From the NCBI RefSeq assembly GCF_029626025.1, contig NZ_JARUBF010000001.1, forward strand, positions 2,480,001 to 2,544,000: DNA of 64,000 nucleotides, written 5' to 3'. Numbering within the stretch: the stretch's first letter is position 1; every line of letters begins with the position of its first letter. The notes beneath the pieces are model-generated. The model searched no databases. It was not told the origin of the DNA and worked only from the letters and a program-made list of their open reading frames with translations. Below are positions 1 to 64,000 of this stretch, in pieces. This DNA comes from Solwaraspora sp. WMMD406 (GTDB lineage: Bacteria > Actinomycetota > Actinomycetes > Mycobacteriales > Micromonosporaceae). A program made the translations under genes and the position numbers.

Positions 1-763
1 CCGCGCCGGCCAGCCCGGCGAGGCCGAACAGCCCGATCACCGACACCGGATAGTCGAACGGCGGACCACTGAGCAGGAACGTCAACGCCGTCCAGAACAT
101 GGTGAACGCGGCGAAGCCGGTGGCGGACAGCACCAACGTCCACCGGACCGAGCGGTCGCGGGCGACCACCACGGCGACGGACGCGATCAGCGCCGGGTAC
201 GCCAGCCGGGTCTTCGGCGCCAGCGACGGGATCGCCCGGTACATCACCACGGCGAAGCCGACCGCCACCACCGCCGCCAACAGGAAGATCGCCCGCCAGC
301 CCGCGACGTCGGCGACCAGCCCGCTGATGGTCCGCGAGGCCAGGATGCCGGTCAGGATCCCGGCGACGACCGTACCGACCGCGCTGCCGCGCCGGGCGTC
401 GTCGGCGAGATCGCTGGCGAGCGGGGTGAGCAACTGCCCCGAGACGGTCGCCACCCCGAGCACGCTGATCGCCACGAGCAGTACACCGAACGACGGCGCG
501 AGCGCGCACAGCATCAGCGCGCCCGCCGCGCAGAGCATCAGCACCGGTACCAGCTTGCGCCGGTCGAGAAGGTCGCCCAGCGGCACCAGGAAGAGGATCC
601 CGACCGCGTAGCCGATCTGGGTGGCGGTGACCAGTAGACCGGCGGTCGCGGTGGTGACGTCGAGGTCGGCGGCGATGAGGTCGAGCAGCGGCTGCGCCCA
701 GTAGAGGTTGGCGACGGCGGCACCGGCGGCCACCGCGAACAGGAACGTCAGCCCCCGGCGCAC
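1..763 (-). CDS. MFS transporter, C-terminally cut by the window edge
   Basis: This is a polytopic inner-membrane exporter of the major facilitator superfamily, and its substrate cannot be told. Translation of the reverse strand gives alternating hydrophobic helices. It has an N-terminal NLYWAQPLLDLIA segment and a loop with GDLLDRRK, the MFS loop 2-3 signature (GxLxDRxGRR type). An in-frame TGA just upstream (791-793) leaves the GTG at 763 as the first usable start. The gene runs off the left edge after about 254 codons, so roughly the last third is missing. It is followed upstream by a remnant gene in the same direction with which it may share a promoter. Confidence 0.8.
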   Translation of the reverse strand, partial: MRRGLTFLFAVAAGAAVANLYWAQPLLDLIAADLDVTTATAGLLVTATQIGYAVGILFLVPLGDLLDRRKLVPVLMLCAAGALMLCALAPSFGVLLVAISVLGVATVSGQLLTPLASDLADDARRGSAVGTVVAGILTGILASRTISGLVADVAGWRAIFLLAAVVAVGFAVVMYRAIPSLAPKTRLAYPALIASVAVVVARDRSVRWTLVLSATGFAAFTMFWTALTFLLSGPPFDYPVSVIGLFGLAGLAGA

Positions 764-819
764 GGCGTACCCGGGTCGTCGTCGAAACAGATCACGCCCG
801 ACCGTACGCCACGAGTGGA

Positions 820-1149
820 TCAGATCAGCGTGACCGGGTTGGTGAGGGCGGCCAGCCGCCCGTCGGGGTGGCGCACCTCGACCCGGACGGTGGCCGTGGC
901 ACCGCCGGTGTCGAGTCGCTCGCCGGTGTCGGCGCTTCGGTCGCTGGTCGAGACGGTCAGCGACAGGTCGACGTCGGTCGAACCGGCGATCCAGCTGTGG
1001 CCGGCCGCGATGCCGGCCAGTAGCGCCTTCACCGTGTGCTCACCGGCGCGGACGACGGTGTGCGGAGTGCCGATCTGGCCGGCGAGGTGGGTCGAGCCCG
1101 CTCGTGGGGCCGGCTCCCGGCCTGGCGACGATCCGTCCGAGGTGGGCAC
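820..1149 (-). pseudogene. C-terminal remnant of a CehA/McbA-type metallohydrolase
   Basis: The open frame encodes 109 aa. Its middle (GTPHTVVRA, then LLAGIAAGHSWIAGS, then GERLDTGG and a beta-rich tail) matches, from memory, the C-terminal end of CehA/McbA-family PHP-like metallohydrolases. The metal-binding PHP half, about 300 residues with the DxHxH-type motifs, is absent. The 30 residues before the match are low-complexity and look like read-through of non-coding DNA. I read it as a decayed gene that kept only its tail. A small independent protein is possible but less likely. Confidence 0.45.
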
Positions 1150-1272
1150 AGGCCCACCCTAGTGAACGGTCGGCCACCCGTGAGAAACGGACTGAGCGTT
1201 ACGGACTGAGCGTTCGCGGGCGGGCGGTGACGTGTCCGGGACCGATGTCCCGCCGGAGGCGAATGTCCCGCC

Positions 1273-1320
1273 GGGCGTGATCCCGTACGGGGATCATGAT
1301 CCCCGTACGGGATCACGCCC
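1273..1320. terminator. 48-bp perfect palindrome (terminator-like)
   Basis: The two 24-base arms are exact reverse complements, meeting at ATCA/TGAT (1296/1297). It starts 42 bp past the stop codon of the acetamidase, so a bidirectional terminator is the simplest role. There is no U-tract. The core, TGATCCCGTA-C/G-GGGGATCA, recurs in a second palindrome at 7298-7355. Confidence 0.6.
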
Positions 1321-1361
1321 GACAGCATTGGGTGCCAGGGGCAGGCCGTGGGCACACCACC

Positions 1362-2468
1362 TCAGATCTGGGTCGGGAAGTCGGCCTTGCGGATCATGCA
1401 GTGCACGCCCTTGACCGCGTCGACGACCTGACTGACCTCGAAGTCGGCGGCGGCGCTCAAGTACGCCAGGGCGGTGTCGCGGGGCATGCCCTGGGTCCGG
1501 GCCAGGAAGTCGACCGCTGCCCGGACCGCCCGGCGCATCGCCTCGTTCAGGTCGGCGTCGAGCCCGACCGGAATCCAGTGGGTCGCGGTCTCGGCCAGCG
1601 GGGCCTCACCGGCACCGACCAGCGTCGCGGCCTGCGCCGCCGGGATCACGGTCAGCCGTACGGTGGCCCGCAGCGGTGCTTCGAGGGCGGTCAACGCCAC
1701 CTCGCCGTCGCCCTGCGCGTAGTGCGGGTCGCCGGCGTAGAAGCCGGCATCGGGCAGCTGGACCGGCAGGTAGAGTCGGGAGCCGACCTGTAGTTCGTTG
1801 ATGTCCAGATTGCCGCCGTGCCCGCCGGGCGGCACCGAGTGCACCATGTCGTCGGTGTCGACGGCGACGCCCATCAGGCCGAGGAACGGCGCGAGCGGGA
1901 ACCGGGCGGCCCGGCCCTCGCCGAACGGCAGGACGCCGTACAGCCGGCCGCCGCTGGAGACGACCTCGGTGAAGTGGCAGACGCTGCCGTACTCGCGGGG
2001 GTCGCTGTCCGCCCCGGTGTCGATCGGGGTGAGCGGGAACTCGCCGGGCAGCGCGCCGTAGCCGTGCCGGCTGCTGACGAAGCCGTACGGAGCGCGGATC
2101 GTCAGGTCGAGCACGTCGACGCGGAGCAGATCGCCGGGCTCGGCACCGTCGACGCTGATCGGGCCGGTGACCACGTGCGGGCCGTCGTCGTCGTAGTCGT
2201 GCGCGACGTCGGAGGCGGCCAGGTCACGGGCGTCGGTGAGGACCTGATCGGCCGGTACGTCGTACTGCTTGAGGTAGCCGACCGGGTCGCGGCCCTGGTC
2301 TTCGAGGATTCCTTCGTGGCTGAGGGTGTCGATGGTCACGGTCTCGCCGGATCGCACCCGCAGCACGGGGGCGTGGGTGCGGTTGGGTAGCCGACCCCAC
2401 AGGCAGGTGTCGGGCGTGGTCGGCAGGTAGTGGGCACCGGCGATCGGGCCCTGGTGCGGCTGGAGCAT
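1362..2468 (-). CDS. acetamidase/formamidase family protein
   Basis: This 368-aa cytoplasmic enzyme of the FmdA/AmdA family would hydrolyse a short amide to ammonia and the carboxylate. The family's features are present: an N-terminal beta region with the VRSGETVTIDTLSHEG motif, SVDGAEPGDLLRVDVLDL, the VPPGGHGGNLDIN loop near residue 215 that forms the metal/active-site region, and YAQGDGEV near 250. Length is slightly above typical short FmdA-like proteins. It is transcribed away from the dioxygenase operon that starts 285 bp upstream, so the two may share a control region and act on one nitrogen-containing aromatic or amide substrate (inference). Confidence 0.85.
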   Translation of the reverse strand: MLQPHQGPIAGAHYLPTTPDTCLWGRLPNRTHAPVLRVRSGETVTIDTLSHEGILEDQGRDPVGYLKQYDVPADQVLTDARDLAASDVAHDYDDDGPHVVTGPISVDGAEPGDLLRVDVLDLTIRAPYGFVSSRHGYGALPGEFPLTPIDTGADSDPREYGSVCHFTEVVSSGGRLYGVLPFGEGRAARFPLAPFLGLMGVAVDTDDMVHSVPPGGHGGNLDINELQVGSRLYLPVQLPDAGFYAGDPHYAQGDGEVALTALEAPLRATVRLTVIPAAQAATLVGAGEAPLAETATHWIPVGLDADLNEAMRRAVRAAVDFLARTQGMPRDTALAYLSAAADFEVSQVVDAVKGVHCMIRKADFPTQI

Positions 2469-2753
2469 GGCTTCCTCCGGGAGGGGTACGCGACCGGACG
2501 TTCGGTGGCGCGCGGCCGGGTCGGACGTTCGGAAGCGTTGCCGGTGAAACCGCCGCTGAATATTGCTGTCCTGTTAACAGTCGGTAACCCGCCTGTGGTG
2601 TATTCCCTGGTCTTGACAGGTGCGCTGCCTGGTAGCAGCATCGTAGGACGAGATGCTGTCTCGCATGACGTGGATCGGCCGAAGCGGGCAGAACCACTGA
2701 AACGGGCGGAACCGCCGAGCTCGGCGGACAGACGAGAAGAGGGCGGTGGGGTG
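2469..2753. promoter_or_regulatory. divergent intergenic control region
   Basis: This 285-bp gap separates the acetamidase (reverse) from the dioxygenase operon (forward). Its centre (about 2565-2660) is clearly lower in GC than the flanking genes and holds CTGTTAACAG, a 10-bp perfect palindrome, at 2570-2579. It must carry both promoters. No regulator gene is adjacent and no exact -35/-10 pair can be assigned. Confidence 0.4.
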
Positions 2754-4175
2754 ATGACGCAGCAGACGCCGGTGCGACCGCTCGGCGGAGCCGACGGTGG
2801 CGCGCTGATCGACGAGGACTGGGAGGCGATGCGCTTCCGGGTGCACCGCTCGGCGTACCGCGATCCGGTCGTCTTCCGCGACGAGATCGCCCGCATCTGG
2901 GGACACACCTGGCTCTACCTCGGCCACGAGACCGAGATCCCCACGGCCGGCGACTTCAAGACCCGTACCCTCGGTGGTCGGCCGTTGATCTTCTGCCGCG
3001 ACTCCGCCGGCGAGGTCAAGGTGTTCCTCAACGCCTGCACCCACCGCGGCACCATCCTGTGCCGGCACAACGAGGGCAACACCAAGTTCTTCCAGTGCTT
3101 CTACCACGCCTGGGCGTTCAGCAACTCCGGTGACCTGGCCGCGCTGCCCGGCGACGAGAGCTACCCCGACGACCCCGGCTTCCGTGAGTCGATGCGGCTG
3201 CGTGAGGTGCCCCGGCTGCAGATCCACGAGGGCTTCGTCTTCATCGCCTTCGACCCCGACGTGCCGGATCTGCTCACCCACCTCGGCCCGGCCGCCCACT
3301 ACATGTCGCTCACCGCCAAGATCGGCCCGCATGGCATGCAGACCCTGCCCGGCGTGCAGCTCTACAGCGTCAAGGGAAACTGGAAGCTCGCCGTCGAGAA
3401 CGCCATGGACGGCTACCACTTCGCACCCACCCACAACACCTTCGTCGGCTACCTGCGGGAGACCGGCTTCGCCGTCACCGACGACGACCAGTACGCCTAC
3501 GACCTCGGTGGCGGCCACGGGCTGCTCGTGCTCACCGGACACAACGGCCGGATCGGCATGGTTTGGGAGCCGCGCTTCGGCGACGAGGAAAAGGCCCGTA
3601 CGGTCGCCAAGCGCAACGAGATGATCGCCCGCCTCGGACCGGACCTCGCCGCCGAGATCTCCGACGCCAGCCGGATCCTCTTCGTCTTCCCCAACCTGCT
3701 GCTGTTCGACCTGGAAGCGCTGACCATCCGCCAGCTCGAACCGGTCGCCCCGGACCGCACCGACGTGCGGGCCTGGCAGTTCGTCGAGACCGGCGAGCCG
3801 GAGTCGGTGCGCGCGCTGCGGATCAAGACCATGGTCAGCTTCGTCGGACCGGGCGGCCTGGCCACCCCCGACGACATCGAGGCGTACGAGGCGGTGCAGC
3901 GCGGCATCGTCGCCACCGCCGACTCGGCCGACCCGGCCCACGACTGGTCCGACATGTCCCGTGGCATGGCCAACGAGAAGCAGGGCAACCAGGGCCGTTC
4001 GATCGACGAAGGCGCGATGCGCAGCTTCTGGCGGCACTGGGCCGACCGCCTCGGCGTGGCGACCGCCGTCGCCGGTGACCCACCGGCCGACCCCGGGGCC
4101 CCCGGCCCGTCCACCGTCTTCGCCACCGGATCCGCGCCGGCTGGCGAATCCGCCGCCACCAGCGGGAAGGAGTGA
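2754..4175 (+). CDS. Rieske ring-hydroxylating dioxygenase, alpha subunit
   Basis: This 473-aa oxygenase component would insert O2 into an aromatic ring. The Rieske [2Fe-2S] ligands are complete: C95-x-H97 and C115-x2-H118. The mononuclear iron histidines H222 and H227 lie in the DGYHFAPTH segment. The frame is open for 108 codons upstream, but ATG 2754 follows a purine-rich GAAGAGGGCGGTGGGG. GTG 2751 is an equally possible start. The C-terminal 40 residues are Pro/Ala/Gly-rich and look like a disordered tail. The beta subunit gene follows after 4 bp. No ferredoxin or reductase gene is in the operon, so electrons must come from elsewhere. The substrate is unknown. Confidence 0.9.
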   Translation: MTQQTPVRPLGGADGGALIDEDWEAMRFRVHRSAYRDPVVFRDEIARIWGHTWLYLGHETEIPTAGDFKTRTLGGRPLIFCRDSAGEVKVFLNACTHRGTILCRHNEGNTKFFQCFYHAWAFSNSGDLAALPGDESYPDDPGFRESMRLREVPRLQIHEGFVFIAFDPDVPDLLTHLGPAAHYMSLTAKIGPHGMQTLPGVQLYSVKGNWKLAVENAMDGYHFAPTHNTFVGYLRETGFAVTDDDQYAYDLGGGHGLLVLTGHNGRIGMVWEPRFGDEEKARTVAKRNEMIARLGPDLAAEISDASRILFVFPNLLLFDLEALTIRQLEPVAPDRTDVRAWQFVETGEPESVRALRIKTMVSFVGPGGLATPDDIEAYEAVQRGIVATADSADPAHDWSDMSRGMANEKQGNQGRSIDEGAMRSFWRHWADRLGVATAVAGDPPADPGAPGPSTVFATGSAPAGESAATSGKE

Positions 4176-4179
4176 CCCG

Positions 4180-4704
4180 ATGTCCTCGACGACCAGCGGA
4201 GCAGTGGTCAGCGTCGGCCCCCGCGAGGTGACCCGGGCGCAGGTGGAGGACTTCCTCTACCGGGAGGCGCAGCTGCTCGACGAGTGGCGACTCGACGAGT
4301 GGTTCACCATGTTCGAGGAAGACGGCCGGATGGAGGTGCCGACCACCGACTGGGCCGGCTGGGACGCCACCACCGCCGGGTTCTTCGTCTGCGACGACTA
4401 CGACCTGATCCGGGCCCGGGTCAAGCGGCTCAAGAGCCGCAAGGCGCACGCCGAGAACCCGCACTCGCGTACCCACCGGATGGTTTCCAACGTGATCCTG
4501 CTGGAGGCCGGCGCGGAGACCGTGTGGATCAGCGCCAACTTCCTCATCCACCGCTACCGCGACAACGGCGCCTACACCTACGTGGGCCGCTACGAGCACG
4601 TGCTCAAGGTCGACGACGACGGCGGGTTGCGGTTCCGGGTCCGCCGCTCCATCCCGGTGATGGAGTCGATGGACCCCGGTGCCCGACTCAGCTTCATCCT
4701 CTAG
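4180..4704 (+). CDS. ring-hydroxylating dioxygenase, beta subunit
   Basis: This 174-aa small subunit has the SnoaL-like/NTF2 cone fold. The typical beginning VEDFLYREAQLLDEWRLDEW is followed by DGRMEVP, and KAHAENPHSRTHRMVSN lies in the middle of the chain. It forms the structural alpha3beta3 partner of the upstream gene. The ATG is 4 bp after the alpha stop, with AAGGAG of the alpha 3' end as ribosome-binding site, so the two are translationally linked. Length is normal for the family. Confidence 0.88.
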   Translation: MSSTTSGAVVSVGPREVTRAQVEDFLYREAQLLDEWRLDEWFTMFEEDGRMEVPTTDWAGWDATTAGFFVCDDYDLIRARVKRLKSRKAHAENPHSRTHRMVSNVILLEAGAETVWISANFLIHRYRDNGAYTYVGRYEHVLKVDDDGGLRFRVRRSIPVMESMDPGARLSFIL

Positions 4705-4718
4705 CCGGGGCCGCCGTC

Positions 4719-5024
4719 GTGATCACCCACATCCTCGCGTTCGCGTTCCGCGACGACCTGGAGCCCGGCGTCGCCGAGTCGGTCCTGGCCGAGCTGGACA
4801 CCTTCCCGCAGAAGTATCCGGCGATGCGCAACTGGCGCAGCGGGGTCAACGTCAGCACCCGCGACACCACGATGACGCACGGCTTCGTCGTGGAGTTCGC
4901 CACCGAGCAGGACCTGCTCGACTACCTGCACAGCGAGTCGCACGAGCGGTTCGTCCGGGAACGCTGGCGTCCGGTCGTGCAACGCCAGGTCATCGTCAGC
5001 CTCCCCACCGCCGGGGACGCGTAA
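4719..5024 (+). CDS. Dabb (stress-responsive A/B barrel) domain protein
   Basis: This 101-aa single-domain protein opens with ITHILAFAFRDD and has the PGVAESVLAELDTFP helix, the MTHGFVVEF strand and the LHSESHERFVRERWRP end, a complete ferredoxin-like Dabb barrel. Such barrels dimerise and often act as small cyclases, decarboxylases or binding proteins in aromatic pathways. GTG 4719 is chosen because it puts the barrel's first strand at residue 2. The gene lies between the dioxygenase and the VOC protein, 14 bp and 20 bp from its neighbours, so it belongs to the same operon. The reaction is not known. Confidence 0.8.
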   Translation: MITHILAFAFRDDLEPGVAESVLAELDTFPQKYPAMRNWRSGVNVSTRDTTMTHGFVVEFATEQDLLDYLHSESHERFVRERWRPVVQRQVIVSLPTAGDA

Positions 5025-5044
5025 CCATCATGAAGGGGTCGCAG

Positions 5045-5938
5045 ATGTCCACCGAGGCCACCACCCGCCGTCGCGGGCCCTACGGCATGGAGTACGCCCG
5101 GATCGAGGTGCCGGATCTGGCCGCCTCCATCGAGTTCCTGCAGTACCACGTCGGGCTGCAGTTGGAGCAGCACGACGACGAGTACGCGTACCTCCGCGCC
5201 GACATCGAGCATCACAGCATCGAGCTGATCGCCGCACCGCAGCGCACCGAGTCGTGGACCACCGCGATCGGGTTCAGCGTCGAATCCGACGAGGTCCTGG
5301 ACGACCTGCGGGAGCGGGTGGTCGCCGCCGGCCACGAGGTGCTCGAACTGCACGAGCGGATGAAGGGCCTGTGCCAGCGCGGGTTCGCCGTACGGGATCC
5401 CAACGGGCTGATCGTGGAACTGTTCACCGAGTTCGTCGAGTACGCCGAACCGCCGCTGATCGAGCTGCGCCCTGAGGATCTGGTGCACCCGTTCCTCGCC
5501 ACCGACAAATATGAAGAGTCGCTCGACTTCTACACCAACGTCCTCGGTTTCCTACCGAGTGACTACGTCGGTGACGTGACCGTGTTCCTGCGCTGCGAGG
5601 ACCGCTACCACCACAGCCTGGCGTTGCAGCGCAACAAGGAGTTCTACGTCGCGCATCTGTGTTTCAAGATGAAGAGCTTCGATCACGTGATGCGGGGTCG
5701 GGCGCGGGCGCAGTACAAGAAGGTGCCGATTGCCTCCGACCTGGTCAACCATTCGGCGTCGACGTCGATCGCGTTCTACATGCACGATCCTAGGCACGGG
5801 CCGCGCTACGAGCTGTGTGACCGGCACCGGGTGTTCACGCCGGAGGAGCACGCGACGCACCGGGCCCGCCGGATGGCCGTCGACCCGCGCAACATCGACG
5901 TGTGGCGGCCGGCCGCCGACGACTGGGGTCGTTTCTGA
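5045..5938 (+). CDS. two-domain VOC (extradiol-type) dioxygenase
   Basis: This 297-aa protein has two glyoxalase/extradiol modules. The first (about 12-130) starts MEYARIEVPDLAASIEF and lacks the metal ligands. The second (about 145-285) keeps a likely 2-His-1-carboxylate triad: His in LVHPFL, His in YHHSLAL and Glu in RYELCD. That is the layout of 2,3-dihydroxybiphenyl-type ring-cleavage enzymes. ATG 5045 is preferred over ATG 5030 because GAAGGGG (5032-5038) sits 6 nt before it. It would open the ring of the diol made by the upstream dioxygenase. A strong terminator follows. Confidence 0.85.
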   Translation: MSTEATTRRRGPYGMEYARIEVPDLAASIEFLQYHVGLQLEQHDDEYAYLRADIEHHSIELIAAPQRTESWTTAIGFSVESDEVLDDLRERVVAAGHEVLELHERMKGLCQRGFAVRDPNGLIVELFTEFVEYAEPPLIELRPEDLVHPFLATDKYEESLDFYTNVLGFLPSDYVGDVTVFLRCEDRYHHSLALQRNKEFYVAHLCFKMKSFDHVMRGRARAQYKKVPIASDLVNHSASTSIAFYMHDPRHGPRYELCDRHRVFTPEEHATHRARRMAVDPRNIDVWRPAADDWGRF

Positions 5939-5961
5939 CCGTCGCCGTACGCAAAACGTGA

Positions 5962-5996
5962 ACGACCCTCGGGAATCACTCCCGGGGGTCGTTTTT
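5962..5996 (+). terminator. rho-independent terminator of the dioxygenase operon
   Basis: ACGACC pairs with GGTCGT around an inner CTCGGGA/TCCCGGG stem with an ATCAC-type loop, directly followed by TTTTT (5992-5996). It lies 24 bp after the VOC stop codon. Confidence 0.85.
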
Positions 5997-6216
5997 CGCG
6001 TCGGTCGTCGCCGGACTGGGTGTCCGAGCAGCCCGGAGGTTACGGGCGATCCTTGATCCCGTGTCGTTGCCAATTCCATCGTCGTTCCTCACTGGGTCCC
6101 CCTTGGAGCAATCGTTCGAACGAGTTGTCCTTCCGCCCTGGACTGTTCGCCTCGATCGGCGGAGGATGACTACCGCCTGCAACCACCACACCAAGACACC
6201 TCAGGGATGATCGAAC

Positions 6217-6990
6217 GTGAGTGAACTCAGCGTCGAGATCCGGCGACTTCGTCTCGCCGGTGGAATGAATCAGACTCAGCTTGGCGCCGCGCTGCGCGTG
6301 TCCAAGTCGCTCATCGCGGGATTCGAGACGGGGCGGCACATCCCGCAGGCGGACACCGCGACCAACCTGGACCAGCTCTTCGGCACCGATGACAAGTTCG
6401 CCAAGTTGTCGTTGGAGGCACGGGAAGACCGATACCCGTGGATGCGTCCGTGGGTCGAGCACGAGCGCCGCGCGCTGCTGTTACGCACGTACGAGCCGCT
6501 GCTCATCCCCGGACTGCTGCAGACCGAGGGCTACATGCGGGCGGTGTTGGCGACCTCCACGATGAACGACGGGCGGATCGACGACCTGGTGCGCACCCGG
6601 CTGGAGCGCCAAGCCGCGACATTGGGCCGGGACAACCCGGTGGTGATCTCGGCCATCATCGGGGAATTCGCGCTCAGCCGTAGCCCCCGCGAGGTGATGA
6701 AGGACCAGCTGGGCCACCTGGTCGACCTCGGCCACCGGCCGTCGGTCAAGGTCCGGGTACTGCCGGATGAGGCCGGACTGCACCTTGGCCTCGGCGGCGC
6801 GTTCGTGATCGCCAGCCTGCCGGACGGTCGGCGCTGTGGCTATCTGGACAACCAGTTGAAGGGCACCGTGGTGTCCAGCCATGGCGAAGTGACCGAGCTG
6901 GAACTAGCCTGGGAATCCGTGGACGGACTCGCGCTGCCGGTGGTGCAGTCCCGGGATCTGATGCTGAGGATGATCGATGAGCGCAAGTGA
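6217..6990 (+). CDS. XRE-family regulator with DUF5753 domain
   Basis: This 257-aa regulator has an N-terminal helix-turn-helix (about 5-60: IRRLRLAGGMNQTQLGAALRV then SKSLIAGFETG) and a DUF5753 ligand/partner domain (about 90-250, with PWVEHERRALLLRTYEPLLIPGLLQTE split across its first half). This is the Scr1/WhiJ-type actinobacterial regulator that is usually paired with a small DUF397 protein, as here. GTG 6217 is used. The partner gene starts inside this one, overlapping by 14 bp. The target genes are unknown. Confidence 0.88.
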   Translation: MSELSVEIRRLRLAGGMNQTQLGAALRVSKSLIAGFETGRHIPQADTATNLDQLFGTDDKFAKLSLEAREDRYPWMRPWVEHERRALLLRTYEPLLIPGLLQTEGYMRAVLATSTMNDGRIDDLVRTRLERQAATLGRDNPVVISAIIGEFALSRSPREVMKDQLGHLVDLGHRPSVKVRVLPDEAGLHLGLGGAFVIASLPDGRRCGYLDNQLKGTVVSSHGEVTELELAWESVDGLALPVVQSRDLMLRMIDERK

Positions 6991-7183
6991 ACCGCGCTGG
7001 CGGAAGTCCAGCCGATCGGCCAACGGCGGTAACAGCTGTGTTGAGGTGGCCGACAACCTTCCCGGTCGGGTCCTGGTCCGGGACACCAAGGACCGTGCCG
7101 GCGGTACGTTGACCTTCGGCCCGGCCGCCTGGTCGTCGTTCGTCGAGTCGACCAAGGACACGAGCACCACCGCCACCGCCTGA
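6977..7183 (+). CDS. DUF397 domain protein
   Basis: This 68-aa protein carries the DUF397 signature: WRKSSRS, then NGGNSCVEVAD, then VLVRDTKD and FGPAAWSSFV. DUF397 proteins work with adjacent XRE/DUF5753 regulators, possibly as antagonists or toxin-like partners; the mechanism is not settled. Translation is coupled to the upstream gene by a 14-bp overlap. A hairpin follows 25 bp after the stop. Confidence 0.88.
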   Translation: MSASEPRWRKSSRSANGGNSCVEVADNLPGRVLVRDTKDRAGGTLTFGPAAWSSFVESTKDTSTTATA

Positions 7184-7208
7184 CCCGCTTCCCGCAATGC
7201 TCCCCGGA

Positions 7209-7241
7209 ACCCCGGTCACCCTCGTACGAGGTGGCCGGGGT
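7209..7241 (+). terminator. hairpin terminator after the DUF397 gene
   Basis: ACCCCGGTCACCCTCG and CGAGGTGGCCGGGGT form a long GC stem with a tiny TA loop, followed by TCTCTT. Confidence 0.65.
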
Positions 7242-7297
7242 CTCTTCGCTGCGTCGCTCGTGGACCTGCGATGGAAGCTCGCCGGGAACCATATTGT

Positions 7298-7355
7298 CGT
7301 TCGTGGTTGATCCCGTAGGGGGATCATGATCCCCCTACGGGATCAACCACGAACG
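7298..7355. terminator. 58-bp perfect palindrome (bidirectional terminator-like)
   Basis: Two 29-base arms are exact reverse complements meeting at 7326/7327. It lies between two convergent genes, 22 bp beyond the end of the reverse one, so it could terminate both. The centre is almost the same as that of the 48-bp palindrome at 1273-1320 (GATCCCGTA, GGGGATCATGATCCCC, TACGGGATC), but the outer arms differ. Confidence 0.6.
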
Positions 7356-7377
7356 CACTACAGGTCCGTACGGGCGC

Positions 7378-7812
7378 TCAGGTGCTGTGGGCGGGAACCT
7401 TAGTGTTGCCGCCCTGAATCTCATACGTTCCGTCGCCGCCCAGGTCACGCGAGTTCAGCAGAGCCTGTGCCCGCCACTCGTCCGACGGCCATGTGGTGGC
7501 CATCGACCATCGGACACCAGCGAGAGACACCCCACCCAGATCCACATCGCTGAGATTGGCATCCGTGAAGTCGCTCCGGACGTGGTCGAGGGCGCGGCTG
7601 AGGTTGCGAGTGAGGGTGCGGTCGCTGGTGGGGACGCGGTCGAGGTTGAGGGAGCGGGTGAGGCCGACGGCACGGGTGAGGTCGAGGGTGATGAGATTGC
7701 GGTCGATGGCTCGGTTGGTTGCCGCTGCATTGGTGATCGCCAGGATGAGAACGAGGGCGACAATGGCCGGGTGGTTGCGGAGAGCTAGGCGGCTGGCGAT
7801 GTCCAACGACAT
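7378..7812 (-). CDS. small membrane protein with pentapeptide-like repeats
   Basis: This 144-aa protein has one N-terminal membrane segment (about 14-31, AIVALVLILAITNAAAT). A region rich in L-T/N-R-x-L follows, then FTDANLSDVDLGGVSLAGVRWS, which fits pentapeptide-repeat strands (A-N/D-L-S/G-x). The repeat is short, about five units. Its start overlaps by 3 bp the stop of a 32-codon frame in front of it (TGATG), which follows a broken sigma factor gene. It was probably once translated with that operon. Function is unknown. Confidence 0.6.
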   Translation of the reverse strand: MSLDIASRLALRNHPAIVALVLILAITNAAATNRAIDRNLITLDLTRAVGLTRSLNLDRVPTSDRTLTRNLSRALDHVRSDFTDANLSDVDLGGVSLAGVRWSMATTWPSDEWRAQALLNSRDLGGDGTYEIQGGNTKVPAHST

Positions 7813-7910
7813 CAGTCGAGCGGCGACCGCACCCTGAAAAATCTGACCGGTCGGGAGTCGCGCCGGGCTGTTCGGGATCTACGGCCGGTGAACAGATCGT
7901 CGTGGTTCAT
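7812..7910 (-). CDS. short ORF downstream of the sigma-factor remnant
   Basis: This is a 32-aa frame starting MNHDDLFTGRRS, rich in Arg. Its ATG overlaps the sigma-factor stop by 4 bp (ATGA) and its own stop overlaps the start of the membrane protein gene (TGATG). It is probably the broken N-terminus of a longer protein that once continued into the following frame, rather than an independent peptide. Confidence 0.35.
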   Translation of the reverse strand: MNHDDLFTGRRSRTARRDSRPVRFFRVRSPLD

Positions 7911-8475
7911 GTGGCACCCCCCGCTCGGCGGAGGTGTTCGGCGAGCGCGCGGCGGACGAGCTTCAAGCTGGCCCGTACCGCCTCGGGTGTGACGTTCGAC
8001 GGCGATCTCCTGCGGCTGGTAGCCGTCGAACGTCCACGCCATGACCTGCCGTTGTCGCCAGGGAAGTGTGGCCGGCAGCCGTAGGACGTCATGTCGCTGC
8101 TCCCAGGCGGAGATGTCGGCGGAGGCCGAAAGCAACGGGCTGAACAGCTCCGGCTCGGTAGCCACCTCCTGGCCGAATTGTCGACGGCCGTACCGGCGGG
8201 ACGCGACCCGCCGGGCCACGCGCGCGGATGCCGGATCGACGGCCAGCTCTGGTACGCCTCGATCATCGTCTCTTGGGCGATGTCGGTGGGGTCGGCAAGT
8301 CCGGCACCCATCCAGAGCAGGAAGTTGACCAGGGCTTTGACCTCTGCCCGGTAAAGGCGCTGTAGGCGGCGACATCGACCCGGGGTGGGTCCGGGTCGTG
8401 GTGACCCGGCACGCCGGTCGCGGTCGTGGGCAACGTACGTCCCGGTTCGTCGGGAGGTTCCAGCACGTGATTCAT
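7907..8475 (-). pseudogene. RNA polymerase sigma factor, three frameshifts
   Basis: Three reading frames together give one sigma-70/ECF-like protein. The start is at ATG 8475 (MNHVLEPPDEPG). A shift near 8355 leads into VKALVNFLLWMGAGLADPTDIAQETMIEAY, quoted here in two parts: the VKALVNFLLW stretch, then region 2 DPTDIAQETMIEAYQSWP. A shift after RHPRAW leads to RRVASRRYGRR and the region 4 segment LPWRQRQVMAWTFDGYQPQE. A third shift returns to NVTPEAVRASLKLVRRALAEH. All functional segments are present but cannot be read as one protein. Either the gene has decayed or this stretch has indel sequencing errors. Confidence 0.75.
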
Positions 8476-8705
8476 CAGCACTCGTTTCGGGTTAGCGCGG
8501 TAGCCGTCTGCAGGTAGTCGCGCAGCTCCCGCTCCTGGCGCAGTCGGGAGTGCAGCCATAGCCTTTCGCCTGTCTGCTGTGCTCACTGCTAAGTGGCGCG
8601 AGGACAGCCCTGGCGTGAACTTGAAGCCAAGAACTTTACGGCCTGCATGCACGCACGGCCGCGCTCGATGACGTCTGCTTTGGATCCGTGGTTAGATGCC
8701 GGACC

Positions 8706-9392
8706 ATGGGTGGGATCTGGCGTTGGATCGTCGGCTTCGTGGGACTGGTCCTGCTCGTTGCGGGGGTGTGGCAGACCGTGCGGGTCCCGGACAGCGGCGG
8801 TGGTGTCATCGCCGTCATCGCGGCGGGCGGGTTGTTGGCCGTCAGCCCGCTCGTGGTCGAGCGGTTGACCGTGTTGGCGATCGGACCGGACGGAGTGAGC
8901 GTCGGCCTCGTCTCGGACATCGAGAACGTTGCGCCCCAATCGGCAGAAATCATGCGACAGACCGAGCTGATCGGTCTCGCGGAGTCCTACGCGCTCGTGC
9001 ACGAGGAGCTGCGTGGCGCGGAGCACTATGCGGCCAGGGTCGCGTTGCAGGGTCTGCTCGTGAAGCGCGCGGCGTCTCTGGCATTGCGCCGGAAGTTCGA
9101 CCCGCTTGAGGTCAGGCGGCTGTTCGCGGAAGGGGCTCCGGTCGTCCGGGTTCTCGTGCTCGGGTTGATGAGAGGCGACTCGTCGTTGACTGATGTGAAC
9201 ACCATTCGCGCGGCTGTCACCGAGTCCCGGTCGCGCAACGAGCAGTATCAGGGCCTGCTGCTCGCCGAAGCGGAGTGGCGCCGATTGAGCGCGTCTGACA
9301 AGTCCTTGATCTTGGCTGCCATCGACGCTGCCCGGCTCGAAGCGGGCAGTGACCGAGCGTCCATCGCTGAACGGCTACGGTCGCGTACCTGA
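8706..9392 (+). CDS. membrane-anchored protein of unknown function
   Basis: This 228-aa protein begins with two closely spaced membrane helices (about 5-25 and 32-50, GFVGLVLLVAGVW and VIAVIAAGGLLAV). A cytoplasmic helical domain of about 170 residues follows, rich in Arg/Glu/Leu, with no recognised catalytic motif. ATG 8706 is chosen as the first Met before the first helix. GTG 8688 is also in frame, and neither has a clear ribosome-binding site, so it may be leaderless. It resembles no family I can name. Confidence 0.6.
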   Translation: MGGIWRWIVGFVGLVLLVAGVWQTVRVPDSGGGVIAVIAAGGLLAVSPLVVERLTVLAIGPDGVSVGLVSDIENVAPQSAEIMRQTELIGLAESYALVHEELRGAEHYAARVALQGLLVKRAASLALRRKFDPLEVRRLFAEGAPVVRVLVLGLMRGDSSLTDVNTIRAAVTESRSRNEQYQGLLLAEAEWRRLSASDKSLILAAIDAARLEAGSDRASIAERLRSRT

Positions 9393-9396
9393 GGTC

Positions 9397-10467
9397 TCAG
9401 GTGTGCGGCATCGATTCGTCGAACAGCCGGACCAGCGGCCAGATGGTGTCCTCGCCGACGCCGAGCATGGCCAGCGTGACGCCGTCGCCCGTGCCGTGGC
9501 CAGGGTAGTGCCGCAGTAGCGCACTGACGCCGACGTTCACGCCCTCCTTCTCGTAGTAGCGGACCCGGCCCTCGGCGTCGGTCCTGAACTCCAGCCCGTA
9601 CCCGGTCGCCAGGTAGCCCTCTGCCTGCGCGTACGGGATGAACATCGCGGCGGTCGACTCCGGTCCCAGCAGCCGGCCCTCGGCGAGCGCCCGGTGGAAC
9701 GCGGTGAGGTCACCGACGGTCGTGTACGCGCCGCCGGCCGGGTCGCCGACCGGCGGGTACGAGAAGATGTTGCGCCGCCAGCCGGTGATCTCGCCGTCGG
9801 CGTCCCGGATCGCCTCCACACCTTCGGCGACGTCCGAAGCGACGACATCCATGCGCAGAAACGCCGACCGGCTCATGCCGGCGGGCTCGAAGACGTTGGC
9901 GTGCACGTACTCGCGGTAGGAGCCGCCGGTGGCGCGCTCGACCATGAGGCCGAGCAGGAGGTAGCCGACGTTGCAGTACCGGCAGGCCTCGCCCGGCGCG
10001 AACCTGGGCGGTTTGGTGACGAAGTGCGGCAGGTGGTGCGCGGTCTCGGTGAACGCGTACGTCGGCTCGTCGACGAACAGGTCCTCGTACCGCTCGCCGT
10101 CCGACTCGTCGGCGTCGTCGGCGATCCCGGAGGTGTGGGTGAGCAGGTGGTACGGGGTGACGTCCGGCGAGATCGTGGTGCCGGTAAGCCCGAGGTACTC
10201 GACCGCCGAGGTCTCCAGCGCGAACGCGCCGCGCTCGATCTGTTGCAGTACGGCGACGGCGGTGAACAGCTTCGTGACCGACGCGGTGTCGAACCGGGTG
10301 TCCAGGGTGCACGCTGTGCGGCAGGCCCGGTTGGCGTACCCGTACGCGCCGGCGAGCAGCCGTTGGTCTCCCAAGGTGACCAGGACCGAGCCGGTGAACT
10401 CGTCGCGCGCGGCACGTTCGCCGAGCGCGGCGGAAAACGTCGAGAGGTCGGGCACGGTGGTGAGCAT
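9397..10467 (-). CDS. serine hydrolase, class C beta-lactamase family
   Basis: This 356-aa enzyme of the beta-lactamase/esterase/DD-peptidase fold has nucleophile S63 in SVTK (S-x-x-K66) and Y164-C-N166 as the YxN motif in ACRYCNVGYLL. A C-terminal GVNVGVSALLRHYPG segment lies where a KTG/HxG box normally sits. There is no signal peptide, so it is probably a cytoplasmic esterase or peptidase rather than a resistance beta-lactamase. It sits alone, convergent with the membrane protein gene, whose stop codon is only 4 bp away. Confidence 0.85.
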   Translation of the reverse strand: MLTTVPDLSTFSAALGERAARDEFTGSVLVTLGDQRLLAGAYGYANRACRTACTLDTRFDTASVTKLFTAVAVLQQIERGAFALETSAVEYLGLTGTTISPDVTPYHLLTHTSGIADDADESDGERYEDLFVDEPTYAFTETAHHLPHFVTKPPRFAPGEACRYCNVGYLLLGLMVERATGGSYREYVHANVFEPAGMSRSAFLRMDVVASDVAEGVEAIRDADGEITGWRRNIFSYPPVGDPAGGAYTTVGDLTAFHRALAEGRLLGPESTAAMFIPYAQAEGYLATGYGLEFRTDAEGRVRYYEKEGVNVGVSALLRHYPGHGTGDGVTLAMLGVGEDTIWPLVRLFDESMPHT

Positions 10468-10756
10468 CGCAACCGGAGACCGGTGCCGCCACCGATTTGC
10501 CGGGGTACGGGCGACACCTGCGCTGCCGGCTGGTCCGCGACCAACCGGTTCGTGATCGGCCGCCCGGCCTTCGTCTGGTCAACCGCCTCCGGCTCGCCGT
10601 ACCCGGTCGGCTGGTCGACTACGTCGTTGCCCTGCTGCTGGCCGTCTTCGGGACCGGGCCGGTCGTGGCCTTCGCCGGCATGCTGGGACTGCTCGTCGCC
10701 CTCGATCGGGTCGGCGGCCTGCCGGGTCGGCGGCCGCTGTGGCACGCCGGTGTCGG
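10468..10756. other. 289-bp gap without a supported gene
   Basis: Open frames cross it on both strands: a hydrophobic forward one and a Gln/Asp-rich reverse one starting with a GTGA overlap at 10760. Each continues antisense into a neighbouring gene and neither is recognisable, so no gene is called. Confidence 0.4.
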
Positions 10757-11002
10757 TCACGCCGCTTCCGGGTCCAGACTCGGTACGTCCAGCCCGGCGG
10801 CACGCAGCGCCGACGTCCGGTCGTCGCGGGTCAACTCCTCGCGGGCGAGCAGGCTGGCGTACTCGGCGACGCCGGCCGGGTCCGGTACCGTGCCCATCCG
10901 GTCGAGGAAACGCGCGATCTGGGTGGCTGCGTCGGCGTGGGCCCGCGCCGCCCGTACCGCCTGCGCGAGCGCGGCGTCGCCCGCTCCGTCGTCGTCAGTC
11001 AT
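10757..11002 (-). CDS. small acidic helical protein
   Basis: This is an 81-aa frame with a helical, Ala/Arg/Asp-rich composition (ALAQAVRAARAHADAATQIARF), ending DVPSLDPEAA. It has normal GC3 and an ATG preceded by GGGGGGTC. It has no cysteines, membrane segments or known domain. Coding status rests on codon bias only. Confidence 0.45.
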   Translation of the reverse strand: MTDDDGAGDAALAQAVRAARAHADAATQIARFLDRMGTVPDPAGVAEYASLLAREELTRDDRTSALRAAGLDVPSLDPEAA

Positions 11003-11132
11003 GTGACCCCCCGGGTACGTCGCTCCTCAGCCAGTCGAGGCTCTACCCGTTCGCCGGCCGATCATGCGGGCCCGACCGCGCGGGCGGCCGGGAGGTGCCG
11101 TGGCGACACCTCCCGGCCGGGGCGGGGCCGGA

Positions 11133-12644
11133 TCAGCCGAGCATGCCGGCGCCGGCTCCCGCGCGTACCAGGGCTGGCACGTCTGCCGCCGGATCCAGCT
11201 GGTACGGGTAGTAGGTGCGCGGTTCGACCACCGAACCGGTGGTCTCCGGCACGCCCGAGTCGACGAAGATGTTGGCGCGTTGCACCGCCCGGCCCGGTCC
11301 GCTGTCGGCGTAGCCGCTGGCGGAGAAGATCGGGAACGGCACGTTCTCGAAGTAGTTGCCCTCGACGAGCACGCCGGCGTTCTCGGTCGACGCGACACCG
11401 TACAGCTCGTTGTCGAGGAAGTAGTTGTTGTAGACGTGCACCGGTTCGGCGAAGCGCACCCGAGGGTGGCGTTGCCGGCTGTGGTCGAAGAAGTTGTGGT
11501 GGATGCTGACCTTGAGTTTGCCGGTGTCGGTCGACCCGGCGCCGTCGGAGTGGCTGATCAGCATGCTCTTGTCGGCGTGGTCGAAGTGGTTCCAGGAGAT
11601 GGTCACGTAGTCCGCGCCGCGTACGACGTCGATCGAACCGTCCACCGCGCCGGAGAAGGTGTTGTGGTCGATCCAGATGTGGTGTGACTCCTGGCCGACG
11701 TTGATCGCGTCGTCCTCGGCGTCGGTGAAGTGGATGTTGCGCACGATCACGTTGTACGAGCGGTAGAAGTCCAGCCCGCCGCCGGTGATCTCGGCGTCGT
11801 CGCCGAGCCCGACGATGGTCTTGTTCGGCCGTACGCCTTTCTTGCTGCTGATCTGGATGGTGCCCCGCACCTGGATGACCAGCGGGCCGATGGTGTCGAT
11901 GTAGGACAGGAAGTCCGTGGTGTTGGTGGCGGTCACCACCGGTCCGCCGGTGCCGCCGGTGGTGCCGGCCTGACCGAGGGCGTCGACGCTGGCGAACCCG
12001 TTCGGTCGGTCACCGGCGACCGGCGGCGGGCTGGTCGGTGGCCCGGTTGTCGGTGGCCCGGTCGGGGTCGGCACCGGGTCGATCGTGCTCACCACGACGT
12101 CGTCGACGTTGGCGCTGGCGTTGAAGGTTGCCACCCCGACACCGCCGCTGACGTACCGGGTGTCGGTCGCGGTCAGCGTCGGACCGCCGTCGACCTGTCC
12201 GGTCAGGGTGGTGCCGGCGACGGTGAGCCGCAGCGTGTACCAGGTGCCGGTGTCGACGGGCAGGCTGGCGCTGGCCAGCGTGGTGCTGGACCCGCCGACC
12301 AGGCGTTTCAGCTCGACCCGGTCACTGCTGCGCAGCGCCAGGTAGTAGTAGCTGGTGGTGGAGGCGACTCGGGCGAGGACGGCCACGAACCGGTCACTGC
12401 CGTTGAAGGCGGTCGGCTTGACCCGTACGGCCACTGTGTAGTCGGTCCAGCCGGGGTCGCCGGCCACCGCTCGGGCGTTGGCGCTGGTGCCGCCCTGGCG
12501 CAGCACCGGTCCGGCGTCGTCGGTGAAGTCGTCGGCGAGCAGGGTCGCCGCCTGCGCGCTGCCGGCGATGGTGAGCGTGGCTGCGGCGACCAGCGCGGCC
12601 AGTCCGCCGGCGAGCAGGGTGCGGGTCGCGGTGCGTGGGCTCAT
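11133..12644 (-). CDS. secreted pectate lyase, PL1 family (copy A)
   Basis: This 503-aa protein starts with an export signal (1-33, cleavage after GSAQA). A LamG-like/3-keto-disaccharide-hydrolase-type beta-sandwich (about 34-190) comes next, then a Pro/Thr linker, then a right-handed beta-helix PL1 domain (about 215-500). The lyase marks are present: IWIDHN, YVTISWNHF, RHPRVRF with the catalytic Arg, and VHVYNNYF. It would cleave polygalacturonate outside the cell. It is the last gene of a four-copy operon, starting 3 bp after the previous stop. Its linker is the shortest of the four. Confidence 0.9.
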   Translation of the reverse strand: MSPRTATRTLLAGGLAALVAAATLTIAGSAQAATLLADDFTDDAGPVLRQGGTSANARAVAGDPGWTDYTVAVRVKPTAFNGSDRFVAVLARVASTTSYYYLALRSSDRVELKRLVGGSSTTLASASLPVDTGTWYTLRLTVAGTTLTGQVDGGPTLTATDTRYVSGGVGVATFNASANVDDVVVSTIDPVPTPTGPPTTGPPTSPPPVAGDRPNGFASVDALGQAGTTGGTGGPVVTATNTTDFLSYIDTIGPLVIQVRGTIQISSKKGVRPNKTIVGLGDDAEITGGGLDFYRSYNVIVRNIHFTDAEDDAINVGQESHHIWIDHNTFSGAVDGSIDVVRGADYVTISWNHFDHADKSMLISHSDGAGSTDTGKLKVSIHHNFFDHSRQRHPRVRFAEPVHVYNNYFLDNELYGVASTENAGVLVEGNYFENVPFPIFSASGYADSGPGRAVQRANIFVDSGVPETTGSVVEPRTYYPYQLDPAADVPALVRAGAGAGMLG

Positions 12645-12647
12645 CGG

Positions 12648-14336
12648 TCAGCCCAGCTTTCCGGCACCGGCGCCGGCCGGGACGATGGTCGGTACGTCGG
12701 CCGCGTCGTCGAGTCGGTAGCCGTAGTACTGACTGGGCTCGGGGACGGTGCCCCGGGTCTCGATCGGGTGGTTGCAGTCGACCAGGATGTTGCCGCGTTC
12801 GACGATGCGGCCCTGGTCGCCGCTGAAGATCACCCGGCCGGGGTTGTTGACGCTGTAGAAGTAGTTGTTCTCGATCAGCACGGCCGCGTCGTAGGTGGAG
12901 GCGACGCCGTAGCTGTTGTCGAAGTAGTAGTTGTTGTAGACGTGGGTGGAGGCGGAGAAGCGCACCCGTGGATTCCGCTGGTCGGACCGGTCGAAGAAGT
13001 TGTGGTGGTAGGTGACCCGTAGCCGGCCGATGTCCTGCGGGCCGGCGTCCTCGTCGTGGCCGAGCAGCAGCGTCTTGGCATGGTCGAAGAAGTGGTTCCA
13101 GGAGACCGTCACGTAGTCGGATCCCCGCTTGATGTCGACCGCGCCGTCGTCGCCGTTGGAGAACGAGTTGTGGTCGATCCAGATGTGATGGCTGAACATC
13201 TGCACGTTGATCAGGTCGTCGGTCGCGCCGGTGAGGTGCAGGTTACGGATGATCACATTGTGCACCGCGTTCGCCGGGGGTGCGGTGACATCGTCGTCGA
13301 TCGGCAGGCCGATGTTCAGCCCGCCGCCGGAGAGCGTGGCGTCGTCGCCGAGGCCGACGATCGTCTTGTCCGATGCCACGTCGTACATCCCGTCGCTGGT
13401 GCCGGTAGGCAGCGTGATGGTGCCGGCGACCTGGATGACGTACGGCCCGGGGCGGGCGATGTGATCGAGGAAGCCGGCGGTGTCGCGGACGGTGACCACC
13501 GGCCCGCCGGCACCTCCGGTGGTGCCGGCGGTGCCGAGGCCCGCGACGCTGGCCCAGCCGTCCGGTTGCCCGGCCGGCGGTGGCGTGACGGTCGGGGGTG
13601 GCGTGACGGTCGGCGTGGCCGTCGGTGACGTCGAGGGCGAGGGAGTCGCGCTCGGAGTCGCGCTCGGAGTCGGGCCGGGACTGGCTGTCGGGCTGGGCCC
13701 GGGTGGTGCGCTGACGACGGTGACGTCGTCGAAGGCGGCGGCCGTGTAGCGGGACAGCAGCGCGATCTGGCCGGTGCCGTAGCTGTCGTCGGCGGCGGCC
13801 ACGGACGGCCCGCCGTCGACCGCGCCGGTCAGGCCGCTGCCCGACACGGTCAGCCGGAGCGTGTACCAGGTGTCGGTCTCCACCGGCAGCGTGGCGCTGG
13901 CCAGTGGGATCAGCGTGCCACCGGCCCGTCGGCCCAAGGTCAGTGTGTCGTCGCCGCCCAGCGCCAGGTAGTAGTAGCTGGTGCTGCCCTGGGCTCGGGC
14001 GGCCAGCCCGGCGAAGCCACCGGTGCTTCCGTGGTCGGTCGGCCGCACCCGGGCGGACACGGTGTAGTCGGTCCAGGTCGCCTGCCCGTCGCGCATCCGG
14101 GCGTCGGCGCTGGTGCCGCGCTGCGCGAGCGCCGGGTCGCCGTCGATCGGCTCGACCCGCCAGGACCCGCCGGAGGAACTCCAGCCGTTGTGGTTGCCGT
14201 CGGTGAAGTCGTCGGCGAACAGGGTCGCCGCCTGGGCCGGCGTGGTGCCGGTCAGGACCGTCGCGGTGAGGAACGCGGTGGTGAGCAGGCCGGCCAGGCC
14301 GGCGGCGGTCAGCGGACGCCAGTGTCCGATTCGCAT
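12648..14336 (-). CDS. secreted pectate lyase, PL1 family (copy B)
   Basis: This 562-aa protein has the same plan as the other copies: signal peptide ending TPAQA, beta-sandwich (with NGWSSSGGSW), Pro/Ser/Thr linker made of repeated TPS/SATP units, then the PL1 beta-helix with the IWIDHNSF, YVTVSWNHF and RNPRVRF motifs. ATG 14336 overlaps the previous gene's stop as TGATG, so translation is coupled. Copies B and D share an insertion around VTAPPANAVHNVIIRN-type sequence and lack the SGYADS segment of copies A and C, pairing B with D. Confidence 0.9.
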   Translation of the reverse strand: MRIGHWRPLTAAGLAGLLTTAFLTATVLTGTTPAQAATLFADDFTDGNHNGWSSSGGSWRVEPIDGDPALAQRGTSADARMRDGQATWTDYTVSARVRPTDHGSTGGFAGLAARAQGSTSYYYLALGGDDTLTLGRRAGGTLIPLASATLPVETDTWYTLRLTVSGSGLTGAVDGGPSVAAADDSYGTGQIALLSRYTAAAFDDVTVVSAPPGPSPTASPGPTPSATPSATPSPSTSPTATPTVTPPPTVTPPPAGQPDGWASVAGLGTAGTTGGAGGPVVTVRDTAGFLDHIARPGPYVIQVAGTITLPTGTSDGMYDVASDKTIVGLGDDATLSGGGLNIGLPIDDDVTAPPANAVHNVIIRNLHLTGATDDLINVQMFSHHIWIDHNSFSNGDDGAVDIKRGSDYVTVSWNHFFDHAKTLLLGHDEDAGPQDIGRLRVTYHHNFFDRSDQRNPRVRFSASTHVYNNYYFDNSYGVASTYDAAVLIENNYFYSVNNPGRVIFSGDQGRIVERGNILVDCNHPIETRGTVPEPSQYYGYRLDDAADVPTIVPAGAGAGKLG

Positions 14337-16090
14337 CAGTTGATCCTTCCCACGCCGGCACCCGCCGACACGATCTGCGGCACCTGGGCGGCGTCGTCCA
14401 GGGTGTACGAGTAGTAGCTGCCGGGTTCGGCGACGGTTCCGTTGGTCTCGCAGACCCCGGACCGGACGAAGACGTTGTGCCGTTGCACCAGCCGGCCGGG
14501 ACCGGAGTCGGCGTACCCGCTGGCCGAGTGACACGGGTAGGCGACGTCGGCGAAGTAGTTGCCTTCGACGAGCACGCCGGCGTTCTCGGTGGAGACCACG
14601 CCGTAGAGTCCGATGCCCCGGTAGTAGTTGTTGTAGACGTGCACAGGCTCGCCGAACCGCACCCGTGGGTGCCGCTGGTGGGACCCGTCGAAGTAGTTGT
14701 GGTGGTAGGTGACCTTCAGGTATCCGATGTCGTCGGTGAACGAGTCGGAGTGGCCGAGCAGCATGCTCTTGTCGGTGCCGTGGAACCGGTTCCAGGAGAC
14801 CGTGACGTAGCTTGATCGTCGTTTGACGTCGACCGACCCGTCGTAGCCCGGGTAGAACTCGTTGTGGTCGATCCAGACGTGATGGGATCCGTTGTGGACG
14901 CTGATCGAGTCGTCGTCGGCGTCGCGGAAGGTGATGTTGCGGACGATCACGTTGTTGCCGGGCCGGGTGGTGGTGCCCAGCTGCAGCCCACCGCCGACGA
15001 TCTCGGCGGTGTCGCCCAGCCCGACGATCGTCTTGTCGGCCACCACGGTCACCATCCCGGAGACCTGGATCCGTCCGGACACCTCGATCACGTACGGGGT
15101 GTTGGCCCCGGCGTACTGGGCGAGTTCAACCGCGGTGGTGACGGTGACGGTCGGGCCGCCGACCCCGCCGGTGGTGCCGGGAAGACCCATCGCCGGTACG
15201 GCCGCGTACCCGTCGGGCTGGCCGGGTCGCGGCACCGGCGGCGGGCTGGTCGGTGTCGGCGATCCGGTCGGAGTCGGAGTCGGGGTTGGCGGTCCGGTGG
15301 GAGTCGGTGAGATCGTCGGTGCGGGGGTCGGCGACGGCGTGCCGCTCGGCTCGGGCGTCGCGCTCGGCGACGGACCCGGTCCGGCGCTGTCGGTGACCGT
15401 GACGTCGTCGAAGGACGCGCTGGCGTAGTAGGTCACCAGCCCGACCCGCCCTGATCCGAGGGTGCTGTCGACCGTGCTGAGCAGGGCCCGGCCGTCGACG
15501 TAGCCGCGCAGATCGGTGCCGAACGCCTCCAGCCGTACGGTGTGCCAGCTCCCGGGCGTCACGGTGGTCGGCGCGCTGGCCAGTGTCGTGTAACCACCCG
15601 AGCCCCGGCGGCCGAGCACGACCTGCCCGTCGGCGCGCAGCGCCAGGTAGTAGTAGGTGGTCATGTTCCGGGCCCGGGCGGCGACGCCGACGAATCGGTC
15701 GCTTCCGCCGAAGGCCAGTGGGTTGACCCTGGCCTGTACGGCCTGGTCGGTCCAGGTCGCGCCGGCCTGGGCCTTGGCGTCCGAGCCGGTGCCGGACTGC
15801 CGGTAGACGCCGGATCCGTCGGTGACCACCGACCAGCTGCCGCCGGAACGGGTCCAGCCGGCGGCCGAGCCGGTGTCGAAGTCGTCACTGAACAGCGTCG
15901 CCGCGTGTGCCACGCTCGCCAGCGAAACGGCGAGGACGATGGCGAGCGAAACGGCGAGGGCTGCGGCCAGCGCGGTGGCCACAGCCGTGGCCGGTGTGGT
16001 GGCACCGTGCCCGGCGGTGACCCGCGATCCGGTACGGCCGGCGCGCGGCCGGATGTCCGTCCGGGTGGACGTCGTGTTCCGCCCGGTCAT
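14336..16090 (-). CDS. secreted pectate lyase, PL1 family (copy C)
   Basis: This 584-aa protein has a long basic Tat-like or Sec signal region (hydrophobic core around 35-62, ending SVAHA). A beta-sandwich follows (GWTRSGGSWSVV), a long Pro/Thr linker with (TPTP)n, and a PL1 domain with VWIDHNEF, YVTVSWNRF and RHPRVRF. The domain ends in the SASGYADSGPGR segment shared with copy A. ATG 16090 overlaps the upstream stop (TGATG). It acts with its paralogues on pectin; differences in linker and surface loops suggest different chain-length or methylation preferences (inference). Confidence 0.9.
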   Translation of the reverse strand: MTGRNTTSTRTDIRPRAGRTGSRVTAGHGATTPATAVATALAAALAVSLAIVLAVSLASVAHAATLFSDDFDTGSAAGWTRSGGSWSVVTDGSGVYRQSGTGSDAKAQAGATWTDQAVQARVNPLAFGGSDRFVGVAARARNMTTYYYLALRADGQVVLGRRGSGGYTTLASAPTTVTPGSWHTVRLEAFGTDLRGYVDGRALLSTVDSTLGSGRVGLVTYYASASFDDVTVTDSAGPGPSPSATPEPSGTPSPTPAPTISPTPTGPPTPTPTPTGSPTPTSPPPVPRPGQPDGYAAVPAMGLPGTTGGVGGPTVTVTTAVELAQYAGANTPYVIEVSGRIQVSGMVTVVADKTIVGLGDTAEIVGGGLQLGTTTRPGNNVIVRNITFRDADDDSISVHNGSHHVWIDHNEFYPGYDGSVDVKRRSSYVTVSWNRFHGTDKSMLLGHSDSFTDDIGYLKVTYHHNYFDGSHQRHPRVRFGEPVHVYNNYYRGIGLYGVVSTENAGVLVEGNYFADVAYPCHSASGYADSGPGRLVQRHNVFVRSGVCETNGTVAEPGSYYSYTLDDAAQVPQIVSAGAGVGRIN

Positions 16091-17811
16091 CAGATCCTGC
16101 CCACGCCGGCACCGGCGATGACGATCGTCCGCACGTCTGCCGGATCGTCCATCTGGTAGCTGTAGTAGTCGCGGGGTTCCTGCACGGTGCCGCTGCACAC
16201 CGGTTGGCCCGGTTCGTTGCCGGCGTACACGTTGTCGCGGGCCACGCAGCGGCCGGACGGCCCGGCGTACCGGTTGGTGATCGGTTCTTCGACGCTGTCG
16301 AAGTAGTTGCCCTCGACCATGCAGCCGGCATTGGCCTGACAGGCGACTCCGGTGTCGGTGTTGCGGTAGAAGTAGTTGTTGTAGATGTGCACCGGCTCGC
16401 CGAAACGGACCCGGGGGTTGCGCTGCGGGGCGTCGTCCAGCCAGTTGTGGTGGTAGGTGACCTTGAGCCGGCCGATGTCCTGGGCGCCGTTGTCGTCGTC
16501 GTGGCCGAGCAGCATGTTCTTGGTGTGGTGGTGGAAGTGGTTCCACGAGATCGTGACGTACGACGAGCCGCGTTTGACGTCGAGTAGACCGTCGTAGCCG
16601 TGGGCCAGGTCGTTGTGGTCGATCCACACGTGATGCGAGAACATCTGGATGTTGATCGAGTCGTCGGTCGCGCCCCGGAAGATCATGTTCCGGATGATCA
16701 CGTTGTGGACGGCGTCAGCCGGTGGGCTGGTCATGCTGTTGTCGATCGGCAGGCCGATGTTGAGGCCACCCCCGGTGATGCCGGAGTTCGCGCCGATGCC
16801 GACGATCGTCTTGTCCGAGGTGACGTCGTGCATCTGCGGGGTCGACGGCAGTTGGATCATGCCCCGTACGCAGATGTTGAGCGGTCCGGCCTGGCCGATC
16901 GCGGCGATGAACTCGGCGGCGGTGTCGACCTCGACGGTTGGTCCGCCGGCCCCGCCGGTCGTGCCGTCCTGCCCCCAGGCGTCGACCGAGGCGAATCCGG
17001 TCGGCCGGCCCGAGGTGTCGCAGGTTCCCGACGGCGGCGGAGACACGGTCGGGGAGACCGACGGTGACGGAGACGGAGACGGGGTCGGGGTGACGGACGG
17101 GCTCGGTGTCGGCGTTCCGGGTCCGCCGGGTGCGGCGTCGTCGGTGACCAAAAGGTCGTCGAAGGAGGCGCTGGCGTAGCGGGTGTAGAGCCCGACCCGG
17201 CCGTTGGCCAGGCTGGCATCGGTGGCGTCGATCACCTCGGTGCCGTCGAGGAAGCCGCGCAGACTGGTGCCGAACGCTTCCAGCCGCAGCGTGTACCAGG
17301 TGCCGGGGGTGACGGTGGCGGCGCTCGACGCGATCACCTGTGGACTGCCGCCGGTGCGTTTGCTGAGCTGGATCCGACCGGTGTTCGTCAGGCCGAGCTG
17401 GTAGTAGCTGGTCATGCTCTGGGCTCTGGCCAGCACTCCGACGCTGCGGTCGGTGCCGTTGAACGCGGCCGGTCTGACTCTGGCCCGCACGCTGTAGTTC
17501 GTCCAGGCGCTCGATCCGCTCTGCGCTTTGGCGTCGCTGCCGGTGCTGGACTGGTGGTAGACCCCGGAGCCGTCGCTGATCACCGACCAGCTGCCACCGG
17601 ATCTGGTCCACGAGTTGCTGGTGCCGTCGTCGAAGTCTTCGGAGTAGAGGGTGGCCGCGTGCGCGGTGCTCGCGCTGACGGCGATCACGGCGACGGCGAT
17701 CACGGCGACGGCGATCACCGCGGCGATCGCGCCGCCGGTGCGGGCCGTGTCGAGTCCGGCGGCTGTGATCGGCCGACGGCGGGAGAACCTCGATCGTCTG
17801 GGCAAAGGCAT
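16090..17811 (-). CDS. secreted pectate lyase, PL1 family (copy D, first in operon)
   Basis: This 573-aa protein has a signal sequence whose hydrophobic core is an in-frame repeat (AVIAVAVIAVAVIAV), encoded by tandem GCGATCACGGCGACG units. The beta-sandwich (SWTRSGGSWSV) is followed by a Ser/Pro linker and a PL1 beta-helix with VWIDHNDL, YVTISWNHF and RNPRVRF. Extra cysteines in the lyase domain (NICVRG, GVACQANAGC, GRCVARDN, PVCSG) suggest disulfides that copies A and B lack. It lies about 200 nt downstream of a promoter with an inverted-repeat operator. Confidence 0.9.
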   Translation of the reverse strand: MPLPRRSRFSRRRPITAAGLDTARTGGAIAAVIAVAVIAVAVIAVSASTAHAATLYSEDFDDGTSNSWTRSGGSWSVISDGSGVYHQSSTGSDAKAQSGSSAWTNYSVRARVRPAAFNGTDRSVGVLARAQSMTSYYQLGLTNTGRIQLSKRTGGSPQVIASSAATVTPGTWYTLRLEAFGTSLRGFLDGTEVIDATDASLANGRVGLYTRYASASFDDLLVTDDAAPGGPGTPTPSPSVTPTPSPSPSPSVSPTVSPPPSGTCDTSGRPTGFASVDAWGQDGTTGGAGGPTVEVDTAAEFIAAIGQAGPLNICVRGMIQLPSTPQMHDVTSDKTIVGIGANSGITGGGLNIGLPIDNSMTSPPADAVHNVIIRNMIFRGATDDSINIQMFSHHVWIDHNDLAHGYDGLLDVKRGSSYVTISWNHFHHHTKNMLLGHDDDNGAQDIGRLKVTYHHNWLDDAPQRNPRVRFGEPVHIYNNYFYRNTDTGVACQANAGCMVEGNYFDSVEEPITNRYAGPSGRCVARDNVYAGNEPGQPVCSGTVQEPRDYYSYQMDDPADVRTIVIAGAGVGRI

Positions 17812-18017
17812 GGATGTCGCCCTTTCCGCTGCCCACCGGCTGCGCGGCGGGGTGGGGGTGGGGCCGGTGGCGTGGGTGCCGGGCCGCCGGCCGACCGGTT
17901 CGCGGGTACGCCGAGCACCCCTGTCGGTGTCCGGGAGGGTGCGTGTCCCGAACGGTGCAGGGGTTGGTGGTGGGGGTGGGATAAGCGGTTGTAACAGCGA
18001 CGTAACCGACTGTTCTC

Positions 18018-18047
18018 AACGTAGGGAAAGGGCTTTCCTTGCGTCAA
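18018..18047 (-). promoter_or_regulatory. promoter and LacI-like operator of the pectate lyase operon
   Basis: On the reverse strand TTGACG (18047-18042) and TACGTT (18023-18018) are 18 bp apart and form a plausible sigma-70-type promoter. The spacer contains GGAAAG-CC-CTTTCC (18025-18038), an inverted repeat of the kind bound by LacI-family sugar regulators. No LacI gene is in the window. Confidence 0.5.
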
Positions 18048-18112
18048 GGGGATCGATGTGCAGGAATTTTGCAGCGGTCCGGACCGCGCCACCTACCGCC
18101 CAGACGGCGACA

Positions 18113-18166
18113 GCCGTACGGGCCCGTGGTCCCCGATGGATCTCGGGAACCACGGGCCCGTACGGC
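18113..18166 (-). terminator. strong hairpin, 18-bp perfect stem
   Basis: GCCGTACGGGCCCGTGGT (18113-18130) pairs exactly with 18149-18166 around an 18-base partly paired loop. It lies 25 bp after the stop of the reverse gene at 18191, so it probably ends that transcript and shields the pectate lyase promoter. Confidence 0.7.
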
Positions 18167-18190
18167 CTGATGGCTCTGGTGCGGGCGGGC

Positions 18191-18991
18191 TCAGCCCAGG
18201 TCGGCGAACTGGCCGGGCTTGCGACCGGGACCAGCCGGACCACGGTAGGCCTGGGCGATGTCCAGCCACTGGTCGGCCTGCGCGCCCTCGGCGGTCAGCG
18301 CCAGGTCGGCCCGGTGCCGGCGACGGGTGACCAGCAGACAGAGGTCCACGGCCGGCCCGGTGATCCGCTGGGTGGAGTCGGCCGGACCGTGTTCCCACAG
18401 CCGCCCCGACGGGCCGGTCAACTCGAAGCGCAACTGCACGTCCGGCACCTCCAGACCCCGCGCCAGGTAGCCGAAGTCCCAGGTCCGGACCGCGAAGCCG
18501 ACCAGGAAGCCGACCCGTTCGGTGCGTTCGATCCGAACCTTGAGCGCGTCGGCGATGTCCTGACCGTGGCCGAACAGCTCCATCATGCCCGCCATTGCCA
18601 GCACTCCCGGCGGCAGCGGGCGGACCAGCCACGGCACGACCTGGTCGGCAGGTACGGCGGCCAGCGCCTTCTCCGCGGCTTCCCGTTCGCTCCGCCACCG
18701 GGCGAGCAGCCCCGACGGCGTCTCCACCAGATATTCGGTCAGGGCCCGTTCCACGTTGGCGTTGAAGTCGGGGCCGAGTCGGGCGGTGAGCGCGGTGAAG
18801 CCGTCCGGGTCGGCGGCGGCCATCCCGGCCAGGCGGAAGGTTGCGGCGAGGTGGGCGATCTGGTGGGCGATCGTCCACCCCGGAGCGGGGGTCGCCATCC
18901 GCCACTGTTCGTCGGTCAAGCCACTGACGAGTCGGTCGACGACCGCGCCCTCGGCGGAGAGCGCGGAGATCACGTCCGGTTGCTGGGCCAT
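18191..18991 (-). CDS. DinB-fold maleylpyruvate-isomerase-type (TIGR03084-like) protein
   Basis: This 266-aa protein has an N-terminal DinB four-helix bundle. GWTIAHQIAHLAATF carries one metal-binding His pair and LFGHGQDIADAL another. A C-terminal SCP2-like domain follows (LRFELTGPSGRLWEHGP). This matches the mycothiol-dependent maleylpyruvate isomerase/wyosine-related family. Such enzymes use mycothiol, the actinobacterial thiol. ATG 18991 is chosen because AAGGGAAATG lies just before it; ATG 19006 is in frame but has no such site. The gene is monocistronic and its substrate unknown. Confidence 0.8.
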   Translation of the reverse strand: MAQQPDVISALSAEGAVVDRLVSGLTDEQWRMATPAPGWTIAHQIAHLAATFRLAGMAAADPDGFTALTARLGPDFNANVERALTEYLVETPSGLLARWRSEREAAEKALAAVPADQVVPWLVRPLPPGVLAMAGMMELFGHGQDIADALKVRIERTERVGFLVGFAVRTWDFGYLARGLEVPDVQLRFELTGPSGRLWEHGPADSTQRITGPAVDLCLLVTRRRHRADLALTAEGAQADQWLDIAQAYRGPAGPGRKPGQFADLG

Positions 18992-19486
18992 GCCATTTCC
19001 CTTCATTGCGGTCTCCGGCGCACCGGCTGATGCATTCACGGCGTTTTCCGATACGTTGCGGTCAACGGCCAACGGCCAACGGCCAGCGACCCGGCCCGGG
19101 TCGTGGCGTACGTGTCCGGTGCCGAGTCCGGATGTGTGCCACGCCGGCACCGGGGCTTTCCAGAGCCGACCGTGCGGATCGAGCGTAAACGAGTCTCGGA
19201 TAGACGTACGTCTCCCAGCGTGCGGACCCGAAGGGCCGTATGCCGGTCCTGGGTCGATCGATCGCTACATGCGACGGTGATCCGTCGTTGCCGATATTGC
19301 GGTTCTCTTCCTTGTTAAGTACGGCTGGAGCGAAGCAATCACGGAGATGCCGGCCTCGGTCGGCGGCCCGCACGATGGATGGCGGACGAGTGGAGGAATG
19401 TGTCCGCGTGGAGCTCGACGACCGCCGGAGACGACTGCCGGAAATGAAGACAACGCCAGGTATCCAGAGATTACGGGAGGCGCATC
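18992..19486. other. 495-bp divergent intergenic region
   Basis: It separates the DinB-type gene from the DUF5987/GMC operon. It holds a CAACGGC triplication near 19065-19085 and a lower-GC stretch near 19240-19330 that probably carries a promoter. No gene or clear operator is seen. Confidence 0.35.
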
Positions 19487-20050
19487 GTGCATTCAGATCC
19501 GGCGGCCGACGAGACGACCATGACGTTGGAGGCGTACGCCGACACCATCCTGCCGGGCGAGAAGCGGTGGCCCGGCGACCGGGCGATCGCGGGCGTTTCC
19601 GTCGGCGGTGGGGCCGTGGTCTGCGGTGCGTTGGAGGTGTTGCGCGGTGAGGAAGGCGGCATGGCGCCCCTGCTGGAGGAGCTGGCTGTCGGCCTCAACG
19701 ACCACGCAGGCGAGTACGCCGAGACCCACGGCCGCACTCTCGACGACGACGTCCCGCCCTTCGTCGCCCTCGACTATCCCGACCGGGTCGCGCTGATCCA
19801 GCAGCTCACGTCGGTCGACTTCGAGGAACGCGAACTGTGGATCAGTTTGGCGATGTTCAACACCATCGCCTTTGACGCGGCCTCGCACATGCACACCACC
19901 GACGCGTTCGCCCAGGGGCATCCAGGCCTGTTGACACTCGGCTACTTTCCGCCGGACCAGGATGGCCTCTGGCGTTTTCCTGCCTATTCGTACGGGCGGG
20001 CCTTGGCCGATCTGCACCCCGACACCACCCCCTCAGGGAGCCCGGCATGA
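19487..20050 (+). CDS. DUF5987 family protein, probable GMC oxidoreductase partner
   Basis: This 187-aa protein begins with MTLEAYADTILPGEKRWPGD after a short leader, a pattern like the small gamma subunit (subunit 3) of gluconate-2-dehydrogenase-type enzymes. It continues with helices (PPFVALDYPDRVALIQQL) and an aromatic C-terminus (LGYFPPDQDGLWRFPAYSYG). No signal peptide is evident. GTG 19487 follows GGGAGG by 6 nt. The stop overlaps the GMC start by 4 bp (ATGA), so the two are probably subunits of one enzyme (inference). Confidence 0.7.
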   Translation: MHSDPAADETTMTLEAYADTILPGEKRWPGDRAIAGVSVGGGAVVCGALEVLRGEEGGMAPLLEELAVGLNDHAGEYAETHGRTLDDDVPPFVALDYPDRVALIQQLTSVDFEERELWISLAMFNTIAFDAASHMHTTDAFAQGHPGLLTLGYFPPDQDGLWRFPAYSYGRALADLHPDTTPSGSPA

Positions 20051-21702
20051 CGAGTATCGAATCAACTGACGTCCTGGTGATCGGAAGTGGATTCGGCGGA
20101 GCGATCACCGCATATCATCTGGCGGCCGGGGGCGCTCGCGTCGTCATGCTGGAACGCGGTCCGTGGCTGACCGGACCGGAATTCGACCAGGATTTCAAGT
20201 TCGGTTCGTCGACGACCCGGGCGTTCGACTTCGTCATCGGTGACGGCATGAGCGTGCTCGGCGGCAACTGCGTCGGCGGCGGCAGCGTGGTGTACTTCGC
20301 GGCGATGCCGCGCGCCCCCCGGTTCACTTTCGACCGCCAGGGCAGCATCGGGCGCCGGATGTGGCCGGCGGCCATCTCCCGCGACACGCTCGACCCATGG
20401 TACGACCGGGTTGCCGAGGCGTTGCCGATCACGCAGACGACCTGGGACAAGGTGCCCTACGCCGGTGGCCTGTTCGCCGCCGCCTGCCGGCACTCCGGCC
20501 GGACGGCCAACCCGGTCCCGGTGGCGATCGACGACGCCAAGTGCACCAACTGCAACTGGATGATGTCCGGGTGTCGCTTCGACGCGAAACGGTCGCTGCT
20601 GCTCAACTATCTGCCGGCGGCGATCAGCCACGGTACCCAGATCCGGCCCATGCACGAGGTACAGCATCTGACCCGCAACGACGACGGCGGCTACCGGGTG
20701 CATTACTCGGTGATCGACGACGTCGACTACCGGGTCGAGGTCGGCAGTGGAGCGATCGACGCCAAGATCGTCATCGTGGCCGCCGGTGCCGCCGCGACCC
20801 CGGTGATCCTGCAGCGGTCCGCACCGCATCTGGGCACCATGCCGGCAGCGGTCGGCCGCTACTTCTCCGGCAACGGCGAACGGCTCAACACCGCGATCAT
20901 GAACGAGGACCGGATCCGTGACGTGCTCGGCCTTTCCCGCGCCGAAGGGATCGCCTACCAGGCGTACCAGATTGGTAAGGGGCCCACCGTCGCCAACTGG
21001 GACCGGTTGGACGGATCGCTCCCCGAATACCACCGCTACTCGCTGGAGCAGCTCTATTTTCCGCCCGGCTTCGGCACGATCCTCGCCCAGGTGCCGGACG
21101 CGACCGGTCCGACCTGGTTCGGTGCCGAAAAGAAGGAGATCCTGCGGCGCTGGCAGTCGTGGCTGACGGTGTTCACGATGAGCGAGGACGACAACGAGGG
21201 CGAATTCGGCACCCCGCCGCCGTCGGGCAACGCGGTACGGCTGTCCCAGCAGATGCTGTCCCGGGGGCCGCTGCGGTACCGGCCGACCGCCAATACGCTG
21301 CTCGGCTGGCAGAAGTCCGACGCCGAGGTGCGCGACATCCTGGAGCGCGACGGCCTGTCGCGGGTGCTGCCGTGGACCAACGAGCTGGTGGGCGCCTACA
21401 CGGTGCACCCGCTCGCGTCATGTCGCATCGGCGACGACCCGGCGACGTCGGCCTTGGACGATCGGCACGAGCTTCGGGGCCATCCGGGAATCTTCGTCAC
21501 CGACGGTTCGGCGGTGCCCGGCGCGTTGACCGTCAACCCGGCGATGACGATCAGCGCCCTCGCAGAGCGGGCGGTTCCCGGCATCGTCGAGGCCGCCCGG
21601 CAACGGGGTGTCCAGGTGACCTACGGCGCGCCGGCACCGAGCGGGGAGACCGCCGGCCGTCGCGGTGTGCTTCAGCACGCGGTCACCTCGACCGCCCACT
21701 GA
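20047..21702 (+). CDS. GMC family FAD-dependent oxidoreductase
   Basis: This 551-aa flavoprotein has the FAD-binding Rossmann motif GSGFGGAITAYHLA (about 13-26) and the GMC box GGNCVGGGSVVYF near 75. A CTNCNWMMSGCRFDAKRS segment near 160-178 is typical of cholesterol/gluconate-dehydrogenase-like members, and the C-terminal catalytic part has HPLASCRIG and TDGSAVPGALTVNPAMTIS. It would oxidise an alcohol and pass electrons to O2 or a partner. Enediyne loci commonly carry an oxidoreductase of this kind (E9-like, from memory). With the DUF5987 partner it forms the left arm of the enediyne locus. Confidence 0.8.
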   Translation: MTSIESTDVLVIGSGFGGAITAYHLAAGGARVVMLERGPWLTGPEFDQDFKFGSSTTRAFDFVIGDGMSVLGGNCVGGGSVVYFAAMPRAPRFTFDRQGSIGRRMWPAAISRDTLDPWYDRVAEALPITQTTWDKVPYAGGLFAAACRHSGRTANPVPVAIDDAKCTNCNWMMSGCRFDAKRSLLLNYLPAAISHGTQIRPMHEVQHLTRNDDGGYRVHYSVIDDVDYRVEVGSGAIDAKIVIVAAGAAATPVILQRSAPHLGTMPAAVGRYFSGNGERLNTAIMNEDRIRDVLGLSRAEGIAYQAYQIGKGPTVANWDRLDGSLPEYHRYSLEQLYFPPGFGTILAQVPDATGPTWFGAEKKEILRRWQSWLTVFTMSEDDNEGEFGTPPPSGNAVRLSQQMLSRGPLRYRPTANTLLGWQKSDAEVRDILERDGLSRVLPWTNELVGAYTVHPLASCRIGDDPATSALDDRHELRGHPGIFVTDGSAVPGALTVNPAMTISALAERAVPGIVEAARQRGVQVTYGAPAPSGETAGRRGVLQHAVTSTAH

Positions 21703-21764
21703 ACAGGGCCGAGTCCACCACTCAGGACGGCCGTCGCGGCGGTGGTCCAGGTAGGCAGGAGCGC

Positions 21765-22841
21765 ATGCGCGGCTGGTTGATCCGTACGGGAGTCAAGCGG
21801 TCCTTCACCGACGTGCGGTACGTGACACCGGTGGCACCGGGGGCGGCCGTCGGGCTCGTCGCCGATGTCTACCGGCAGGTGGAGCGGGAGTTCGGCATCC
21901 TGGCGCCGCCGCTGGCGCTGCATTCGCCGGATCCCCAGGTGTTGGCCGCCTGCTGGGCGATGCTGCGCGCGACCCTGGTCGCCGACGGTCACCTGGAGCG
22001 GGCGGAGAAGGAAGCGATCGCCGCCGCCGTATCGCTGGGCAACTCCTGTCCGTACTGCGTCGAGGTGCACACGACGGTGTTGGCGGGGTTCGGCGGCGGC
22101 GAGGCGGCGCAGCTCATCTCCGCCGGCCGGCTCGACGCGGTGCCCTCGGCGCGGCTACGGGCGCTCGCCGAGTGGGGCCGGCACAGTGGCAGCGTCGGCG
22201 GGCCCGCTCTGCCGGCTACCGGCTCGTCAGCGGCCGACGCCGAGGCGATCGGTGTGGCCGTCACGTTTCACCTGCTCAACCGGATGGTCAACGTGTTCCT
22301 CGGGTCGTCGCCGATCCCGGCGGCGGCCCCGGCGCCGGTCCAGCACACGATCCGTCGCCTGCTCGGGCAGGTGATGCGGGCGGTCGCCGAACGCGGTGGC
22401 GATCCGTCCCGGTCGCCGCTGTTGCCACCGGCGCCGTTGCCGGCGGACCTGGGCTGGGCCGCGCCGGCGCCGCTGATCGCCGACGCGTTCGGTCGGGCCG
22501 CTGCAGCGATCGAGGCGGCCGGTGTCCGGAGCGTGCCGGCGCCGGTCCGCGACCACGTCACGACCGGGTTGGCCGGATGGGACGGCCAGAGCTTCGGACT
22601 CAGCCGGGCCTGGGCCGACCAGGCGGTACGTGAGCTACCAGTGGAGCATCGGCCGCTCGGGCGGTTCGTCCAGCTGGTCGCGTTCGCCGCGTACCAGGTG
22701 GATGAGACCGTGGTCGAGCCGGCCCGATCGTCGGCCGGCGGCGACGAGGCGTTGATCGGCGTCGCCGGGTGGGTCAGCTGGCGTGCGGCCCGCCGGATCG
22801 CCAGCTGGTTGTCCCGCTCGGTGCCTCCACTGCCGCGCTGA
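21765..22841 (+). CDS. AhpD/carboxymuconolactone-decarboxylase-like protein (copy 1)
   Basis: This 358-aa protein is built from an AhpD-like helical core. The active-site motif NSCPYCVEVHTT (C-x2-C-x3-H) lies near 89-100, after EKEAIAAAVSLG. In AhpD the two Cys and the His carry out peroxide reduction. The C-terminal half (about 190-358) is helical and shares FGLSRAWADQAVRELP-type sequence only with copy 2. ATG 21765 is preceded by CAGGAG. It follows the GMC gene by 62 bp, so is probably co-transcribed. A paralogue of exactly the same length lies beyond the P450 at 38430. Confidence 0.75.
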   Translation: MRGWLIRTGVKRSFTDVRYVTPVAPGAAVGLVADVYRQVEREFGILAPPLALHSPDPQVLAACWAMLRATLVADGHLERAEKEAIAAAVSLGNSCPYCVEVHTTVLAGFGGGEAAQLISAGRLDAVPSARLRALAEWGRHSGSVGGPALPATGSSAADAEAIGVAVTFHLLNRMVNVFLGSSPIPAAAPAPVQHTIRRLLGQVMRAVAERGGDPSRSPLLPPAPLPADLGWAAPAPLIADAFGRAAAAIEAAGVRSVPAPVRDHVTTGLAGWDGQSFGLSRAWADQAVRELPVEHRPLGRFVQLVAFAAYQVDETVVEPARSSAGGDEALIGVAGWVSWRAARRIASWLSRSVPPLPR

Positions 22842-22915
22842 CCTTTCTGGCTGACCTTTCTGGCTGACCTTTCTGGCTGACCTTTCTGGCTGACCTTTCT
22901 GGCTGACCTTTCTGG
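22838..22915. repeat. six tandem copies of a 13-bp unit
   Basis: CTGACCTTTCTGG is repeated six times without change, beginning at the stop codon of the AhpD-like gene. It ends 20 bp before a hairpin. It is a recent slippage-type expansion. Confidence 0.95.
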
Positions 22916-22935
22916 CTGGCGTCGACCCTTCGTAA

Positions 22936-22974
22936 TGGTGCTGCCCGGGCGACTCGACCGCCCGGGCAGCACCA
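22936..22974. terminator. bidirectional hairpin terminator
   Basis: TGGTGCTGCCCGGGCG pairs perfectly with CGCCCGGGCAGCACCA around the loop ACTCGAC. It lies between the convergent AhpD-like and SDR genes, 4 bp beyond the SDR stop. Confidence 0.8.
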
Positions 22975-22978
22975 ATGC

Positions 22979-24055
22979 CTACCGGGGGCTGACGTCCGGT
23001 TCGGGAGTGGAGTGCGGATCGCCGAGTGCGTCGGCGACTCTGGCGTCGCCGGCCTGCCGATCGGATATCGCCCCGGTGGCGTGCAGCCACCGGACGGTGT
23101 CGGCCATCGACTGGCGTAGCGGAATCGCCGGCTGGTCGAGCAGATCGTCGGTTGCCGACCCGTCCACCGGGCGGCCGATCCGGCAGATGTAGACCGCACC
23201 GTACTGCACCGGCAACGGGGTGGGGAGCAGCCGCTGAGCGGCGCTGGCCAGCCGACCGACGGGCAGCACCGCCGCCGACGGCAGCACGATGGTCGGTAGC
23301 CGCCGGCCGGTGACCTCCCGCAAGGTGCCGACGAACTCCCTGGTGGAGACGTAGCGTCCGGGGGCGAAGTAGCGTCGAGGTCCTTGGCCGGCGCGCAGTA
23401 GCGCGGCGTGCAGGCGGGCGACGTCGCGTACGTCGCCGACCGGGAAACCGCCGTCGGGCCAGATCGGCAGCAGACCCCGGAGGACGTCGCGGACCCTGCT
23501 GGCCTGGTCGCCGAGGTGCGGATCGTGTGGACCGAGCGAGGCCATCGGATAGGTGATGACGACCGGCGCGCCGTCCGCCTGGTGCTGCCGGGCGATCGTG
23601 TCGGCCCGTGCTTTGGTCCGCAGGTACGTTTCCCGAGGTGCCCCGACCGGCGACTGTGGGGTGATCGACGTGTCCCGGCTGGGCAGCAGCGCGCCGAAGG
23701 TCGACACGTGCACGATGGGATCCGCTCCGGCCCGCCGGGCGCGGGACAGGACGATCTCCGTACCTCGGATGTTGCTGGCCGCCATCGAGCGGTGTCGGCG
23801 GGAGTCGAAGCTGTAGACCGACGCGGCGTGCAGCACGGCGTCGCATCCGTCGACTGCCGCGTCGACGGTACTCGGGTCGGTGACGTCACCGACCACCACC
23901 TCGACGTCGTCGGCCGGTACGCCGAGCGGCACCAGCGCGGGCGCGAGCCGACGTGGATCGCGGACCAGCAGCCGCAGGCGGTGGCCGGCGTGATGGATGG
24001 CGGCCGCCGAGTGCGCGCCGATGAAGCCGGTACCTCCGGTCACCAGGACAAGCAC
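22979..24055 (-). CDS. NAD-dependent epimerase/dehydratase (extended SDR)
   Basis: This 358-aa protein has an N-terminal NAD(P)-binding TGGTGFIGAHS (G-x2-G-x2-G, residues 6-15), the VVGDVTDPS adenine contact and HAASVYSFDS. The catalytic Ser region is VHVSTFGALLPS, and a Y-x3-K motif lies in ETYLRTKARAD. It acts on a hydroxyl or keto substrate, perhaps as a 3-beta-hydroxysteroid-dehydrogenase-like or dihydroflavonol-reductase-like enzyme. It is divergent from the AraC gene and convergent with the GMC operon. Its place inside the enediyne locus suggests a tailoring role (inference). Confidence 0.8.
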   Translation of the reverse strand: MLVLVTGGTGFIGAHSAAAIHHAGHRLRLLVRDPRRLAPALVPLGVPADDVEVVVGDVTDPSTVDAAVDGCDAVLHAASVYSFDSRRHRSMAASNIRGTEIVLSRARRAGADPIVHVSTFGALLPSRDTSITPQSPVGAPRETYLRTKARADTIARQHQADGAPVVITYPMASLGPHDPHLGDQASRVRDVLRGLLPIWPDGGFPVGDVRDVARLHAALLRAGQGPRRYFAPGRYVSTREFVGTLREVTGRRLPTIVLPSAAVLPVGRLASAAQRLLPTPLPVQYGAVYICRIGRPVDGSATDDLLDQPAIPLRQSMADTVRWLHATGAISDRQAGDARVADALGDPHSTPEPDVSPR

Positions 24056-25015
24056 GTCTCCTCCTCAGGATGGCTGCGCCGGGCCGCGGTGCTCAGGATG
24101 ACCGCGCCGGGTTCGGCGCTCGGGTGGGCGTCGCGGTAGTCGATCGACATCGCATCGATAGCGACCCAGTGCCTCTCGGTCAGTGTTCCACGGCGGTGGG
24201 CCCCGGTTCAGCTTGTCGGATGCGCGATGGTCTCGATCCGTAGGCCTTGGTGGCAGCGACGTGGATCGTGGTCGCACAGGGCATATGACGGTGGTTGCCG
24301 GCATATCCGAAGGAGGCAGACTATTCCTTTTAGCCATGTTGAGGAGGCTGCCGCTCCGCCCGCTGCTTTCTTCGATATTGCCGAAGGTGTAACTACGAGT
24401 TACCTTGGGTCACTTTTTTTGGGCCAGGACCACTGCGGAGTGTGAAGCGGTGACGGCGGTGTCTGGTTTCGGCAGTCGGGTCGCCGAGGGTTGACGAGCG
24501 GTCGGTGAGGGCTCCGGTAGGCAGCCCTGGATGGGCGGAATTTCGGGAAAAGCGGTGGATGCCGGCGTGCGGTTGAGTGCTGCCGGGTGGACCGCGTGAT
24601 TCGCGTAAATCAAGGCTCTTGTCTGATCTGTTGCGATATACCGCCGTGACCGTTCGGGTTGCCGGACGTTTGCTTGGTCAATGACCGAGCGGATAGCGGG
24701 AATCTCTACCAACCATTATCCAGACGGCATTGACCGCAGCAAGTGATGTCTTCCCTGGTAGTGGTGTCACTCATGGTGATCCGGCCCTCGATCAATCGTT
24801 GCTAGGGGTGGAGTAGGTGGGCTAGCATCGACTCGGTCGCGGTTAGTCATTGCAGATGGTGCACCTGTTCTGGTGAGGATCAGGGTGTTCGCGTGCGATT
24901 AGTTGACATGTCGACGACAGATCTTTTGATTGGCGGACCGCTGGGGCCGCCAATCCGCAACCTTCTTGGCAGAACGAGTTGGATTTCTTGACGTCACTGA
25001 CAGATGGGAGTCGCG
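24056..25015. other. 960-bp low-GC intergenic region upstream of the AraC gene
   Basis: This is the longest gene-free stretch in the window and clearly less GC-rich than its surroundings, particularly 24590-24990. It holds a GAAGGAGG ribosome-binding-like site at 24309-24316, followed by short frames with unusual codon use. A TTTTTTT tract lies at 24413-24419. It must contain the promoters of the SDR and AraC genes. No larger gene is supported. Confidence 0.5.
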
Positions 25016-25750
25016 GTGGAAGGTGCAATCGAGAAGGCTGCGGTGCGGGCTATCGACTACATGCGAGCGCATCTCGGTGAGCAGTTGACCGTTGATGACA
25101 TGGCCCGCGCGGCGCTGTTCAGCAAGTTCCATTTCTCCAGGACGTTCCAGCAGGTCACCGGAGTCTCGCCGGGCCGCTTCCTCTCCGCGTTGCGGATCCA
25201 GCGGGCCAAGCAGCTCCTGCTCGCCACGTCGATGAACGTGGCGGACATCAGCATCCAGGTGGGGTACGCCAGCGTCGGCACCTTCAGCTCAAGATTTTCC
25301 CGAAGTGTCGGACTCTCGCCGACTGCCTTCCGACGCACCGGGGGCTACGCCATAGATGTTCCGACAGTCGATCGGATGGTGCTGGCCCGCCGGATGACCG
25401 GCGGAGCACGGGGCCGCATCCGGGCGCTCGACGCCGGGCAGAGTGGGCCGGTGTTCATCGGTCTCTTCCCGGAGCGGATCCCCGAAGGGCGTCCGGCTCA
25501 GTGCGCGGTCTTGGACGGGCCGGGTGAATACCGGCTGGACAAAGTCCCGGTCGGCGCCTGGTATCTGCTCGCCCACTGGATGACCGACCCCGACGACCCC
25601 GGTGCGGCCTGGGTGGGCAGCTGTGGCCCGCTGGTCGTACGGCCCGGCATGGTGGTCGAGGCGGACGTCCAACTCGACCCGATGACCAGCCTGCATCCGC
25701 CGGTTCTGCTCGCCCTGCTGGACATCCGGCAGGACGCGCTGGCCGCCTGA
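25016..25750 (+). CDS. AraC-family transcriptional regulator
   Basis: This 244-aa protein has its AraC/XylS DNA-binding pair at the N-terminus (about 5-105). Helix-turn-helix 1 lies in LTVDDMARAALFSKFHFSRTF, quoted as LTVDDMARAALFSKFH then FSRTF. Helix-turn-helix 2 lies in NVADISIQVGYASVGTFSSR. A C-terminal beta-rich sensor (about 130-244) with PGEYRLDKVPVGAWYL follows. This order is the reverse of classic AraC. GTG 25016 is preferred because GGGAG lies 5 nt before it; ATG 25004 is in frame without a site. It directly precedes the enediyne core genes and is the only regulator in the locus, so it is probably pathway-specific. Confidence 0.85.
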   Translation: MEGAIEKAAVRAIDYMRAHLGEQLTVDDMARAALFSKFHFSRTFQQVTGVSPGRFLSALRIQRAKQLLLATSMNVADISIQVGYASVGTFSSRFSRSVGLSPTAFRRTGGYAIDVPTVDRMVLARRMTGGARGRIRALDAGQSGPVFIGLFPERIPEGRPAQCAVLDGPGEYRLDKVPVGAWYLLAHWMTDPDDPGAAWVGSCGPLVVRPGMVVEADVQLDPMTSLHPPVLLALLDIRQDALAA

Positions 25751-26173
25751 CCCGACCGAACACGTATATGTGACGGGGGAGTGGGCGTCGCCCTCGGTGT
25801 CATTCGTCCGACGACGGACGGCACCGACACGGCTGGCGCCCTTGTCCTGTGGCCCTGACGCCGTTGTCCGTGGGCTGACCTCGTTCGTGGGCTGCCCTTG
25901 TCCGTAGGTCCCGACACCGCCGCCGACCCGGCATAACGGAATCCGGCCGGCATTCCGGAATTCGGCCGGCGTCACGCGTACGGGCCAGCACCGCGCATCC
26001 CGTATCGCGCTCGTCGCATCTCGCGTGACGCGGCGCGCGCCCGATGGTACCGGTCTTCCTTCTCCTCTCTGAAACATGCCGAGTCACGGCAATCTGCGAG
26101 AACAATACCGCCACCGGCGCTGGCAGTATTCACGAATATCGCTGGTGTCCGTTGATCTAAGTGGGGGATAGAA
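25751..26173 (+). promoter_or_regulatory. control region upstream of the enediyne core operon
   Basis: This 423-bp gap holds a direct repeat, AATCCGGCCGGC (25940-25951) and AATTCGGCCGGC (25959-25970), 19 bp apart. The 10-bp palindrome ATTCCGGAAT (25952-25961) lies between them. AraC-type regulators bind direct repeats of about this spacing. A lower-GC stretch (26080-26160) before the TTG start probably carries the promoter. Confidence 0.4.
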
Positions 26174-27148
26174 TTGGCCACACTCTGGCGCGCCATGCGC
26201 CGCCAAATCCTCACACCAAAGGTGTCCGAGACCACGTTGGAAACCCGTGGTTTCTACGAGAAGGACGCCGCCGCCCGAGATGTTCTCGAGACTGTCGGCC
26301 AGTCCTTTCTCGCCGGCTACGCGGCTGCGATGGAAGCCCCTACGCCCGAAGCCGTAGCCGGTCCCCTCGACGACCTTCCGGTGCGGTTCCGGGGCTTCGC
26401 CTACGAGGGTGCGGCCATGGCGTTCGGTGTCCTGGACGGTCTCCCCTTCGGGGGTGGCGGCCGGCTGGCCCGATTCCTCGACGGTCCCGGATCCGCGCAC
26501 GTCTACATGGCCTACGTCGGCATCGGCTGGGCGATGGCCCGGCTGCCCCGGTTCCGTTGGTCCACCCTGGCCGCGCCGGACCCGCTGCTGCGCTGGCTCG
26601 CGCTCGACGGCTATGGGTTCCACCAAGCCTACTTCCACACCGACCGGTACGTCGGCGGACAGTACGAGGAGACGAACTTCCCGTGGCCGGTCGGCGGCCC
26701 CCAGTGGTACGCGGCGCGCGCGATCGATCAGGGGGTGGGCCGGGCGATGTGGTTCGTCGGCGGCACCGACCCGGACCGGGTGGCCGGACTGATCGACGCC
26801 TTCCCGGCCCGCCGCCGGGCCGACCTGTACAGCGGTGCCGGGCTTGCCGCCACCTACGCCGGTGGTGCCAGCGAGGACGAACTGCGCCGGTTCTGGGAGC
26901 GCGCCGGCGACCATCGGCCGCAGGTCGCCCAGGCCAGCGCCTTCGCCGCCGAAGCCCGGATCCGGGCCGGGCTGCTCGTACCGCACACCGCGCTGGCCAC
27001 CGAGGTCTTCTGCGGCATGTCACCGGCAGACGCCGCCGAGGTCAGCCGACGGTCCCGCCCGGACGTCGCGGCCCGCAGTCAATTGCCGTCCTACGAGATC
27101 TGGCGGGAACGCATCGCCAGCGAGTTCGTGTCCCTTGGGAGGTGTTAG
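26174..27148 (+). CDS. E3: enediyne biosynthesis protein E3 (DUF1702 family)
   Basis: This 324-aa protein is of the DUF1702/UnbL type found in every enediyne locus next to the PKS. Recognisable parts are FRGFAYEGAAMAFGVLDGL (about 75-95), YMAYVGIGWAMARLP, DGYGFHQAYFHTDRYV and the GLAATYAGGAS segment. The biochemical role is unproven; it is thought to help convert the nascent polyene to the enediyne core. A TTG start at 26174 is set by GTGGGGG 6-12 nt upstream. The E4 gene follows 4 bp after the stop. It opens the core operon. Confidence 0.92.
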   Translation: MATLWRAMRRQILTPKVSETTLETRGFYEKDAAARDVLETVGQSFLAGYAAAMEAPTPEAVAGPLDDLPVRFRGFAYEGAAMAFGVLDGLPFGGGGRLARFLDGPGSAHVYMAYVGIGWAMARLPRFRWSTLAAPDPLLRWLALDGYGFHQAYFHTDRYVGGQYEETNFPWPVGGPQWYAARAIDQGVGRAMWFVGGTDPDRVAGLIDAFPARRRADLYSGAGLAATYAGGASEDELRRFWERAGDHRPQVAQASAFAAEARIRAGLLVPHTALATEVFCGMSPADAAEVSRRSRPDVAARSQLPSYEIWRERIASEFVSLGRC

Positions 27149-27152
27149 TTCC

Positions 27153-29153
27153 GTGTCGTCGACAGTTGGTTGGCTTCGCCGGCAACTTGCTGGAATCGTC
27201 GCCGTACTGCTCGTGGTGACGTTGTTCTTCATCGCACGTCAGCCCGGTGCCGCAGCCGATACACGATCGGAGCTGGCGAGCGGGTACTCCTTCACCCCGA
27301 TGTCGATCGCGATGCCGGGCGGGTTCCCGCAGCAGTCGATCCGCAAGGTCAACCAGGCGTACCGGCACATCGACGCCTGGATCTCCTCGGTCGGTGCCGG
27401 CATCGCCATGAACGACCTGGACGGCGACGGGCTCGCCAACGACCTGTGCGTCACCGATCCCCGGATCGACCAGGTCGTGGTCACCCCGGTCCCGACGGAG
27501 GGCACCCCCCGGTACGAGCCGTTCGCCCTGCGGCCCGACGGACTGCCGATGCACGAGGCGATGGCGCCGATGGGTTGCGTACCCGGGGACTTCAACGCCG
27601 ACGGCCGGATGGACCTGCTGGTCTACCTGTGGGGCCGGACCCCGATCATCTACCTCGCCCGAGCCGGCGTCGACGAGCTCAGCATGGACCGCTACCTGCC
27701 GACCGAGCTGATGCCGGGCTCCGGCGGACGGGGCTACACCGGACCGGAATGGAACACCAACGCGGTCACCGTCGCCGACTTCGACGGAGACGGCTACGAC
27801 GACATCTACGTCGGCAACTACTTCCCGCACTCGCCGGTGCTCGACGACACCGTCGACGGTGGCGTGCAGATGAACCACTCCATGTCCTACGGCCTCAACG
27901 GCGGGCCTGACTACATCTTCCGCTGGACCGGCGCGACCGCCGGCACCAACCCGACGGTCAGCTACGAACGGGTCGACGACGCCATCCCGGAAGAGGCCTC
28001 CAACGGGTGGGTGCTCGCCTCCGGCGCCAACGACCTCGACGGCGACCTGCTGCCCGAGCTCTACCTGGGGCACGACTTCGGCCCCGACCGCCTGCTGCAC
28101 AACAGGTCCACCCCGGGCAACATCGACCTGGCCATCGTACGGGCGGTACGCAAGCCGAACGTACCCAAGTCGTTGCACCTCGGTCGGGACTCCTTCAAGG
28201 GGATGGGTGTCGACTTCGGCGACATCGACGGTGACGGCATGTACGACATGTTCGTCAGCAACATCACCACCACGTTCGGCATCATCGAAAGCAACTACGC
28301 CTTCGTCAGCACCGCCGCCGACCACACCGACATGCGTCGGCGGCTGACCGCCGGCGAGGCACCGTTCGAAGAGCGCAGCGCCGACATCGGCCTCGCCTGG
28401 TCCGGCTGGGGCTGGGACACCAAACTGGCCGACTTCGACAACAGCGGACGCACCGTCGTGACCCAGTCACTCGGCTTCGTCAAGGGCGAGGTCAACCGCT
28501 GGCCGCAGCTGCAGGAACTGGCCACCGCCAACGACCAGGTGCTGTCCGACCCGCGCTGGTGGCCGCATGTGACGGCCGGTGACGACGTCGCCGGGGGTCA
28601 GACGCTGCGGTTCTTCGTGCCCGGCGAGGACGGCCGTTACATCGACCTCGCGCACGAGTTGGGCCTGGCGATCCCGGTGCCGACCCGGGGCATCGCCACC
28701 GGCGACGCCGACGGTGACGGTCTGCTGGACTGGGCGGTCGCGCGGCAGTGGGCCGAGCCGGTCTACTACCACAACGTGAGCCCGTCGCCGGGGGCGTTCC
28801 TCGGGCTGCGGCTCGTCCACCCGGTCGACGCGGCGGCAGCCGGCGGCGAGACCCCGGCCGGCGGCGAGACCCCTCCCGGCGGCGAGACCCCGGCCGCCGG
28901 GACCCCGGCGACGGGTGCCCAGGTCGTCGTCACCACCCCGGACGGACGCACCTTCATCTCCCGCGTGGACGGTGGCAGCGGCCACTCCGGCAAGCGCAGC
29001 CACGAGGTACACATCGGTCTCGGCGACGTGTCCGGACCAGTGCAGGTGCGGGTGACCTGGCGTGACCGCACCGGCCAGGTCCACGAGGCGAACCTTCAGC
29101 TGACCCCGGGCTGGCACGACGTGCAGCTCGACTCCCAGGCAACGGTGAGGTGA
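27153..29153 (+). CDS. E4: enediyne biosynthesis protein E4 (UnbV/FG-GAP)
   Basis: This 666-aa protein has an N-terminal membrane anchor (about 12-28, GIVAVLLVVTLFFIA). It then has FG-GAP/integrin-like calcium loops (DFDGDGYDDIYVG near 208, DIDGDGMYDMFVS near 355, DADGDGLLDWAVA near 516) and a C-terminal ASPIC/UnbV domain (about 588-652). This is the standard UnbV-type partner of E3 and E5. A low-complexity GGETPA repeat at about 565-580, encoded by tandem 18-bp units, interrupts the link to the UnbV domain. GTG 27153 follows GGGAGG by 10 nt. Confidence 0.92.
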   Translation: MSSTVGWLRRQLAGIVAVLLVVTLFFIARQPGAAADTRSELASGYSFTPMSIAMPGGFPQQSIRKVNQAYRHIDAWISSVGAGIAMNDLDGDGLANDLCVTDPRIDQVVVTPVPTEGTPRYEPFALRPDGLPMHEAMAPMGCVPGDFNADGRMDLLVYLWGRTPIIYLARAGVDELSMDRYLPTELMPGSGGRGYTGPEWNTNAVTVADFDGDGYDDIYVGNYFPHSPVLDDTVDGGVQMNHSMSYGLNGGPDYIFRWTGATAGTNPTVSYERVDDAIPEEASNGWVLASGANDLDGDLLPELYLGHDFGPDRLLHNRSTPGNIDLAIVRAVRKPNVPKSLHLGRDSFKGMGVDFGDIDGDGMYDMFVSNITTTFGIIESNYAFVSTAADHTDMRRRLTAGEAPFEERSADIGLAWSGWGWDTKLADFDNSGRTVVTQSLGFVKGEVNRWPQLQELATANDQVLSDPRWWPHVTAGDDVAGGQTLRFFVPGEDGRYIDLAHELGLAIPVPTRGIATGDADGDGLLDWAVARQWAEPVYYHNVSPSPGAFLGLRLVHPVDAAAAGGETPAGGETPPGGETPAAGTPATGAQVVVTTPDGRTFISRVDGGSGHSGKRSHEVHIGLGDVSGPVQVRVTWRDRTGQVHEANLQLTPGWHDVQLDSQATVR

Positions 29154-29158
29154 CCACG

Positions 29159-30160
29159 ATGACCACGACCACTCTCGATCAGCCGCGCACCGCGCCACGC
29201 CACGACCCGAAGGTCACCACGGCGCTGCGACGCTTCGCCATCTCCATCTCCGTGTTCAACATCCTCGGCTACACCGTGCTCGGGTTCGAGCAACCCTGGA
29301 TCTGGCCGTTCATCGCCCTGGCCACCGCCTACAGCATCGAGATCGGCCTGGAGGTACTGGGCGCCCGCTCCGAGGGCCGCGCGCCGCGCTTCCTCGGCAA
29401 CGGCGTCCGGGGCCTGGTGGAGTTCCTCTACCCGGCACACATCACCGCTATCGCGGTCAACATGCTGACCTACGTCAACGACCAGGTCTTCGCGATGATG
29501 TTCGGCGTCGCTGTCGCCATCGGTGCCAAGTGGGTGCTGCGCGCCCCGGTACGGGGCAAGCTGCGGCACTACATGAACCCGTCCAACTTCGGGATCATGG
29601 TGATCCTGGTCGTCTTCCCGTGGGCCAGCATCGCGCCGCCGTACCACTTCACCACCAACGTCGACGGCATCATCGACGTGGTGATCCCGCTGGCGATCAT
29701 CACCCTCGGCACCATGCTCAACGCCAAGCTGACCGGCCGGATGTGGCTGATCGCCGCCTGGCTGAGCGTCTTCGCGCTGCAGTCGATCGTCCGAGGCGTC
29801 ATCCTCGACACCTCGATCATCGGCGCGCTCGCCACGATGACCGGTGTCGCCTTCGTACTGTTCACCAACTACATGATCACCGACCCGGGCACCACCCCGT
29901 CCAAGCCGGCCTCGCAGATCGCCTTCGGCGGCGGGGTGGCCCTGGTCTACGGCCTGCTCACCGGTGCCGGCATCGCGTACGGCCTGTTCTTCGCCACCGC
30001 CGCCGTCTGCGCGATCCGGGGCGGCTTCCTCTGGTCGGTACACATCGTCAACAAGGTGCGCGAGGAACGGGAAGCGGCGATACCCGTCTCCCCGGCCGTC
30101 GAGGCCACCCCGCCGGCCGCCGCGCCGTCGTCGAACACGAAGGAGGTGGTGGTGGCATGA
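29159..30160 (+). CDS. E5: enediyne biosynthesis protein E5 (UnbU, RnfD-like membrane protein)
   Basis: This 333-aa membrane protein has about ten helices. The RnfD/NqrB-like segments MNPSNFGIMVILVVFPW and TNYMITDPGTTPSKP are present; the latter contains the region where flavin is attached in RnfD relatives. With E3 and E4 it belongs to the invariant cassette and may move electrons across the membrane (family-based inference). ATG 29159 is favoured, since GTGAGG lies 8 nt upstream; GTG 29150 overlaps the E4 stop. Its stop overlaps the PKS start as ATGA, giving translational coupling. Confidence 0.92.
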   Translation: MTTTTLDQPRTAPRHDPKVTTALRRFAISISVFNILGYTVLGFEQPWIWPFIALATAYSIEIGLEVLGARSEGRAPRFLGNGVRGLVEFLYPAHITAIAVNMLTYVNDQVFAMMFGVAVAIGAKWVLRAPVRGKLRHYMNPSNFGIMVILVVFPWASIAPPYHFTTNVDGIIDVVIPLAIITLGTMLNAKLTGRMWLIAAWLSVFALQSIVRGVILDTSIIGALATMTGVAFVLFTNYMITDPGTTPSKPASQIAFGGGVALVYGLLTGAGIAYGLFFATAAVCAIRGGFLWSVHIVNKVREEREAAIPVSPAVEATPPAAAPSSNTKEVVVA

Positions 30161-33100
30161 CCAGGATCGCCGTCGTCGGCATGGCCTGCCGCTATCCGGA
30201 CGCCACGTCACCACGTGAACTCTGGGAGAACGCGCTCGCCGGCCGCCGGGCGTTCCGCCGCCTCCCCGACGTGCGGATGCGGCTGGACGACTACTGGGAC
30301 GCCGACCCCGCCACCCCGGACCGGTTCTACGCCCGCAACGCCGCCGTCGTCGAAGGCTACGAATTCGACCGTATCGCCTACAAGGTCGCCGGCAGCACCT
30401 ACCGATCCACCGACCTGACCCACTGGCTGGCCCTGGACGTCGCCGCCATGGCGCTGGCCGACGCCGGTTTCCCGATGGCTGAAGGGCTGCCCCGCGAACG
30501 CACCAGCGTGGTCGTCGGCAACAGCCTCACCGGCGAGTTCTCCCGGGCCAACCAGATGCGGCTGCGCTGGCCGTACGTGCGGCGGATGGTCGCCGCCGCG
30601 CTCAAGGAGCAGGACTGGGACGACGAACAGCTGGCGACGTTCCTGGCTGACCTGGAGACCAGCTACAAGGCGCCGTTCCCGGCGATCGACGAGGACACCC
30701 TGGCCGGTGGGCTCTCCAACACCATCGCCGGTCGGATCTGCAACCACTTCGACCTCAAAGGCGGCGGGTACACTGTCGACGGTGCCTGCTCGTCGTCGCT
30801 GCTGTCCGTCGCCACCGCCTGCAAGACGTTGCTCGACGGTGAGGCCGACGTGGCGATCGCCGGCGGCGTCGACCTGTCCATCGACCCGTTCGAGATCGTC
30901 GGGTTCGCCAAGACCGGCGCGTTGGCCCGGGGCGAGATGCGGGTCTACGACAAGGGTTCCAACGGGTTCTGGCCCGGCGAGGGCTGCGGCATGGTCGTGC
31001 TGATGCGCGAACGCGACGCGGTCGAAGCCGGCCACCGCAGCTACGCGACCATCGCCGGCTGGGGCATCTCCTCCGACGGCAAGGGTGGCATCACCCGCCC
31101 CGAGATCAGCGGCTACCAGCTCGCGCTGCGCCGGGCGTACGACCGGGCCGGTTTCGGCATCGACACCGTCGGCCTGTTCGAAGGCCACGGCACCGGGACG
31201 GCCGTCGGTGACACCACCGAACTCAAAGCGCTGACCCTGGCCCGGCGGGCCGCCGACGCACGGGCACCCCGCGCCGCGATCAGCTCCATCAAGGGCATGA
31301 TCGGGCACACCAAGGCCGCCGCCGGCGTCGCCGGTCTGATCAAGGCCGCGCTGTCGGTGCACCACGAGGTGCTGCCGCCGGCGATCGGCTGCGTCGACCC
31401 GCACGACGAACTCACCCGCGACGACGCGATGCTGCGGGTACTGCGGCAGGCCGAACCGTGGCCGACCGAGGTGCCGGTGCGCGCCAGCGTCACCGCGATG
31501 GGCTTCGGCGGCATCAACACCCACGTGGTGCTGGAGAAACGCGAACCCCGGCTGCGGGCCCGGCTGGACAGCCGGACCCGCTCGCTGGCCACCTCCGGGC
31601 AGGACGCCGAACTGCTGGCCGTCGACGCGTTCTCCCTGGCCGAACTGCGCGACCGGCTGCAGCGCCTGATCGACTTCGTGCCGACCGTGGCGTACGCCCA
31701 ACTCGCCGACCTGGCCGCCACCCTGCACCGCGAGCTGCGGGACCTGCCGTACCGGGCCGCCGTCGTGGTCACCTCACCGGAGGACGCGCACCGGCAGCTG
31801 ACCCGGATCATCGACGCGGTCGACGCCGGCGACACCCGGCTGCTCGCCGCCGACGGACGGGCCTTCCTCGGCTACGTCAGCGGGCCGGGCCGGATCGGTT
31901 ACCTCTTCCCCGGCCAGGGATCCGGGCGGGGCACCAGCGGCGGGGCGCTGCGCCGCCGGTTCGTCGAAGCGGACCAGGTGTACCGGCGGGCGGCGCTGCC
32001 GGTGACCGGCGACATGGTCGCCACCGACGTCGCCCAGCCCCGGATCGTCACCGGCTCCATGGCCGGTCTGACCGTGCTCGGCAACCTCGGCCTGGAAGCC
32101 ACCGTCGCGGTCGGCCACAGCCTCGGCGAGATCGCCGCCCTGCACTGGGCGGGCGCCATCGACGAGGACACCCTGCTGCGGATCGCCCGGGTCCGGGGCC
32201 GCACCATGAGCGAACACGCCTCGTCCGGCACCATGGCCAGCGTCAGCGCCGCCCCGGACGCCGTCGACCCGCTGATCGCCGGACGGCCGGTGGTGATCGC
32301 CGGCTACAACGGCCCGCAGCAGACGGTCGTCGCCGGCCCGGTCGACGAGATCGAGGCGGTCTGCCAGGCCGCCCGGCGCTCCGGCGTGGCCGCCACCCGG
32401 CTGGCCGTGTCGCACGCGTTCCACTCGCCGCTGGTCGCCGCCGCGGCCGACGCGTTCGGCAAGCGGCTCGTCGGGGAACGGCTCACCCCGGTCGCCCGTA
32501 CGGTGATCAGCACCGTGACCGGCGACGCGCTGCCCGCCGAGACCGACCTGCCGGCCCTGCTGCACCGGCAGATCACCGACCCGGTGCTGTTCGCCCAGGC
32601 GGCCACCATCGCCGCCAAGGACGTCGACCTGCTCGTCGAGGTCGGCCCCGGCCGGGTGCTCAGCAACCTCGTCGCGCAGATCACCGACGTGCCGGCCTTC
32701 GCCCTCGACACCGACGACCAGTCGCTGGTCGGACTGCTGCGCATCGTCGCCGGCGCCTTCGTCGTCGGTGCCGGCAGCATCCACAGCGGACTGTTTCACG
32801 GCCGGCTCACCCGCAACCTCGCCGTCGGCACCGAGTTCAAGTTCTTCACCAACCCGTGCGAATCCGCGCCGACCGTACCGGCCTCCCTCGTCGCCGTGGC
32901 GGCACGGCCCGGCGCCGGTGCCGGCACCGACACCGAGGCACCGACCGGCGGCGGGCCGGCCAGCACCGTCGCCGACGGCGCCGAAACCAGCCTGGAGCTG
33001 CTGCGCCGGCTCGCCGCCGAACGCGCCGAACTTCCGGTGGAGATGGTCCGCGAGGACAGCCTGCTCCTCGACGACCTGCATCTGAGCTCGATCACCGTCG

Positions 33101-35964
33101 GCCAACTGGTCAACCAGGCGGCCGCCCAGCGGGGCATCGCCGCCAGCGCCACCCCGACCAACTTCGCCACCGCCACCCTCGCCCAGCTCGCCGAAGCACT
33201 CGACGAACTCAGCACCACCGGCCAGGGCGAGGAGCGCGGCACCGCCGCCGTGGCCGGAGCCGCGGTCTGGGCGCGCGCCTTCCAGATCGACTACGACCTG
33301 GTCGCGGCACCGGCCGCACCGGCCGCACCGGGCGGTGCCGGCCCGGCCGGGACCTGGCAGGTGTACGCCCGCGACGACCATCCGCTGGCCGAGCCCCTTC
33401 GGCTGGCTCTGGAACAGGCCGGTGTCGGCAGCGGGGTGCTGGTCTGCCTGTCGGCCGGCAGCACCGAAGCGGAACTCGAACTCGCCCTGCGGGCGGCCAA
33501 GGCGGTTCTGAGCGGCACCCACGGCGACCGGTTCGTCCTCGTCCAGCAGGGCCGGGGAGCCGCCGGGCTGGCCAAGACGCTGCGCCTGGAAGCCCCACAG
33601 GTACGGGTCACGGTGCTCGACGTACCGCTGATCCGGGAAGCCCTGCCCTGGGTCTGCGCCGAAGTCGCCGCCACCGACGGCTTCACCGAGGCCCGCTACG
33701 ACGCCGACGGCGCGCGCCGGGTGCCGGTACTGCGCCCCATGCCGGTCCGGCCGGCGCGCACCGAAGCGGCGCTCGGCTCCGATGACGTGCTGCTGGTCAC
33801 CGGCGGCGGCAAGGGCATCACCGCCGAATGCGCGCTGGCGTTGGCCGGCGACAGCGGTGCCCGGCTGGCGGTGCTCGGCCGATCCGACCCGGCCGACGAC
33901 CAGGATCTGGCCACCAACCTGCGGCGGATGCGCGACAGTGGAGTGACGGTCCGCTACCTGCGGGCCGACGTGACCGACGCCGGGCAGGTCGCTAACGCCG
34001 TCGCCGAGGTGGTACGGGAATGGGGTCCGGTCACCGGCGTGCTGCACGGCGCCGGCCGCAACGAGCCGGCCGCGCTGACCAACCTGGACATGGCCCGGTT
34101 CCGGGCCACCTTCGCCCCCAAGATCGACGGGCTGGACGCCGTCCTCGACGCCGTCGACCCGCAGGCGATGCGGCTGCTGGTCACCTTCGGCAGCATCATC
34201 GGCCGAGCCGGGCTGCACGGCGAAGCGCACTACGCGACCGCCAACGAATGGCTCGCCGCCCGGACCGCGTCCTTCGGCGAGCAACATCCGCAGTGCCGGG
34301 CCATCTGCATGGAATGGTCCGTCTGGTCCGGCGTCGGTATGGGCGAACGCCTGTCGGTCGTCGAGACACTGCACCGCGACGGCGTCATTCCGATCTCGCT
34401 CGACGACGGGGTGGCCCTGATGCGCCGGCTCGTCGTTGACCCGCAGGTGCCGCCGGTCGTGGTGATCAGCGGGCGGACCACCGGCATCGACACCGTCGCC
34501 TACGACCTGCCCGAACTGCCGCTGCTGCGGTTCGTCGACAAACCACTGGTCCACTACCACGGAGTCGAACTGGTCAGCGAGACCATCCTCGACCCCGGCG
34601 GCGACCTCTACCTCAACGACCACCGGCTGGACGGCAACCTGCTGTTCCCCGCCGTGTTCGGCATGGAAGCCATGGCCCAGGTGGCGACCGCCGTCACCGG
34701 CGCCGACACCGTACCCCGTATCGAACAGGCCGAGTTCATCCGGCCGATCGTGGTCCCCCCCGACGGCAGCACCCCCATCCGGGTCGCCGCCGTCGTCACC
34801 GACGACGACACCGTCGAGGTCGCCATCCGCAGCGCCGAGACCAGCTTCGCCGCCGACCACTTCCGGGCCACGCTGCGCTTCACCGACGACGCCGCCCCCG
34901 CCGGAGCACCCGACCAGGTCGCCGACGACCTGCCGGTGGTGCCGCTCGACCCGGCCCGTGACCTGTACGCCGACACCATGTTCCAAGGGCCCCGGTTCCA
35001 GCGGCTGCGCCGCTACCACCGGGCCGCCGCCCGACACATCGACGCCGACGCCGAAGCCGTACCGCAGACCGCGTGGTTCGCCGGCTACCTGCCGGCCGAC
35101 CTGCTCCTCGGCGACCCCGGCCTGCAGGACACGCTGATGCACGCCAACCAGGTCTGCGTGCCGGACGGCACCCTGCTGCCCGCCGGCATCGACCGGATCC
35201 ACCCCGGCGGCCGGCGGCTGACCGGCCCCGGCGACTTCCGGTTCTGCGCCAGCGAACGGAGCCGGGACGGCGACACCTACGTCTACGACATCGCCGTCCG
35301 CGACGGCGACGGCACCGTGGTCGAACGGTGGGAAGGTCTGCGGCTGCGGGCGGTACGCAAGAAGGGCGGCGCCGGCCCCTGGGTCGCGCCGCTGCTCGGC
35401 TCCTACCTGGAACGGTCGGTGCAGGACCTGCTCGGTGGCGACACCGCCGTCGTCGTCGAACCCGGACCGGACGCCGACGAACCCGCGGTACGCCGGACCC
35501 GTACCGCGCTGGCCGCCGGCCGGACCATCGGAGCGCCGGTGACCGTCGACCACCGGCCGGACGGGCGTCCGGAACTGGCCGACCGGGCGATCTCCGCCGC
35601 CCACGGCGCCGGAGTCACCCTCTGCGTCACCGGCAGCGGCCCGCTCGGCTGCGACGTCGAACCGGTGGCGCAGCGCTCCGCCGCCGACTGGGCCGGCCTG
35701 CTCGGCGGACACCTGCCGCTGGCCGAACTGCTCGCCACCGAACTCGGCGAAAGCCTCGACACCGCCGCGACCCGGGTATGGACCGCCATCGAATGCCTGC
35801 AGAAGGTCGGCCGGCCCCAGCCCGTACCGCTGACCCACCTGGCCGACGGACCCGTCGGCTGGACGATCCTCGGCAGCGGGGGGATGCGGATCGCCTCCCT
35901 CGTCACCTCGCTGCGCGACCACGCGGGCCCGGTGGCGTTCGCCGTGCTCGTCGAAGGGCGGTGA
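30157..35964 (+). CDS. pksE: iterative type I enediyne polyketide synthase (PKSE)
   Basis: This 1935-aa single-module PKS has the enediyne domain order. KS is at about 1-460, with C211 in DGACSSS, H344 in EGHGTG and KGMIGHTKAAAG. AT is at about 500-900, with S655 in GHSLGE. ACP is at about 945-1020, with S978 in LHLSSITVG. KR is at about 1208-1440 (TGGGKGI, HYATANEW). DH is at about 1475-1720 (H1489 in NDHRLDGNLLFP). A C-terminal phosphopantetheinyl transferase is at about 1740-1935 (GCDVE at 1831-1835, WTAIECLQKVG). It would build a C15/C16 polyene from malonyl-CoA and activate its own ACP. Length and self-contained PPTase are typical of PKSE. ATG 30157 follows AAGGAGG and overlaps the E5 stop. 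Confidence 0.96.
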   Translation: MTRIAVVGMACRYPDATSPRELWENALAGRRAFRRLPDVRMRLDDYWDADPATPDRFYARNAAVVEGYEFDRIAYKVAGSTYRSTDLTHWLALDVAAMALADAGFPMAEGLPRERTSVVVGNSLTGEFSRANQMRLRWPYVRRMVAAALKEQDWDDEQLATFLADLETSYKAPFPAIDEDTLAGGLSNTIAGRICNHFDLKGGGYTVDGACSSSLLSVATACKTLLDGEADVAIAGGVDLSIDPFEIVGFAKTGALARGEMRVYDKGSNGFWPGEGCGMVVLMRERDAVEAGHRSYATIAGWGISSDGKGGITRPEISGYQLALRRAYDRAGFGIDTVGLFEGHGTGTAVGDTTELKALTLARRAADARAPRAAISSIKGMIGHTKAAAGVAGLIKAALSVHHEVLPPAIGCVDPHDELTRDDAMLRVLRQAEPWPTEVPVRASVTAMGFGGINTHVVLEKREPRLRARLDSRTRSLATSGQDAELLAVDAFSLAELRDRLQRLIDFVPTVAYAQLADLAATLHRELRDLPYRAAVVVTSPEDAHRQLTRIIDAVDAGDTRLLAADGRAFLGYVSGPGRIGYLFPGQGSGRGTSGGALRRRFVEADQVYRRAALPVTGDMVATDVAQPRIVTGSMAGLTVLGNLGLEATVAVGHSLGEIAALHWAGAIDEDTLLRIARVRGRTMSEHASSGTMASVSAAPDAVDPLIAGRPVVIAGYNGPQQTVVAGPVDEIEAVCQAARRSGVAATRLAVSHAFHSPLVAAAADAFGKRLVGERLTPVARTVISTVTGDALPAETDLPALLHRQITDPVLFAQAATIAAKDVDLLVEVGPGRVLSNLVAQITDVPAFALDTDDQSLVGLLRIVAGAFVVGAGSIHSGLFHGRLTRNLAVGTEFKFFTNPCESAPTVPASLVAVAARPGAGAGTDTEAPTGGGPASTVADGAETSLELLRRLAAERAELPVEMVREDSLLLDDLHLSSITVGQLVNQAAAQRGIAASATPTNFATATLAQLAEALDELSTTGQGEERGTAAVAGAAVWARAFQIDYDLVAAPAAPAAPGGAGPAGTWQVYARDDHPLAEPLRLALEQAGVGSGVLVCLSAGSTEAELELALRAAKAVLSGTHGDRFVLVQQGRGAAGLAKTLRLEAPQVRVTVLDVPLIREALPWVCAEVAATDGFTEARYDADGARRVPVLRPMPVRPARTEAALGSDDVLLVTGGGKGITAECALALAGDSGARLAVLGRSDPADDQDLATNLRRMRDSGVTVRYLRADVTDAGQVANAVAEVVREWGPVTGVLHGAGRNEPAALTNLDMARFRATFAPKIDGLDAVLDAVDPQAMRLLVTFGSIIGRAGLHGEAHYATANEWLAARTASFGEQHPQCRAICMEWSVWSGVGMGERLSVVETLHRDGVIPISLDDGVALMRRLVVDPQVPPVVVISGRTTGIDTVAYDLPELPLLRFVDKPLVHYHGVELVSETILDPGGDLYLNDHRLDGNLLFPAVFGMEAMAQVATAVTGADTVPRIEQAEFIRPIVVPPDGSTPIRVAAVVTDDDTVEVAIRSAETSFAADHFRATLRFTDDAAPAGAPDQVADDLPVVPLDPARDLYADTMFQGPRFQRLRRYHRAAARHIDADAEAVPQTAWFAGYLPADLLLGDPGLQDTLMHANQVCVPDGTLLPAGIDRIHPGGRRLTGPGDFRFCASERSRDGDTYVYDIAVRDGDGTVVERWEGLRLRAVRKKGGAGPWVAPLLGSYLERSVQDLLGGDTAVVVEPGPDADEPAVRRTRTALAAGRTIGAPVTVDHRPDGRPELADRAISAAHGAGVTLCVTGSGPLGCDVEPVAQRSAADWAGLLGGHLPLAELLATELGESLDTAATRVWTAIECLQKVGRPQPVPLTHLADGPVGWTILGSGGMRIASLVTSLRDHAGPVAFAVLVEGR

Positions 35965-35970
35965 ACGAAC

Positions 35971-36408
35971 GTGTCTGACTACTTCGAGTACCGCCACGTG
36001 GTCGGCTTCGAGGAAACCAACATGGTCGGCAACGTCTACTACGTCAACTACCTCCGGTGGCAGGGCCGGTGCCGCGAGATGTTCCTCAAGCAGCACGCCC
36101 CGGACGTCCTGGTCGACCTGCAGGCCGACCTGAAGCTGTTCACCCTGCGAGTGGACTGCGAGTTCTTCGCCGAGATCACCGCGTTCGACGAACTCGCCAT
36201 CCGGATGCGGCTGGTCGACCTGGCCCAGACCCAGGTCGAGTTCAGCTTCGACTACGTACGGCTGGACGCCGGCGGCGAGCTGCCGGTGGCCCGGGGACGG
36301 CAGCGGGTCGCCTGCATGCGCGGACCCAACACCCGGACCGTTCCGACCCGGGTACCCGAGGCGTTGCTGCGCGCCCTGGCCCCGTACAGCGCCCTGGCGC
36401 GGGTGTAG
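35971..36408 (+). CDS. E10: enediyne thioesterase E10 (4-hydroxybenzoyl-CoA thioesterase fold)
   Basis: This 145-aa hot-dog thioesterase has the E10 signature YFEYRHVVGFEETNMVGNVY (quoted to 20 residues) followed by NYLRWQGRCREMFL. It hydrolyses the polyene from the PKS acyl carrier domain; with PKSE alone it releases heptaene products in known systems. It starts 6 bp after the PKS stop with a GTG. Length is exactly that of the family. It is cytoplasmic and probably tetrameric. Confidence 0.94.
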   Translation: MSDYFEYRHVVGFEETNMVGNVYYVNYLRWQGRCREMFLKQHAPDVLVDLQADLKLFTLRVDCEFFAEITAFDELAIRMRLVDLAQTQVEFSFDYVRLDAGGELPVARGRQRVACMRGPNTRTVPTRVPEALLRALAPYSALARV

Positions 36409-36432
36409 CCACGGCCGTTGAAGGAGGACGAC

Positions 36433-36969
36433 GTGAACGTCGATCATCAGCCATCGCACGAGCTGCTGGATCCCACGCTGCTGCGTCAGGTGTTCGGCAC
36501 CTTCGCCACCGGCGTCACGGTGCTGACCGTCGGAGGCGCGCAGCCGCACGGGATGACCGCCAACTCCTTCACCTCCGTGTCGCTCGACCCGCCGCTGGTG
36601 CTGGTCTGCGTCAACCGGCAGGCGGTCATGCACGACTCGCTCGTGGCGGCGGGCACCTTCGGGATCTCGGTACTCGCCGCCGACCAGGAAAAGGTGGCCC
36701 GACATTTCGCCAACCGGTGGCGGCCGCTCGGCCGGGCCCAGTTCGACGACGTCGACTGGCAGCCCGGCCGGGTCACCGGCGCGCCCCTGATCGACCGGGC
36801 CGTGGCCCACTTCGAGTGCGGGCTGTGGCGCACCTATGACGGCGGTGACCACAGCATCTTCACCGGTCACCTGCTCTCGGCCCAGCAGTACAGCGACGAC
36901 GAACCGGTGCTGTTCCTGCACGGGCGGTTCCGCCAGCTCAGTCCGGAGCGAAAGGAGGTACCGACGTGA
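36433..36969 (+). CDS. E6: flavin reductase-like FMN-binding protein (E6-like)
   Basis: This 178-aa FMN-binding split-barrel flavin reductase shows FATGVTVLTVGG, then HGMTANSFTSVSLDPPLVLV, then FGISVLAADQ and VAHFECGLW. It would use NAD(P)H to supply reduced flavin to a monooxygenase. AAGGAGG at 36421-36427, 5 nt before GTG 36433, decides the start over in-frame codons upstream. It overlaps the P450 start (GTGA). Homologues follow the core in nine-membered enediyne loci (from memory). Confidence 0.85.
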   Translation: MNVDHQPSHELLDPTLLRQVFGTFATGVTVLTVGGAQPHGMTANSFTSVSLDPPLVLVCVNRQAVMHDSLVAAGTFGISVLAADQEKVARHFANRWRPLGRAQFDDVDWQPGRVTGAPLIDRAVAHFECGLWRTYDGGDHSIFTGHLLSAQQYSDDEPVLFLHGRFRQLSPERKEVPT

Positions 36970-38330
36970 CCACCACCCCCATCACCGCGGTCCCACCGGG
37001 GCCGACCGGCGCGGCGTCGCTGGGCACCCTGTGGAAGTTCGGCCGCGACCGACTCGGCGTGATGAGCTCGTCGGCGAGCCGCCACGGCGACGCGGTACGG
37101 CTGGCCACCTGGCCGTGGCCGTTCTACTTCTTCAACGACCCGGAGCACGCCAAACACGTGCTTGCCGACAACAACCAGAACTACCACAAGGGCATCGGCC
37201 TGGTGCACGCCCGCCGGGCGCTCGGCGACGGGCTGCTGACCAGCGAAGGCGAACTGTGGCGGGAGCAGCGGCGGGCGATGCAGCCGGTGTTCCAGGCCAA
37301 ACGGATCGCCGGCCAGGCCGGCGTGGTTGCCGAAGAGGCCGCCGGGCTGGTCGAACGGTTACGCGCCCGGGCCGGCGGCCCCCCGGTGGACGTCGTACGG
37401 GAGGCCACCGCGCTGACCCTCGGCGTCCTCGGCCGTACGCTGCTCGACACCGACCTGGCGGAGTACTCCTCGATCGGGCAGTCGTTCGAAGCCATGCAGG
37501 ACCAGGCCATGTTCGAACTGGCCACGATGAGCATGGTCCCGATGTGGGTGCCACTGCCGCAGCAGCTGCGGTTCCGCCGGGCCCGGCGGGAGCTGCAGAC
37601 CATCGTGGACCAGATGGTCGCCGACCGGACCCGACGCGACGGTCCCGGCGGCGGCGGTGACGACGCGCTGTCCCGACTCATCCAGTCCACCCGCAAGGAG
37701 GCCGACCCCCGCCGTGGCCAGCAGCGGATGCGCGACGAGCTGGTCACCTTGCTGCTCGCCGGACACGAGACGACGGCCAGCACGCTGAGCTGGAGCTTCT
37801 ACCTGATCGACCAGCATCCGCAGGTACGTCAGCGGTTGCACGAGGAAGCCGTCGACGTGCTCGGCGACCGACTGCCCACGTACGAGGACCTGCGCCGGCT
37901 CACCTACACCTCGATGGTGATCGAGGAGGTGATGCGACTGTATCCGCCGGTGTGGATGCTCTCCCGCATCGCGCAGGGCCCCGACACCATCGGCGGGTAC
38001 GAGGTACCGGCCGGGGCGAACGTGCTGATCTGCCCGTACACCCTGCACCGCCATCCCCGCTTCTGGCCGGACCCGGAGCGGTTCGACCCGGAGCGCTTCG
38101 ACCCGGGCCGCCCCACCGACCGCCCCCGGTACGCCTACGTGCCGTTCGGCGCGGGTCCCCGGTTCTGCGTCGGCAACCACCTCGGCATGATGGAGGCCGT
38201 CTTCGTGCTCGCCCTGGTCAGCCGCGAGCTGCGGCTGATCAAGCCGACCCGTTACCGGGTCGTGCCGGAGCCCATGCTGTCGCTGCGGATCCGGGGCGGG
38301 CTGCCGATGCGGGTCGAACCCGCGCGCTGA
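36966..38330 (+). CDS. E7: cytochrome P450 (E7-like)
   Basis: This 454-aa P450 has the I-helix motif AGHETTAS (about 265-272), the ExxR motif EEVMR (about 319-323), RFDPERF and the heme-binding FGAGPRFCVGNH with thiolate C401. The sequence around LLAGHETTASTLSW and the P-x-P-rich meander resemble the CYP102/CYP4-like class also seen for the enediyne E7 proteins. No signal or membrane anchor is present, so it is soluble and needs external redox partners. It ends the core operon and would oxygenate the polyene or enediyne core (inference). The hairpin at 38347 follows. Confidence 0.9.
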   Translation: MTTTPITAVPPGPTGAASLGTLWKFGRDRLGVMSSSASRHGDAVRLATWPWPFYFFNDPEHAKHVLADNNQNYHKGIGLVHARRALGDGLLTSEGELWREQRRAMQPVFQAKRIAGQAGVVAEEAAGLVERLRARAGGPPVDVVREATALTLGVLGRTLLDTDLAEYSSIGQSFEAMQDQAMFELATMSMVPMWVPLPQQLRFRRARRELQTIVDQMVADRTRRDGPGGGGDDALSRLIQSTRKEADPRRGQQRMRDELVTLLLAGHETTASTLSWSFYLIDQHPQVRQRLHEEAVDVLGDRLPTYEDLRRLTYTSMVIEEVMRLYPPVWMLSRIAQGPDTIGGYEVPAGANVLICPYTLHRHPRFWPDPERFDPERFDPGRPTDRPRYAYVPFGAGPRFCVGNHLGMMEAVFVLALVSRELRLIKPTRYRVVPEPMLSLRIRGGLPMRVEPAR

Positions 38331-38346
38331 GCCACGGCACGACAGA

Positions 38347-38380
38347 GTCGACCCCGGCGGCCAAGGCCGCCGGGGTCGAC
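38347..38380. terminator. bidirectional hairpin terminator of the core operon
   Basis: GTCGACCCCGGCGGCC pairs perfectly with GGCCGCCGGGGTCGAC around two bases (AA). It lies 17 bp past the P450 stop, between convergent genes. Confidence 0.85.
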
Positions 38381-38429
38381 GTCGTGGTGCGTCGTACCGT
38401 CGCAGGTGGTGTCGGCGGCGCGGCGGCGG

Positions 38430-39506
38430 TCAGTGGGCCGGATGCGGTAGCGCGGCCGGCACCTGCCACCGACCGACCTGGCGGGCGGCCAGGAAGCTGG
38501 CCCACGCGGCCACCTCGACCAGTTGGCTGTCGTCAGGATGGTGGCGCCGGAACTCGTCGACCACCTCGGCGTCCACCTGGTACGAGGCGAGCGCGGTGAG
38601 CAACGCCAGCCGGGCAGCCGCCCGATCGGCGTCGGGCAGGCCGTCGATCAGGTCCTCGCACCACTGCCGGCTCAGCCCGGTCTCCTCACCCCGCCAGCGG
38701 GACAACCGGTTCTCCACCACGTCGCGCACCTGCGGGGAGACCGCCTGCCGCCCGACGGCGTCGAACGCGGCGTAGGCCCGGGCCACGGCGTCGGCGACGT
38801 TCGGATCGGCGGCGGCCCAGGCCGCGTCCGGCGGCAGTACGGCGGTCGGCAGCAGCGGCAGCGACCGTCCCGGCGTCGGCTCGTCGCGCAGCGCCGGATC
38901 GAGCCGTCGGCTGATCGCCCGCTTGAGCCGCCGGCGGGCCGGCGGATGCAGCCCCGGCGGCAGCAGGAAACTGGACAGGAAGACGTTCACCATCCGGGTC
39001 AGGTAGTGGAACGCGACCACGACACCGACGAGTTCCGGCAGCTCCGCCGCCGGGTACGGCGAACGGCTGGCCGGGTCGTCCGGCAGATGGGCTGCCCGGG
39101 CCCAGGCGACCAGTTCCCGTACCCGGGGATCGGCGACGTCGTCCGGCCGGTCGGCGACCACCGCTTCGGCGTCGTTCTCGTCCGCCAGCGCGTACATGCC
39201 GGTGCTGTGCATGTCCACGCAGTACGGGCAGATGTTGGCCACCGAGACGCCGGCCGCGACCGCTTCCTTCGCCAGTCGGTCGACCCGGCCGACGACCAGC
39301 AGCGGCTCCCGCATCAGCATCCAGAAGGCGCTGAGCGTCCGGGGGGCGGGGGAGTGCAGCAGCACCGGCGGGATGACCAGCCGCATCTCCTGCGCGCACT
39401 GGGCGTACACCTCGGCGACGCTGCCGGTCGCGGCCCCTTCCGGTACCGGGCGGACGTGACGCACCTGGCGTCCGACGACGGAGGCGACGACCCGTCGGAT
39501 GACCAT
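38430..39506 (-). CDS. AhpD/carboxymuconolactone-decarboxylase-like protein (copy 2)
   Basis: This 358-aa protein is a paralogue of the protein at 21765 over its full length. Shared landmarks are VIRRVV...VRHVRPV at the start, VLLHSPAP, the redox motif NICPYCVDMHST (C-x2-C-x3-H near 94-105), FHYLTRMVNVFL and TGLSRQWCEDLIDGLPDADR. A likely role is thiol-dependent peroxide reduction or another redox step on the locus product. It is divergent from egtA with a 306-bp gap. ATG 39506 is the only start that fits the paralogue's N-terminus; upstream frame extension is low-complexity. Confidence 0.75.
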   Translation of the reverse strand: MVIRRVVASVVGRQVRHVRPVPEGAATGSVAEVYAQCAQEMRLVIPPVLLHSPAPRTLSAFWMLMREPLLVVGRVDRLAKEAVAAGVSVANICPYCVDMHSTGMYALADENDAEAVVADRPDDVADPRVRELVAWARAAHLPDDPASRSPYPAAELPELVGVVVAFHYLTRMVNVFLSSFLLPPGLHPPARRRLKRAISRRLDPALRDEPTPGRSLPLLPTAVLPPDAAWAAADPNVADAVARAYAAFDAVGRQAVSPQVRDVVENRLSRWRGEETGLSRQWCEDLIDGLPDADRAAARLALLTALASYQVDAEVVDEFRRHHPDDSQLVEVAAWASFLAARQVGRWQVPAALPHPAH

Positions 39507-39812
39507 GACGATTCCCTTTCGCTCGACGTGGCGCTTCCGGTGCCGTTCCCTTTCCGGGCAGGACGCCGCCCGTCGGTGGTCTGCTGCCCCCAGCATGGCC
39601 AGCGGGTCGGACGAGGGGGAACTTCCAGAATGCCGAGCGGTCGGTCGTGCCGGTGCGCGCCGGCCGCTCGCGCGCCGTTTGCCCAACCGTTTCTGAGATG
39701 TCAGCCGGTAGGCATACTCTGGAATCGTCGACGTCGATCCCGACGATCCTGGCCAGCGCTGATCCCTCCGCGCCGACTCGTCACGTCGGCGCAAGTGACG
39801 AGAGGAGTAGCC
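39507..39812. promoter_or_regulatory. divergent control region between the AhpD-like gene and egtA
   Basis: This 306-bp region must carry promoters in both directions. The stretch 39695-39740 is locally AT-richer (TTTCTGAGATGTCAGCC, GGCATACTCTGG) and fits a forward promoter about 90 bp before egtA. No sulfur-regulon palindrome is present. Confidence 0.35.
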
Positions 39813-41195
39813 GTGTCCCATTTTCAACCCCGACATTCCAGACCGCCCTGGCCGGTGCTGATCGGACCCGTCGGTGACACGTCGTCGCCCGGCGGCGACC
39901 CGACCCTGGGCGGCGGCGACCTGACCCTGGGCGGCGGCGACCTGACCCTGGGTGGGGACGGCACGATCGCCGACCTGGCGGCGGCAGCCGGCTACGTCGC
40001 CCGGATCTGCTTCAAGACCGGCCCGCCGAGCCGCGCCGGCCTCGAACTCGAATGGACCGTCCATCACCGCGACCAACCCGCCCGCCCCCTCGATCTGACC
40101 GTCCTGGCCGACGCGCTCGGTGACCACGCCCCGCGGACCATCCGGCCGGACAGCACCCACACCCCCCTGCCGTACGGCGGCGTCGTCACCGTCGAACCCG
40201 GCGGCCAGGTGGAGATCTCCACCGCACCGAATCGATCCCTGGCGACGCTGTGCCGCCACGCCGAAGCAGACGCGCGGACCTTGACCGACCGGCTGACCAA
40301 GGCCGGCCTGCGAATCGGGCGATGGGGTAGCGACCCGCACCGGGCGCCGCGGCAGATCCTGCGAAACCGACGATACGCCGCGATGGCCGGCGCGTTCGCC
40401 CGACAAGGCACCGTCGGAGCCGACATGATGTGTGGCACCGCCGGCCTGCAGGTGTGCCTCGACGCCGGCACCCAGCAGCAGTTGTCGGCCAGATGGACCG
40501 CGGCGCACGCCGTCGGTCCGGTGCTTGTCGCACTGTTCGCCAACTCGCCGTACCGGGCCGGACGACGGACCGGATGGGTGTCCAGCCGGATGGGCACCTG
40601 GTTGGCGCTCGATCCGATTCGCACCGCCCCGCCAGACCTCGGCCGGACCGATCCGGTCGACGCCTGGATCGACCGGGTACTGGACACCCCGCCGTTGTTC
40701 GTGGCCGAAGGCGCCGACGCCTGGCGACTGCCGGGACCGGTCAGCTTCGGGGAATGGATCCGGACCGGCTCACCGCGCCCGCCGACCTACGCCGACCTGG
40801 ACCTGCACCTGAGCACCCTCTTTCCGCCGGTACGTCCGCGTGGCTACCTGGAAATTCGCTATCTCGACGCCCAGCCGCGCAGCGAGTGGATCCTGCCGGC
40901 GGCGGTGCTGTGGGCACTGTTCGCCCGGGACGAGACCGTCGAGGCCGCCATTTCGTACGCCGCCCCGGTTGCCGACCGGTGGCTTGCCGCCGCCCGTCAC
41001 GGTCTCGCCGACCCGGATCTGGCCGCTGCCGCCCGGTCCCTGGTCGACCTGGCCTGCGGCGCGCTGCCCGACACGGACCTCCCCACCGACACCGTCGAGA
41101 TGGTGATACGCGCGCTGGGTGACCGGCTGCGCGATACCGACCCCGGTCGGCCGCACCGGCTGAGCGTGGCGAACCACGAAGGAGAACTGCCGTGA
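39813..41195 (+). CDS. egtA: EgtA, glutamate-cysteine ligase of ergothioneine synthesis
   Basis: This 460-aa GCS2-type ligase makes gamma-glutamylcysteine, the sulfur donor for ergothioneine. Diagnostic segments are GLELEWTVHH near 80, VEPGGQVEISTAP near 132-144, GADMMCGTAGLQVCLD near 210 and RGYLEIRYLDAQP near 345. The N-terminus carries an unusual linker made of repeated GGGDLTLG units (about 28-48), encoded by tandem 18-bp copies. GTG 39813 is fixed by GAGGAG 6 nt upstream. Its stop overlaps the egtB start by 4 bp. Confidence 0.9.
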   Translation: MSHFQPRHSRPPWPVLIGPVGDTSSPGGDPTLGGGDLTLGGGDLTLGGDGTIADLAAAAGYVARICFKTGPPSRAGLELEWTVHHRDQPARPLDLTVLADALGDHAPRTIRPDSTHTPLPYGGVVTVEPGGQVEISTAPNRSLATLCRHAEADARTLTDRLTKAGLRIGRWGSDPHRAPRQILRNRRYAAMAGAFARQGTVGADMMCGTAGLQVCLDAGTQQQLSARWTAAHAVGPVLVALFANSPYRAGRRTGWVSSRMGTWLALDPIRTAPPDLGRTDPVDAWIDRVLDTPPLFVAEGADAWRLPGPVSFGEWIRTGSPRPPTYADLDLHLSTLFPPVRPRGYLEIRYLDAQPRSEWILPAAVLWALFARDETVEAAISYAAPVADRWLAAARHGLADPDLAAAARSLVDLACGALPDTDLPTDTVEMVIRALGDRLRDTDPGRPHRLSVANHEGELP

Positions 41196-42586
41196 CCGAA
41201 ATCGACCCCGTCCGGAACCAGCCACCGGGCGTCGCGGCTTCCGGCGACGACCCGCGCGCCGTGCTGGCCGACGACCTACGCACCGTGCTGGCCGATGACC
41301 TACGCACCGTGCTGGCCGACGACCTCGACCGGGCGCGACGACGCAGCCAGCTGCTGACCGACGCGGTGGACGACGACGACCTGGTCCGCCAGCACTCCCG
41401 CTTGATGTCGCCGCTGGTGTGGGACCTGGCGCACATCGGCAACCAGGAGGAGCTCTGGCTGGTCCGCGACGTCGGCGACCGGGAGCCGGTCCGCGACGAC
41501 ATCGACCACCTCTACGACGCGTTCAAGCATGCCCGTGCCGACCGGCCCGCGCTGCCGCTGCTGGACCCGGCGCAGGCCCGCGCCTACACCCGTACCGTCC
41601 GGGACAAGGTCCTGGACCTGCTCGACACGGTCGCCTTCGAGGGGCGGCCGCTGGTCGAGCACGGGTTCGCCTTCGGCATGATCGTGCAGCACGAGCAGCA
41701 GCACGACGAGACGATGCTCGCCACCCACCAGCTGCGGGTCGGGGCGCCGGTGCTGACCGCGTCGCCGCCGCCGGCGACGACGGTGCCGGTCGAGGGTGAA
41801 GCGTGGATCCCCGCCGGCCCGTTCACCATGGGCACCTCGACCGAGCCGTGGGCGCTGGACAACGAACGGCCCGCGCACACCGTCGACGTACCGGGCTTCT
41901 TCGTCGACCGGGCCCCGGTCACCAACGCCCAGTACCAGCGGTTCGTCGCCGACGGCGGCTACCACGACCAGCGGTGGTGGAGTGCCGACGGGTGGGCGCA
42001 CCGGCAACGGGCCGACCTGACCGGACCAATGCACTGGCACGGCGACGGCAGCTACACCCGGTTCGGCCGGCGCGGCCCGATCCAACCCGACGAGCCGGTG
42101 GTGCACGTCTGCTGGTACGAGGCCGAGGCGTACGCGGCCTGGGCCGGTCGCCGGCTGCCCACCGAGGCCGAATGGGAGAAAGCGGCCCGCTTCGACCCGG
42201 CGACCGGCCGGTCGCGCCGCTTCCCGTGGGGCGACGACGACCCCCGCCCGGAGCACGCCAACCTGGGACAGCGGCACCTGGCTCCGGCCCCGGTCGGTGC
42301 CTACCCGGCCGGCGCCTCTCCGGCCGGCGTGCACCAACTGATCGGCGACGTGTGGGAGTGGACCGGCACCTGGTTCGACGGCTACCCCGGCTTCACCGCC
42401 TTCCCGTACCGGGAGTATTCGGAGGTCTTCTTCGGCCGCGACCACCGGGTGCTGCGCGGCGGGTCGTTCGGCACCGACCGGGCAGCCTGCCGGGGCACCT
42501 TCCGCAACTGGGACTATCCGATTCGCCGCCAGATCTTCAGCGGTTTCCGGACCGCCCGCGATCCGTTGCCCGGCGAGGCTGCCTGA
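41192..42586 (+). CDS. egtB: EgtB, hercynine oxygenase (sulfoxide synthase)
   Basis: This 464-aa non-heme iron enzyme joins hercynine with gamma-glutamylcysteine using O2. The DinB half supplies iron ligands H81 (HIGNQEE) and H167-x3-H171 in HEQQHDE. The C-terminal FGE-sulfatase-like half runs from about 205 to 460, with GPFTMGTS, RRLPTEAEWEKAAR, VWEWTGTWF and LRGGSFGT. The N-terminus contains an in-frame triplicate of VLADDLRT, encoded by 24-bp tandem repeats, that is not part of the normal fold. It overlaps egtA by 4 bp. Confidence 0.93.
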   Translation: MTEIDPVRNQPPGVAASGDDPRAVLADDLRTVLADDLRTVLADDLDRARRRSQLLTDAVDDDDLVRQHSRLMSPLVWDLAHIGNQEELWLVRDVGDREPVRDDIDHLYDAFKHARADRPALPLLDPAQARAYTRTVRDKVLDLLDTVAFEGRPLVEHGFAFGMIVQHEQQHDETMLATHQLRVGAPVLTASPPPATTVPVEGEAWIPAGPFTMGTSTEPWALDNERPAHTVDVPGFFVDRAPVTNAQYQRFVADGGYHDQRWWSADGWAHRQRADLTGPMHWHGDGSYTRFGRRGPIQPDEPVVHVCWYEAEAYAAWAGRRLPTEAEWEKAARFDPATGRSRRFPWGDDDPRPEHANLGQRHLAPAPVGAYPAGASPAGVHQLIGDVWEWTGTWFDGYPGFTAFPYREYSEVFFGRDHRVLRGGSFGTDRAACRGTFRNWDYPIRRQIFSGFRTARDPLPGEAA

Positions 42587-43338
42587 TGTGCCGCCACCAG
42601 GTCTATCTGGGGCCGCCCGCCAGCCTCGCGGCGCTGCTGATCGACCCGCCGTACGGGCTGCACCGCCAGTCCTGGGCACCACGGGACATGCGCGGCGGCG
42701 GCACCGTCAACGCCGACGGGTTCGGTATCGGCTGGTACACACCCGACGGTCCGGTGCGCTACCGCCGGGCCGCCCCGATCTGGGCCGACGCCGGCCTGGC
42801 CGAGCTGGGCCGGGCCACCAGCGCCGGCGCGGTGCTCGCCGCCGTCCGCTCGGCCACCCCGGGAATGCCGGTGACCGAGGCGGCCTGCGCGCCGTTCACC
42901 GACGGCCGCTGGCTGTTCAGCCACAACGGAGTGGTATCCGGCTGGCCGGGCAGCGTCGCCGGCCTGGCTGCCACGCTGCCGGTGACCGATCTGCTCACCC
43001 TCGAGGCGCCCACCGATTCGGCGCTGCTGTGGGCGATGGTCCGTCACCGGTTGCACCGCGACGCCGACCCGGGCGCGGTACTCGCGGGCGTGGTCGCCGA
43101 CGTGCTCGAAGCGGCCCCGCGATCCCGGCTCAACCTGGTGCTGACCGACGGCGAGCGCGCCTGGGCCAGCGCCGTCGGCCATTCCCTGTCCGTCTTGCCC
43201 GGCCCGGGCCGGTTGATCGTCGCCTCCGAGCCGTTCGACGACGACCCGGCCTGGGCACCTGTCCCGGACCGGCGGCTCGTCGTCGCCGACCGCCACGCCT
43301 ACACCCTGGAGGACCTGTGCGGATCGACATCGAGCTGA
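42586..43338 (+). CDS. egtC: EgtC, gamma-glutamyl hercynylcysteine sulfoxide amidohydrolase
   Basis: This 250-aa class II glutamine-amidotransferase-like hydrolase removes glutamate from the EgtB product. Cys2 directly after the initiator Met is the N-terminal nucleophile; GFGIGWYTPDG, AVRSATPGMPVTEAACAPF and WLFSHNGVVSG are the pocket motifs. It starts on the egtB stop codon (TGATG). The last 22 bp overlap the egtD gene. Confidence 0.92.
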   Translation: MCRHQVYLGPPASLAALLIDPPYGLHRQSWAPRDMRGGGTVNADGFGIGWYTPDGPVRYRRAAPIWADAGLAELGRATSAGAVLAAVRSATPGMPVTEAACAPFTDGRWLFSHNGVVSGWPGSVAGLAATLPVTDLLTLEAPTDSALLWAMVRHRLHRDADPGAVLAGVVADVLEAAPRSRLNLVLTDGERAWASAVGHSLSVLPGPGRLIVASEPFDDDPAWAPVPDRRLVVADRHAYTLEDLCGSTSS

Positions 43339-44279
43339 CCGAGGCCGACCAGCAGCGGGCGCTGCGGGCCGACGCCCGGACCGGGCTCACCGCCGACCCG
43401 AAATGGCTGCCCCCGAAGTGGTTCTACGACAAGTACGGCAGCGAGCTGTTCGAGCGCATCACCACGCTGCCGGAGTACTACCCGACCCGGGCCGAACGGG
43501 CCGCGCTCACCGCGTACGCCGCCGACATCGCGGCGGTGACCCAGGCGCGGACCCTGGTCGAGCTGGGCTCCGGGTCGTCGGAGAAGACCCGGCTGCTGCT
43601 CGACGCGCTCCGCCGGCAGGGCAGCCTGCGGCGGTTCGTGCCGCTGGACGTGTCGGAGTCGGCGCTGCGCGACGCCGCCACCGCGCTGCACCGGGACTAC
43701 CCGGGGCTGACCGTCCACGGCATCGTCGGCGACTTCACCCGGCACCTGGACCGCGTCCCGTCCGGCGACGGCCGGCTGGTCGCCTTCCTCGGCGGCACCA
43801 TCGGCAACCTGGTGCCGGCCGAGCGGGCCGAGTTCCTGGCCGGGCTGCGGGACGTGTTGCGGCCCGGCGAGTGGCTGCTGCTCGGCACCGACCTGGTCAA
43901 GGACCCGGCGACCCTGGTCGCGGCGTACGACGACGCCGAAGGGGTGACCGCCGAGTTCAACCGCAACGTGCTGTACGTGCTCAACCGGCAGCTCGGTGCC
44001 GACTTCGACCCGGCCGCGTTCCGACACGTCGCCCACTGGGACACCGAACGGGAGTGGATCGAAATGCGGCTGCGCGCCGAGCGGGACATGACCGTACACC
44101 TGGCCGACCTGGACCTGGTCGTGCCGTTCGCGGCCGGGGAGGAGCTGCGGACCGAGGTGTCGGCCAAGTTCCACCGCCCCGGGGTGACCGCCGAGCTGGC
44201 CGCGGCCGGGTTCGACCTGACGCACTGGTGGACCGACCCGCAGGGGAGGTTCGCGATCAGCCTGTCCCGCAGCCGCTGA
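43317..44279 (+). CDS. egtD: EgtD, histidine N-alpha-methyltransferase
   Basis: This 320-aa SAM-dependent enzyme trimethylates histidine to hercynine, the first step of the pathway. Features are PKWFYDKYGSELFERIT, the SAM loop LVELGSGSSEKTRLLLDAL, GDFTRHL, FLGGTIGNL and ERDMTVHLADLD. GTG 43317 follows GGAGG in the egtC 3' end by about 4 nt, giving a 22-bp overlap with egtC. egtE, the PLP-dependent lyase that finishes ergothioneine, is not in this operon, as is common outside mycobacteria. Confidence 0.93.
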   Translation: MRIDIELTEADQQRALRADARTGLTADPKWLPPKWFYDKYGSELFERITTLPEYYPTRAERAALTAYAADIAAVTQARTLVELGSGSSEKTRLLLDALRRQGSLRRFVPLDVSESALRDAATALHRDYPGLTVHGIVGDFTRHLDRVPSGDGRLVAFLGGTIGNLVPAERAEFLAGLRDVLRPGEWLLLGTDLVKDPATLVAAYDDAEGVTAEFNRNVLYVLNRQLGADFDPAAFRHVAHWDTEREWIEMRLRAERDMTVHLADLDLVVPFAAGEELRTEVSAKFHRPGVTAELAAAGFDLTHWWTDPQGRFAISLSRSR

Positions 44280-44291
44280 CCTCAGCAGCTG

Positions 44292-44326
44292 GCTGGGGCC
44301 GGCGACCCGCCTCAGCCGGCCCCGGC
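44292..44326. terminator. bidirectional hairpin between egtD and the ABC importer
   Basis: GGGGCCGGC (44295-44303) pairs with GCCGGCCCC (44315-44323), with further pairing outside, around an 11-base loop. It overlaps the 3' end of the convergent ATPase gene. Confidence 0.6.
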
Positions 44327-45091
44327 GCCGGTGATCCGGCGCAGGAACTGTCGGGTACGCGGGTGCTCGGGCGCACCGAGCACCCGCCGCGCCGGGCCCT
44401 GCTCGAGGACGGCGCCATCGGCGAGGAAACAGACCCGGTCGGCGACCTCGCGGGCGAAGCCCATCTCGTGGGTGGCGATCAGCATGGTCATCCCGTCGGC
44501 TTTCAGCTCCCGGATCAACGTCAGCACCTCGCCGACCAGCTCCGGGTCCAACGCCGAGGTGACCTCGTCCAGCAGCAGCAACCGGGGCGCGTTGACCAGG
44601 GTCCGGGCGATCGCCGCCCGTTGCTGCTGGCCGCCGGAGAGCCGGTCGGGGTACTGCCTGGCCTGATCGGCCAGGCCGACCCGGTGCAGCAGTTCCATCG
44701 CCCGCCGCTCGGCCTGCGCCCGTCCGGTCCGGTGCACCGTGCGCGGCGCCAGGGTGACGTTGTCCAGCACGGTCAGGTGCGGAAAGAGGTTGTACGACTG
44801 GAAGACCAGCCCGATCCGCTGGCGCACCTGATTCGGATCGATCCGTGGATCGGTGATGTCCCGTCCGTCGAGGTGGATCGTGCCGTCGTCGACGGTCTCC
44901 AGCAGGTTGACGCACCGCAGCAGGGTCGATTTGCCGGAGCCGCTGCCGCCGATCAACGCGACCACCTCGTGCTCGGCCACGTCGAGCGTCAGGTCCCGCA
45001 GCACCACCCGGTCACCGAAGACCTTCCGGACCCCGGCGCAGGCCAGCACCGGCGTCGTGCCGTGCCCGCCCGGGTCTGCCGCCGACGTCAC
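44312..45091 (-). CDS. amino-acid ABC transporter ATPase (GlnQ/HisP type)
   Basis: This 259-aa ATPase has Walker A GGSGSGKST, Q-loop VFQSYNLFPHLTV, signature LSGGQQQR, Walker B LLLLDEV and H-loop THEMGFAREV. The FPH motif and the AREVADRVCFL end are typical of polar amino-acid importers. GTG 45091 overlaps the permease stop (GTGA). It energises uptake by the permease and lipoprotein encoded just before it. Confidence 0.9.
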   Translation of the reverse strand: MTSAADPGGHGTTPVLACAGVRKVFGDRVVLRDLTLDVAEHEVVALIGGSGSGKSTLLRCVNLLETVDDGTIHLDGRDITDPRIDPNQVRQRIGLVFQSYNLFPHLTVLDNVTLAPRTVHRTGRAQAERRAMELLHRVGLADQARQYPDRLSGGQQQRAAIARTLVNAPRLLLLDEVTSALDPELVGEVLTLIRELKADGMTMLIATHEMGFAREVADRVCFLADGAVLEQGPARRVLGAPEHPRTRQFLRRITGAGAG

Positions 45092-46008
45092 GCCGTGCCG
45101 GCCCAGGTCTGCCGCCGGGCGGCCCGCATCGTCACCCAGTCGGTCACCGCCACCAGCGGAATGGCCATCAGGATGAACAGCACCCCGGCCACCACGTACG
45201 GGGTGAAGTTGTAGCTGGTCGCGGTCTCGATCTGGGCGGCCCGGATCGCGTCGATCGGACCGGCCAGCGAGATCAGACCGACGTCCTTCTGCAGCGCCAC
45301 CAGGTCGTTGAGCAGCGGCGGGGCGACCCGCCGGACCGCCTGCGGCAGCACCACGTGCCGCATCGTCTGCGCGTGGCTGAGACCCAGCGACCGGGCGGCG
45401 GCCCGCTGCGCCGGATGCACTGACTCGATCCCGGCCCGGAACACCTCGGCCAGGTAGGCGCCGTAGGTGATCACCAACGCGCAGCCGCCGAGCACCAGCA
45501 CCGACGGGGTACCGGCCAACCGCAACCCCGGTACCCCGAAGGTGAACAGGTACAGCACGATGATCAGCGGCGCGCCCCGGAACACGTACGTGTAGGAGGT
45601 GGCCGCCGCCCGCAGCGGGAAGAACACCGCCGGGCGCAGGGTGCGGGCGATCGCGATCGCCAGACCCAGCGCGAGCGCCCCGAGCGCGCAGAAGAACAGC
45701 AGCCGTACGTTGAGCCACAGTCCGCGCAGCACGGCGGGCAGCGCGTCGAGTGCCACCTCGGGGTCGAAGAAGGACTGCTGGACGCGCGGCCAACCGGGCG
45801 AGTTGGCGATCGCCACGACCAGCAGGGAGCCGACGACCGCGGTGGACGCGGCGGCGACGACGACCGACCGGACGCTCTGCCGGCGGCGGTACGCGTCGCG
45901 CCGCCGCTGCAGCTCACTCGGCTGGTGACCGTCGTCGCCGACGTGCTCCGTGGTCGCCGGCTGCCGCGTGGTCGGCGGCTGAGCCGCCGGTTGATGGTTC
46001 GCTGGCAC
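45088..46008 (-). CDS. amino-acid ABC transporter permease (HisM/GlnP type)
   Basis: This 306-aa inner-membrane protein has an unusually long hydrophilic N-terminus (about 50 residues, Gln/Pro/Arg-rich). Helices and the family motif YVFRGAPLIIVLYLF follow, then the EAA loop AEVFRAGIESVHPAQRAAARSLG. It forms the channel as a homodimer. It is coupled to its neighbours: 6 bp after the lipoprotein gene and a 4-bp overlap with the ATPase. Confidence 0.9.
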   Translation of the reverse strand: MPANHQPAAQPPTTRQPATTEHVGDDGHQPSELQRRRDAYRRRQSVRSVVVAAASTAVVGSLLVVAIANSPGWPRVQQSFFDPEVALDALPAVLRGLWLNVRLLFFCALGALALGLAIAIARTLRPAVFFPLRAAATSYTYVFRGAPLIIVLYLFTFGVPGLRLAGTPSVLVLGGCALVITYGAYLAEVFRAGIESVHPAQRAAARSLGLSHAQTMRHVVLPQAVRRVAPPLLNDLVALQKDVGLISLAGPIDAIRAAQIETATSYNFTPYVVAGVLFILMAIPLVAVTDWVTMRAARRQTWAGTA

Positions 46009-46014
46009 GGGCGG

Positions 46015-46890
46015 TCAGGACAGCACCGGCGCGCCGGCCACGTCGGCCAGCCACTCCGCTTCCAGATCGGCCAGGGTGCCGTTGCTCCTCAGCTCGTCGA
46101 CGGCGGCGCTGACGCAGCTGGTCAGCGGCGATCCCTTGTCCAGCACCAGCCCGAACTGTTCCGGCTCCCCGGACGGCTGGGCGAGCTGACCGACGATCCG
46201 GGCGTCGTCGATCTCGGCGGCGGTGACGTAGAACGCGGTCGGCAGGTCCAGCACCAGCGCGTCGATGGTGCCGTTGCGCAGCGCCGCCTTGGCGTCGTCG
46301 TTGTTGTTGAACACCGCCGGCTCGGTGTCTGGGGCGACGACCTCGGTGATCGCCCGGTAGCTGGTGGTGCCGACCTGGGCACCGAGTGCGATCCCCTTCA
46401 GATCGGCCAGGCTCGTCGCGGCGGCGGCCGGCGTAGCCTCCAGCGCGATCACCGCCTGCGTGACGTCGTAGTACGGGCTGGAGAAGTCGACCGCCGCCCG
46501 TCGCTCCTCGGTGATCGAGAACTGGTTGATGTCGAAGTCGAACGACTTCGGCCCGGGGGCGATCGCGGTGTTGAACGGCACCCGTACCCAGGTCACCTCG
46601 TCGGGTTCGTAACCGAGCTGGTTGGCGACCGCGTACGCCACCGCCCCCTCGAAACCGGCGCCGCTTTCCGGGGCGTCGTCGACGAACCACGGCGGGTACG
46701 CCGGCTGGTCGGTGCCGACTGTCAGTGTTCCGGGGACGATGGTGTCCAGCCACTGCGGGTTGCAGGCGTCGGGGGTCGGCGCCGCCGTCGGCGGGTCGTC
46801 GTCCTGCGGCGAGCAGCCGGCGACCACGATCGCCGTCAGCACAGCTGTCGTCGCGCCGAGCAGGCCAGTCATTGGATGTGACCGGTGCAT
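46015..46890 (-). CDS. amino-acid ABC transporter substrate-binding lipoprotein
   Basis: This 291-aa SBP_bac_3 protein has signal peptide and lipobox VVAGC (Cys about 26). The binding fold begins GTLTVGTDQPAYPPWF. FDFDINQFSITEERRAAVDFSSPYYDV contains the family hinge, quoted as FDFDINQFSITEERR then VDFSSPYYDV. It captures a polar amino acid, possibly cystine or a histidine relative given the neighbouring thiol and sulfur genes (inference only). It is the first gene of the operon. Confidence 0.88.
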   Translation of the reverse strand: MHRSHPMTGLLGATTAVLTAIVVAGCSPQDDDPPTAAPTPDACNPQWLDTIVPGTLTVGTDQPAYPPWFVDDAPESGAGFEGAVAYAVANQLGYEPDEVTWVRVPFNTAIAPGPKSFDFDINQFSITEERRAAVDFSSPYYDVTQAVIALEATPAAAATSLADLKGIALGAQVGTTSYRAITEVVAPDTEPAVFNNNDDAKAALRNGTIDALVLDLPTAFYVTAAEIDDARIVGQLAQPSGEPEQFGLVLDKGSPLTSCVSAAVDELRSNGTLADLEAEWLADVAGAPVLS

Positions 46891-46967
46891 GACCGCTCCT
46901 CGATGTTCGGTGGGTACGCCGGGCCGGCGGTTACATTCGATCAGCCGCCGGCCCGACGATCAACGGG

Positions 46968-47957
46968 CTATCTCGCGCCCGGAGCTATCCATTCGTCGAG
47001 GTCGAAGTCGTTGCGGAGGAACTCCTGGTCGGTGAGGAACTCCTTGGTGCCGGCCAGCAGCGTCAACCCTTCCTCGGTGAACGGCTCGGCCGGCCACTGA
47101 TCCGGCGAGGTCGTGGCGCGGACCACCTCCGGTGGGAAACCGTTGATGCTGATCGTGTAGTCGAGGAAGCCCGCCCAGTCCTCGCCGACCTGTTCGGCCG
47201 CGCCGCGTTGGGCCCGTTGCCACACCTGCACGATCTCCGGGCGGGCGGCGAGGAAGCTCTCGGTGACGACCGCCGCGCTCGTGCCCAGGTACTGCCGGTG
47301 GTCGACGGAGGCGACCGTCAGCACAGGGTAGCCCCGGGCCCGGAGGAACTCGACGTTGGCGGCGGGTACGGCGGCCGCGTCGACGTCACCGCGTTCCAGC
47401 GCGGCCTCGACCTCGGAGGCGTAGACGTGCAGGATCTCGGCCGGTTCGACACCGGCGTCGGCGAGCGCGCCGAGCAGGTATCGGTGAATGTACGAACCGG
47501 TCTGTACGGCGAGCTTCTTCCCGGCCAGTTCGGCGACCGAGGTCGGTCCGCCGTTGGCCTTGGCCACGATGCCGGCGTCGAGGTTGACGCTGGCCTGGGC
47601 GATCAGCCGGGTCGGCTGGTTCGCGCCGCGGGCCACCAGCGCCGGGGTGTCGCCGTAGACGGCGAGGTCGAGTTCGCCGGCGGCGAGCGCCTGATTGAGG
47701 TCTGGCCCGTTGGGGAAGGTCACGACGGCGACGTCACCGACGCCGGCCTCGGCCAGCGCCGGCACCAGTTCGCCGCGTTCGTGCAGCCAGCCGACCGGTC
47801 CGGAGAGCTTGTTGCTGTTGCCGATCGCCCCGATCCGCAACGTGTAGCCGTCGGTCCGCGCGGCAGAGGCGTCGGATCCGCAACCGGTCGTCGCCAACAG
47901 GCCGGTCAGGGCCAGCGCGACCAGTGGCGTGAATCGACGGCGAAGTGCGGTACGCAT
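46968..47957 (-). CDS. sulfonate-type ABC substrate-binding lipoprotein
   Basis: This 329-aa periplasmic-type binding protein of the SsuA/TauA (NMT1-like) family has lipobox LATTGC (Cys about 26). Binding-fold marks are LRIGAIGNSNKLSGPVGWL, FPNGPDLNQALAAGELDLAV, AGKKLAVQTGSYIHRYLLG and an ASVDHRQYLG hinge. ATG 47957 starts a normal signal; the longer open frame upstream is not credible. It is the last gene of a five-gene operon (permease, ATPase, flavoprotein, ferredoxin, this), an odd place for the binding protein. Confidence 0.85.
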   Translation of the reverse strand: MRTALRRRFTPLVALALTGLLATTGCGSDASAARTDGYTLRIGAIGNSNKLSGPVGWLHERGELVPALAEAGVGDVAVVTFPNGPDLNQALAAGELDLAVYGDTPALVARGANQPTRLIAQASVNLDAGIVAKANGGPTSVAELAGKKLAVQTGSYIHRYLLGALADAGVEPAEILHVYASEVEAALERGDVDAAAVPAANVEFLRARGYPVLTVASVDHRQYLGTSAAVVTESFLAARPEIVQVWQRAQRGAAEQVGEDWAGFLDYTISINGFPPEVVRATTSPDQWPAEPFTEEGLTLLAGTKEFLTDQEFLRNDFDLDEWIAPGAR

Positions 47958-47970
47958 GTGCTTCGTTCTC

Positions 47971-48387
47971 CTATGTCTTCTTCGCGGTGGCGGTTGTGCC
48001 GGCCACGGCGCTGGGTGCCTCTTGGGTCGGTGCGGTGTCGGCCGGCGTGATCCGGGCACGACCGAGTTCGGGGCCGACGGCCCTCCGAGCCCCAGGTCTG
48101 CGGCCACGGCCCCAGCCGATCTCCTTGCGGTAGCTGCCGAGCAGCCCGGCGTCGGTGACGTGCTGTTCATCGGTCAGCGGCGATCCGGGTGGCGCCGGGT
48201 GGGTCAGTGGTGCCACGAACAGGGCGTCGGCGGGGCAGTGCGCCTCGCACATGAAGCAGGTCTGGCAGTCACCCTGCCGGGCGATCACCGGCACCCCGTC
48301 GGTGCCCCGGTCGAAGACGTTCGTCGGGCAGACCGCGACGCAGACGTCGCAGGTGACGCAGCGGGACGCGGAGACGATCTCGATCAC
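47971..48387 (-). CDS. two-cluster 4Fe-4S ferredoxin (AprB-like)
   Basis: This 138-aa protein has two CxxCxxCxxxCP motifs (CVTCDVCVAVCP near 10-21 and CQTCFMCEAHCP near 42-53), enough for two [4Fe-4S] clusters. A C-terminal extension of about 80 residues has no cysteine. GTG 48387 overlaps the flavoprotein stop by 4 bp. The pairing with a fumarate-reductase-like flavoprotein is like the beta subunit of adenylylsulfate-reductase-type enzymes. Confidence 0.85.
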   Translation of the reverse strand: MIEIVSASRCVTCDVCVAVCPTNVFDRGTDGVPVIARQGDCQTCFMCEAHCPADALFVAPLTHPAPPGSPLTDEQHVTDAGLLGSYRKEIGWGRGRRPGARRAVGPELGRARITPADTAPTQEAPSAVAGTTATAKKT

Positions 48388-50021
48388 GACGCCACCGCTG
48401 TCAGCCGGCGGTCGGAGTCGGCGCGGGTCGGTTCCGGCCGGATCCACAGTTCGTCGAGCCCGCCGACGGTGAGCCGGTGCCATTGCGCCGGATCGAGCTG
48501 CGGGTGGTCCTGCCGCCGGGCCATGCCACGGCTCTCCGTACGGGCCAGCGCGCTGGTGTACATCCACCGGGCGTGGGCGAGCATCGCGGCGGTCTGCCGG
48601 AGTCGTACGGCGGCGGCCCCGGTCGCGGCGGCCCCGGCCCGCAACTGCCGCCAGGCCGCGTCCAGTTCGGCCAGCGCCGGCGTCAACCGTTCGCCGTGGC
48701 GCAGGTAGTTCTTGTCGTACGGATGCACCTGCTCGCCCAGCACCCGCTCGGCCTGCGCCCAACCGGCGTACCGCTCGGGGTTGCCCCGCACGACGGACCC
48801 GGTCGGGCGCAGCCCGGCGCCACCGGTGGCGGCGAGCCGGCGCCGGTGCCGGGCCGGTCCGAGCCCGGCCGCGAACCGGGCCGCGCCCTGCCCGGCCCAG
48901 GTGCCCGACGACATCGCCCAGGCCGAGTTGTGGCTGCCGCCGCCGGTGAAGCCGCCGCAGATGAGTTCGCGGGTGGCCGCGTCGCCGGCGGCGTACAGGC
49001 CGGGCACCGTGGTGGCGCAGTCGTCGCTGACGACCCGGATGCCGCCGGTGCCGCGTACGGTGCCTTCGAGTAGCAGGGTCACCGGGAACTTGTCGGTGAA
49101 CGGGTTGATGCCGAGCCGGTCGAAGGTGAGGAAGAAGTTGGGTTGGCCCTCGCGCATCTGTCGCTGCTGCTGCGGGGTCGCCTGGTCGATCTGGCAGAGC
49201 ACGGTGCCGCTGCGCAGCAGTTCGGCGGCGATGACCGAGCGGCCGCCCTGACTGCCGGCCCCGGCCAGCGGGGTGCCGTCGCCGTGGAAGAAGGTGGCGA
49301 ATCCGTAGTAGGCGGTCTTCGTTACGGAGGTGAACGCCGGGGCGATGGCGTAGGAATTGGAGAACTCCATCCCGGACAGTTCGGCACCGGCCTCGGCGGC
49401 GTACAGCGCCCCGTCGCCGGTGTCGACGTCGCAGCCCAGCGCCTTGCTGAGGAACGCGCAGCCGCCGGTGGCCAGTACGACGGCGCCGGCCCGGACCCGG
49501 TACCCGGTGTCGTGCTGGCGCCGGTGGCCGGCGACTCCGGCGACGGCGCCACCGGGGTCGACCAGCAGTTCGAGCACCGGGCTGTGGTCGAGGATCCGGG
49601 CACCGGACCGCTTGACCCAGGCCCGCATCCGGCGCATGTACTCCGGCCCCTGCACGCCGCGTTTGTACGGTTGCCCGTCGACCACCGGAAACGGGTAACG
49701 CGCCTGGGTGGCCAGCCGGTTCATGTTCTCGTACGTCTGGTCCAGCACCCGGGCCATCCAGCGCCGGTCGGCGAGGTAGCCGCCGAGCGCTTCCCGGCTG
49801 GCCATCGCCTTGTCCCGCGCCTCGGGATCGGGTGCGACGTACCAGACGCCGGTTCCGCCGGAGGCGGTCGGGCCGCTGGTGCCGCAGTAGCCCTTGTCGA
49901 GCAGGACCACGTCGGCCCCGGCAGCGGTGGCGGCCAGCGCGGCCCAGGTGCCGGCCGGGCCGCCGCCGACGATGACGACTTCGGCGGTCAGGTCCAGGGT
50001 GGTGGTGTCGGTGGCGGGCAT
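48384..50021 (-). CDS. FAD-dependent oxidoreductase (fumarate reductase/AprA-like flavoprotein)
   Basis: This 545-aa protein has the Rossmann FAD motif VVIVGGGPAGTWAALAA (about 15-31) and the covalent/FAD segment GTSGPTASGGTGVW. VLATGGCAFLSKALG, GLYAAGDAATRELICGG and a helical C-terminal domain (about 430-545) follow, as in succinate dehydrogenase/fumarate reductase/AprA proteins. Its place inside a sulfonate importer operon with a two-cluster ferredoxin suggests it reduces or cleaves a sulfur compound after import (inference). The substrate is unknown. ATG 50021 is 1 bp after the ATPase stop. Confidence 0.85.
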   Translation of the reverse strand: MPATDTTTLDLTAEVVIVGGGPAGTWAALAATAAGADVVLLDKGYCGTSGPTASGGTGVWYVAPDPEARDKAMASREALGGYLADRRWMARVLDQTYENMNRLATQARYPFPVVDGQPYKRGVQGPEYMRRMRAWVKRSGARILDHSPVLELLVDPGGAVAGVAGHRRQHDTGYRVRAGAVVLATGGCAFLSKALGCDVDTGDGALYAAEAGAELSGMEFSNSYAIAPAFTSVTKTAYYGFATFFHGDGTPLAGAGSQGGRSVIAAELLRSGTVLCQIDQATPQQQRQMREGQPNFFLTFDRLGINPFTDKFPVTLLLEGTVRGTGGIRVVSDDCATTVPGLYAAGDAATRELICGGFTGGGSHNSAWAMSSGTWAGQGAARFAAGLGPARHRRRLAATGGAGLRPTGSVVRGNPERYAGWAQAERVLGEQVHPYDKNYLRHGERLTPALAELDAAWRQLRAGAAATGAAAVRLRQTAAMLAHARWMYTSALARTESRGMARRQDHPQLDPAQWHRLTVGGLDELWIRPEPTRADSDRRLTAVAS

Positions 50022-50022
50022 G

Positions 50023-50805
50023 TCAGTGCTCCTGTCCGTCGGTGGAGTCGGTCGGGGCGTCGATCGGGGCATCGGCGGGTGCGTCCGTCGGTGCGATCTC
50101 GGTGACGCCGAGTGCGCGCAGCAGTGCGCGCCGCAGGGCGAGCAGGCGGGGCTGGTCGAGGGCGCGCGGCCGGGGCACGTCGACGTCGAAGGCCTCGGCG
50201 ATGTGTCCGTCGCGCAGCACCAGTGCCCGGTCGGCGAGTAGCAGCGCCTCGTCGACGTCGTGGGTGACCAGCAGGACGGCCGGCCGGTGGTCGGTCCACA
50301 GTTGGGCGACGAGCGCCTGGACCTTGATCCGGGTGAGCGCGTCGAGGGCACCGAACGGTTCGTCGAGCAGCAGCAGATCCGGGGTACGGACCAGCGCGCG
50401 GGCCAGTGCGACCCGCTGCGACTCCCCGCCGGACAACGTGCGTGGCCAGGCGTCGGCGTGCCCGGCGAGGCCGACCTCGTCCAGCGCGGCCAGTGCCCTG
50501 GCCCGCAGGTCGCGGCCGGACAGGCCGAGGGTGACGTTGCGCCAGACCCGGCTCCAGGGCAGCAGCCGGTGTTCCTGGAAGACGATGGCGCGTCGAGCAG
50601 GTACGTGGAACCGGCCGGTGGCCTCGCGGTCCAGTCCGGCGACCGCCCGCAGCAGGGTGCTCTTGCCGGATCCGCTGGCACCGAGCAGCGCCACGAATTC
50701 ACCGGGTGCGATGTCGAGGTCGACGCCGTGCAGGACGGTTCGTCCGGCGTACGCGCGGCCGGCGTCGCGGACGCTGACGGTCGGGGCGAGCGTGGTGCTG
50801 GTCAT
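50023..50805 (-). CDS. sulfonate-type ABC transporter ATPase (SsuB/TauB-like)
   Basis: This 260-aa ATPase has Walker A GASGSGKST, Q-loop VFQEHRLLPWSRV, signature LSGGESQR, Walker B with LLLLDEPFGALDALTR and H-loop THDVDEALLLADR. These are the typical nitrate/sulfonate/taurine importer sequences. The C-terminus carries a low-complexity APTDAPADAPIDAPT tail. It works with the permease 3 bp upstream. Confidence 0.9.
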   Translation of the reverse strand: MTSTTLAPTVSVRDAGRAYAGRTVLHGVDLDIAPGEFVALLGASGSGKSTLLRAVAGLDREATGRFHVPARRAIVFQEHRLLPWSRVWRNVTLGLSGRDLRARALAALDEVGLAGHADAWPRTLSGGESQRVALARALVRTPDLLLLDEPFGALDALTRIKVQALVAQLWTDHRPAVLLVTHDVDEALLLADRALVLRDGHIAEAFDVDVPRPRALDQPRLLALRRALLRALGVTEIAPTDAPADAPIDAPTDSTDGQEH

Positions 50806-50807
50806 GA

Positions 50808-51674
50808 TCACTCTCCGGAGAACCCGCGGCGCCAGGCGAGCGCCGGACGTTCGATGAACCGGACGAACAGGTCGGTGCCGAGTCCGAGCAGGGCGTAGAT
50901 GACGAGGACCACGAAGATCACGTCGGTACGGAGGAACTCGCGGGCGTCGTTCATCAGGAAGCCGACGCCGGAGATGGTGGCGGTCTGCTCGGCCACGACC
51001 AGGCTGAGCCAGCCGATGCCGAGCGCCTGGCGCAGGCCGACCAGGATCTGCGGCAGGGCACCGGGCAGGATGACCCGACTGATCAGCCCCCACCGGCCGA
51101 CGCCGCAGGAGCGCGCCGATTCGACGAGCCGTTCGTCGACGTTGCGGATGCCGTGCAGCACGTTGAGGTAGAGCGGGAAGACCGGCCCGATCGCGATGAG
51201 CGCGATCTTCGAGGTCTCACCGATGCCGAACCAGATGATGAAGATCGGCACCAGGGCGAGGTGCGGCAGCATTCGCAGCGACTGGATCGGTGCGTCGACG
51301 ATGTCCTCGGCCAGTCGGATCAGCCCGGCGGCCAGACCCAGCGCCAGCCCGGCGCTGAGGCCGATGGCGAGTCCTTTCGCGACCCGCCCGAGGGAGACCC
51401 CGAGGTGGTGGGCGAGCGCGCCGGAGCTGATCAGCTCGACCGCTGCGGCGTAGACCTCGGTGGGGGAGGGCGTCGTGTTGCCCAGCCAGCCGGCGCTCGC
51501 CCCGGCCTGCCAGAACGCCAGTACGGCGACCAGCCCGGTCAGCCGTCGTGCCGGGGTGAGGGTCCGCGCGGCCCGCCGCCACCGCGACGGTGCCGGTGGC
51601 GGCGATGGCGGTGCGGCGGAAGGGGACCGGGTGAACAGGGATGCTGGTCGTTGGTCGAGGACTCCAGCGGACAT
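50808..51674 (-). CDS. sulfonate-type ABC transporter permease (SsuC/TauC-like)
   Basis: This 288-aa membrane protein has about six helices. Family motifs are TPSPTEVYAAAVEL, MLPHLALVPIFIIWFGIGE, ESARSCGVGRWGLISRVILPGALP (the EAA loop) and GWLSLVVAEQ. ATG 51674 is preceded by GAAGGAG. It is the first protein-coding gene of the operon apart from a small leader frame. An unusually long leader of about 365 nt separates it from the putative operator at 52039. Confidence 0.9.
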   Translation of the reverse strand: MSAGVLDQRPASLFTRSPSAAPPSPPPAPSRWRRAARTLTPARRLTGLVAVLAFWQAGASAGWLGNTTPSPTEVYAAAVELISSGALAHHLGVSLGRVAKGLAIGLSAGLALGLAAGLIRLAEDIVDAPIQSLRMLPHLALVPIFIIWFGIGETSKIALIAIGPVFPLYLNVLHGIRNVDERLVESARSCGVGRWGLISRVILPGALPQILVGLRQALGIGWLSLVVAEQTATISGVGFLMNDAREFLRTDVIFVVLVIYALLGLGTDLFVRFIERPALAWRRGFSGE

Positions 51675-51919
51675 GGCGTCTCCTTCGCGGGCGGCGTCGG
51701 GGTAGGTGACGGCACCGCGCGGTGGGCTGCGGCGGGGGCGGTCGGCCGGCGGTCGGGCTGCGGGATCGGTGCCGAGAGCGCGCCGGGTGGTGCCGACAGG
51801 TCGACGGCCGCGGCTTGAGTGGTGCGTGGCACGCCGGTCGTCGTCGACCGGGCGTGTGCGGTGGTGGTGAGCGGTGCGCGGTGGCGTACGCGGCGCTGGG
51901 TCAGCGCGGCGCGGGGTGG

Positions 51920-52015
51920 TCAGCGGCAGTGGCCGCGCGCGCCGGTCCAGCCCCGGGCGCAACCCCGCGAGACCGCCAGCGCGGTCGCGTCGAGTCGGCT
52001 CTCCGTGCTGCTCAT
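51920..52015 (-). CDS. candidate cysteine-containing leader peptide
   Basis: This is a 31-codon frame starting MSSTESRLDATAL, with Cys codons at 19 and 30, the second next to the stop (GHCR). It begins 24 nt downstream of the operator, with GAGG 9-12 nt before the ATG. Actinobacterial sulfur operons are often preceded by short leader peptides with C-terminal Cys that sense cysteine supply during translation. This one does not have the common RRHVDL core, so the call is tentative. Confidence 0.4.
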   Translation of the reverse strand: MSSTESRLDATALAVSRGCARGWTGARGHCR

Positions 52016-52038
52016 GCACCGAGCCTCAACCAAGCAAA

Positions 52039-52055
52039 CCTATCTGTCAAGTAGG
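52039..52055. promoter_or_regulatory. sulfur-regulon palindrome, site 1 (sulfonate operon)
   Basis: CCTATCTGTCAAGTAGG: 17 bp, with CCTAT/GTAGG ends and symmetric inner bases (CCTAYYTG-T-CARRTAGG). It lies immediately upstream of the leader frame. The same layout occurs at 53987, 54405 and 60442. Confidence 0.6.
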
Positions 52056-52173
52056 ATATTGCTGGTCGGGACGCAGGTCACTGGACGTGCCGCGACGGAG
52101 GATGAGGTCTGTGTTCGACGAACTACCGACGTCAGGGCTGCCCGACGGGGGCGAACCGCTGACCGTGGGCTGC

Positions 52174-52250
52174 GGCGGAATGTTCGGCCCGTGCCTGCGT
52201 GACGGCGGATTGTTCGGCCCGTGCCTGCGTGACGGGCGAATGTTCGGCCC
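52174..52250. repeat. 30-bp tandem repeat, 2.6 copies
   Basis: A unit of GGCGGAATGTTCGGCCCGTG followed by CCTGCGTGAC occurs at 52174-52203 and 52204-52233 (one base different), then partly at 52234-52250. It lies downstream of the regulator gene at 52305 and upstream of the sulfonate promoter. Confidence 0.9.
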
Positions 52251-52304
52251 TGCCGACAGCGGGCCGGGTGCGGACCGTGCCGCACCCGGCCAACAGCCGA
52301 GCGG

Positions 52305-52949
52305 CTAGCCCCGGTCGATGTCGATGTTCACCCCGTCGGTGAGCCGGTAGCCTATTCCGTACACGGTCGTCACGAGCGCGACGTCGTCGCCGAACTTGGC
52401 CCGCAGCCGTCGGACGTGGACGTCGACCGTACGCAGCCCTGCGTGGGTGTGTCCCCACACGTGGTCGAGCAGTTGCAATCGGGTGAACACCCGCGCGGGA
52501 TGCTCGGCCAGGAACAGCAACAGCTCGTACTCGAGGCGGCTGAGGTCCAGCGGCATACCGTCGAACGTGACCACCCGTGGCGCCGTTCGGATGCCGATCC
52601 GGCCCTGACCCGCAGCCGGAGCTGTCGCTGCCAGCTGGCGGCCGTTGGATTCCACCGTCGATGTCCAGGTGGTGGTGTCGGGCCAGCTGATCGACGTTTC
52701 GATGCCGGTGCCGGCGGCGAGATCCTGCAGCGCCCGCAGTAACCGGTCCTGCGCCTGACCACCGGCCAGCCGAAGCGAGATGGTGACCTGGACGTCGCTG
52801 CCTGCGTCCAGCGGGCCGGAGGGCACCGGTGGCGTCCGGCGGAGGATCCGGCCCCGCTTGTATGTCGGGCTGTTGGCGTGGGCAGCGGGGATGCGGGTCG
52901 GGGAAATGTGGGTGATGGATGCTGGCCCGGTGGTGCTGACGGCGGACAT
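52305..52949 (-). CDS. winged-helix (OmpR-type) regulator without receiver domain
   Basis: This 214-aa protein has a C-terminal OmpR/PhoB DNA-binding winged helix (about 115-212): LDLSRLEYELLLFLAEHPARV as alpha-loop start (quoted LDLSRLEYELLLFLAEHP), QLLDHVWG, VDVHVRRLRAKFG and VYGIGYRL. The N-terminus is not a receiver: no phosphorylatable Asp pocket is visible. It has a low-complexity start and a short alpha/beta segment (VQVTISLRLAGGQAQDRLLR). ATG 52949 is preceded by GCAGGAGAAT. It follows the rhodanese gene by 87 bp and faces the sulfonate operon, so it probably controls sulfur genes by a signal other than phosphorylation (inference). Confidence 0.8.
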   Translation of the reverse strand: MSAVSTTGPASITHISPTRIPAAHANSPTYKRGRILRRTPPVPSGPLDAGSDVQVTISLRLAGGQAQDRLLRALQDLAAGTGIETSISWPDTTTWTSTVESNGRQLAATAPAAGQGRIGIRTAPRVVTFDGMPLDLSRLEYELLLFLAEHPARVFTRLQLLDHVWGHTHAGLRTVDVHVRRLRAKFGDDVALVTTVYGIGYRLTDGVNIDIDRG

Positions 52950-53036
52950 GATTCTCCTGCCTGTGCCGAGGTGGCGGTGGTGTGCCACACGGGATGTGGT
53001 TGATCGGGCGTCGATCCGGCCACGTTGCCGGGCCTG

Positions 53037-53450
53037 TCAGCGGTGCGGGTTGACCACCGGCAGCCCGGCGGCCTGCCAGGCGGCGAAACCGCCGGCCAGG
53101 TCGGTGGCCCTGGGCAGGCCGATGCCCTGAAGCGAGGCGGCTGCTAACGAGGAGGCGTACCCTTCCTGGCAGACGATGATCGGCCACAGTCGCGGGTCGT
53201 CGGCGATTGCGATCCGGGCAGCGCTGCGGGGGTCGAGCCGCCATTCCAGGACGTTGCGTTCGATCACGTACGCGTCTGGTATCTCGCCGAACTCCGCGCG
53301 CTGGGCGATCGGCCGGATGTCGACCAGGATGGCCTGCCCGTCGCGCTGGGCGTGGTGGGCGGTGACCGGGTCGACCCGGTCCAGCCGGTCACGGACCTGG
53401 TCGAGCAACCGGTCGATGCCGGGGCCGGGCTGCTCCGGCTGTCGGGTCAC
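53037..53450 (-). CDS. rhodanese-domain protein
   Basis: This 137-aa single rhodanese domain has ILVDIRPIAQRAEFGEIPDA near 43-62 and the active loop IIVCQEGYASSLAA with catalytic Cys near 94. AGGFAAWQAAGLPV closes the fold. It handles persulfide sulfur, for example sulfur from cysteine oxidation or thiosulfate. GTG 53450 overlaps the stop of the cysteine-dioxygenase-like gene by 4 bp, so the two proteins are made together. Confidence 0.85.
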   Translation of the reverse strand: MTRQPEQPGPGIDRLLDQVRDRLDRVDPVTAHHAQRDGQAILVDIRPIAQRAEFGEIPDAYVIERNVLEWRLDPRSAARIAIADDPRLWPIIVCQEGYASSLAAASLQGIGLPRATDLAGGFAAWQAAGLPVVNPHR

Positions 53451-53926
53451 CACTGGGCACCGGCCCGGTCGACGGCGAGCACCTGCAGCCCGGCGTCGGT
53501 CAACTCGTACCGGGTCATCGTGCGTAGCGCCGGCCCGTAGACGTGGATGCTGATGGCCGGCTGCCCGGTGCGGTTGGTGACCCGGTGGATGTGGCGTGGC
53601 CCGAACCGGTGCCCGGAGCCGGCGGCGACGTCGCGGGTGGTGACCACCGGACCGGGGTGGTTCAGCGTCCGTCTGGTGACCACCTCCTCGGTCAGGCGTC
53701 CGGAGAGGACATAGAGCGCTCCGGCGGAGCCGCCGTGATCGTGCAGCTCGGTTGCCTGGCCGGGCAGCCAGGTCAGCAGCCACGCCTCGCTGTCGGGCTC
53801 GGCGACGATCCGGTGGTACCACCGGGCGGTGAGGCTGAAGCGGGGCGCGACCGGCCAACTTTCCGGGTCGGCGGCTATCCGGGCGGCGGTCGCCAGGTGG
53901 TCGGTGCGGGTCTCGGTGGTGATCAA
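53447..53926 (-). CDS. cysteine dioxygenase-like cupin protein
   Basis: This 159-aa cupin has the metal motif HDHGGSAGALYVLSGRL (H-x-H and a Glu further on, about 65-85) and a second motif GPRHIHRV (about 112-119), with RMTRYELT-like cysteine dioxygenase features at the end. It would oxidise cysteine or a related thiol to the sulfinate. TTG 53926 is the start favoured by AGGAG 5 nt upstream. The 17-bp operator at 53987 is 60 nt before it. It opens the operon with the rhodanese and regulator genes. Confidence 0.8.
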   Translation of the reverse strand: MITTETRTDHLATAARIAADPESWPVAPRFSLTARWYHRIVAEPDSEAWLLTWLPGQATELHDHGGSAGALYVLSGRLTEEVVTRRTLNHPGPVVTTRDVAAGSGHRFGPRHIHRVTNRTGQPAISIHVYGPALRTMTRYELTDAGLQVLAVDRAGAQW

Positions 53927-53986
53927 AGCTGCTCCTGGTAGTCGGCGCCGCCTGCTTGTCGTAGCGGCGAAGTCAAACCCTCTACT

Positions 53987-54003
53987 CCTATCTACACAAT
54001 AGG
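53987..54003. promoter_or_regulatory. sulfur-regulon palindrome, site 2 (cysteine dioxygenase operon)
   Basis: CCTATCTACACAATAGG: perfect CCTAT/ATAGG ends 7 bp apart, 60 nt before the TTG start of the cysteine-dioxygenase-like gene. Confidence 0.65.
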
Positions 54004-54404
54004 AATTTGTACCCGGTGTCGGGCAGTAACGGGTTGATTCGCACGCGCTGGATCGGCGAGAGGGCGGGGCAATCGTGTCGTGGGTGCTCAACTGGCTGCG
54101 CTCGGCGCGAAACGGCCGAAGATCGATGTGACTACAGCTCAGCGAGGACAGCGCGCACTGGCGCAACGGACAAGATCGATCACCGGGCGGGAGGTCAGCG
54201 TGATGCCCTGGTGTGCCATGCCCTCATGCTGGCGCAGCGGACGCTGTCCATCCAAGCCCGTACCGAAATGTGGGAATCTGCGAGAGTTGGTCGTCCTGCG
54301 GTCTTGATTTCTCTATCGGAAGGTTAGGAACGTGCGGGCGCTTCCATCGATGCCCGGTCGCGGTGGGGCGGCGCTGATTGTGGCCGGCGCCACAACCTAT
54401 ATTG

Positions 54405-54421
54405 CCTACCGGCGTTATAGG
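54405..54421. promoter_or_regulatory. sulfur-regulon palindrome, site 3 (SfnB/SsuE operon)
   Basis: CCTACCGGCGTTATAGG: CCTAC/ATAGG ends with the same 7-bp spacing, 43 nt before the ATG of the SfnB-like gene. An additional CCTAT half lies at 54396-54400. Confidence 0.6.
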
Positions 54422-54464
54422 TATAGTGGCGACACGCTGCTGAGCTGCCCGATCAGGAGATTCC

Positions 54465-55733
54465 ATGTCCCGCATCACCAACGACGCACCACGAAGCAGC
54501 GAACTCCCCGCCGCTCGATCAGCGCCTGCCCACATCGGTCCGTCCGCCCTTCCCGACACCGCGCTCATCGGCGACGACGCCGAGGCGGTGTCGGTGGCCC
54601 GCGAACTCGCCGCCGAGTTCTCCGTCGGCGCGGCGCAGCGTGACGCGCAGCGCCGGCCACCGGTCGCCGAGCTCACCCGCCTCTCCGCCAGCGGTCTGCT
54701 CGGCATCACCGTCCCGGCGGCGTACGGGGGAGCGGACGTCAGCGCACAGACGTTCGCCGAGGTGGTGCGGCTGCTCGCCACCGGCGACCCGAACATCGCC
54801 CAGATCCCGGCGAGCCACTTCGTCTACGTCAACGTGCTTCGCCAGCAGGGCACCGAACAGCAGCAACGGTTCTTCTTCGCCGAGATCCTCGCCGGGCGAC
54901 GCTTCGGCAACGCCCAGTCCGAGGCCGGCACCCGGCACGTCCAGGACTACCGCACCCGGCTCACCGCAGACGGCGACGGCTACCTGCTGACCGGAGTCAA
55001 GCACTACAGCACCGGAGCGCTGTACGCCGACTGGATCCCGGTCCTCGCCCGAGGCGACGACGAGCAGTTGTACGTCGCCTACGTGCCGGCAGGGGCACCC
55101 GGGTTGACTGTCCGCGACGACTGGAACGGCATGGGCCAGCGGACCACCGCCAGTGGCACCGTCGAACTCGACCGGGTGCGGGTGCCCGCCGACCGGGTCG
55201 TGCCACACCACCTGACCTTCACCGGTCCGCAACTGCACGGGGCGTACGCCCAGCTCATCCACACCGCCATCGACGCCGGGATCGCGCGTGCCGCGCTCGA
55301 CGAGACCGGCGAGTTCGTTCGGACGAAGACCCGGCCGTGGGCCGAGAGCGGCGTCGACCGGGCAGCGGACGATCCGTTGCTCATCCAACGTTTCGGCGAA
55401 CTGGCCGTACAGGTCAGGTCGGCCGAGGCGCTGCTCGCCGAGGCCGGCCGGGCGATCGACGCTGCCCGTGCCGAGCTCACCGACGACAGCGCCGCCGCCG
55501 CGTCGATCGCGGTAGCCGTCGCCAAGGCCGTCGCTGACAACGCCGCCATCGACGTGACCAGCGCCTTGTTCGAACTCGGCGGTACGCGGTCCAGCCTCGA
55601 CCCGCTCAATCTGCACCGGCACTGGCGCAACGCCCGCACCCACACCCTCCACGACCCGGTCCGCTGGAAGTTGCAGCACATCGGACGGTACGACCTCAAC
55701 GGCACCCGCCCACCCCGACACGGGCTGATCTGA
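54465..55733 (+). CDS. SfnB/DszC-like flavin-dependent monooxygenase (acyl-CoA dehydrogenase fold)
   Basis: This 422-aa protein of the acyl-CoA dehydrogenase superfamily belongs to the sulfur-acquisition SfnB branch. It shows LSASGLLGITVPAAYGGADV, FGNAQSEAGTRHVQDYRTRL, GVKHYSTGALYADWI, GMGQRTTASGTVELD and a C-terminal FELGGTRSSLDPLNLHRHWR. The usual catalytic Glu of acyl-CoA dehydrogenases is not needed in this branch. It would use FMNH2 to oxygenate a sulfone or sulfonate and free sulfite. ATG 54465 is preceded by AGGAG. The FMN reductase gene follows after 16 bp. Confidence 0.85.
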   Translation: MSRITNDAPRSSELPAARSAPAHIGPSALPDTALIGDDAEAVSVARELAAEFSVGAAQRDAQRRPPVAELTRLSASGLLGITVPAAYGGADVSAQTFAEVVRLLATGDPNIAQIPASHFVYVNVLRQQGTEQQQRFFFAEILAGRRFGNAQSEAGTRHVQDYRTRLTADGDGYLLTGVKHYSTGALYADWIPVLARGDDEQLYVAYVPAGAPGLTVRDDWNGMGQRTTASGTVELDRVRVPADRVVPHHLTFTGPQLHGAYAQLIHTAIDAGIARAALDETGEFVRTKTRPWAESGVDRAADDPLLIQRFGELAVQVRSAEALLAEAGRAIDAARAELTDDSAAAASIAVAVAKAVADNAAIDVTSALFELGGTRSSLDPLNLHRHWRNARTHTLHDPVRWKLQHIGRYDLNGTRPPRHGLI

Positions 55734-55749
55734 TCCGCCGAGGAGCACC

Positions 55750-56310
55750 ATGTTCACCATCCTGACCATCTCCGGATCGCCCTCCGCCACCTCCCGTACC
55801 GCCGCCGTGCTGGACCTGGTGTCCGCCACGGTGACCGACGCCGGACACCAGGTACGGCTGCTGTCGGTACGTGACCTGCCCCCGGAAGCGCTGTTCGGGG
55901 CCGACCCGAACCATCCGGCGATCCGCGCGGCGGCCGCCCAGGTGGCCGCCGCCGACGGACTGGTGATCGCCACCCCGGTGTACAAAGCGGCGTACAGCGG
56001 TGTGCTGAAGTCACTGCTGGACCTGTTGCCGCAGTTCGCCCTCGCCGGCAAGGTGGTGCTGCCGCTGGCCACCGGCGGCACGCTCGCGCATGTGCTGGCG
56101 TTGGACTACGCACTGCGGCCGGTGCTGTCGTCGATGGGTGCCGACCACATCGTCGCCGGCTACTTCCTGCCTGAGCAGGCGCTGGGTCCGGTGGTCGCCG
56201 GCGGTGTGCGGGTCGAACCGGCGGCTCGGGCCCGTTTGGACGAGGTCGTCGACGGCTTTCTCGCCGCCTTGGACCGCCGAGGGCCGCTGCCGATCCTGCT
56301 CGCCTCCTGA
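55750..56310 (+). CDS. NAD(P)H-dependent FMN reductase (SsuE family)
   Basis: This 186-aa flavodoxin-like reductase has the start ISGSPSATSRT, TPVYKAAYSGVLKSLLDLLP (the SsuE substrate loop) and LATGGTLAHVLALDYALRPV. It supplies reduced FMN to the SfnB-like monooxygenase encoded just upstream. ATG 55750 follows GGAG. The gene ends 20 bp from the convergent TSUP gene. Confidence 0.9.
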   Translation: MFTILTISGSPSATSRTAAVLDLVSATVTDAGHQVRLLSVRDLPPEALFGADPNHPAIRAAAAQVAAADGLVIATPVYKAAYSGVLKSLLDLLPQFALAGKVVLPLATGGTLAHVLALDYALRPVLSSMGADHIVAGYFLPEQALGPVVAGGVRVEPAARARLDEVVDGFLAALDRRGPLPILLAS

Positions 56311-56330
56311 CGAACGTCGTCGCGCGCGCT

Positions 56331-57134
56331 TCACCCGGCCAGCCGCAGCGCGCCGAGGACGACCAGCGCCGCCAGGCCGGTCCGTAGCAGCCGGTCCGGC
56401 ACCCGGGGTGCGAACCGTACGGCCAGCCATGACCCGACCAGTCCGCCGGCACCGAGCGCCAGCCCGATCGGCCAGTGCGGTGTCTGCACCCGGGTTGCCC
56501 CGGCGAGGTCGGCGACGGCGTACGTGGCCAGCCCGGTGACCGACACCGTCAACGTGGTGAGCAGTGCCGCCCCGGCGACCCGGCTGGTCGGCCAGCCGGT
56601 GACCAGCAGCGCCGCCGGGGCGGCCAGCACCGCCCCGCCGAGGCCGTAGAAGCCGCCGAGCGCGCCGCTGGCCAGCCCGGTGACCACCAGCACGGTGGTC
56701 ACCACCATGCTGGCGGTCACCGCCGGCCCGGCCAGTTGCCGGGCCGACCGGGCACCGCGTGGCCGGGGCAGCAGCAGGCTCGCCCCGACGGCGACCAGCA
56801 GCCCGGCGACCAGGTATCGGAAGATCGGCGAGTCGCCGAGCCAGAAGACGTTCGCCAGCGCGCCGGCCACGGCCGCCGGTGCGGCGGTGCCGGCCAGCAG
56901 CAGCGCCAGTCGCCGGTCCAGGCTGTGCTGGCGGACGTGCCGGGCGATCCCGGCCGGTGTGGAGACGATGTTGAACAGCAGGTTGGTGGCGCTCGCCACG
57001 GTCGGCGGCAACCCGAACGCGGTGAGCAGTACCGGAAGTAGCAGCAGCCCGCCGGAGACTCCGGTCGGGGTGCCCAGGGCCGCCGCCAGCGCTCCGGCGC
57101 CGACGGCGGCCGTCAGGATCCACGGATCGGTCAT
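56331..57134 (-). CDS. TauE/SafE (TSUP) family sulfite/sulfonate exporter
   Basis: This 267-aa membrane protein has about eight helices and the TSUP marks GVSGGLLLLPVLL, SATNLLFNIVSTPAGI and GGFYGLGGAVLAAP. It probably exports sulfite or a sulfonate by-product and so protects the cell. It follows the sulfonate permease gene by 36 bp. It is the last gene of the Rrf2-headed operon. Confidence 0.85.
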   Translation of the reverse strand: MTDPWILTAAVGAGALAAALGTPTGVSGGLLLLPVLLTAFGLPPTVASATNLLFNIVSTPAGIARHVRQHSLDRRLALLLAGTAAPAAVAGALANVFWLGDSPIFRYLVAGLLVAVGASLLLPRPRGARSARQLAGPAVTASMVVTTVLVVTGLASGALGGFYGLGGAVLAAPAALLVTGWPTSRVAGAALLTTLTVSVTGLATYAVADLAGATRVQTPHWPIGLALGAGGLVGSWLAVRFAPRVPDRLLRTGLAALVVLGALRLAG

Positions 57135-57170
57135 GGGCGGTCGCTGATCAAGGTCCGGGTCAGGACTGGG

Positions 57171-58079
57171 TCAGGACTGGGTCAGGCCCCAACGACGCCG
57201 CAGCGCGTTGTCGACCGCGTTGAAGGCGATGTCCACCAGGATGCCGATCACCAGGATCACGATGATCCAGGCGAGCAGCCGTGGTGCGTTGTTGAACTCG
57301 CGGGCACCCTGCATCAGTGAACCGATCGACCCCTGACCGGCCACGATGACCAGCAGCTCGCCGGCCATCAGGCTGCGCCAGGCGAACGCCCAGCCCTGCT
57401 TGAGCCCGGACACGAACGACGGCAGCGAGGCGGGCAGGATCAGATGCCGGTAGAGCACCAGACCACGCATGCCCAGGGTCTTGCCGACCCGCAGCCAGGT
57501 CCGGGGCACGTAGTCGATGCCGCTGATCAGACCGTTGGCCACCGAGGGCGCGGCGCCGAGTACCACCACGAACAGGATGGTCGTCTCGCTGATCTGGAAC
57601 AGCAGGATCGCGAACGGGAACCAGACGATCGAGGGCATCGTCTGCAGCCCGGTGATCAGTGAACCGATCGCCGCCCGCAGCGGCGCGAACCGGGCGACGG
57701 CGATGCCCACCACGGTGCCGATAGCCACCGCCACCGCGAAGCCGACCAGCGCCCGTTGCAGCGTGATGCCCACCGCCCGGGTGAAGTCGGGTGTGGACAT
57801 CAACCGGGTCAGGTCCTGCAGCACCGTGGCCGGGGCCGGAAGCGCGTACGGTGGCCGCCAGCCAGACAGGAAGACCAGCTGCCAGGCGGCCAGCACGAGC
57901 GCGATCGCCAGTAGCTTCGGCCACATCGACCGCCACAGTCCACCGGCCAACTCCACCGGCCGGCCACGTCGCCGGGCCGGGCCGAGTTCCAGTTGGTCGA
58001 GCCCGCGCACCTGGGCCCCGCTGTTGTCGCCGGTCGTGGACGTCGTCTCGTCGAGGGCGGTACGGGTCTCAGCGGGCAT
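57171..58079 (-). CDS. sulfonate-type ABC transporter permease (second system)
   Basis: This 302-aa membrane protein has the family sequences LPAPATVLQDLTRLM, MPSIVWFPFAILLFQISE, RVGKTLGMRGLVLYRHLILP (EAA loop) and WAFAWRSLMAGELLVI. It overlaps the ATPase gene by 11 bp. A TCAGGACTGGG duplication lies right at its stop codon. It forms the channel of the second importer in the island. Confidence 0.9.
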   Translation of the reverse strand: MPAETRTALDETTSTTGDNSGAQVRGLDQLELGPARRRGRPVELAGGLWRSMWPKLLAIALVLAAWQLVFLSGWRPPYALPAPATVLQDLTRLMSTPDFTRAVGITLQRALVGFAVAVAIGTVVGIAVARFAPLRAAIGSLITGLQTMPSIVWFPFAILLFQISETTILFVVVLGAAPSVANGLISGIDYVPRTWLRVGKTLGMRGLVLYRHLILPASLPSFVSGLKQGWAFAWRSLMAGELLVIVAGQGSIGSLMQGAREFNNAPRLLAWIIVILVIGILVDIAFNAVDNALRRRWGLTQS

Positions 58080-58863
58080 GCCGGGACACCTCCGTCCGCA
58101 GCCGGTCGGTGATCGCGGCGGACAGGCTCGCCACCTCGGGCGAATCGATCCGTCGGGGTCGGGCCTGGTCCACCGGGAACTCCTCGATGATCCGGCCGGG
58201 TCGGCTGCTGAGCAGGATCACCCGGTCGCCGAGTCGGACGGCCTCCCGGACGTTGTGGGTCACGAACAGCACGGTGAGATTCCGTTCCCGCCAGATTCGC
58301 TCCAGCTCGTCGTGCAGCACGTCGCGGGTCATCGCGTCGAGCGCGCCGAACGGTTCGTCCATCAGCAACACGTCGGCGTCCTGGGCGAGGGCCCGGGCGA
58401 GCGCGACCCGTTGTCGCATCCCGCCGGAGAGTTCGTGTGGTCGCTTGTGCCCGAACCCACCGAGCCGGACCGTGTCCAGCAGGGCGGCGGCCCGTTCCCG
58501 TCGCTCCCGGCGGCCGACACCGCGTAGCCGCAACGCGATCTCGACGTTGCGGGCCACTGTCAACCAGGGGAACAGGGCGGATTCCTGGAACATCATCGCC
58601 ACCCGGTGATCACTGGTGTCGATGGTGCCGGCGGTGATCTCGTCGAGGCCGGCGACCAGCGACAACAGGGTGCTCTTGCCGCATCCGGAGGCGCCGAGCA
58701 GGCAGACGAACTCGCCCTGGTCGACGGTCAACGACACTCCGTCGAGGGCCAGCAGCGCCGAAGCGCCGCGCCCGTAGATCTTGCGTACGTCGTCGAGCCG
58801 GACGGCCGCGTCGCTGCGGCCGTCCGGTCGTTCGACGGCAGTCGCCACGTCGGCACTGCTCAT
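58069..58863 (-). CDS. sulfonate-type ABC transporter ATPase (second system)
   Basis: This 264-aa ATPase has Walker A GASGCGKST, Q-loop MFQESALFPWLTV, signature LSGGMRQR, Walker B with LLMDEPFGALDAMTR and H-loop THNVREAVRLGDR. These are SsuB/TauB-type sequences. ATG 58863 overlaps the binding-protein stop (TGATG). It would power the permease encoded next to it. Confidence 0.92.
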   Translation of the reverse strand: MSSADVATAVERPDGRSDAAVRLDDVRKIYGRGASALLALDGVSLTVDQGEFVCLLGASGCGKSTLLSLVAGLDEITAGTIDTSDHRVAMMFQESALFPWLTVARNVEIALRLRGVGRRERRERAAALLDTVRLGGFGHKRPHELSGGMRQRVALARALAQDADVLLMDEPFGALDAMTRDVLHDELERIWRERNLTVLFVTHNVREAVRLGDRVILLSSRPGRIIEEFPVDQARPRRIDSPEVASLSAAITDRLRTEVSRHAR

Positions 58864-59933
58864 CAGCCTGCGGCCTCTCCGTCGACCGTCGGCTTGCCGG
58901 CGGCGGTAAGCAGGTCGTTGAGCAGGTCGAGCTGGTAGATGCCGGTGAGGTCGACCGGGTCGAGCAGGCCGGCGTCCTGGGCGTGCTCGGCGCTGCCGTA
59001 CAGCGACGACGCGATCGGGTCGACGGTGAAGGTGAGGTTGTCCATCGAGGCGGCGAGGATCTCGTCGGTCAGCCGGTTGCCGGTGAGCGCTTCGAGGTGG
59101 TCGTTGGCGGTGGTCGCGGCCGCCTCGGGCTCGGTCGCCAGATAGTCCAGCGCCGCGAGATGGCCCCTCAGCAGGTCGCGTACGACGTCCGGGTCGGCCG
59201 CCAGGAACTCCTTGCTGACGATCAGGTGGGTGGTGACGAACTCGCCGCCGGGCCATTCGTCGCGTTCGTCGACGAGCACCGTGGCGCCGTGTTCGATGAT
59301 CAGCCGGCTCAGGTGGGGTTCGGGCAGCCAGGCGCCGTCGATCGCGCCGCTGGTGTACGCGGCGACGACCTCCGAGTTCGCGGTCGGCACCACGGAGACG
59401 TCGCCGCCGCCGGAGGTGTCCGTGGCGTACCCCTGCTCCTTGAGCCAGTGCCGCAGCGCGACGTCCTGGGTGTTGCCCAGCTGCGGGGTGGCGATCTTCT
59501 TGCCCCGCAGGTCCGCCACTGAGGTGATCTCCGGCTTGACCACCAGTGCGGCACCGCCACTGGTGACTCCGGAGATGATCTGCAGCGCTTCGCCTTGTGA
59601 CTGGGCCCAGCCGGTGATCGCCGGGTTGGGGCCGATGTAGGTGGCGTCGATCGCACCGGAGAACAGCGCCTCGATCGCCGACGGGCCGGCGTTGAAGGTG
59701 GTGGTCTCCAGTGTCACGTCGCCGAGGTTCTCCGCGAAGATGCCGTTCTCCACCCCGACCAGGGCGGGTGCGTGGGTGATGTTGGGGAAGTAGCCGAGCC
59801 GCAGGGTGGTGGCCTGGTCGCCGCCGCTGGCGTCCTGTGCCGGCCCATCGTCCCCGCCGCACGCCGCCAGCGTGGCGCCGGCTAGCAGCGCGATGGCCGT
59901 GGTGGTGGCCAGCTGTCGGATGCGTGAGCTCAT
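58863..59933 (-). CDS. sulfonate-type substrate-binding lipoprotein (SsuA-like, second system)
   Basis: This 356-aa lipoprotein has lipobox TLAAC (Cys about 25), LRLGYFPNITHAPALVGVE at the start of the binding fold, IGPNPAITGWAQSQG, LRGKKIATPQLGNTQDVALR and the C-terminal DPVDLTGIYQLDLLN. It captures an aliphatic sulfonate or similar anion. ATG 59933 overlaps the Rrf2 stop (ATGA), so binding protein and regulator are translated together. Confidence 0.9.
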   Translation of the reverse strand: MSSRIRQLATTTAIALLAGATLAACGGDDGPAQDASGGDQATTLRLGYFPNITHAPALVGVENGIFAENLGDVTLETTTFNAGPSAIEALFSGAIDATYIGPNPAITGWAQSQGEALQIISGVTSGGAALVVKPEITSVADLRGKKIATPQLGNTQDVALRHWLKEQGYATDTSGGGDVSVVPTANSEVVAAYTSGAIDGAWLPEPHLSRLIIEHGATVLVDERDEWPGGEFVTTHLIVSKEFLAADPDVVRDLLRGHLAALDYLATEPEAAATTANDHLEALTGNRLTDEILAASMDNLTFTVDPIASSLYGSAEHAQDAGLLDPVDLTGIYQLDLLNDLLTAAGKPTVDGEAAG

Positions 59934-60400
59934 CGTCGTCCTCCGAGAGGTTGTCTATTAATTTGATCGACTTTTGGTTTTATAGGCGGGGTGCCGCGAG
60001 TGCCTTGGGACAGCAGATCGGCCAGACTGATGTCGTCGACGACTCCCTCGATCGCCTCGTTGACGGCGATCCAGACCTCCCGCAGGCCCGTCGCGGCACC
60101 GGCGTAGGTCGCCGCCGTCGCGGGCAGTCCGCGGACCGTGGTGAGGCTGCCGGTCAGCGCCCGCAGCACCTCGCCGACGGTGATCTCGGTCGCCGGCCGG
60201 GTGAGCTGGTAGCCGCCCAGACCGCCGCGGTGGCTGTGCAGCAGGCCGGTTCGGCGCAGGTCGAGCAGTATTCCTTGGAGGAAGCTCATCGGCAGGCCCT
60301 GCTGTTCGGCCAGGGTCGATGCTTTCACCAGGTTGCTCGGTTCGGCGGCGATCGAGAGCATCGCCCGGAGTGCGTAGTCGCTGCGTGCGGAGACGAACAT
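59930..60400 (-). CDS. Rrf2-family regulator (CymR-like, no Fe-S cysteines)
   Basis: This 156-aa protein has an N-terminal winged helix-turn-helix: SARSDYALRAMLSIAAE, ASTLAEQQGLPMSFLQGILL, LRRTGLLHSHRGGLGGYQLT. The dimer helix is at about 85-125. It has no cysteine at all, so unlike IscR and NsrR it cannot hold an iron-sulfur cluster and resembles the sulfur repressor CymR. It heads the importer operon. The palindrome at 60442-60458 overlaps its own promoter, pointing to autorepression and to control of the other sites. Confidence 0.88.
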   Translation of the reverse strand: MFVSARSDYALRAMLSIAAEPSNLVKASTLAEQQGLPMSFLQGILLDLRRTGLLHSHRGGLGGYQLTRPATEITVGEVLRALTGSLTTVRGLPATAATYAGAATGLREVWIAVNEAIEGVVDDISLADLLSQGTRGTPPIKPKVDQINRQPLGGRR

Positions 60401-60441
60401 CGGAGTCCTTCCGTCGACGTTGGCCCGCTAACCCCATGTGT

Positions 60442-60458
60442 CCTATCGGACTGATAGG
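60442..60458. promoter_or_regulatory. sulfur-regulon palindrome, site 4 (Rrf2 operon)
   Basis: CCTATCGGACTGATAGG: perfect CCTAT/ATAGG ends with 7 bp between, extending to TCCTATC/GATAGGA. It lies directly after a -10-like GATTAT (60465-60460) with TTGACC (60489-60484) 18 bp upstream on the reverse strand, so a bound repressor would cover the start of transcription. Confidence 0.7.
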
Positions 60459-60549
60459 AATAATCGAGCAGGCGTCCATACGCGGTCAATCGGTGTTCAA
60501 ATAGTGAGACGTGGTCGCCTTTCGGCTTTGTCGGGCCCCGGCCGGCGGC

Positions 60550-63500
60550 TCAGCGCGCCGGTACCGGCAGCCGCCCGGCGACCAGGCCCGCGACGGCCGT
60601 ACCAGCCAGGTGCAGTGGCGCCGCGACGATCCCCGCCGCCCGCGCCGCCGACCAGTACGCCGCCGCCAGTTCCGTCCCCACCAGACCGTGCACCAGCGGC
60701 AGGTCCGGTCGAGCCGCCTGCAGCAACGACTCCACCTGGCAAGACGCCACCGCGTCCGGCAGCCCGCCCCGGGCGGCGTACCCGGCCACCGCCACCGGCG
60801 GCAACCCGGCCGGCAGCAGCCGGCGCACCGTACCGCAGGAGAGCAGGCCACCACCGACCACCAGCACGTCGCCGTCGCGGCGCATCCGGTCCAGCGCCGC
60901 GTCCGGGTCGACGCAGTACGGGAACGAGTCGTCGACCAGCACCGTACCCGGCCGCAGCCGGCCGACGTCGACGATCTCCGACGAGGCGCTCACCGCCGCC
61001 ACGATCGTCGCCGCCGCGTACACCTCCGGCGCGGCGGTCGATGCCGCACCGCCAGCGGAGATCGAGTCGGCCCAGACCAGCTCGCCACGGAACCCCAACC
61101 GGCGGATCCGATCCGGATAGTCGGCCAGCCGCCGCCGGCTCGCCGGCAGGTCCGCCAACACGATCCGGGGCGGGTGCGGCCCACCATGGCGCAGCAACAA
61201 CTCCACCGCAGACCGGCCGATCGACCCCAGACCGACGACGGCCAACGGACCGGCGGTCAGGTCACGGCCGGCGGCCGTCAGCGCGGCGAGCGTGGTCAGC
61301 ACCACCGAGGTGGCGGTGGCCGCGTGCCCGGTCGTCACCCGTACCGCCGGGTCGACCCGCCGGACCACGTCGAAGCCGTAGCCGGTGACCGACGGCAGCA
61401 TGCCGGCCAACGACACGCACCGGGCACCCGCCCGCGTCGCCAACCGGACCGCGTCGGCGGTCGTCGACGCCAGGCCGGGGCCGAGTTCGTCGGCGAACAC
61501 CGGCAGGCAGACGAACCCGGACCGGCCGAGCGGGGTGACCAGCTCCTCCAACAACCGGGGTGCCCCGGTCGGAAACAGCAGCTCGCGGAGGTGCTCTCGG
61601 GGCAGTTCGGCCGCCGGCATGCCGGCCAGCGCCGCCAGCTGCGCCGGTGCCGGCAGGTAGCCGACGATCGCCGCGTCCAGCACGGCGGCCACCGTTGCGG
61701 CCACCGTCGCGGCCCGGCCGGTCGCGGTCGCGTCGGCGATCCGGCCGGCGTCCGTTCGGCCGGTGCCGCCAGCTGCGGCGACCAGGTCGGCTCCGATCGC
61801 GGTGACGAAGTCGGCGAAGCGGTCGGTGTCCATCGCCGCCGGCGCGGCTCGTACGGCGACGCGCAGCCCGTCACCCACCGGCCGGACGGTGAGCAGGACA
61901 TCGGTGCCGACCGGCGGCGGCTCCAGCTCGCTGTCGGTCTCGTCCGGCTCGATGGTCAACTCGCCGGTGGCCGCCGGCCCGAGCCCGGTGAAGTCCAACG
62001 AGCTGAAGATGAACTGGGCACCGAGCAGCGCGGACGCCCCGGTCAGCAGCGCGGACGCCCCGGAAGCGTCGGCGGACGCCCCGCCGTCGGTGCCGGCCCG
62101 CGCACTGTCGGATCCGTACCGGCGGGTGGCGGCGACCTCGGCGGCCACCCGCGCCAGGTCGTCGCCGAACGTCTCGGCGTCGGTGAGTCGCAGCGGCAGC
62201 AGCACCGCGCACGGGCCGAACAGTCGGTGCAGATCCGGCAACGGGTGGTCGCGGCCGGTCACGGTCAGCCCGATCACCAGGTCACCCTGGCCGGTCAGCC
62301 GGGCCAACCCTCGGCGGTACGCGGTGAGAATCGGCGCGTACCCGGTGGTGCCCGCCGCCGCGGCCAGCCGGCGCAGCCCGGCGGTGACCGTACCGTCCAG
62401 GGTGAACCCACCCGTGCGGGCCCGGTCGTGCCCGGCGGCAACGCCACCCGCACCCCCACCGCCACCCGTGTCGGCGGCGACGGGAACACGCAGCGTCGGC
62501 GGCCGGTACGGCGACCCGAACCGCTCCCGCCACCAGCGTCGCGCCTCCGGATCGGGCATCCGCCGGTGCAGCCAGTCGACGTAGTCGCGAAACGTGGTCC
62601 GGGGCGGCGGTGCCGTGTCGACCGCCGGATGCGCGTGCAATGACAGCAGTTCCCGCCCGAGCAGCGCGGCGCTGTAGCCGTCGCCGATCAGATGGTGCGC
62701 GTGCACCACCAGGACGTGCTCGTCGGGAGCGAGCGTCAGCACCAGCAACCGCAGTAACGGCCAGGCCCACGGCTCCACCGACCGCTGCCGTTCCCGGGCC
62801 ACGATCTCGGCGACCTGACCGGCCGAGGCGACGGATTCGAACCGCACGGGCAGCCGCAGCGTCGCCGGCAACTCCTGCTGCACCGGCGGCCGTGCCCCGG
62901 CGGGGAACACCGTACGCAGCATCGGATGCCGCGCCACGACGATGTCGACGGCCCGCTGGAACCGCTGCCGGTCCAGCCGACCCGACAGCCGCAGCCGGGC
63001 CAGCCAGGTCGAACTGCTGCCCGGCGCGGCCGCCTCGGCGAGCAGGAAGCCGCGCTGCGCCGGGGACAGTGGGTACGGCCGTGGATCGTAGGGGGCGTCG
63101 ACCGGTGCCGGGACTGCCGCCGCCGGTGCCGGCGTCGCTTCGACTTCCGGTGTTGCGTCGACCTCCGGCGCTGCGATGTCGAGCGCCGCCGACAGCCCGG
63201 CCAGGGTCCGGTGGTCGTAGATCACTGCCGGGCCGGGCGCGGCCGGGAACTGCTCCCGCAGCCGGGCGAAGACCTCGATCGCCACGATCGAGTCGCCGCC
63301 GAGGGCGAAGAAGTCGTCGTCGCGGCCGACGGCCGGCACCCCGAGCACCGCCTGCCACACCTGCGCCACCTGCCGCTCGGTGTCGGTGAGCGGCGGCTCC
63401 GCGCCCGCCTCCGGGAGCCGCCGCCGTCCACCGTCCGCCGGCACTTCATCCTCAGTAGATGGTGGCTCTTCGTCGAGCAGCCCGGCCAGCAGACGCCGGT

Positions 63501-64000
63501 CCACTTTGCCGGTGGCGGTCAGCGGCAGCGCCCGTACCGGTCGGATCCGGGCCGGCACCCACTGCGGCGGCAGCCGGTCCGCGAGATGCCGGCGCAGCGC
63601 GGCGGCCGTCGCCACCGGGTCGTCCGCAGCGTCCCCGGTCGGTTGCACGAACGCGACCAGCCGGGGGTACGGCGTCGCCTGGTACAGCACCGCCGCACCG
63701 CCGACCGCCGGATGGCCGCTCAACGCCGCTTCGATCTCCGCCGGCTCGATCCGGTGGCCGTGCAGCTTCACCTGGTCGTCGAGCCGACCGAGGAACTCCA
63801 GGTCACCGGTGGGTCCGACGCGGACCCGGTCGCCGCTGCGATACCAGCGCCGGCCGTCGCGCTGGACGAACGCCGCTGCGGTCTGCTCCGGATCGTCCAG
63901 GTAGCCGCTGGTCAACCCGGGCCCGGCGATCTGCAGCTCGCCGGGCTCACCCGGCGGGCAGGGCCGCCCGTCGGCGTCGACGACGGCCAGGGCCGCGCCG
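60550..64000 (-). CDS. NRPS C-terminal part: A(partial)-PCP-C-AAR-like reductase, cut by window edge
   Basis: The frame is open to the right edge (1150 codons). In order from the edge: the end of an adenylation domain (YRSGDRV; GRLDDQVKLHGHRIEP, 63795-63745; LTATGKVDRR); a PCP with Ser in LGGDSI (63289-63291); a complete condensation domain with HHLIGDG (H at about 62695); a long linker; and a 370-residue C-terminal domain. The last domain has Rossmann motif VVGLGSIGRS (about 61215-61240), TTGHAATATS before it, and DDSFPYCVD and GGGLLSCGT (Cys about 60835) after it. That order resembles cyanobacterial acyl-ACP reductase (AAR). It would load, condense and then probably release the chain by reduction. 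The A-domain specificity pocket lies outside the window. Confidence 0.85.
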   Translation of the reverse strand, partial: GAALAVVDADGRPCPPGEPGELQIAGPGLTSGYLDDPEQTAAAFVQRDGRRWYRSGDRVRVGPTGDLEFLGRLDDQVKLHGHRIEPAEIEAALSGHPAVGGAAVLYQATPYPRLVAFVQPTGDAADDPVATAAALRRHLADRLPPQWVPARIRPVRALPLTATGKVDRRLLAGLLDEEPPSTEDEVPADGGRRRLPEAGAEPPLTDTERQVAQVWQAVLGVPAVGRDDDFFALGGDSIVAIEVFARLREQFPAAPGPAVIYDHRTLAGLSAALDIAAPEVDATPEVEATPAPAAAVPAPVDAPYDPRPYPLSPAQRGFLLAEAAAPGSSSTWLARLRLSGRLDRQRFQRAVDIVVARHPMLRTVFPAGARPPVQQELPATLRLPVRFESVASAGQVAEIVARERQRSVEPWAWPLLRLLVLTLAPDEHVLVVHAHHLIGDGYSAALLGRELLSLHAHPAVDTAPPPRTTFRDYVDWLHRRMPDPEARRWWRERFGSPYRPPTLRVPVAADTGGGGGAGGVAAGHDRARTGGFTLDGTVTAGLRRLAAAAGTTGYAPILTAYRRGLARLTGQGDLVIGLTVTGRDHPLPDLHRLFGPCAVLLPLRLTDAETFGDDLARVAAEVAATRRYGSDSARAGTDGGASADASGASALLTGASALLGAQFIFSSLDFTGLGPAATGELTIEPDETDSELEPPPVGTDVLLTVRPVGDGLRVAVRAAPAAMDTDRFADFVTAIGADLVAAAGGTGRTDAGRIADATATGRAATVAATVAAVLDAAIVGYLPAPAQLAALAGMPAAELPREHLRELLFPTGAPRLLEELVTPLGRSGFVCLPVFADELGPGLASTTADAVRLATRAGARCVSLAGMLPSVTGYGFDVVRRVDPAVRVTTGHAATATSVVLTTLAALTAAGRDLTAGPLAVVGLGSIGRSAVELLLRHGGPHPPRIVLADLPASRRRLADYPDRIRRLGFRGELVWADSISAGGAASTAAPEVYAAATIVAAVSASSEIVDVGRLRPGTVLVDDSFPYCVDPDAALDRMRRDGDVLVVGGGLLSCGTVRRLLPAGLPPVAVAGYAARGGLPDAVASCQVESLLQAARPDLPLVHGLVGTELAAAYWSAARAAGIVAAPLHLAGTAVAGLVAGRLPVPAR

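Follow-up and report, generated by a model that had tools for sequence, protein, structure and literature searches.

Gene content and gene order suggest that Solwaraspora sp. WMMD406 probably carries a nine-membered enediyne pathway divided between two loci, with core and decoration genes acting in trans. The pathway looks split because a missing core gene, E2, and the genes for sugar, aromatic-acid, and epoxide-opening chemistry lie 2.7 Mb away from the enediyne core.

We confirmed this core at positions 19487..39506 of the window, the whole 64-kb stretch of DNA that was analysed. The original prediction of an enediyne-type locus was borne out by Pfam, PDB matches, comparison with the C-1027 cluster, and a tree of enediyne polyketide synthases (PKSEs), and its gene identities and coordinates were correct on re-annotation. 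The Pfam scan (E ≤ 0.001) covered every gene, 53 in total, that a simple caller placed in the window. The following features were assigned:

18191..19006, (-) strand, DinB/mycothiol-isomerase-like protein in the E11 position, outside the originally predicted interval (Pfam PF11716, 100 bits)
19487..20050, (+) strand, DUF5987 protein in the E8 position (Pfam PF19449, 275 bits)
20047..21702, (+) strand, GMC/cholesterol-oxidase-like flavoprotein in the E9 position (Pfam)
21765..22841, (+) strand, AhpD-like (CMD) protein with CxxCxxxH (TIGR00778, above cut-off)
22979..24055, (-) strand, NAD-dependent epimerase/SDR (Pfam PF01370)
~25016..25750, (+) strand, AraC-family regulator in an SgcR2-like position (Pfam)
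25751..26221, no strand, putative rearrangement junction (congener gene order; no E2 remnant)
26222..27148, (+) strand, E3 (DUF1702, PF08012, 436 bits)
27213..29153, (+) strand, E4 (ASPIC/UnbV, FG-GAP; Pfam PF07593; 57% to its C-1027 counterpart)
~29159..30160, (+) strand, E5 (68% to its C-1027 counterpart, itself labelled RnfD-like)
30157..35964, (+) strand, PKSE, the enediyne iterative polyketide synthase, 1935 aa (identity to C-1027 and congener PKSEs, tree)
35971..36408, (+) strand, E10 thioesterase (best PDB match 4i4j, an ACP-polyene thioesterase, 247 bits)
36433..36969, (+) strand, E6-type flavin reductase (Pfam PF01613; 58% to a gene annotated SgcE6)
36966..38330, (+) strand, E7-type cytochrome P450 (Pfam PF00067; 62% to its C-1027 counterpart)
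38430..39506, (-) strand, second AhpD-like protein with CxxCxxxH (TIGR00778, just over cut-off)

The enediyne PKS cassette, described as E3/E4/E5/E/E10 (PMC5181780), is complete in the window; one of the comparisons behind this retained matches that spanned 40% or more of a query and, for the PKSE, those with an identity of 45% or higher. E10 also matches the thioesterases CalE7 (230 bits) and DynE7 (135 bits), and E5 has no Pfam match at E ≤ 0.001. The head-to-tail overlaps originally described hold in part. With starts as called, 4-base overlaps are confined to DUF5987/GMC, E5/PKSE, and flavin reductase/P450, whereas gaps separate E3 from E4 (~64 bases), the PKSE from E10 (~6), and E10 from the flavin reductase (~24); an alternative E5 start at 29150 would give an E4/E5 overlap. 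Beyond chance, each of the 14 genes in the core locus has a homologue no more than 10 kb from a PKSE in other named records. Elsewhere in the window, a glyoxalase/bleomycin-resistance-family protein (5030-5938) sits inside a ring-hydroxylating dioxygenase operon.

The accessory genes, once considered unassigned, mostly have counterparts: the AraC, DUF5987, GMC, and AhpD-like genes match genes of plasmid SGLP1 from Streptomyces globisporus C-1027, which carries the C-1027 (sgc) cluster with the same core families as here. The AraC, DUF5987, GMC, and DinB-like genes are matched there in corresponding positions, with identities of 75% for the GMC protein, 55% for the DinB-like protein (to a TIGR03084 gene), 48% for AraC, and 40-41% for the AhpD-like counterpart; the SDR is unmatched. 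From gene order, we take the gene at 18191..19006 to be a putative E11. Its homologues lie near a PKSE in 43 of 81 named loci, and those of the SDR in 12. The DUF5987 protein is likely a partner of the GMC enzyme; 64 of 66 DUF5987 genes adjoin a GMC gene on the same strand, 59 of them with a 4-base overlap. GMC residues C166, C169, and C176 are kept in 65/65 homologues and H454 and N497 in 64/65 (one gap), and the CxxCxxxH motif occurs in both AhpD-like proteins of the window and in 75/75 homologues of 300-400 aa. Structure alignments took in 53 DUF1702 sequences and 52 of the 66 DUF5987 sequences. The window AraC groups with congener AraC in a tree of 70 rows, without G003.

The genome has one PKSE, other matches being partial and mostly of 28-40% identity. 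This PKSE is 63% identical to that of C-1027 over 1941 columns and 80-81% identical to congener PKSEs. Its catalytic residues are present, as originally stated: in an alignment of 88 PKSEs, KS C211 is found in 87 (one gap), and AT S655, ACP S977/S978, KR Y1359, and DH H1489 fall in fully conserved columns. Conservation is poor over the last ~170 residues (PPTase region). Placement of the PKSE outside the enediyne clade, which the original prediction had set as a test, did not occur in a tree of 88 proteins >1500 aa; the window PKSE lies inside the clade beside C-1027-type synthases, in a tree without a named ten-membered PKSE. The accessory core genes, like the PKSE, fall in with C-1027, a named nine-membered cluster, in comparisons without a named ten-membered PKSE. 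Identities to C-1027 reach 78% for E10 and 58% for E3.

Since the cassette is common to nine- and ten-membered enediynes, the assignment of ring size depends on E2 and the grouping with C-1027. E2 is reported to be exclusive to nine-membered clusters, and an R3 gene is given as the criterion for a ten-membered one (PMC5181780). In the window, E3 is the sole DUF1702 match, and neither E2 nor a remnant of it was found. The complete core originally claimed thus stands for the five-gene PKS cassette but not for a nine-membered core: by itself the window locus is not a complete nine-membered cluster, although the genome overall has the E2 marker. Its only E2-type gene lies at C1:5204670-~5205650, 2.70 Mb from the core, whereas in C-1027 two DUF1702 genes, E4, E5, and the PKSE are consecutive. 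The distant gene is intact, up to 72% identical to relatives, and shares with C-1027 E2 (60% identity) an E2 clade of 75 rows (support 100); window E3 groups with congener E3 outside this clade. E2 is near the PKSE in 70 of 80 named loci (the best 80 of 131). Family genomes with two or more strong DUF1702 copies number 59; in 56 of them the nearest two copies are at most 30 kb apart, and WMMD406 is the extreme outlier.

The distant E2 belongs to an island (C1:5156752-~5211736) that is specific to this strain and adjoins a tRNA array; we located it by its E2 and AraC. Its cargo further includes an enediyne-type epoxide hydrolase, sugar genes, an iterative PKS with an aryl-AMP ligase, and carrier/adenylation genes. 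The epoxide hydrolase matches PDB entries 5f4z (553 bits) and 4i19 (485 bits), with the next epoxide hydrolase at 211 bits. Among genes of at least 100 aa, 15 of 39 on the island have a homologue of 40% identity or more that lies no further than 10 kb from a PKSE in the 81 named loci (Fisher p 2e-10), compared with 4 of 204 from elsewhere in the genome, three of these being E3/E4/E5 paralogues; 13 of 37 island genes remain when E2 and AraC are left out. No regulatory motif shared by core locus and island rose above control. Chromoprotein apoproteins are a feature of nine-membered clusters, though not a universal one. No convincing counterpart of the C-1027 apoprotein was found in this genome, where the single PF00960 match, a partial one at C1:1741901, scores 24.1 bits (26.3 with frame neighbours; cut-off 25) and lies in a 330-aa frame that alone matched no Pfam family. 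No resistance gene was identified. As originally noted, the 64 kb holds no sugar, apoprotein, or CalC-type genes: the 53 called genes gave no nucleotide-sugar, apoprotein, or START/CalC-type families. The island supports the accompanying suggestion that the remaining genes may be elsewhere.

Its cargo parallels maduropeptin (mdp) of Actinomadura madurae at the level of families, mdp being taken from its description (PMC10951976): a sugar dehydrogenase, decarboxylase, C-methyltransferase, transaminase, and glycosyltransferase, as well as an iterative aryl PKS, ligase, methyltransferase, stand-alone adenylation enzyme, and carrier, are paralleled on the island. For the C-methyl amino-pentose and methylsalicylate genes that would mark a maduropeptin-type pathway, the matches are likewise at family level. 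The mdp genes are described as one cluster, whereas here core and decoration genes are apart. An island acyl-CoA-dehydrogenase-like protein is 65% identical to its C-1027 counterpart. Other Micromonosporaceae PKSE clusters with E2 (Salinispora, Catellatospora, Asanoa, Micromonospora) have the same core families and are linked where visible, unlike the split genes here. Enediyne PKS loci in rare actinomycetes are also described for Phytohabitans (t1pks-1), a genus with both nine- and ten-membered types predicted; a split arrangement is absent from that description (PMC7692728).

In the proposed pathway, the PKSE with E10 would make a polyene, which the remaining core proteins, with E2 supplied in trans, would convert to the nine-membered core. 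The epoxide hydrolase would prepare the core for attachment by opening its epoxide, and, on the model of maduropeptin, the core would receive a C-methyl amino-pentose-like sugar and a salicylate-type aryl acid through enzymes of the island. The PKS, ligase, and glycosyltransferase on the island could instead belong to the pathway of a different product.

In the three congeners G002, G003, and G006 this core occupies the same chromosomal site and retains E2, which adjoins the second AhpD-like gene. It is accordingly conceivable, though unlikely, that the WMMD406 core is decaying: E2 is gone from it, and the pathway would be broken or give only a polyene or aberrant product, with the island making an unrelated aryl-polyketide glycoside and its E2 and epoxide hydrolase being leftovers of a second enediyne cluster. 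The island E2 and AraC do group apart from congener copies, and none of E3-E11 was seen among island genes. Decay fits poorly with core genes that are all open and of normal length, with an intact E2 inside its clade, and with an island that has what the core is without; moreover, the three congeners pair intact cores with unlinked epoxide-hydrolase loci.

That the core alone makes a compact nine-membered (or other) enediyne without decoration, the island being irrelevant, seems very improbable. In three congeners, too, the core at this site has other chromosomal genes rather than decoration genes as neighbours, but the window has no E2, and enediyne-type epoxide hydrolase genes occur in 4/4 genus genomes with the window-type core, unlinked at no less than 0.54 Mb (the shortest congener distance, in G003). 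None of three congeners with another PKSE type has one at E ≤ 1e-100. The compact or unusual product first suggested is not favoured because decoration-type genes are present in the genome. Least probable of all is an assembly error or contamination splitting a normal contiguous cluster. Contamination is reported at 2.27%, but both loci share one 7.11-Mb contig, the conserved chromosomal context on both sides of each argues against misassembly, and three other assemblies likewise show an unlinked epoxide hydrolase.

Returning to the two-locus reading, the E3-E7 block runs opposite to that of the three congeners. Because these keep E2 beside E3, WMMD406 may have inverted this block, lost its own E2, and come to depend on the island-borne copy. 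Support for a foreign E2 is modest (AU p 0.0425, 41 of the 75 E2 rows, clade chosen after the tree was seen). It is possible, if short of probable, that the genus combines a core locus fixed at one site with exchangeable unlinked decoration islands, and that here a foreign island-borne E2 replaced the resident one. Solwaraspora may not be the only genus with unlinked epoxide hydrolases: G026 has a weaker one (397 bits) 187 kb off and G015 one (383 bits) on a different contig. The gene is linked to the PKSE at ~15-25 kb in G016, G021, and G024, and at 16-42 kb in 13 plasmid-collection records common to two sets of listed matches (20 of 125 and 15 of 58 records).

If this modular reading is true, the decoration genes brought with them the very determinant of ring size. 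Genome mining for enediynes works from the genes around the PKS cassette; where the core is unlinked from its decoration genes, such mining would label clusters wrongly as compact, incomplete, or of unknown ring size, and their chemistry would be missed. An E2 naturally apart from its cassette would offer a direct genetic handle on the role of E2, with congeners that retain a resident E2 as the comparison.

Gene calling and family searches bore out the genes and coordinates of the original prediction, which had placed an enediyne-type locus in the window. The window spans C1:2480001-2544000 of a 7.11-Mb contig. Its core locus is bounded by a DinB-like gene at 18191 and an AhpD-like gene ending at 39506, after which come egtA-egtD, the ergothioneine genes (39855-44279). 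E3, E4, E5, the enediyne polyketide synthase (PKSE), E10, the flavin reductase, and the P450 form a cassette on a single strand, and the KS, AT, ACP, KR, and DH catalytic positions of the PKSE are conserved in an alignment of 88 PKSEs. A Pfam scan of all 53 called window genes found no nucleotide-sugar, apoprotein, or START/CalC-type families. The E11-position protein (18191-19006) matches the mycothiol-dependent families MDMPI_N and MST in Pfam, and a thiol link between it and the ergothioneine genes on the other side of the locus is possible. Elsewhere, the window holds the following features.

2751-5938: ring-hydroxylating dioxygenase operon (alpha, beta, Dabb, and glyoxalase-family genes), 93-98% conserved in three same-genus genomes (congeners)
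11133-17718, minus strand: four pectate-lyase genes (PF00544) in a row
60550-63915: NRPS-type frame (condensation, carrier, AMP-binding) extending past the right end, with 70-80% matches in three congeners; a KS match lies beyond it at C1:2548518

We mapped the window proteins onto the best 80 of 131 named PKSE loci, with up to 10 kb fetched per side, and onto the C-1027 plasmid, which carries a nine-membered enediyne cluster. The resulting counts are lower bounds because the fetched flanks are limited in length and contig ends cut into some of them. By this comparison, the accessory genes of the window appear mostly standard for PKSE loci.

Loci with a homologue near the PKSE (identity 40% or more, covering 60% of length), among 81 (best 80 of 131 named loci plus the C-1027 plasmid)
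E3: at least 79
E10: at least 78
E6: at least 78
E7: at least 76
E4, E5: at least 74 each
AraC: at least 67
DUF5987, GMC: at least 62 each
AhpD1: at least 54
AhpD2: at least 48
DinB: at least 43
SDR: at least 12

The C-1027 plasmid shows the order DUF1702, DUF1702, CRTAC1, RnfD-like, PKSE, SgcE6, P450, AraC, StrR-like, DUF5987, GMC, thioesterase, TIGR03084, with counterparts 48-78% identical to the corresponding window proteins. DUF5987 and GMC appear to form a single functional unit, since they are same-strand neighbours in 64 of 66 cases and overlap by 4 bases in 59 of the 66. Cys166, Cys169, and Cys176 of GMC, invariant in 65/65 homologues, possibly form a metal or Fe-S site.

PMC5181780 reports E2, like E3 a DUF1702 protein, as exclusive to nine-membered enediyne clusters. 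Of the 80 named loci (best 80 of 131), 70 have an E2-type protein inside the fetched flank; L007, L030, L039, L053, L057, L059, L060, L065, L067, and L077 have none there, and some of these ten end at contig ends. Neither an E2-type gene nor an E2 remnant was found within the 64-kb window. The WMMD406 genome contains three DUF1702 genes: the window E3, C1:5204700-5205650, and C1:1677245. In a 166-row tree, the window protein groups with congener E3, and the 5.20-Mb protein falls with C-1027 E2 in the E2 clade (75 rows, support 100). In the Lentzea loci L054, L044, and L074, the opposite strand carries at ~22.7 kb a further DUF1702 gene, the third and a divergent one, which adjoins AhpD-like genes and forms a separate branch in the DUF1702 tree.

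At least two strong DUF1702 copies (at least 383 bits, E2 and E3 counted together) occur in 59 of 250 sampled family genomes. The nearest same-contig pair is at most 30 kb apart in 56 of these; the remaining three show 65 kb, 107 kb, and, for WMMD406, 2.70 Mb. The distant E2-type gene is surrounded by an island spanning ~C1:5156752 to 5211736.

Gene families of the island (typed by Pfam or NCBIfam unless marked otherwise)
DegT sugar aminotransferase
NDP-sugar C-methyltransferase (PF08421/PF08484)
NAD-dependent epimerase, with a UDP-xylose-synthase-like match
NDP-sugar dehydrogenase
EryCIII-like glycosyltransferase
O-methyltransferase-family protein
PKS, 1787 aa, KS-AT-DH-KR-ACP
dihydroxybenzoate/salicylate-AMP-ligase-like enzyme (TIGR02275, 547 bits, below the 724-bit cut-off)
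stand-alone AMP-binding enzyme
carrier protein
acyl-CoA-dehydrogenase-like protein, 65% identical to a C-1027 plasmid protein
class-III aminotransferase
GMC enzyme
epoxide hydrolase
E2
peroxiredoxin
SCP2 protein
ABC transporter pair
three SnoaL-like proteins (by reading; two of three scanned)
AraC paralogue (by similarity)

The top PDB match of the AMP-ligase-like enzyme is a salicylate-AMP ligase. For the epoxide hydrolase, PDB 5f4z (553 bits) and 4i19 (485 bits) score far higher than any other epoxide hydrolase (211 bits at most). Named records contain PKSE-adjacent homologues of 15/39 island genes (13/37 excluding E2 and AraC), versus 4/204 other WMMD406 genes. At the level of gene families, the island's sugar and aryl-acid genes resemble those of the maduropeptin (mdp) pathway reviewed in PMC10951976. 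At the right end (C1:5208952-5211736) lie a TfuA-like gene (scanned), a YcaO-like gene (by reading), and a short peptide gene, possibly a separate peptide-modification system.

The separation of core and island is probably not an artefact, judging from gene order in congeners. In G002, G003, and G006, the same core sits among related flanking genes, with G003 matching WMMD406 over most of the window; in all three, E2 adjoins E3, and the E3-E7 block is reversed versus WMMD406 relative to its flanks. The AraC gene adjoining the G003 core (C1:7532605-7532859) is called at just 84 aa and is possibly truncated. The genes flanking the island lie ~6-15 kb from each other in G003, G006, and G005, and a Val-Cys-Gly tRNA array, which would be a typical integration hotspot, occupies the island's right edge and the same place in those genomes. 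Island E2 groups with Asanoa/Actinoplanes-type copies, apart from congener E2 (AU p 0.0425, 41 rows, clade picked after the tree was seen), and the window AraC groups with congeners while the island AraC falls elsewhere. The island therefore probably derives from another enediyne lineage, on evidence that is suggestive rather than conclusive.

The core/decoration split looks older than the WMMD406 strain. Among seven genus genomes, the four with the WMMD406-type core all encode enediyne-type epoxide hydrolases (at least 470 bits), in every case at least 0.54 Mb from the core. The other three have a different PKSE locus (L119 in G005, L121 in G001, L122 in G004), 55-56% identical, with one DUF1702 gene alongside and E10, E6, E7, E3, SDR, AraC, and AhpD-like genes; this locus has no adjacent E2-type gene, and at E ≤ 1e-100 the three genomes yielded no epoxide hydrolase of the enediyne type. 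Of the 280 genes (at least 100 aa) in the stretches fetched around epoxide hydrolases in congeners, 43 have a homologue next to a PKSE in a named record. Similarity to island genes typed by Pfam places acyl-CoA-dehydrogenase-like, class-III aminotransferase, and GMC genes among them, and reading adds P450-, FAD-monooxygenase-, glycosyltransferase-, and ABC-like genes.

In other genera, epoxide hydrolase linkage is common. The gene lies ~15-25 kb away in G016, G021, and G024 (with additional weaker copies at other sites in G016 and G024) and 16-42 kb from the PKSE in 13 plasmid-collection records among the matches listed. Linkage is not universal, because no copy reached E ≤ 1e-100 in G022 or G042, and the copies in G015, G025, G026, and G057 are all weaker (349-407 bits), lying 187 kb off in G026 and on a different contig in G015.

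The best reading of these gene inventories is a predicted two-locus nine-membered enediyne pathway with E2 off-site. In the scheme suggested by gene families (gene content, orthology, and positions being directly observed), PKSE and E10 would make the polyene, the remaining core proteins would complete the nine-membered core together with island-encoded E2, the epoxide hydrolase would prepare an attachment point, and the island sugar and aryl-acid genes would provide decoration. The kind of system is a known one, and its arrangement is what is unusual. Fetched stretches without a PKSE also carry paralogues, E4-, E5-, and E3-like in WMMD406 (L106, C1:1662126-1678207) and E5- and E3-like in G005 (L120), interspersed with genes labelled by reading as selenocysteine-type and haloperoxidase-like. 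These PKSE-less sets could hint at stand-alone roles of these proteins.
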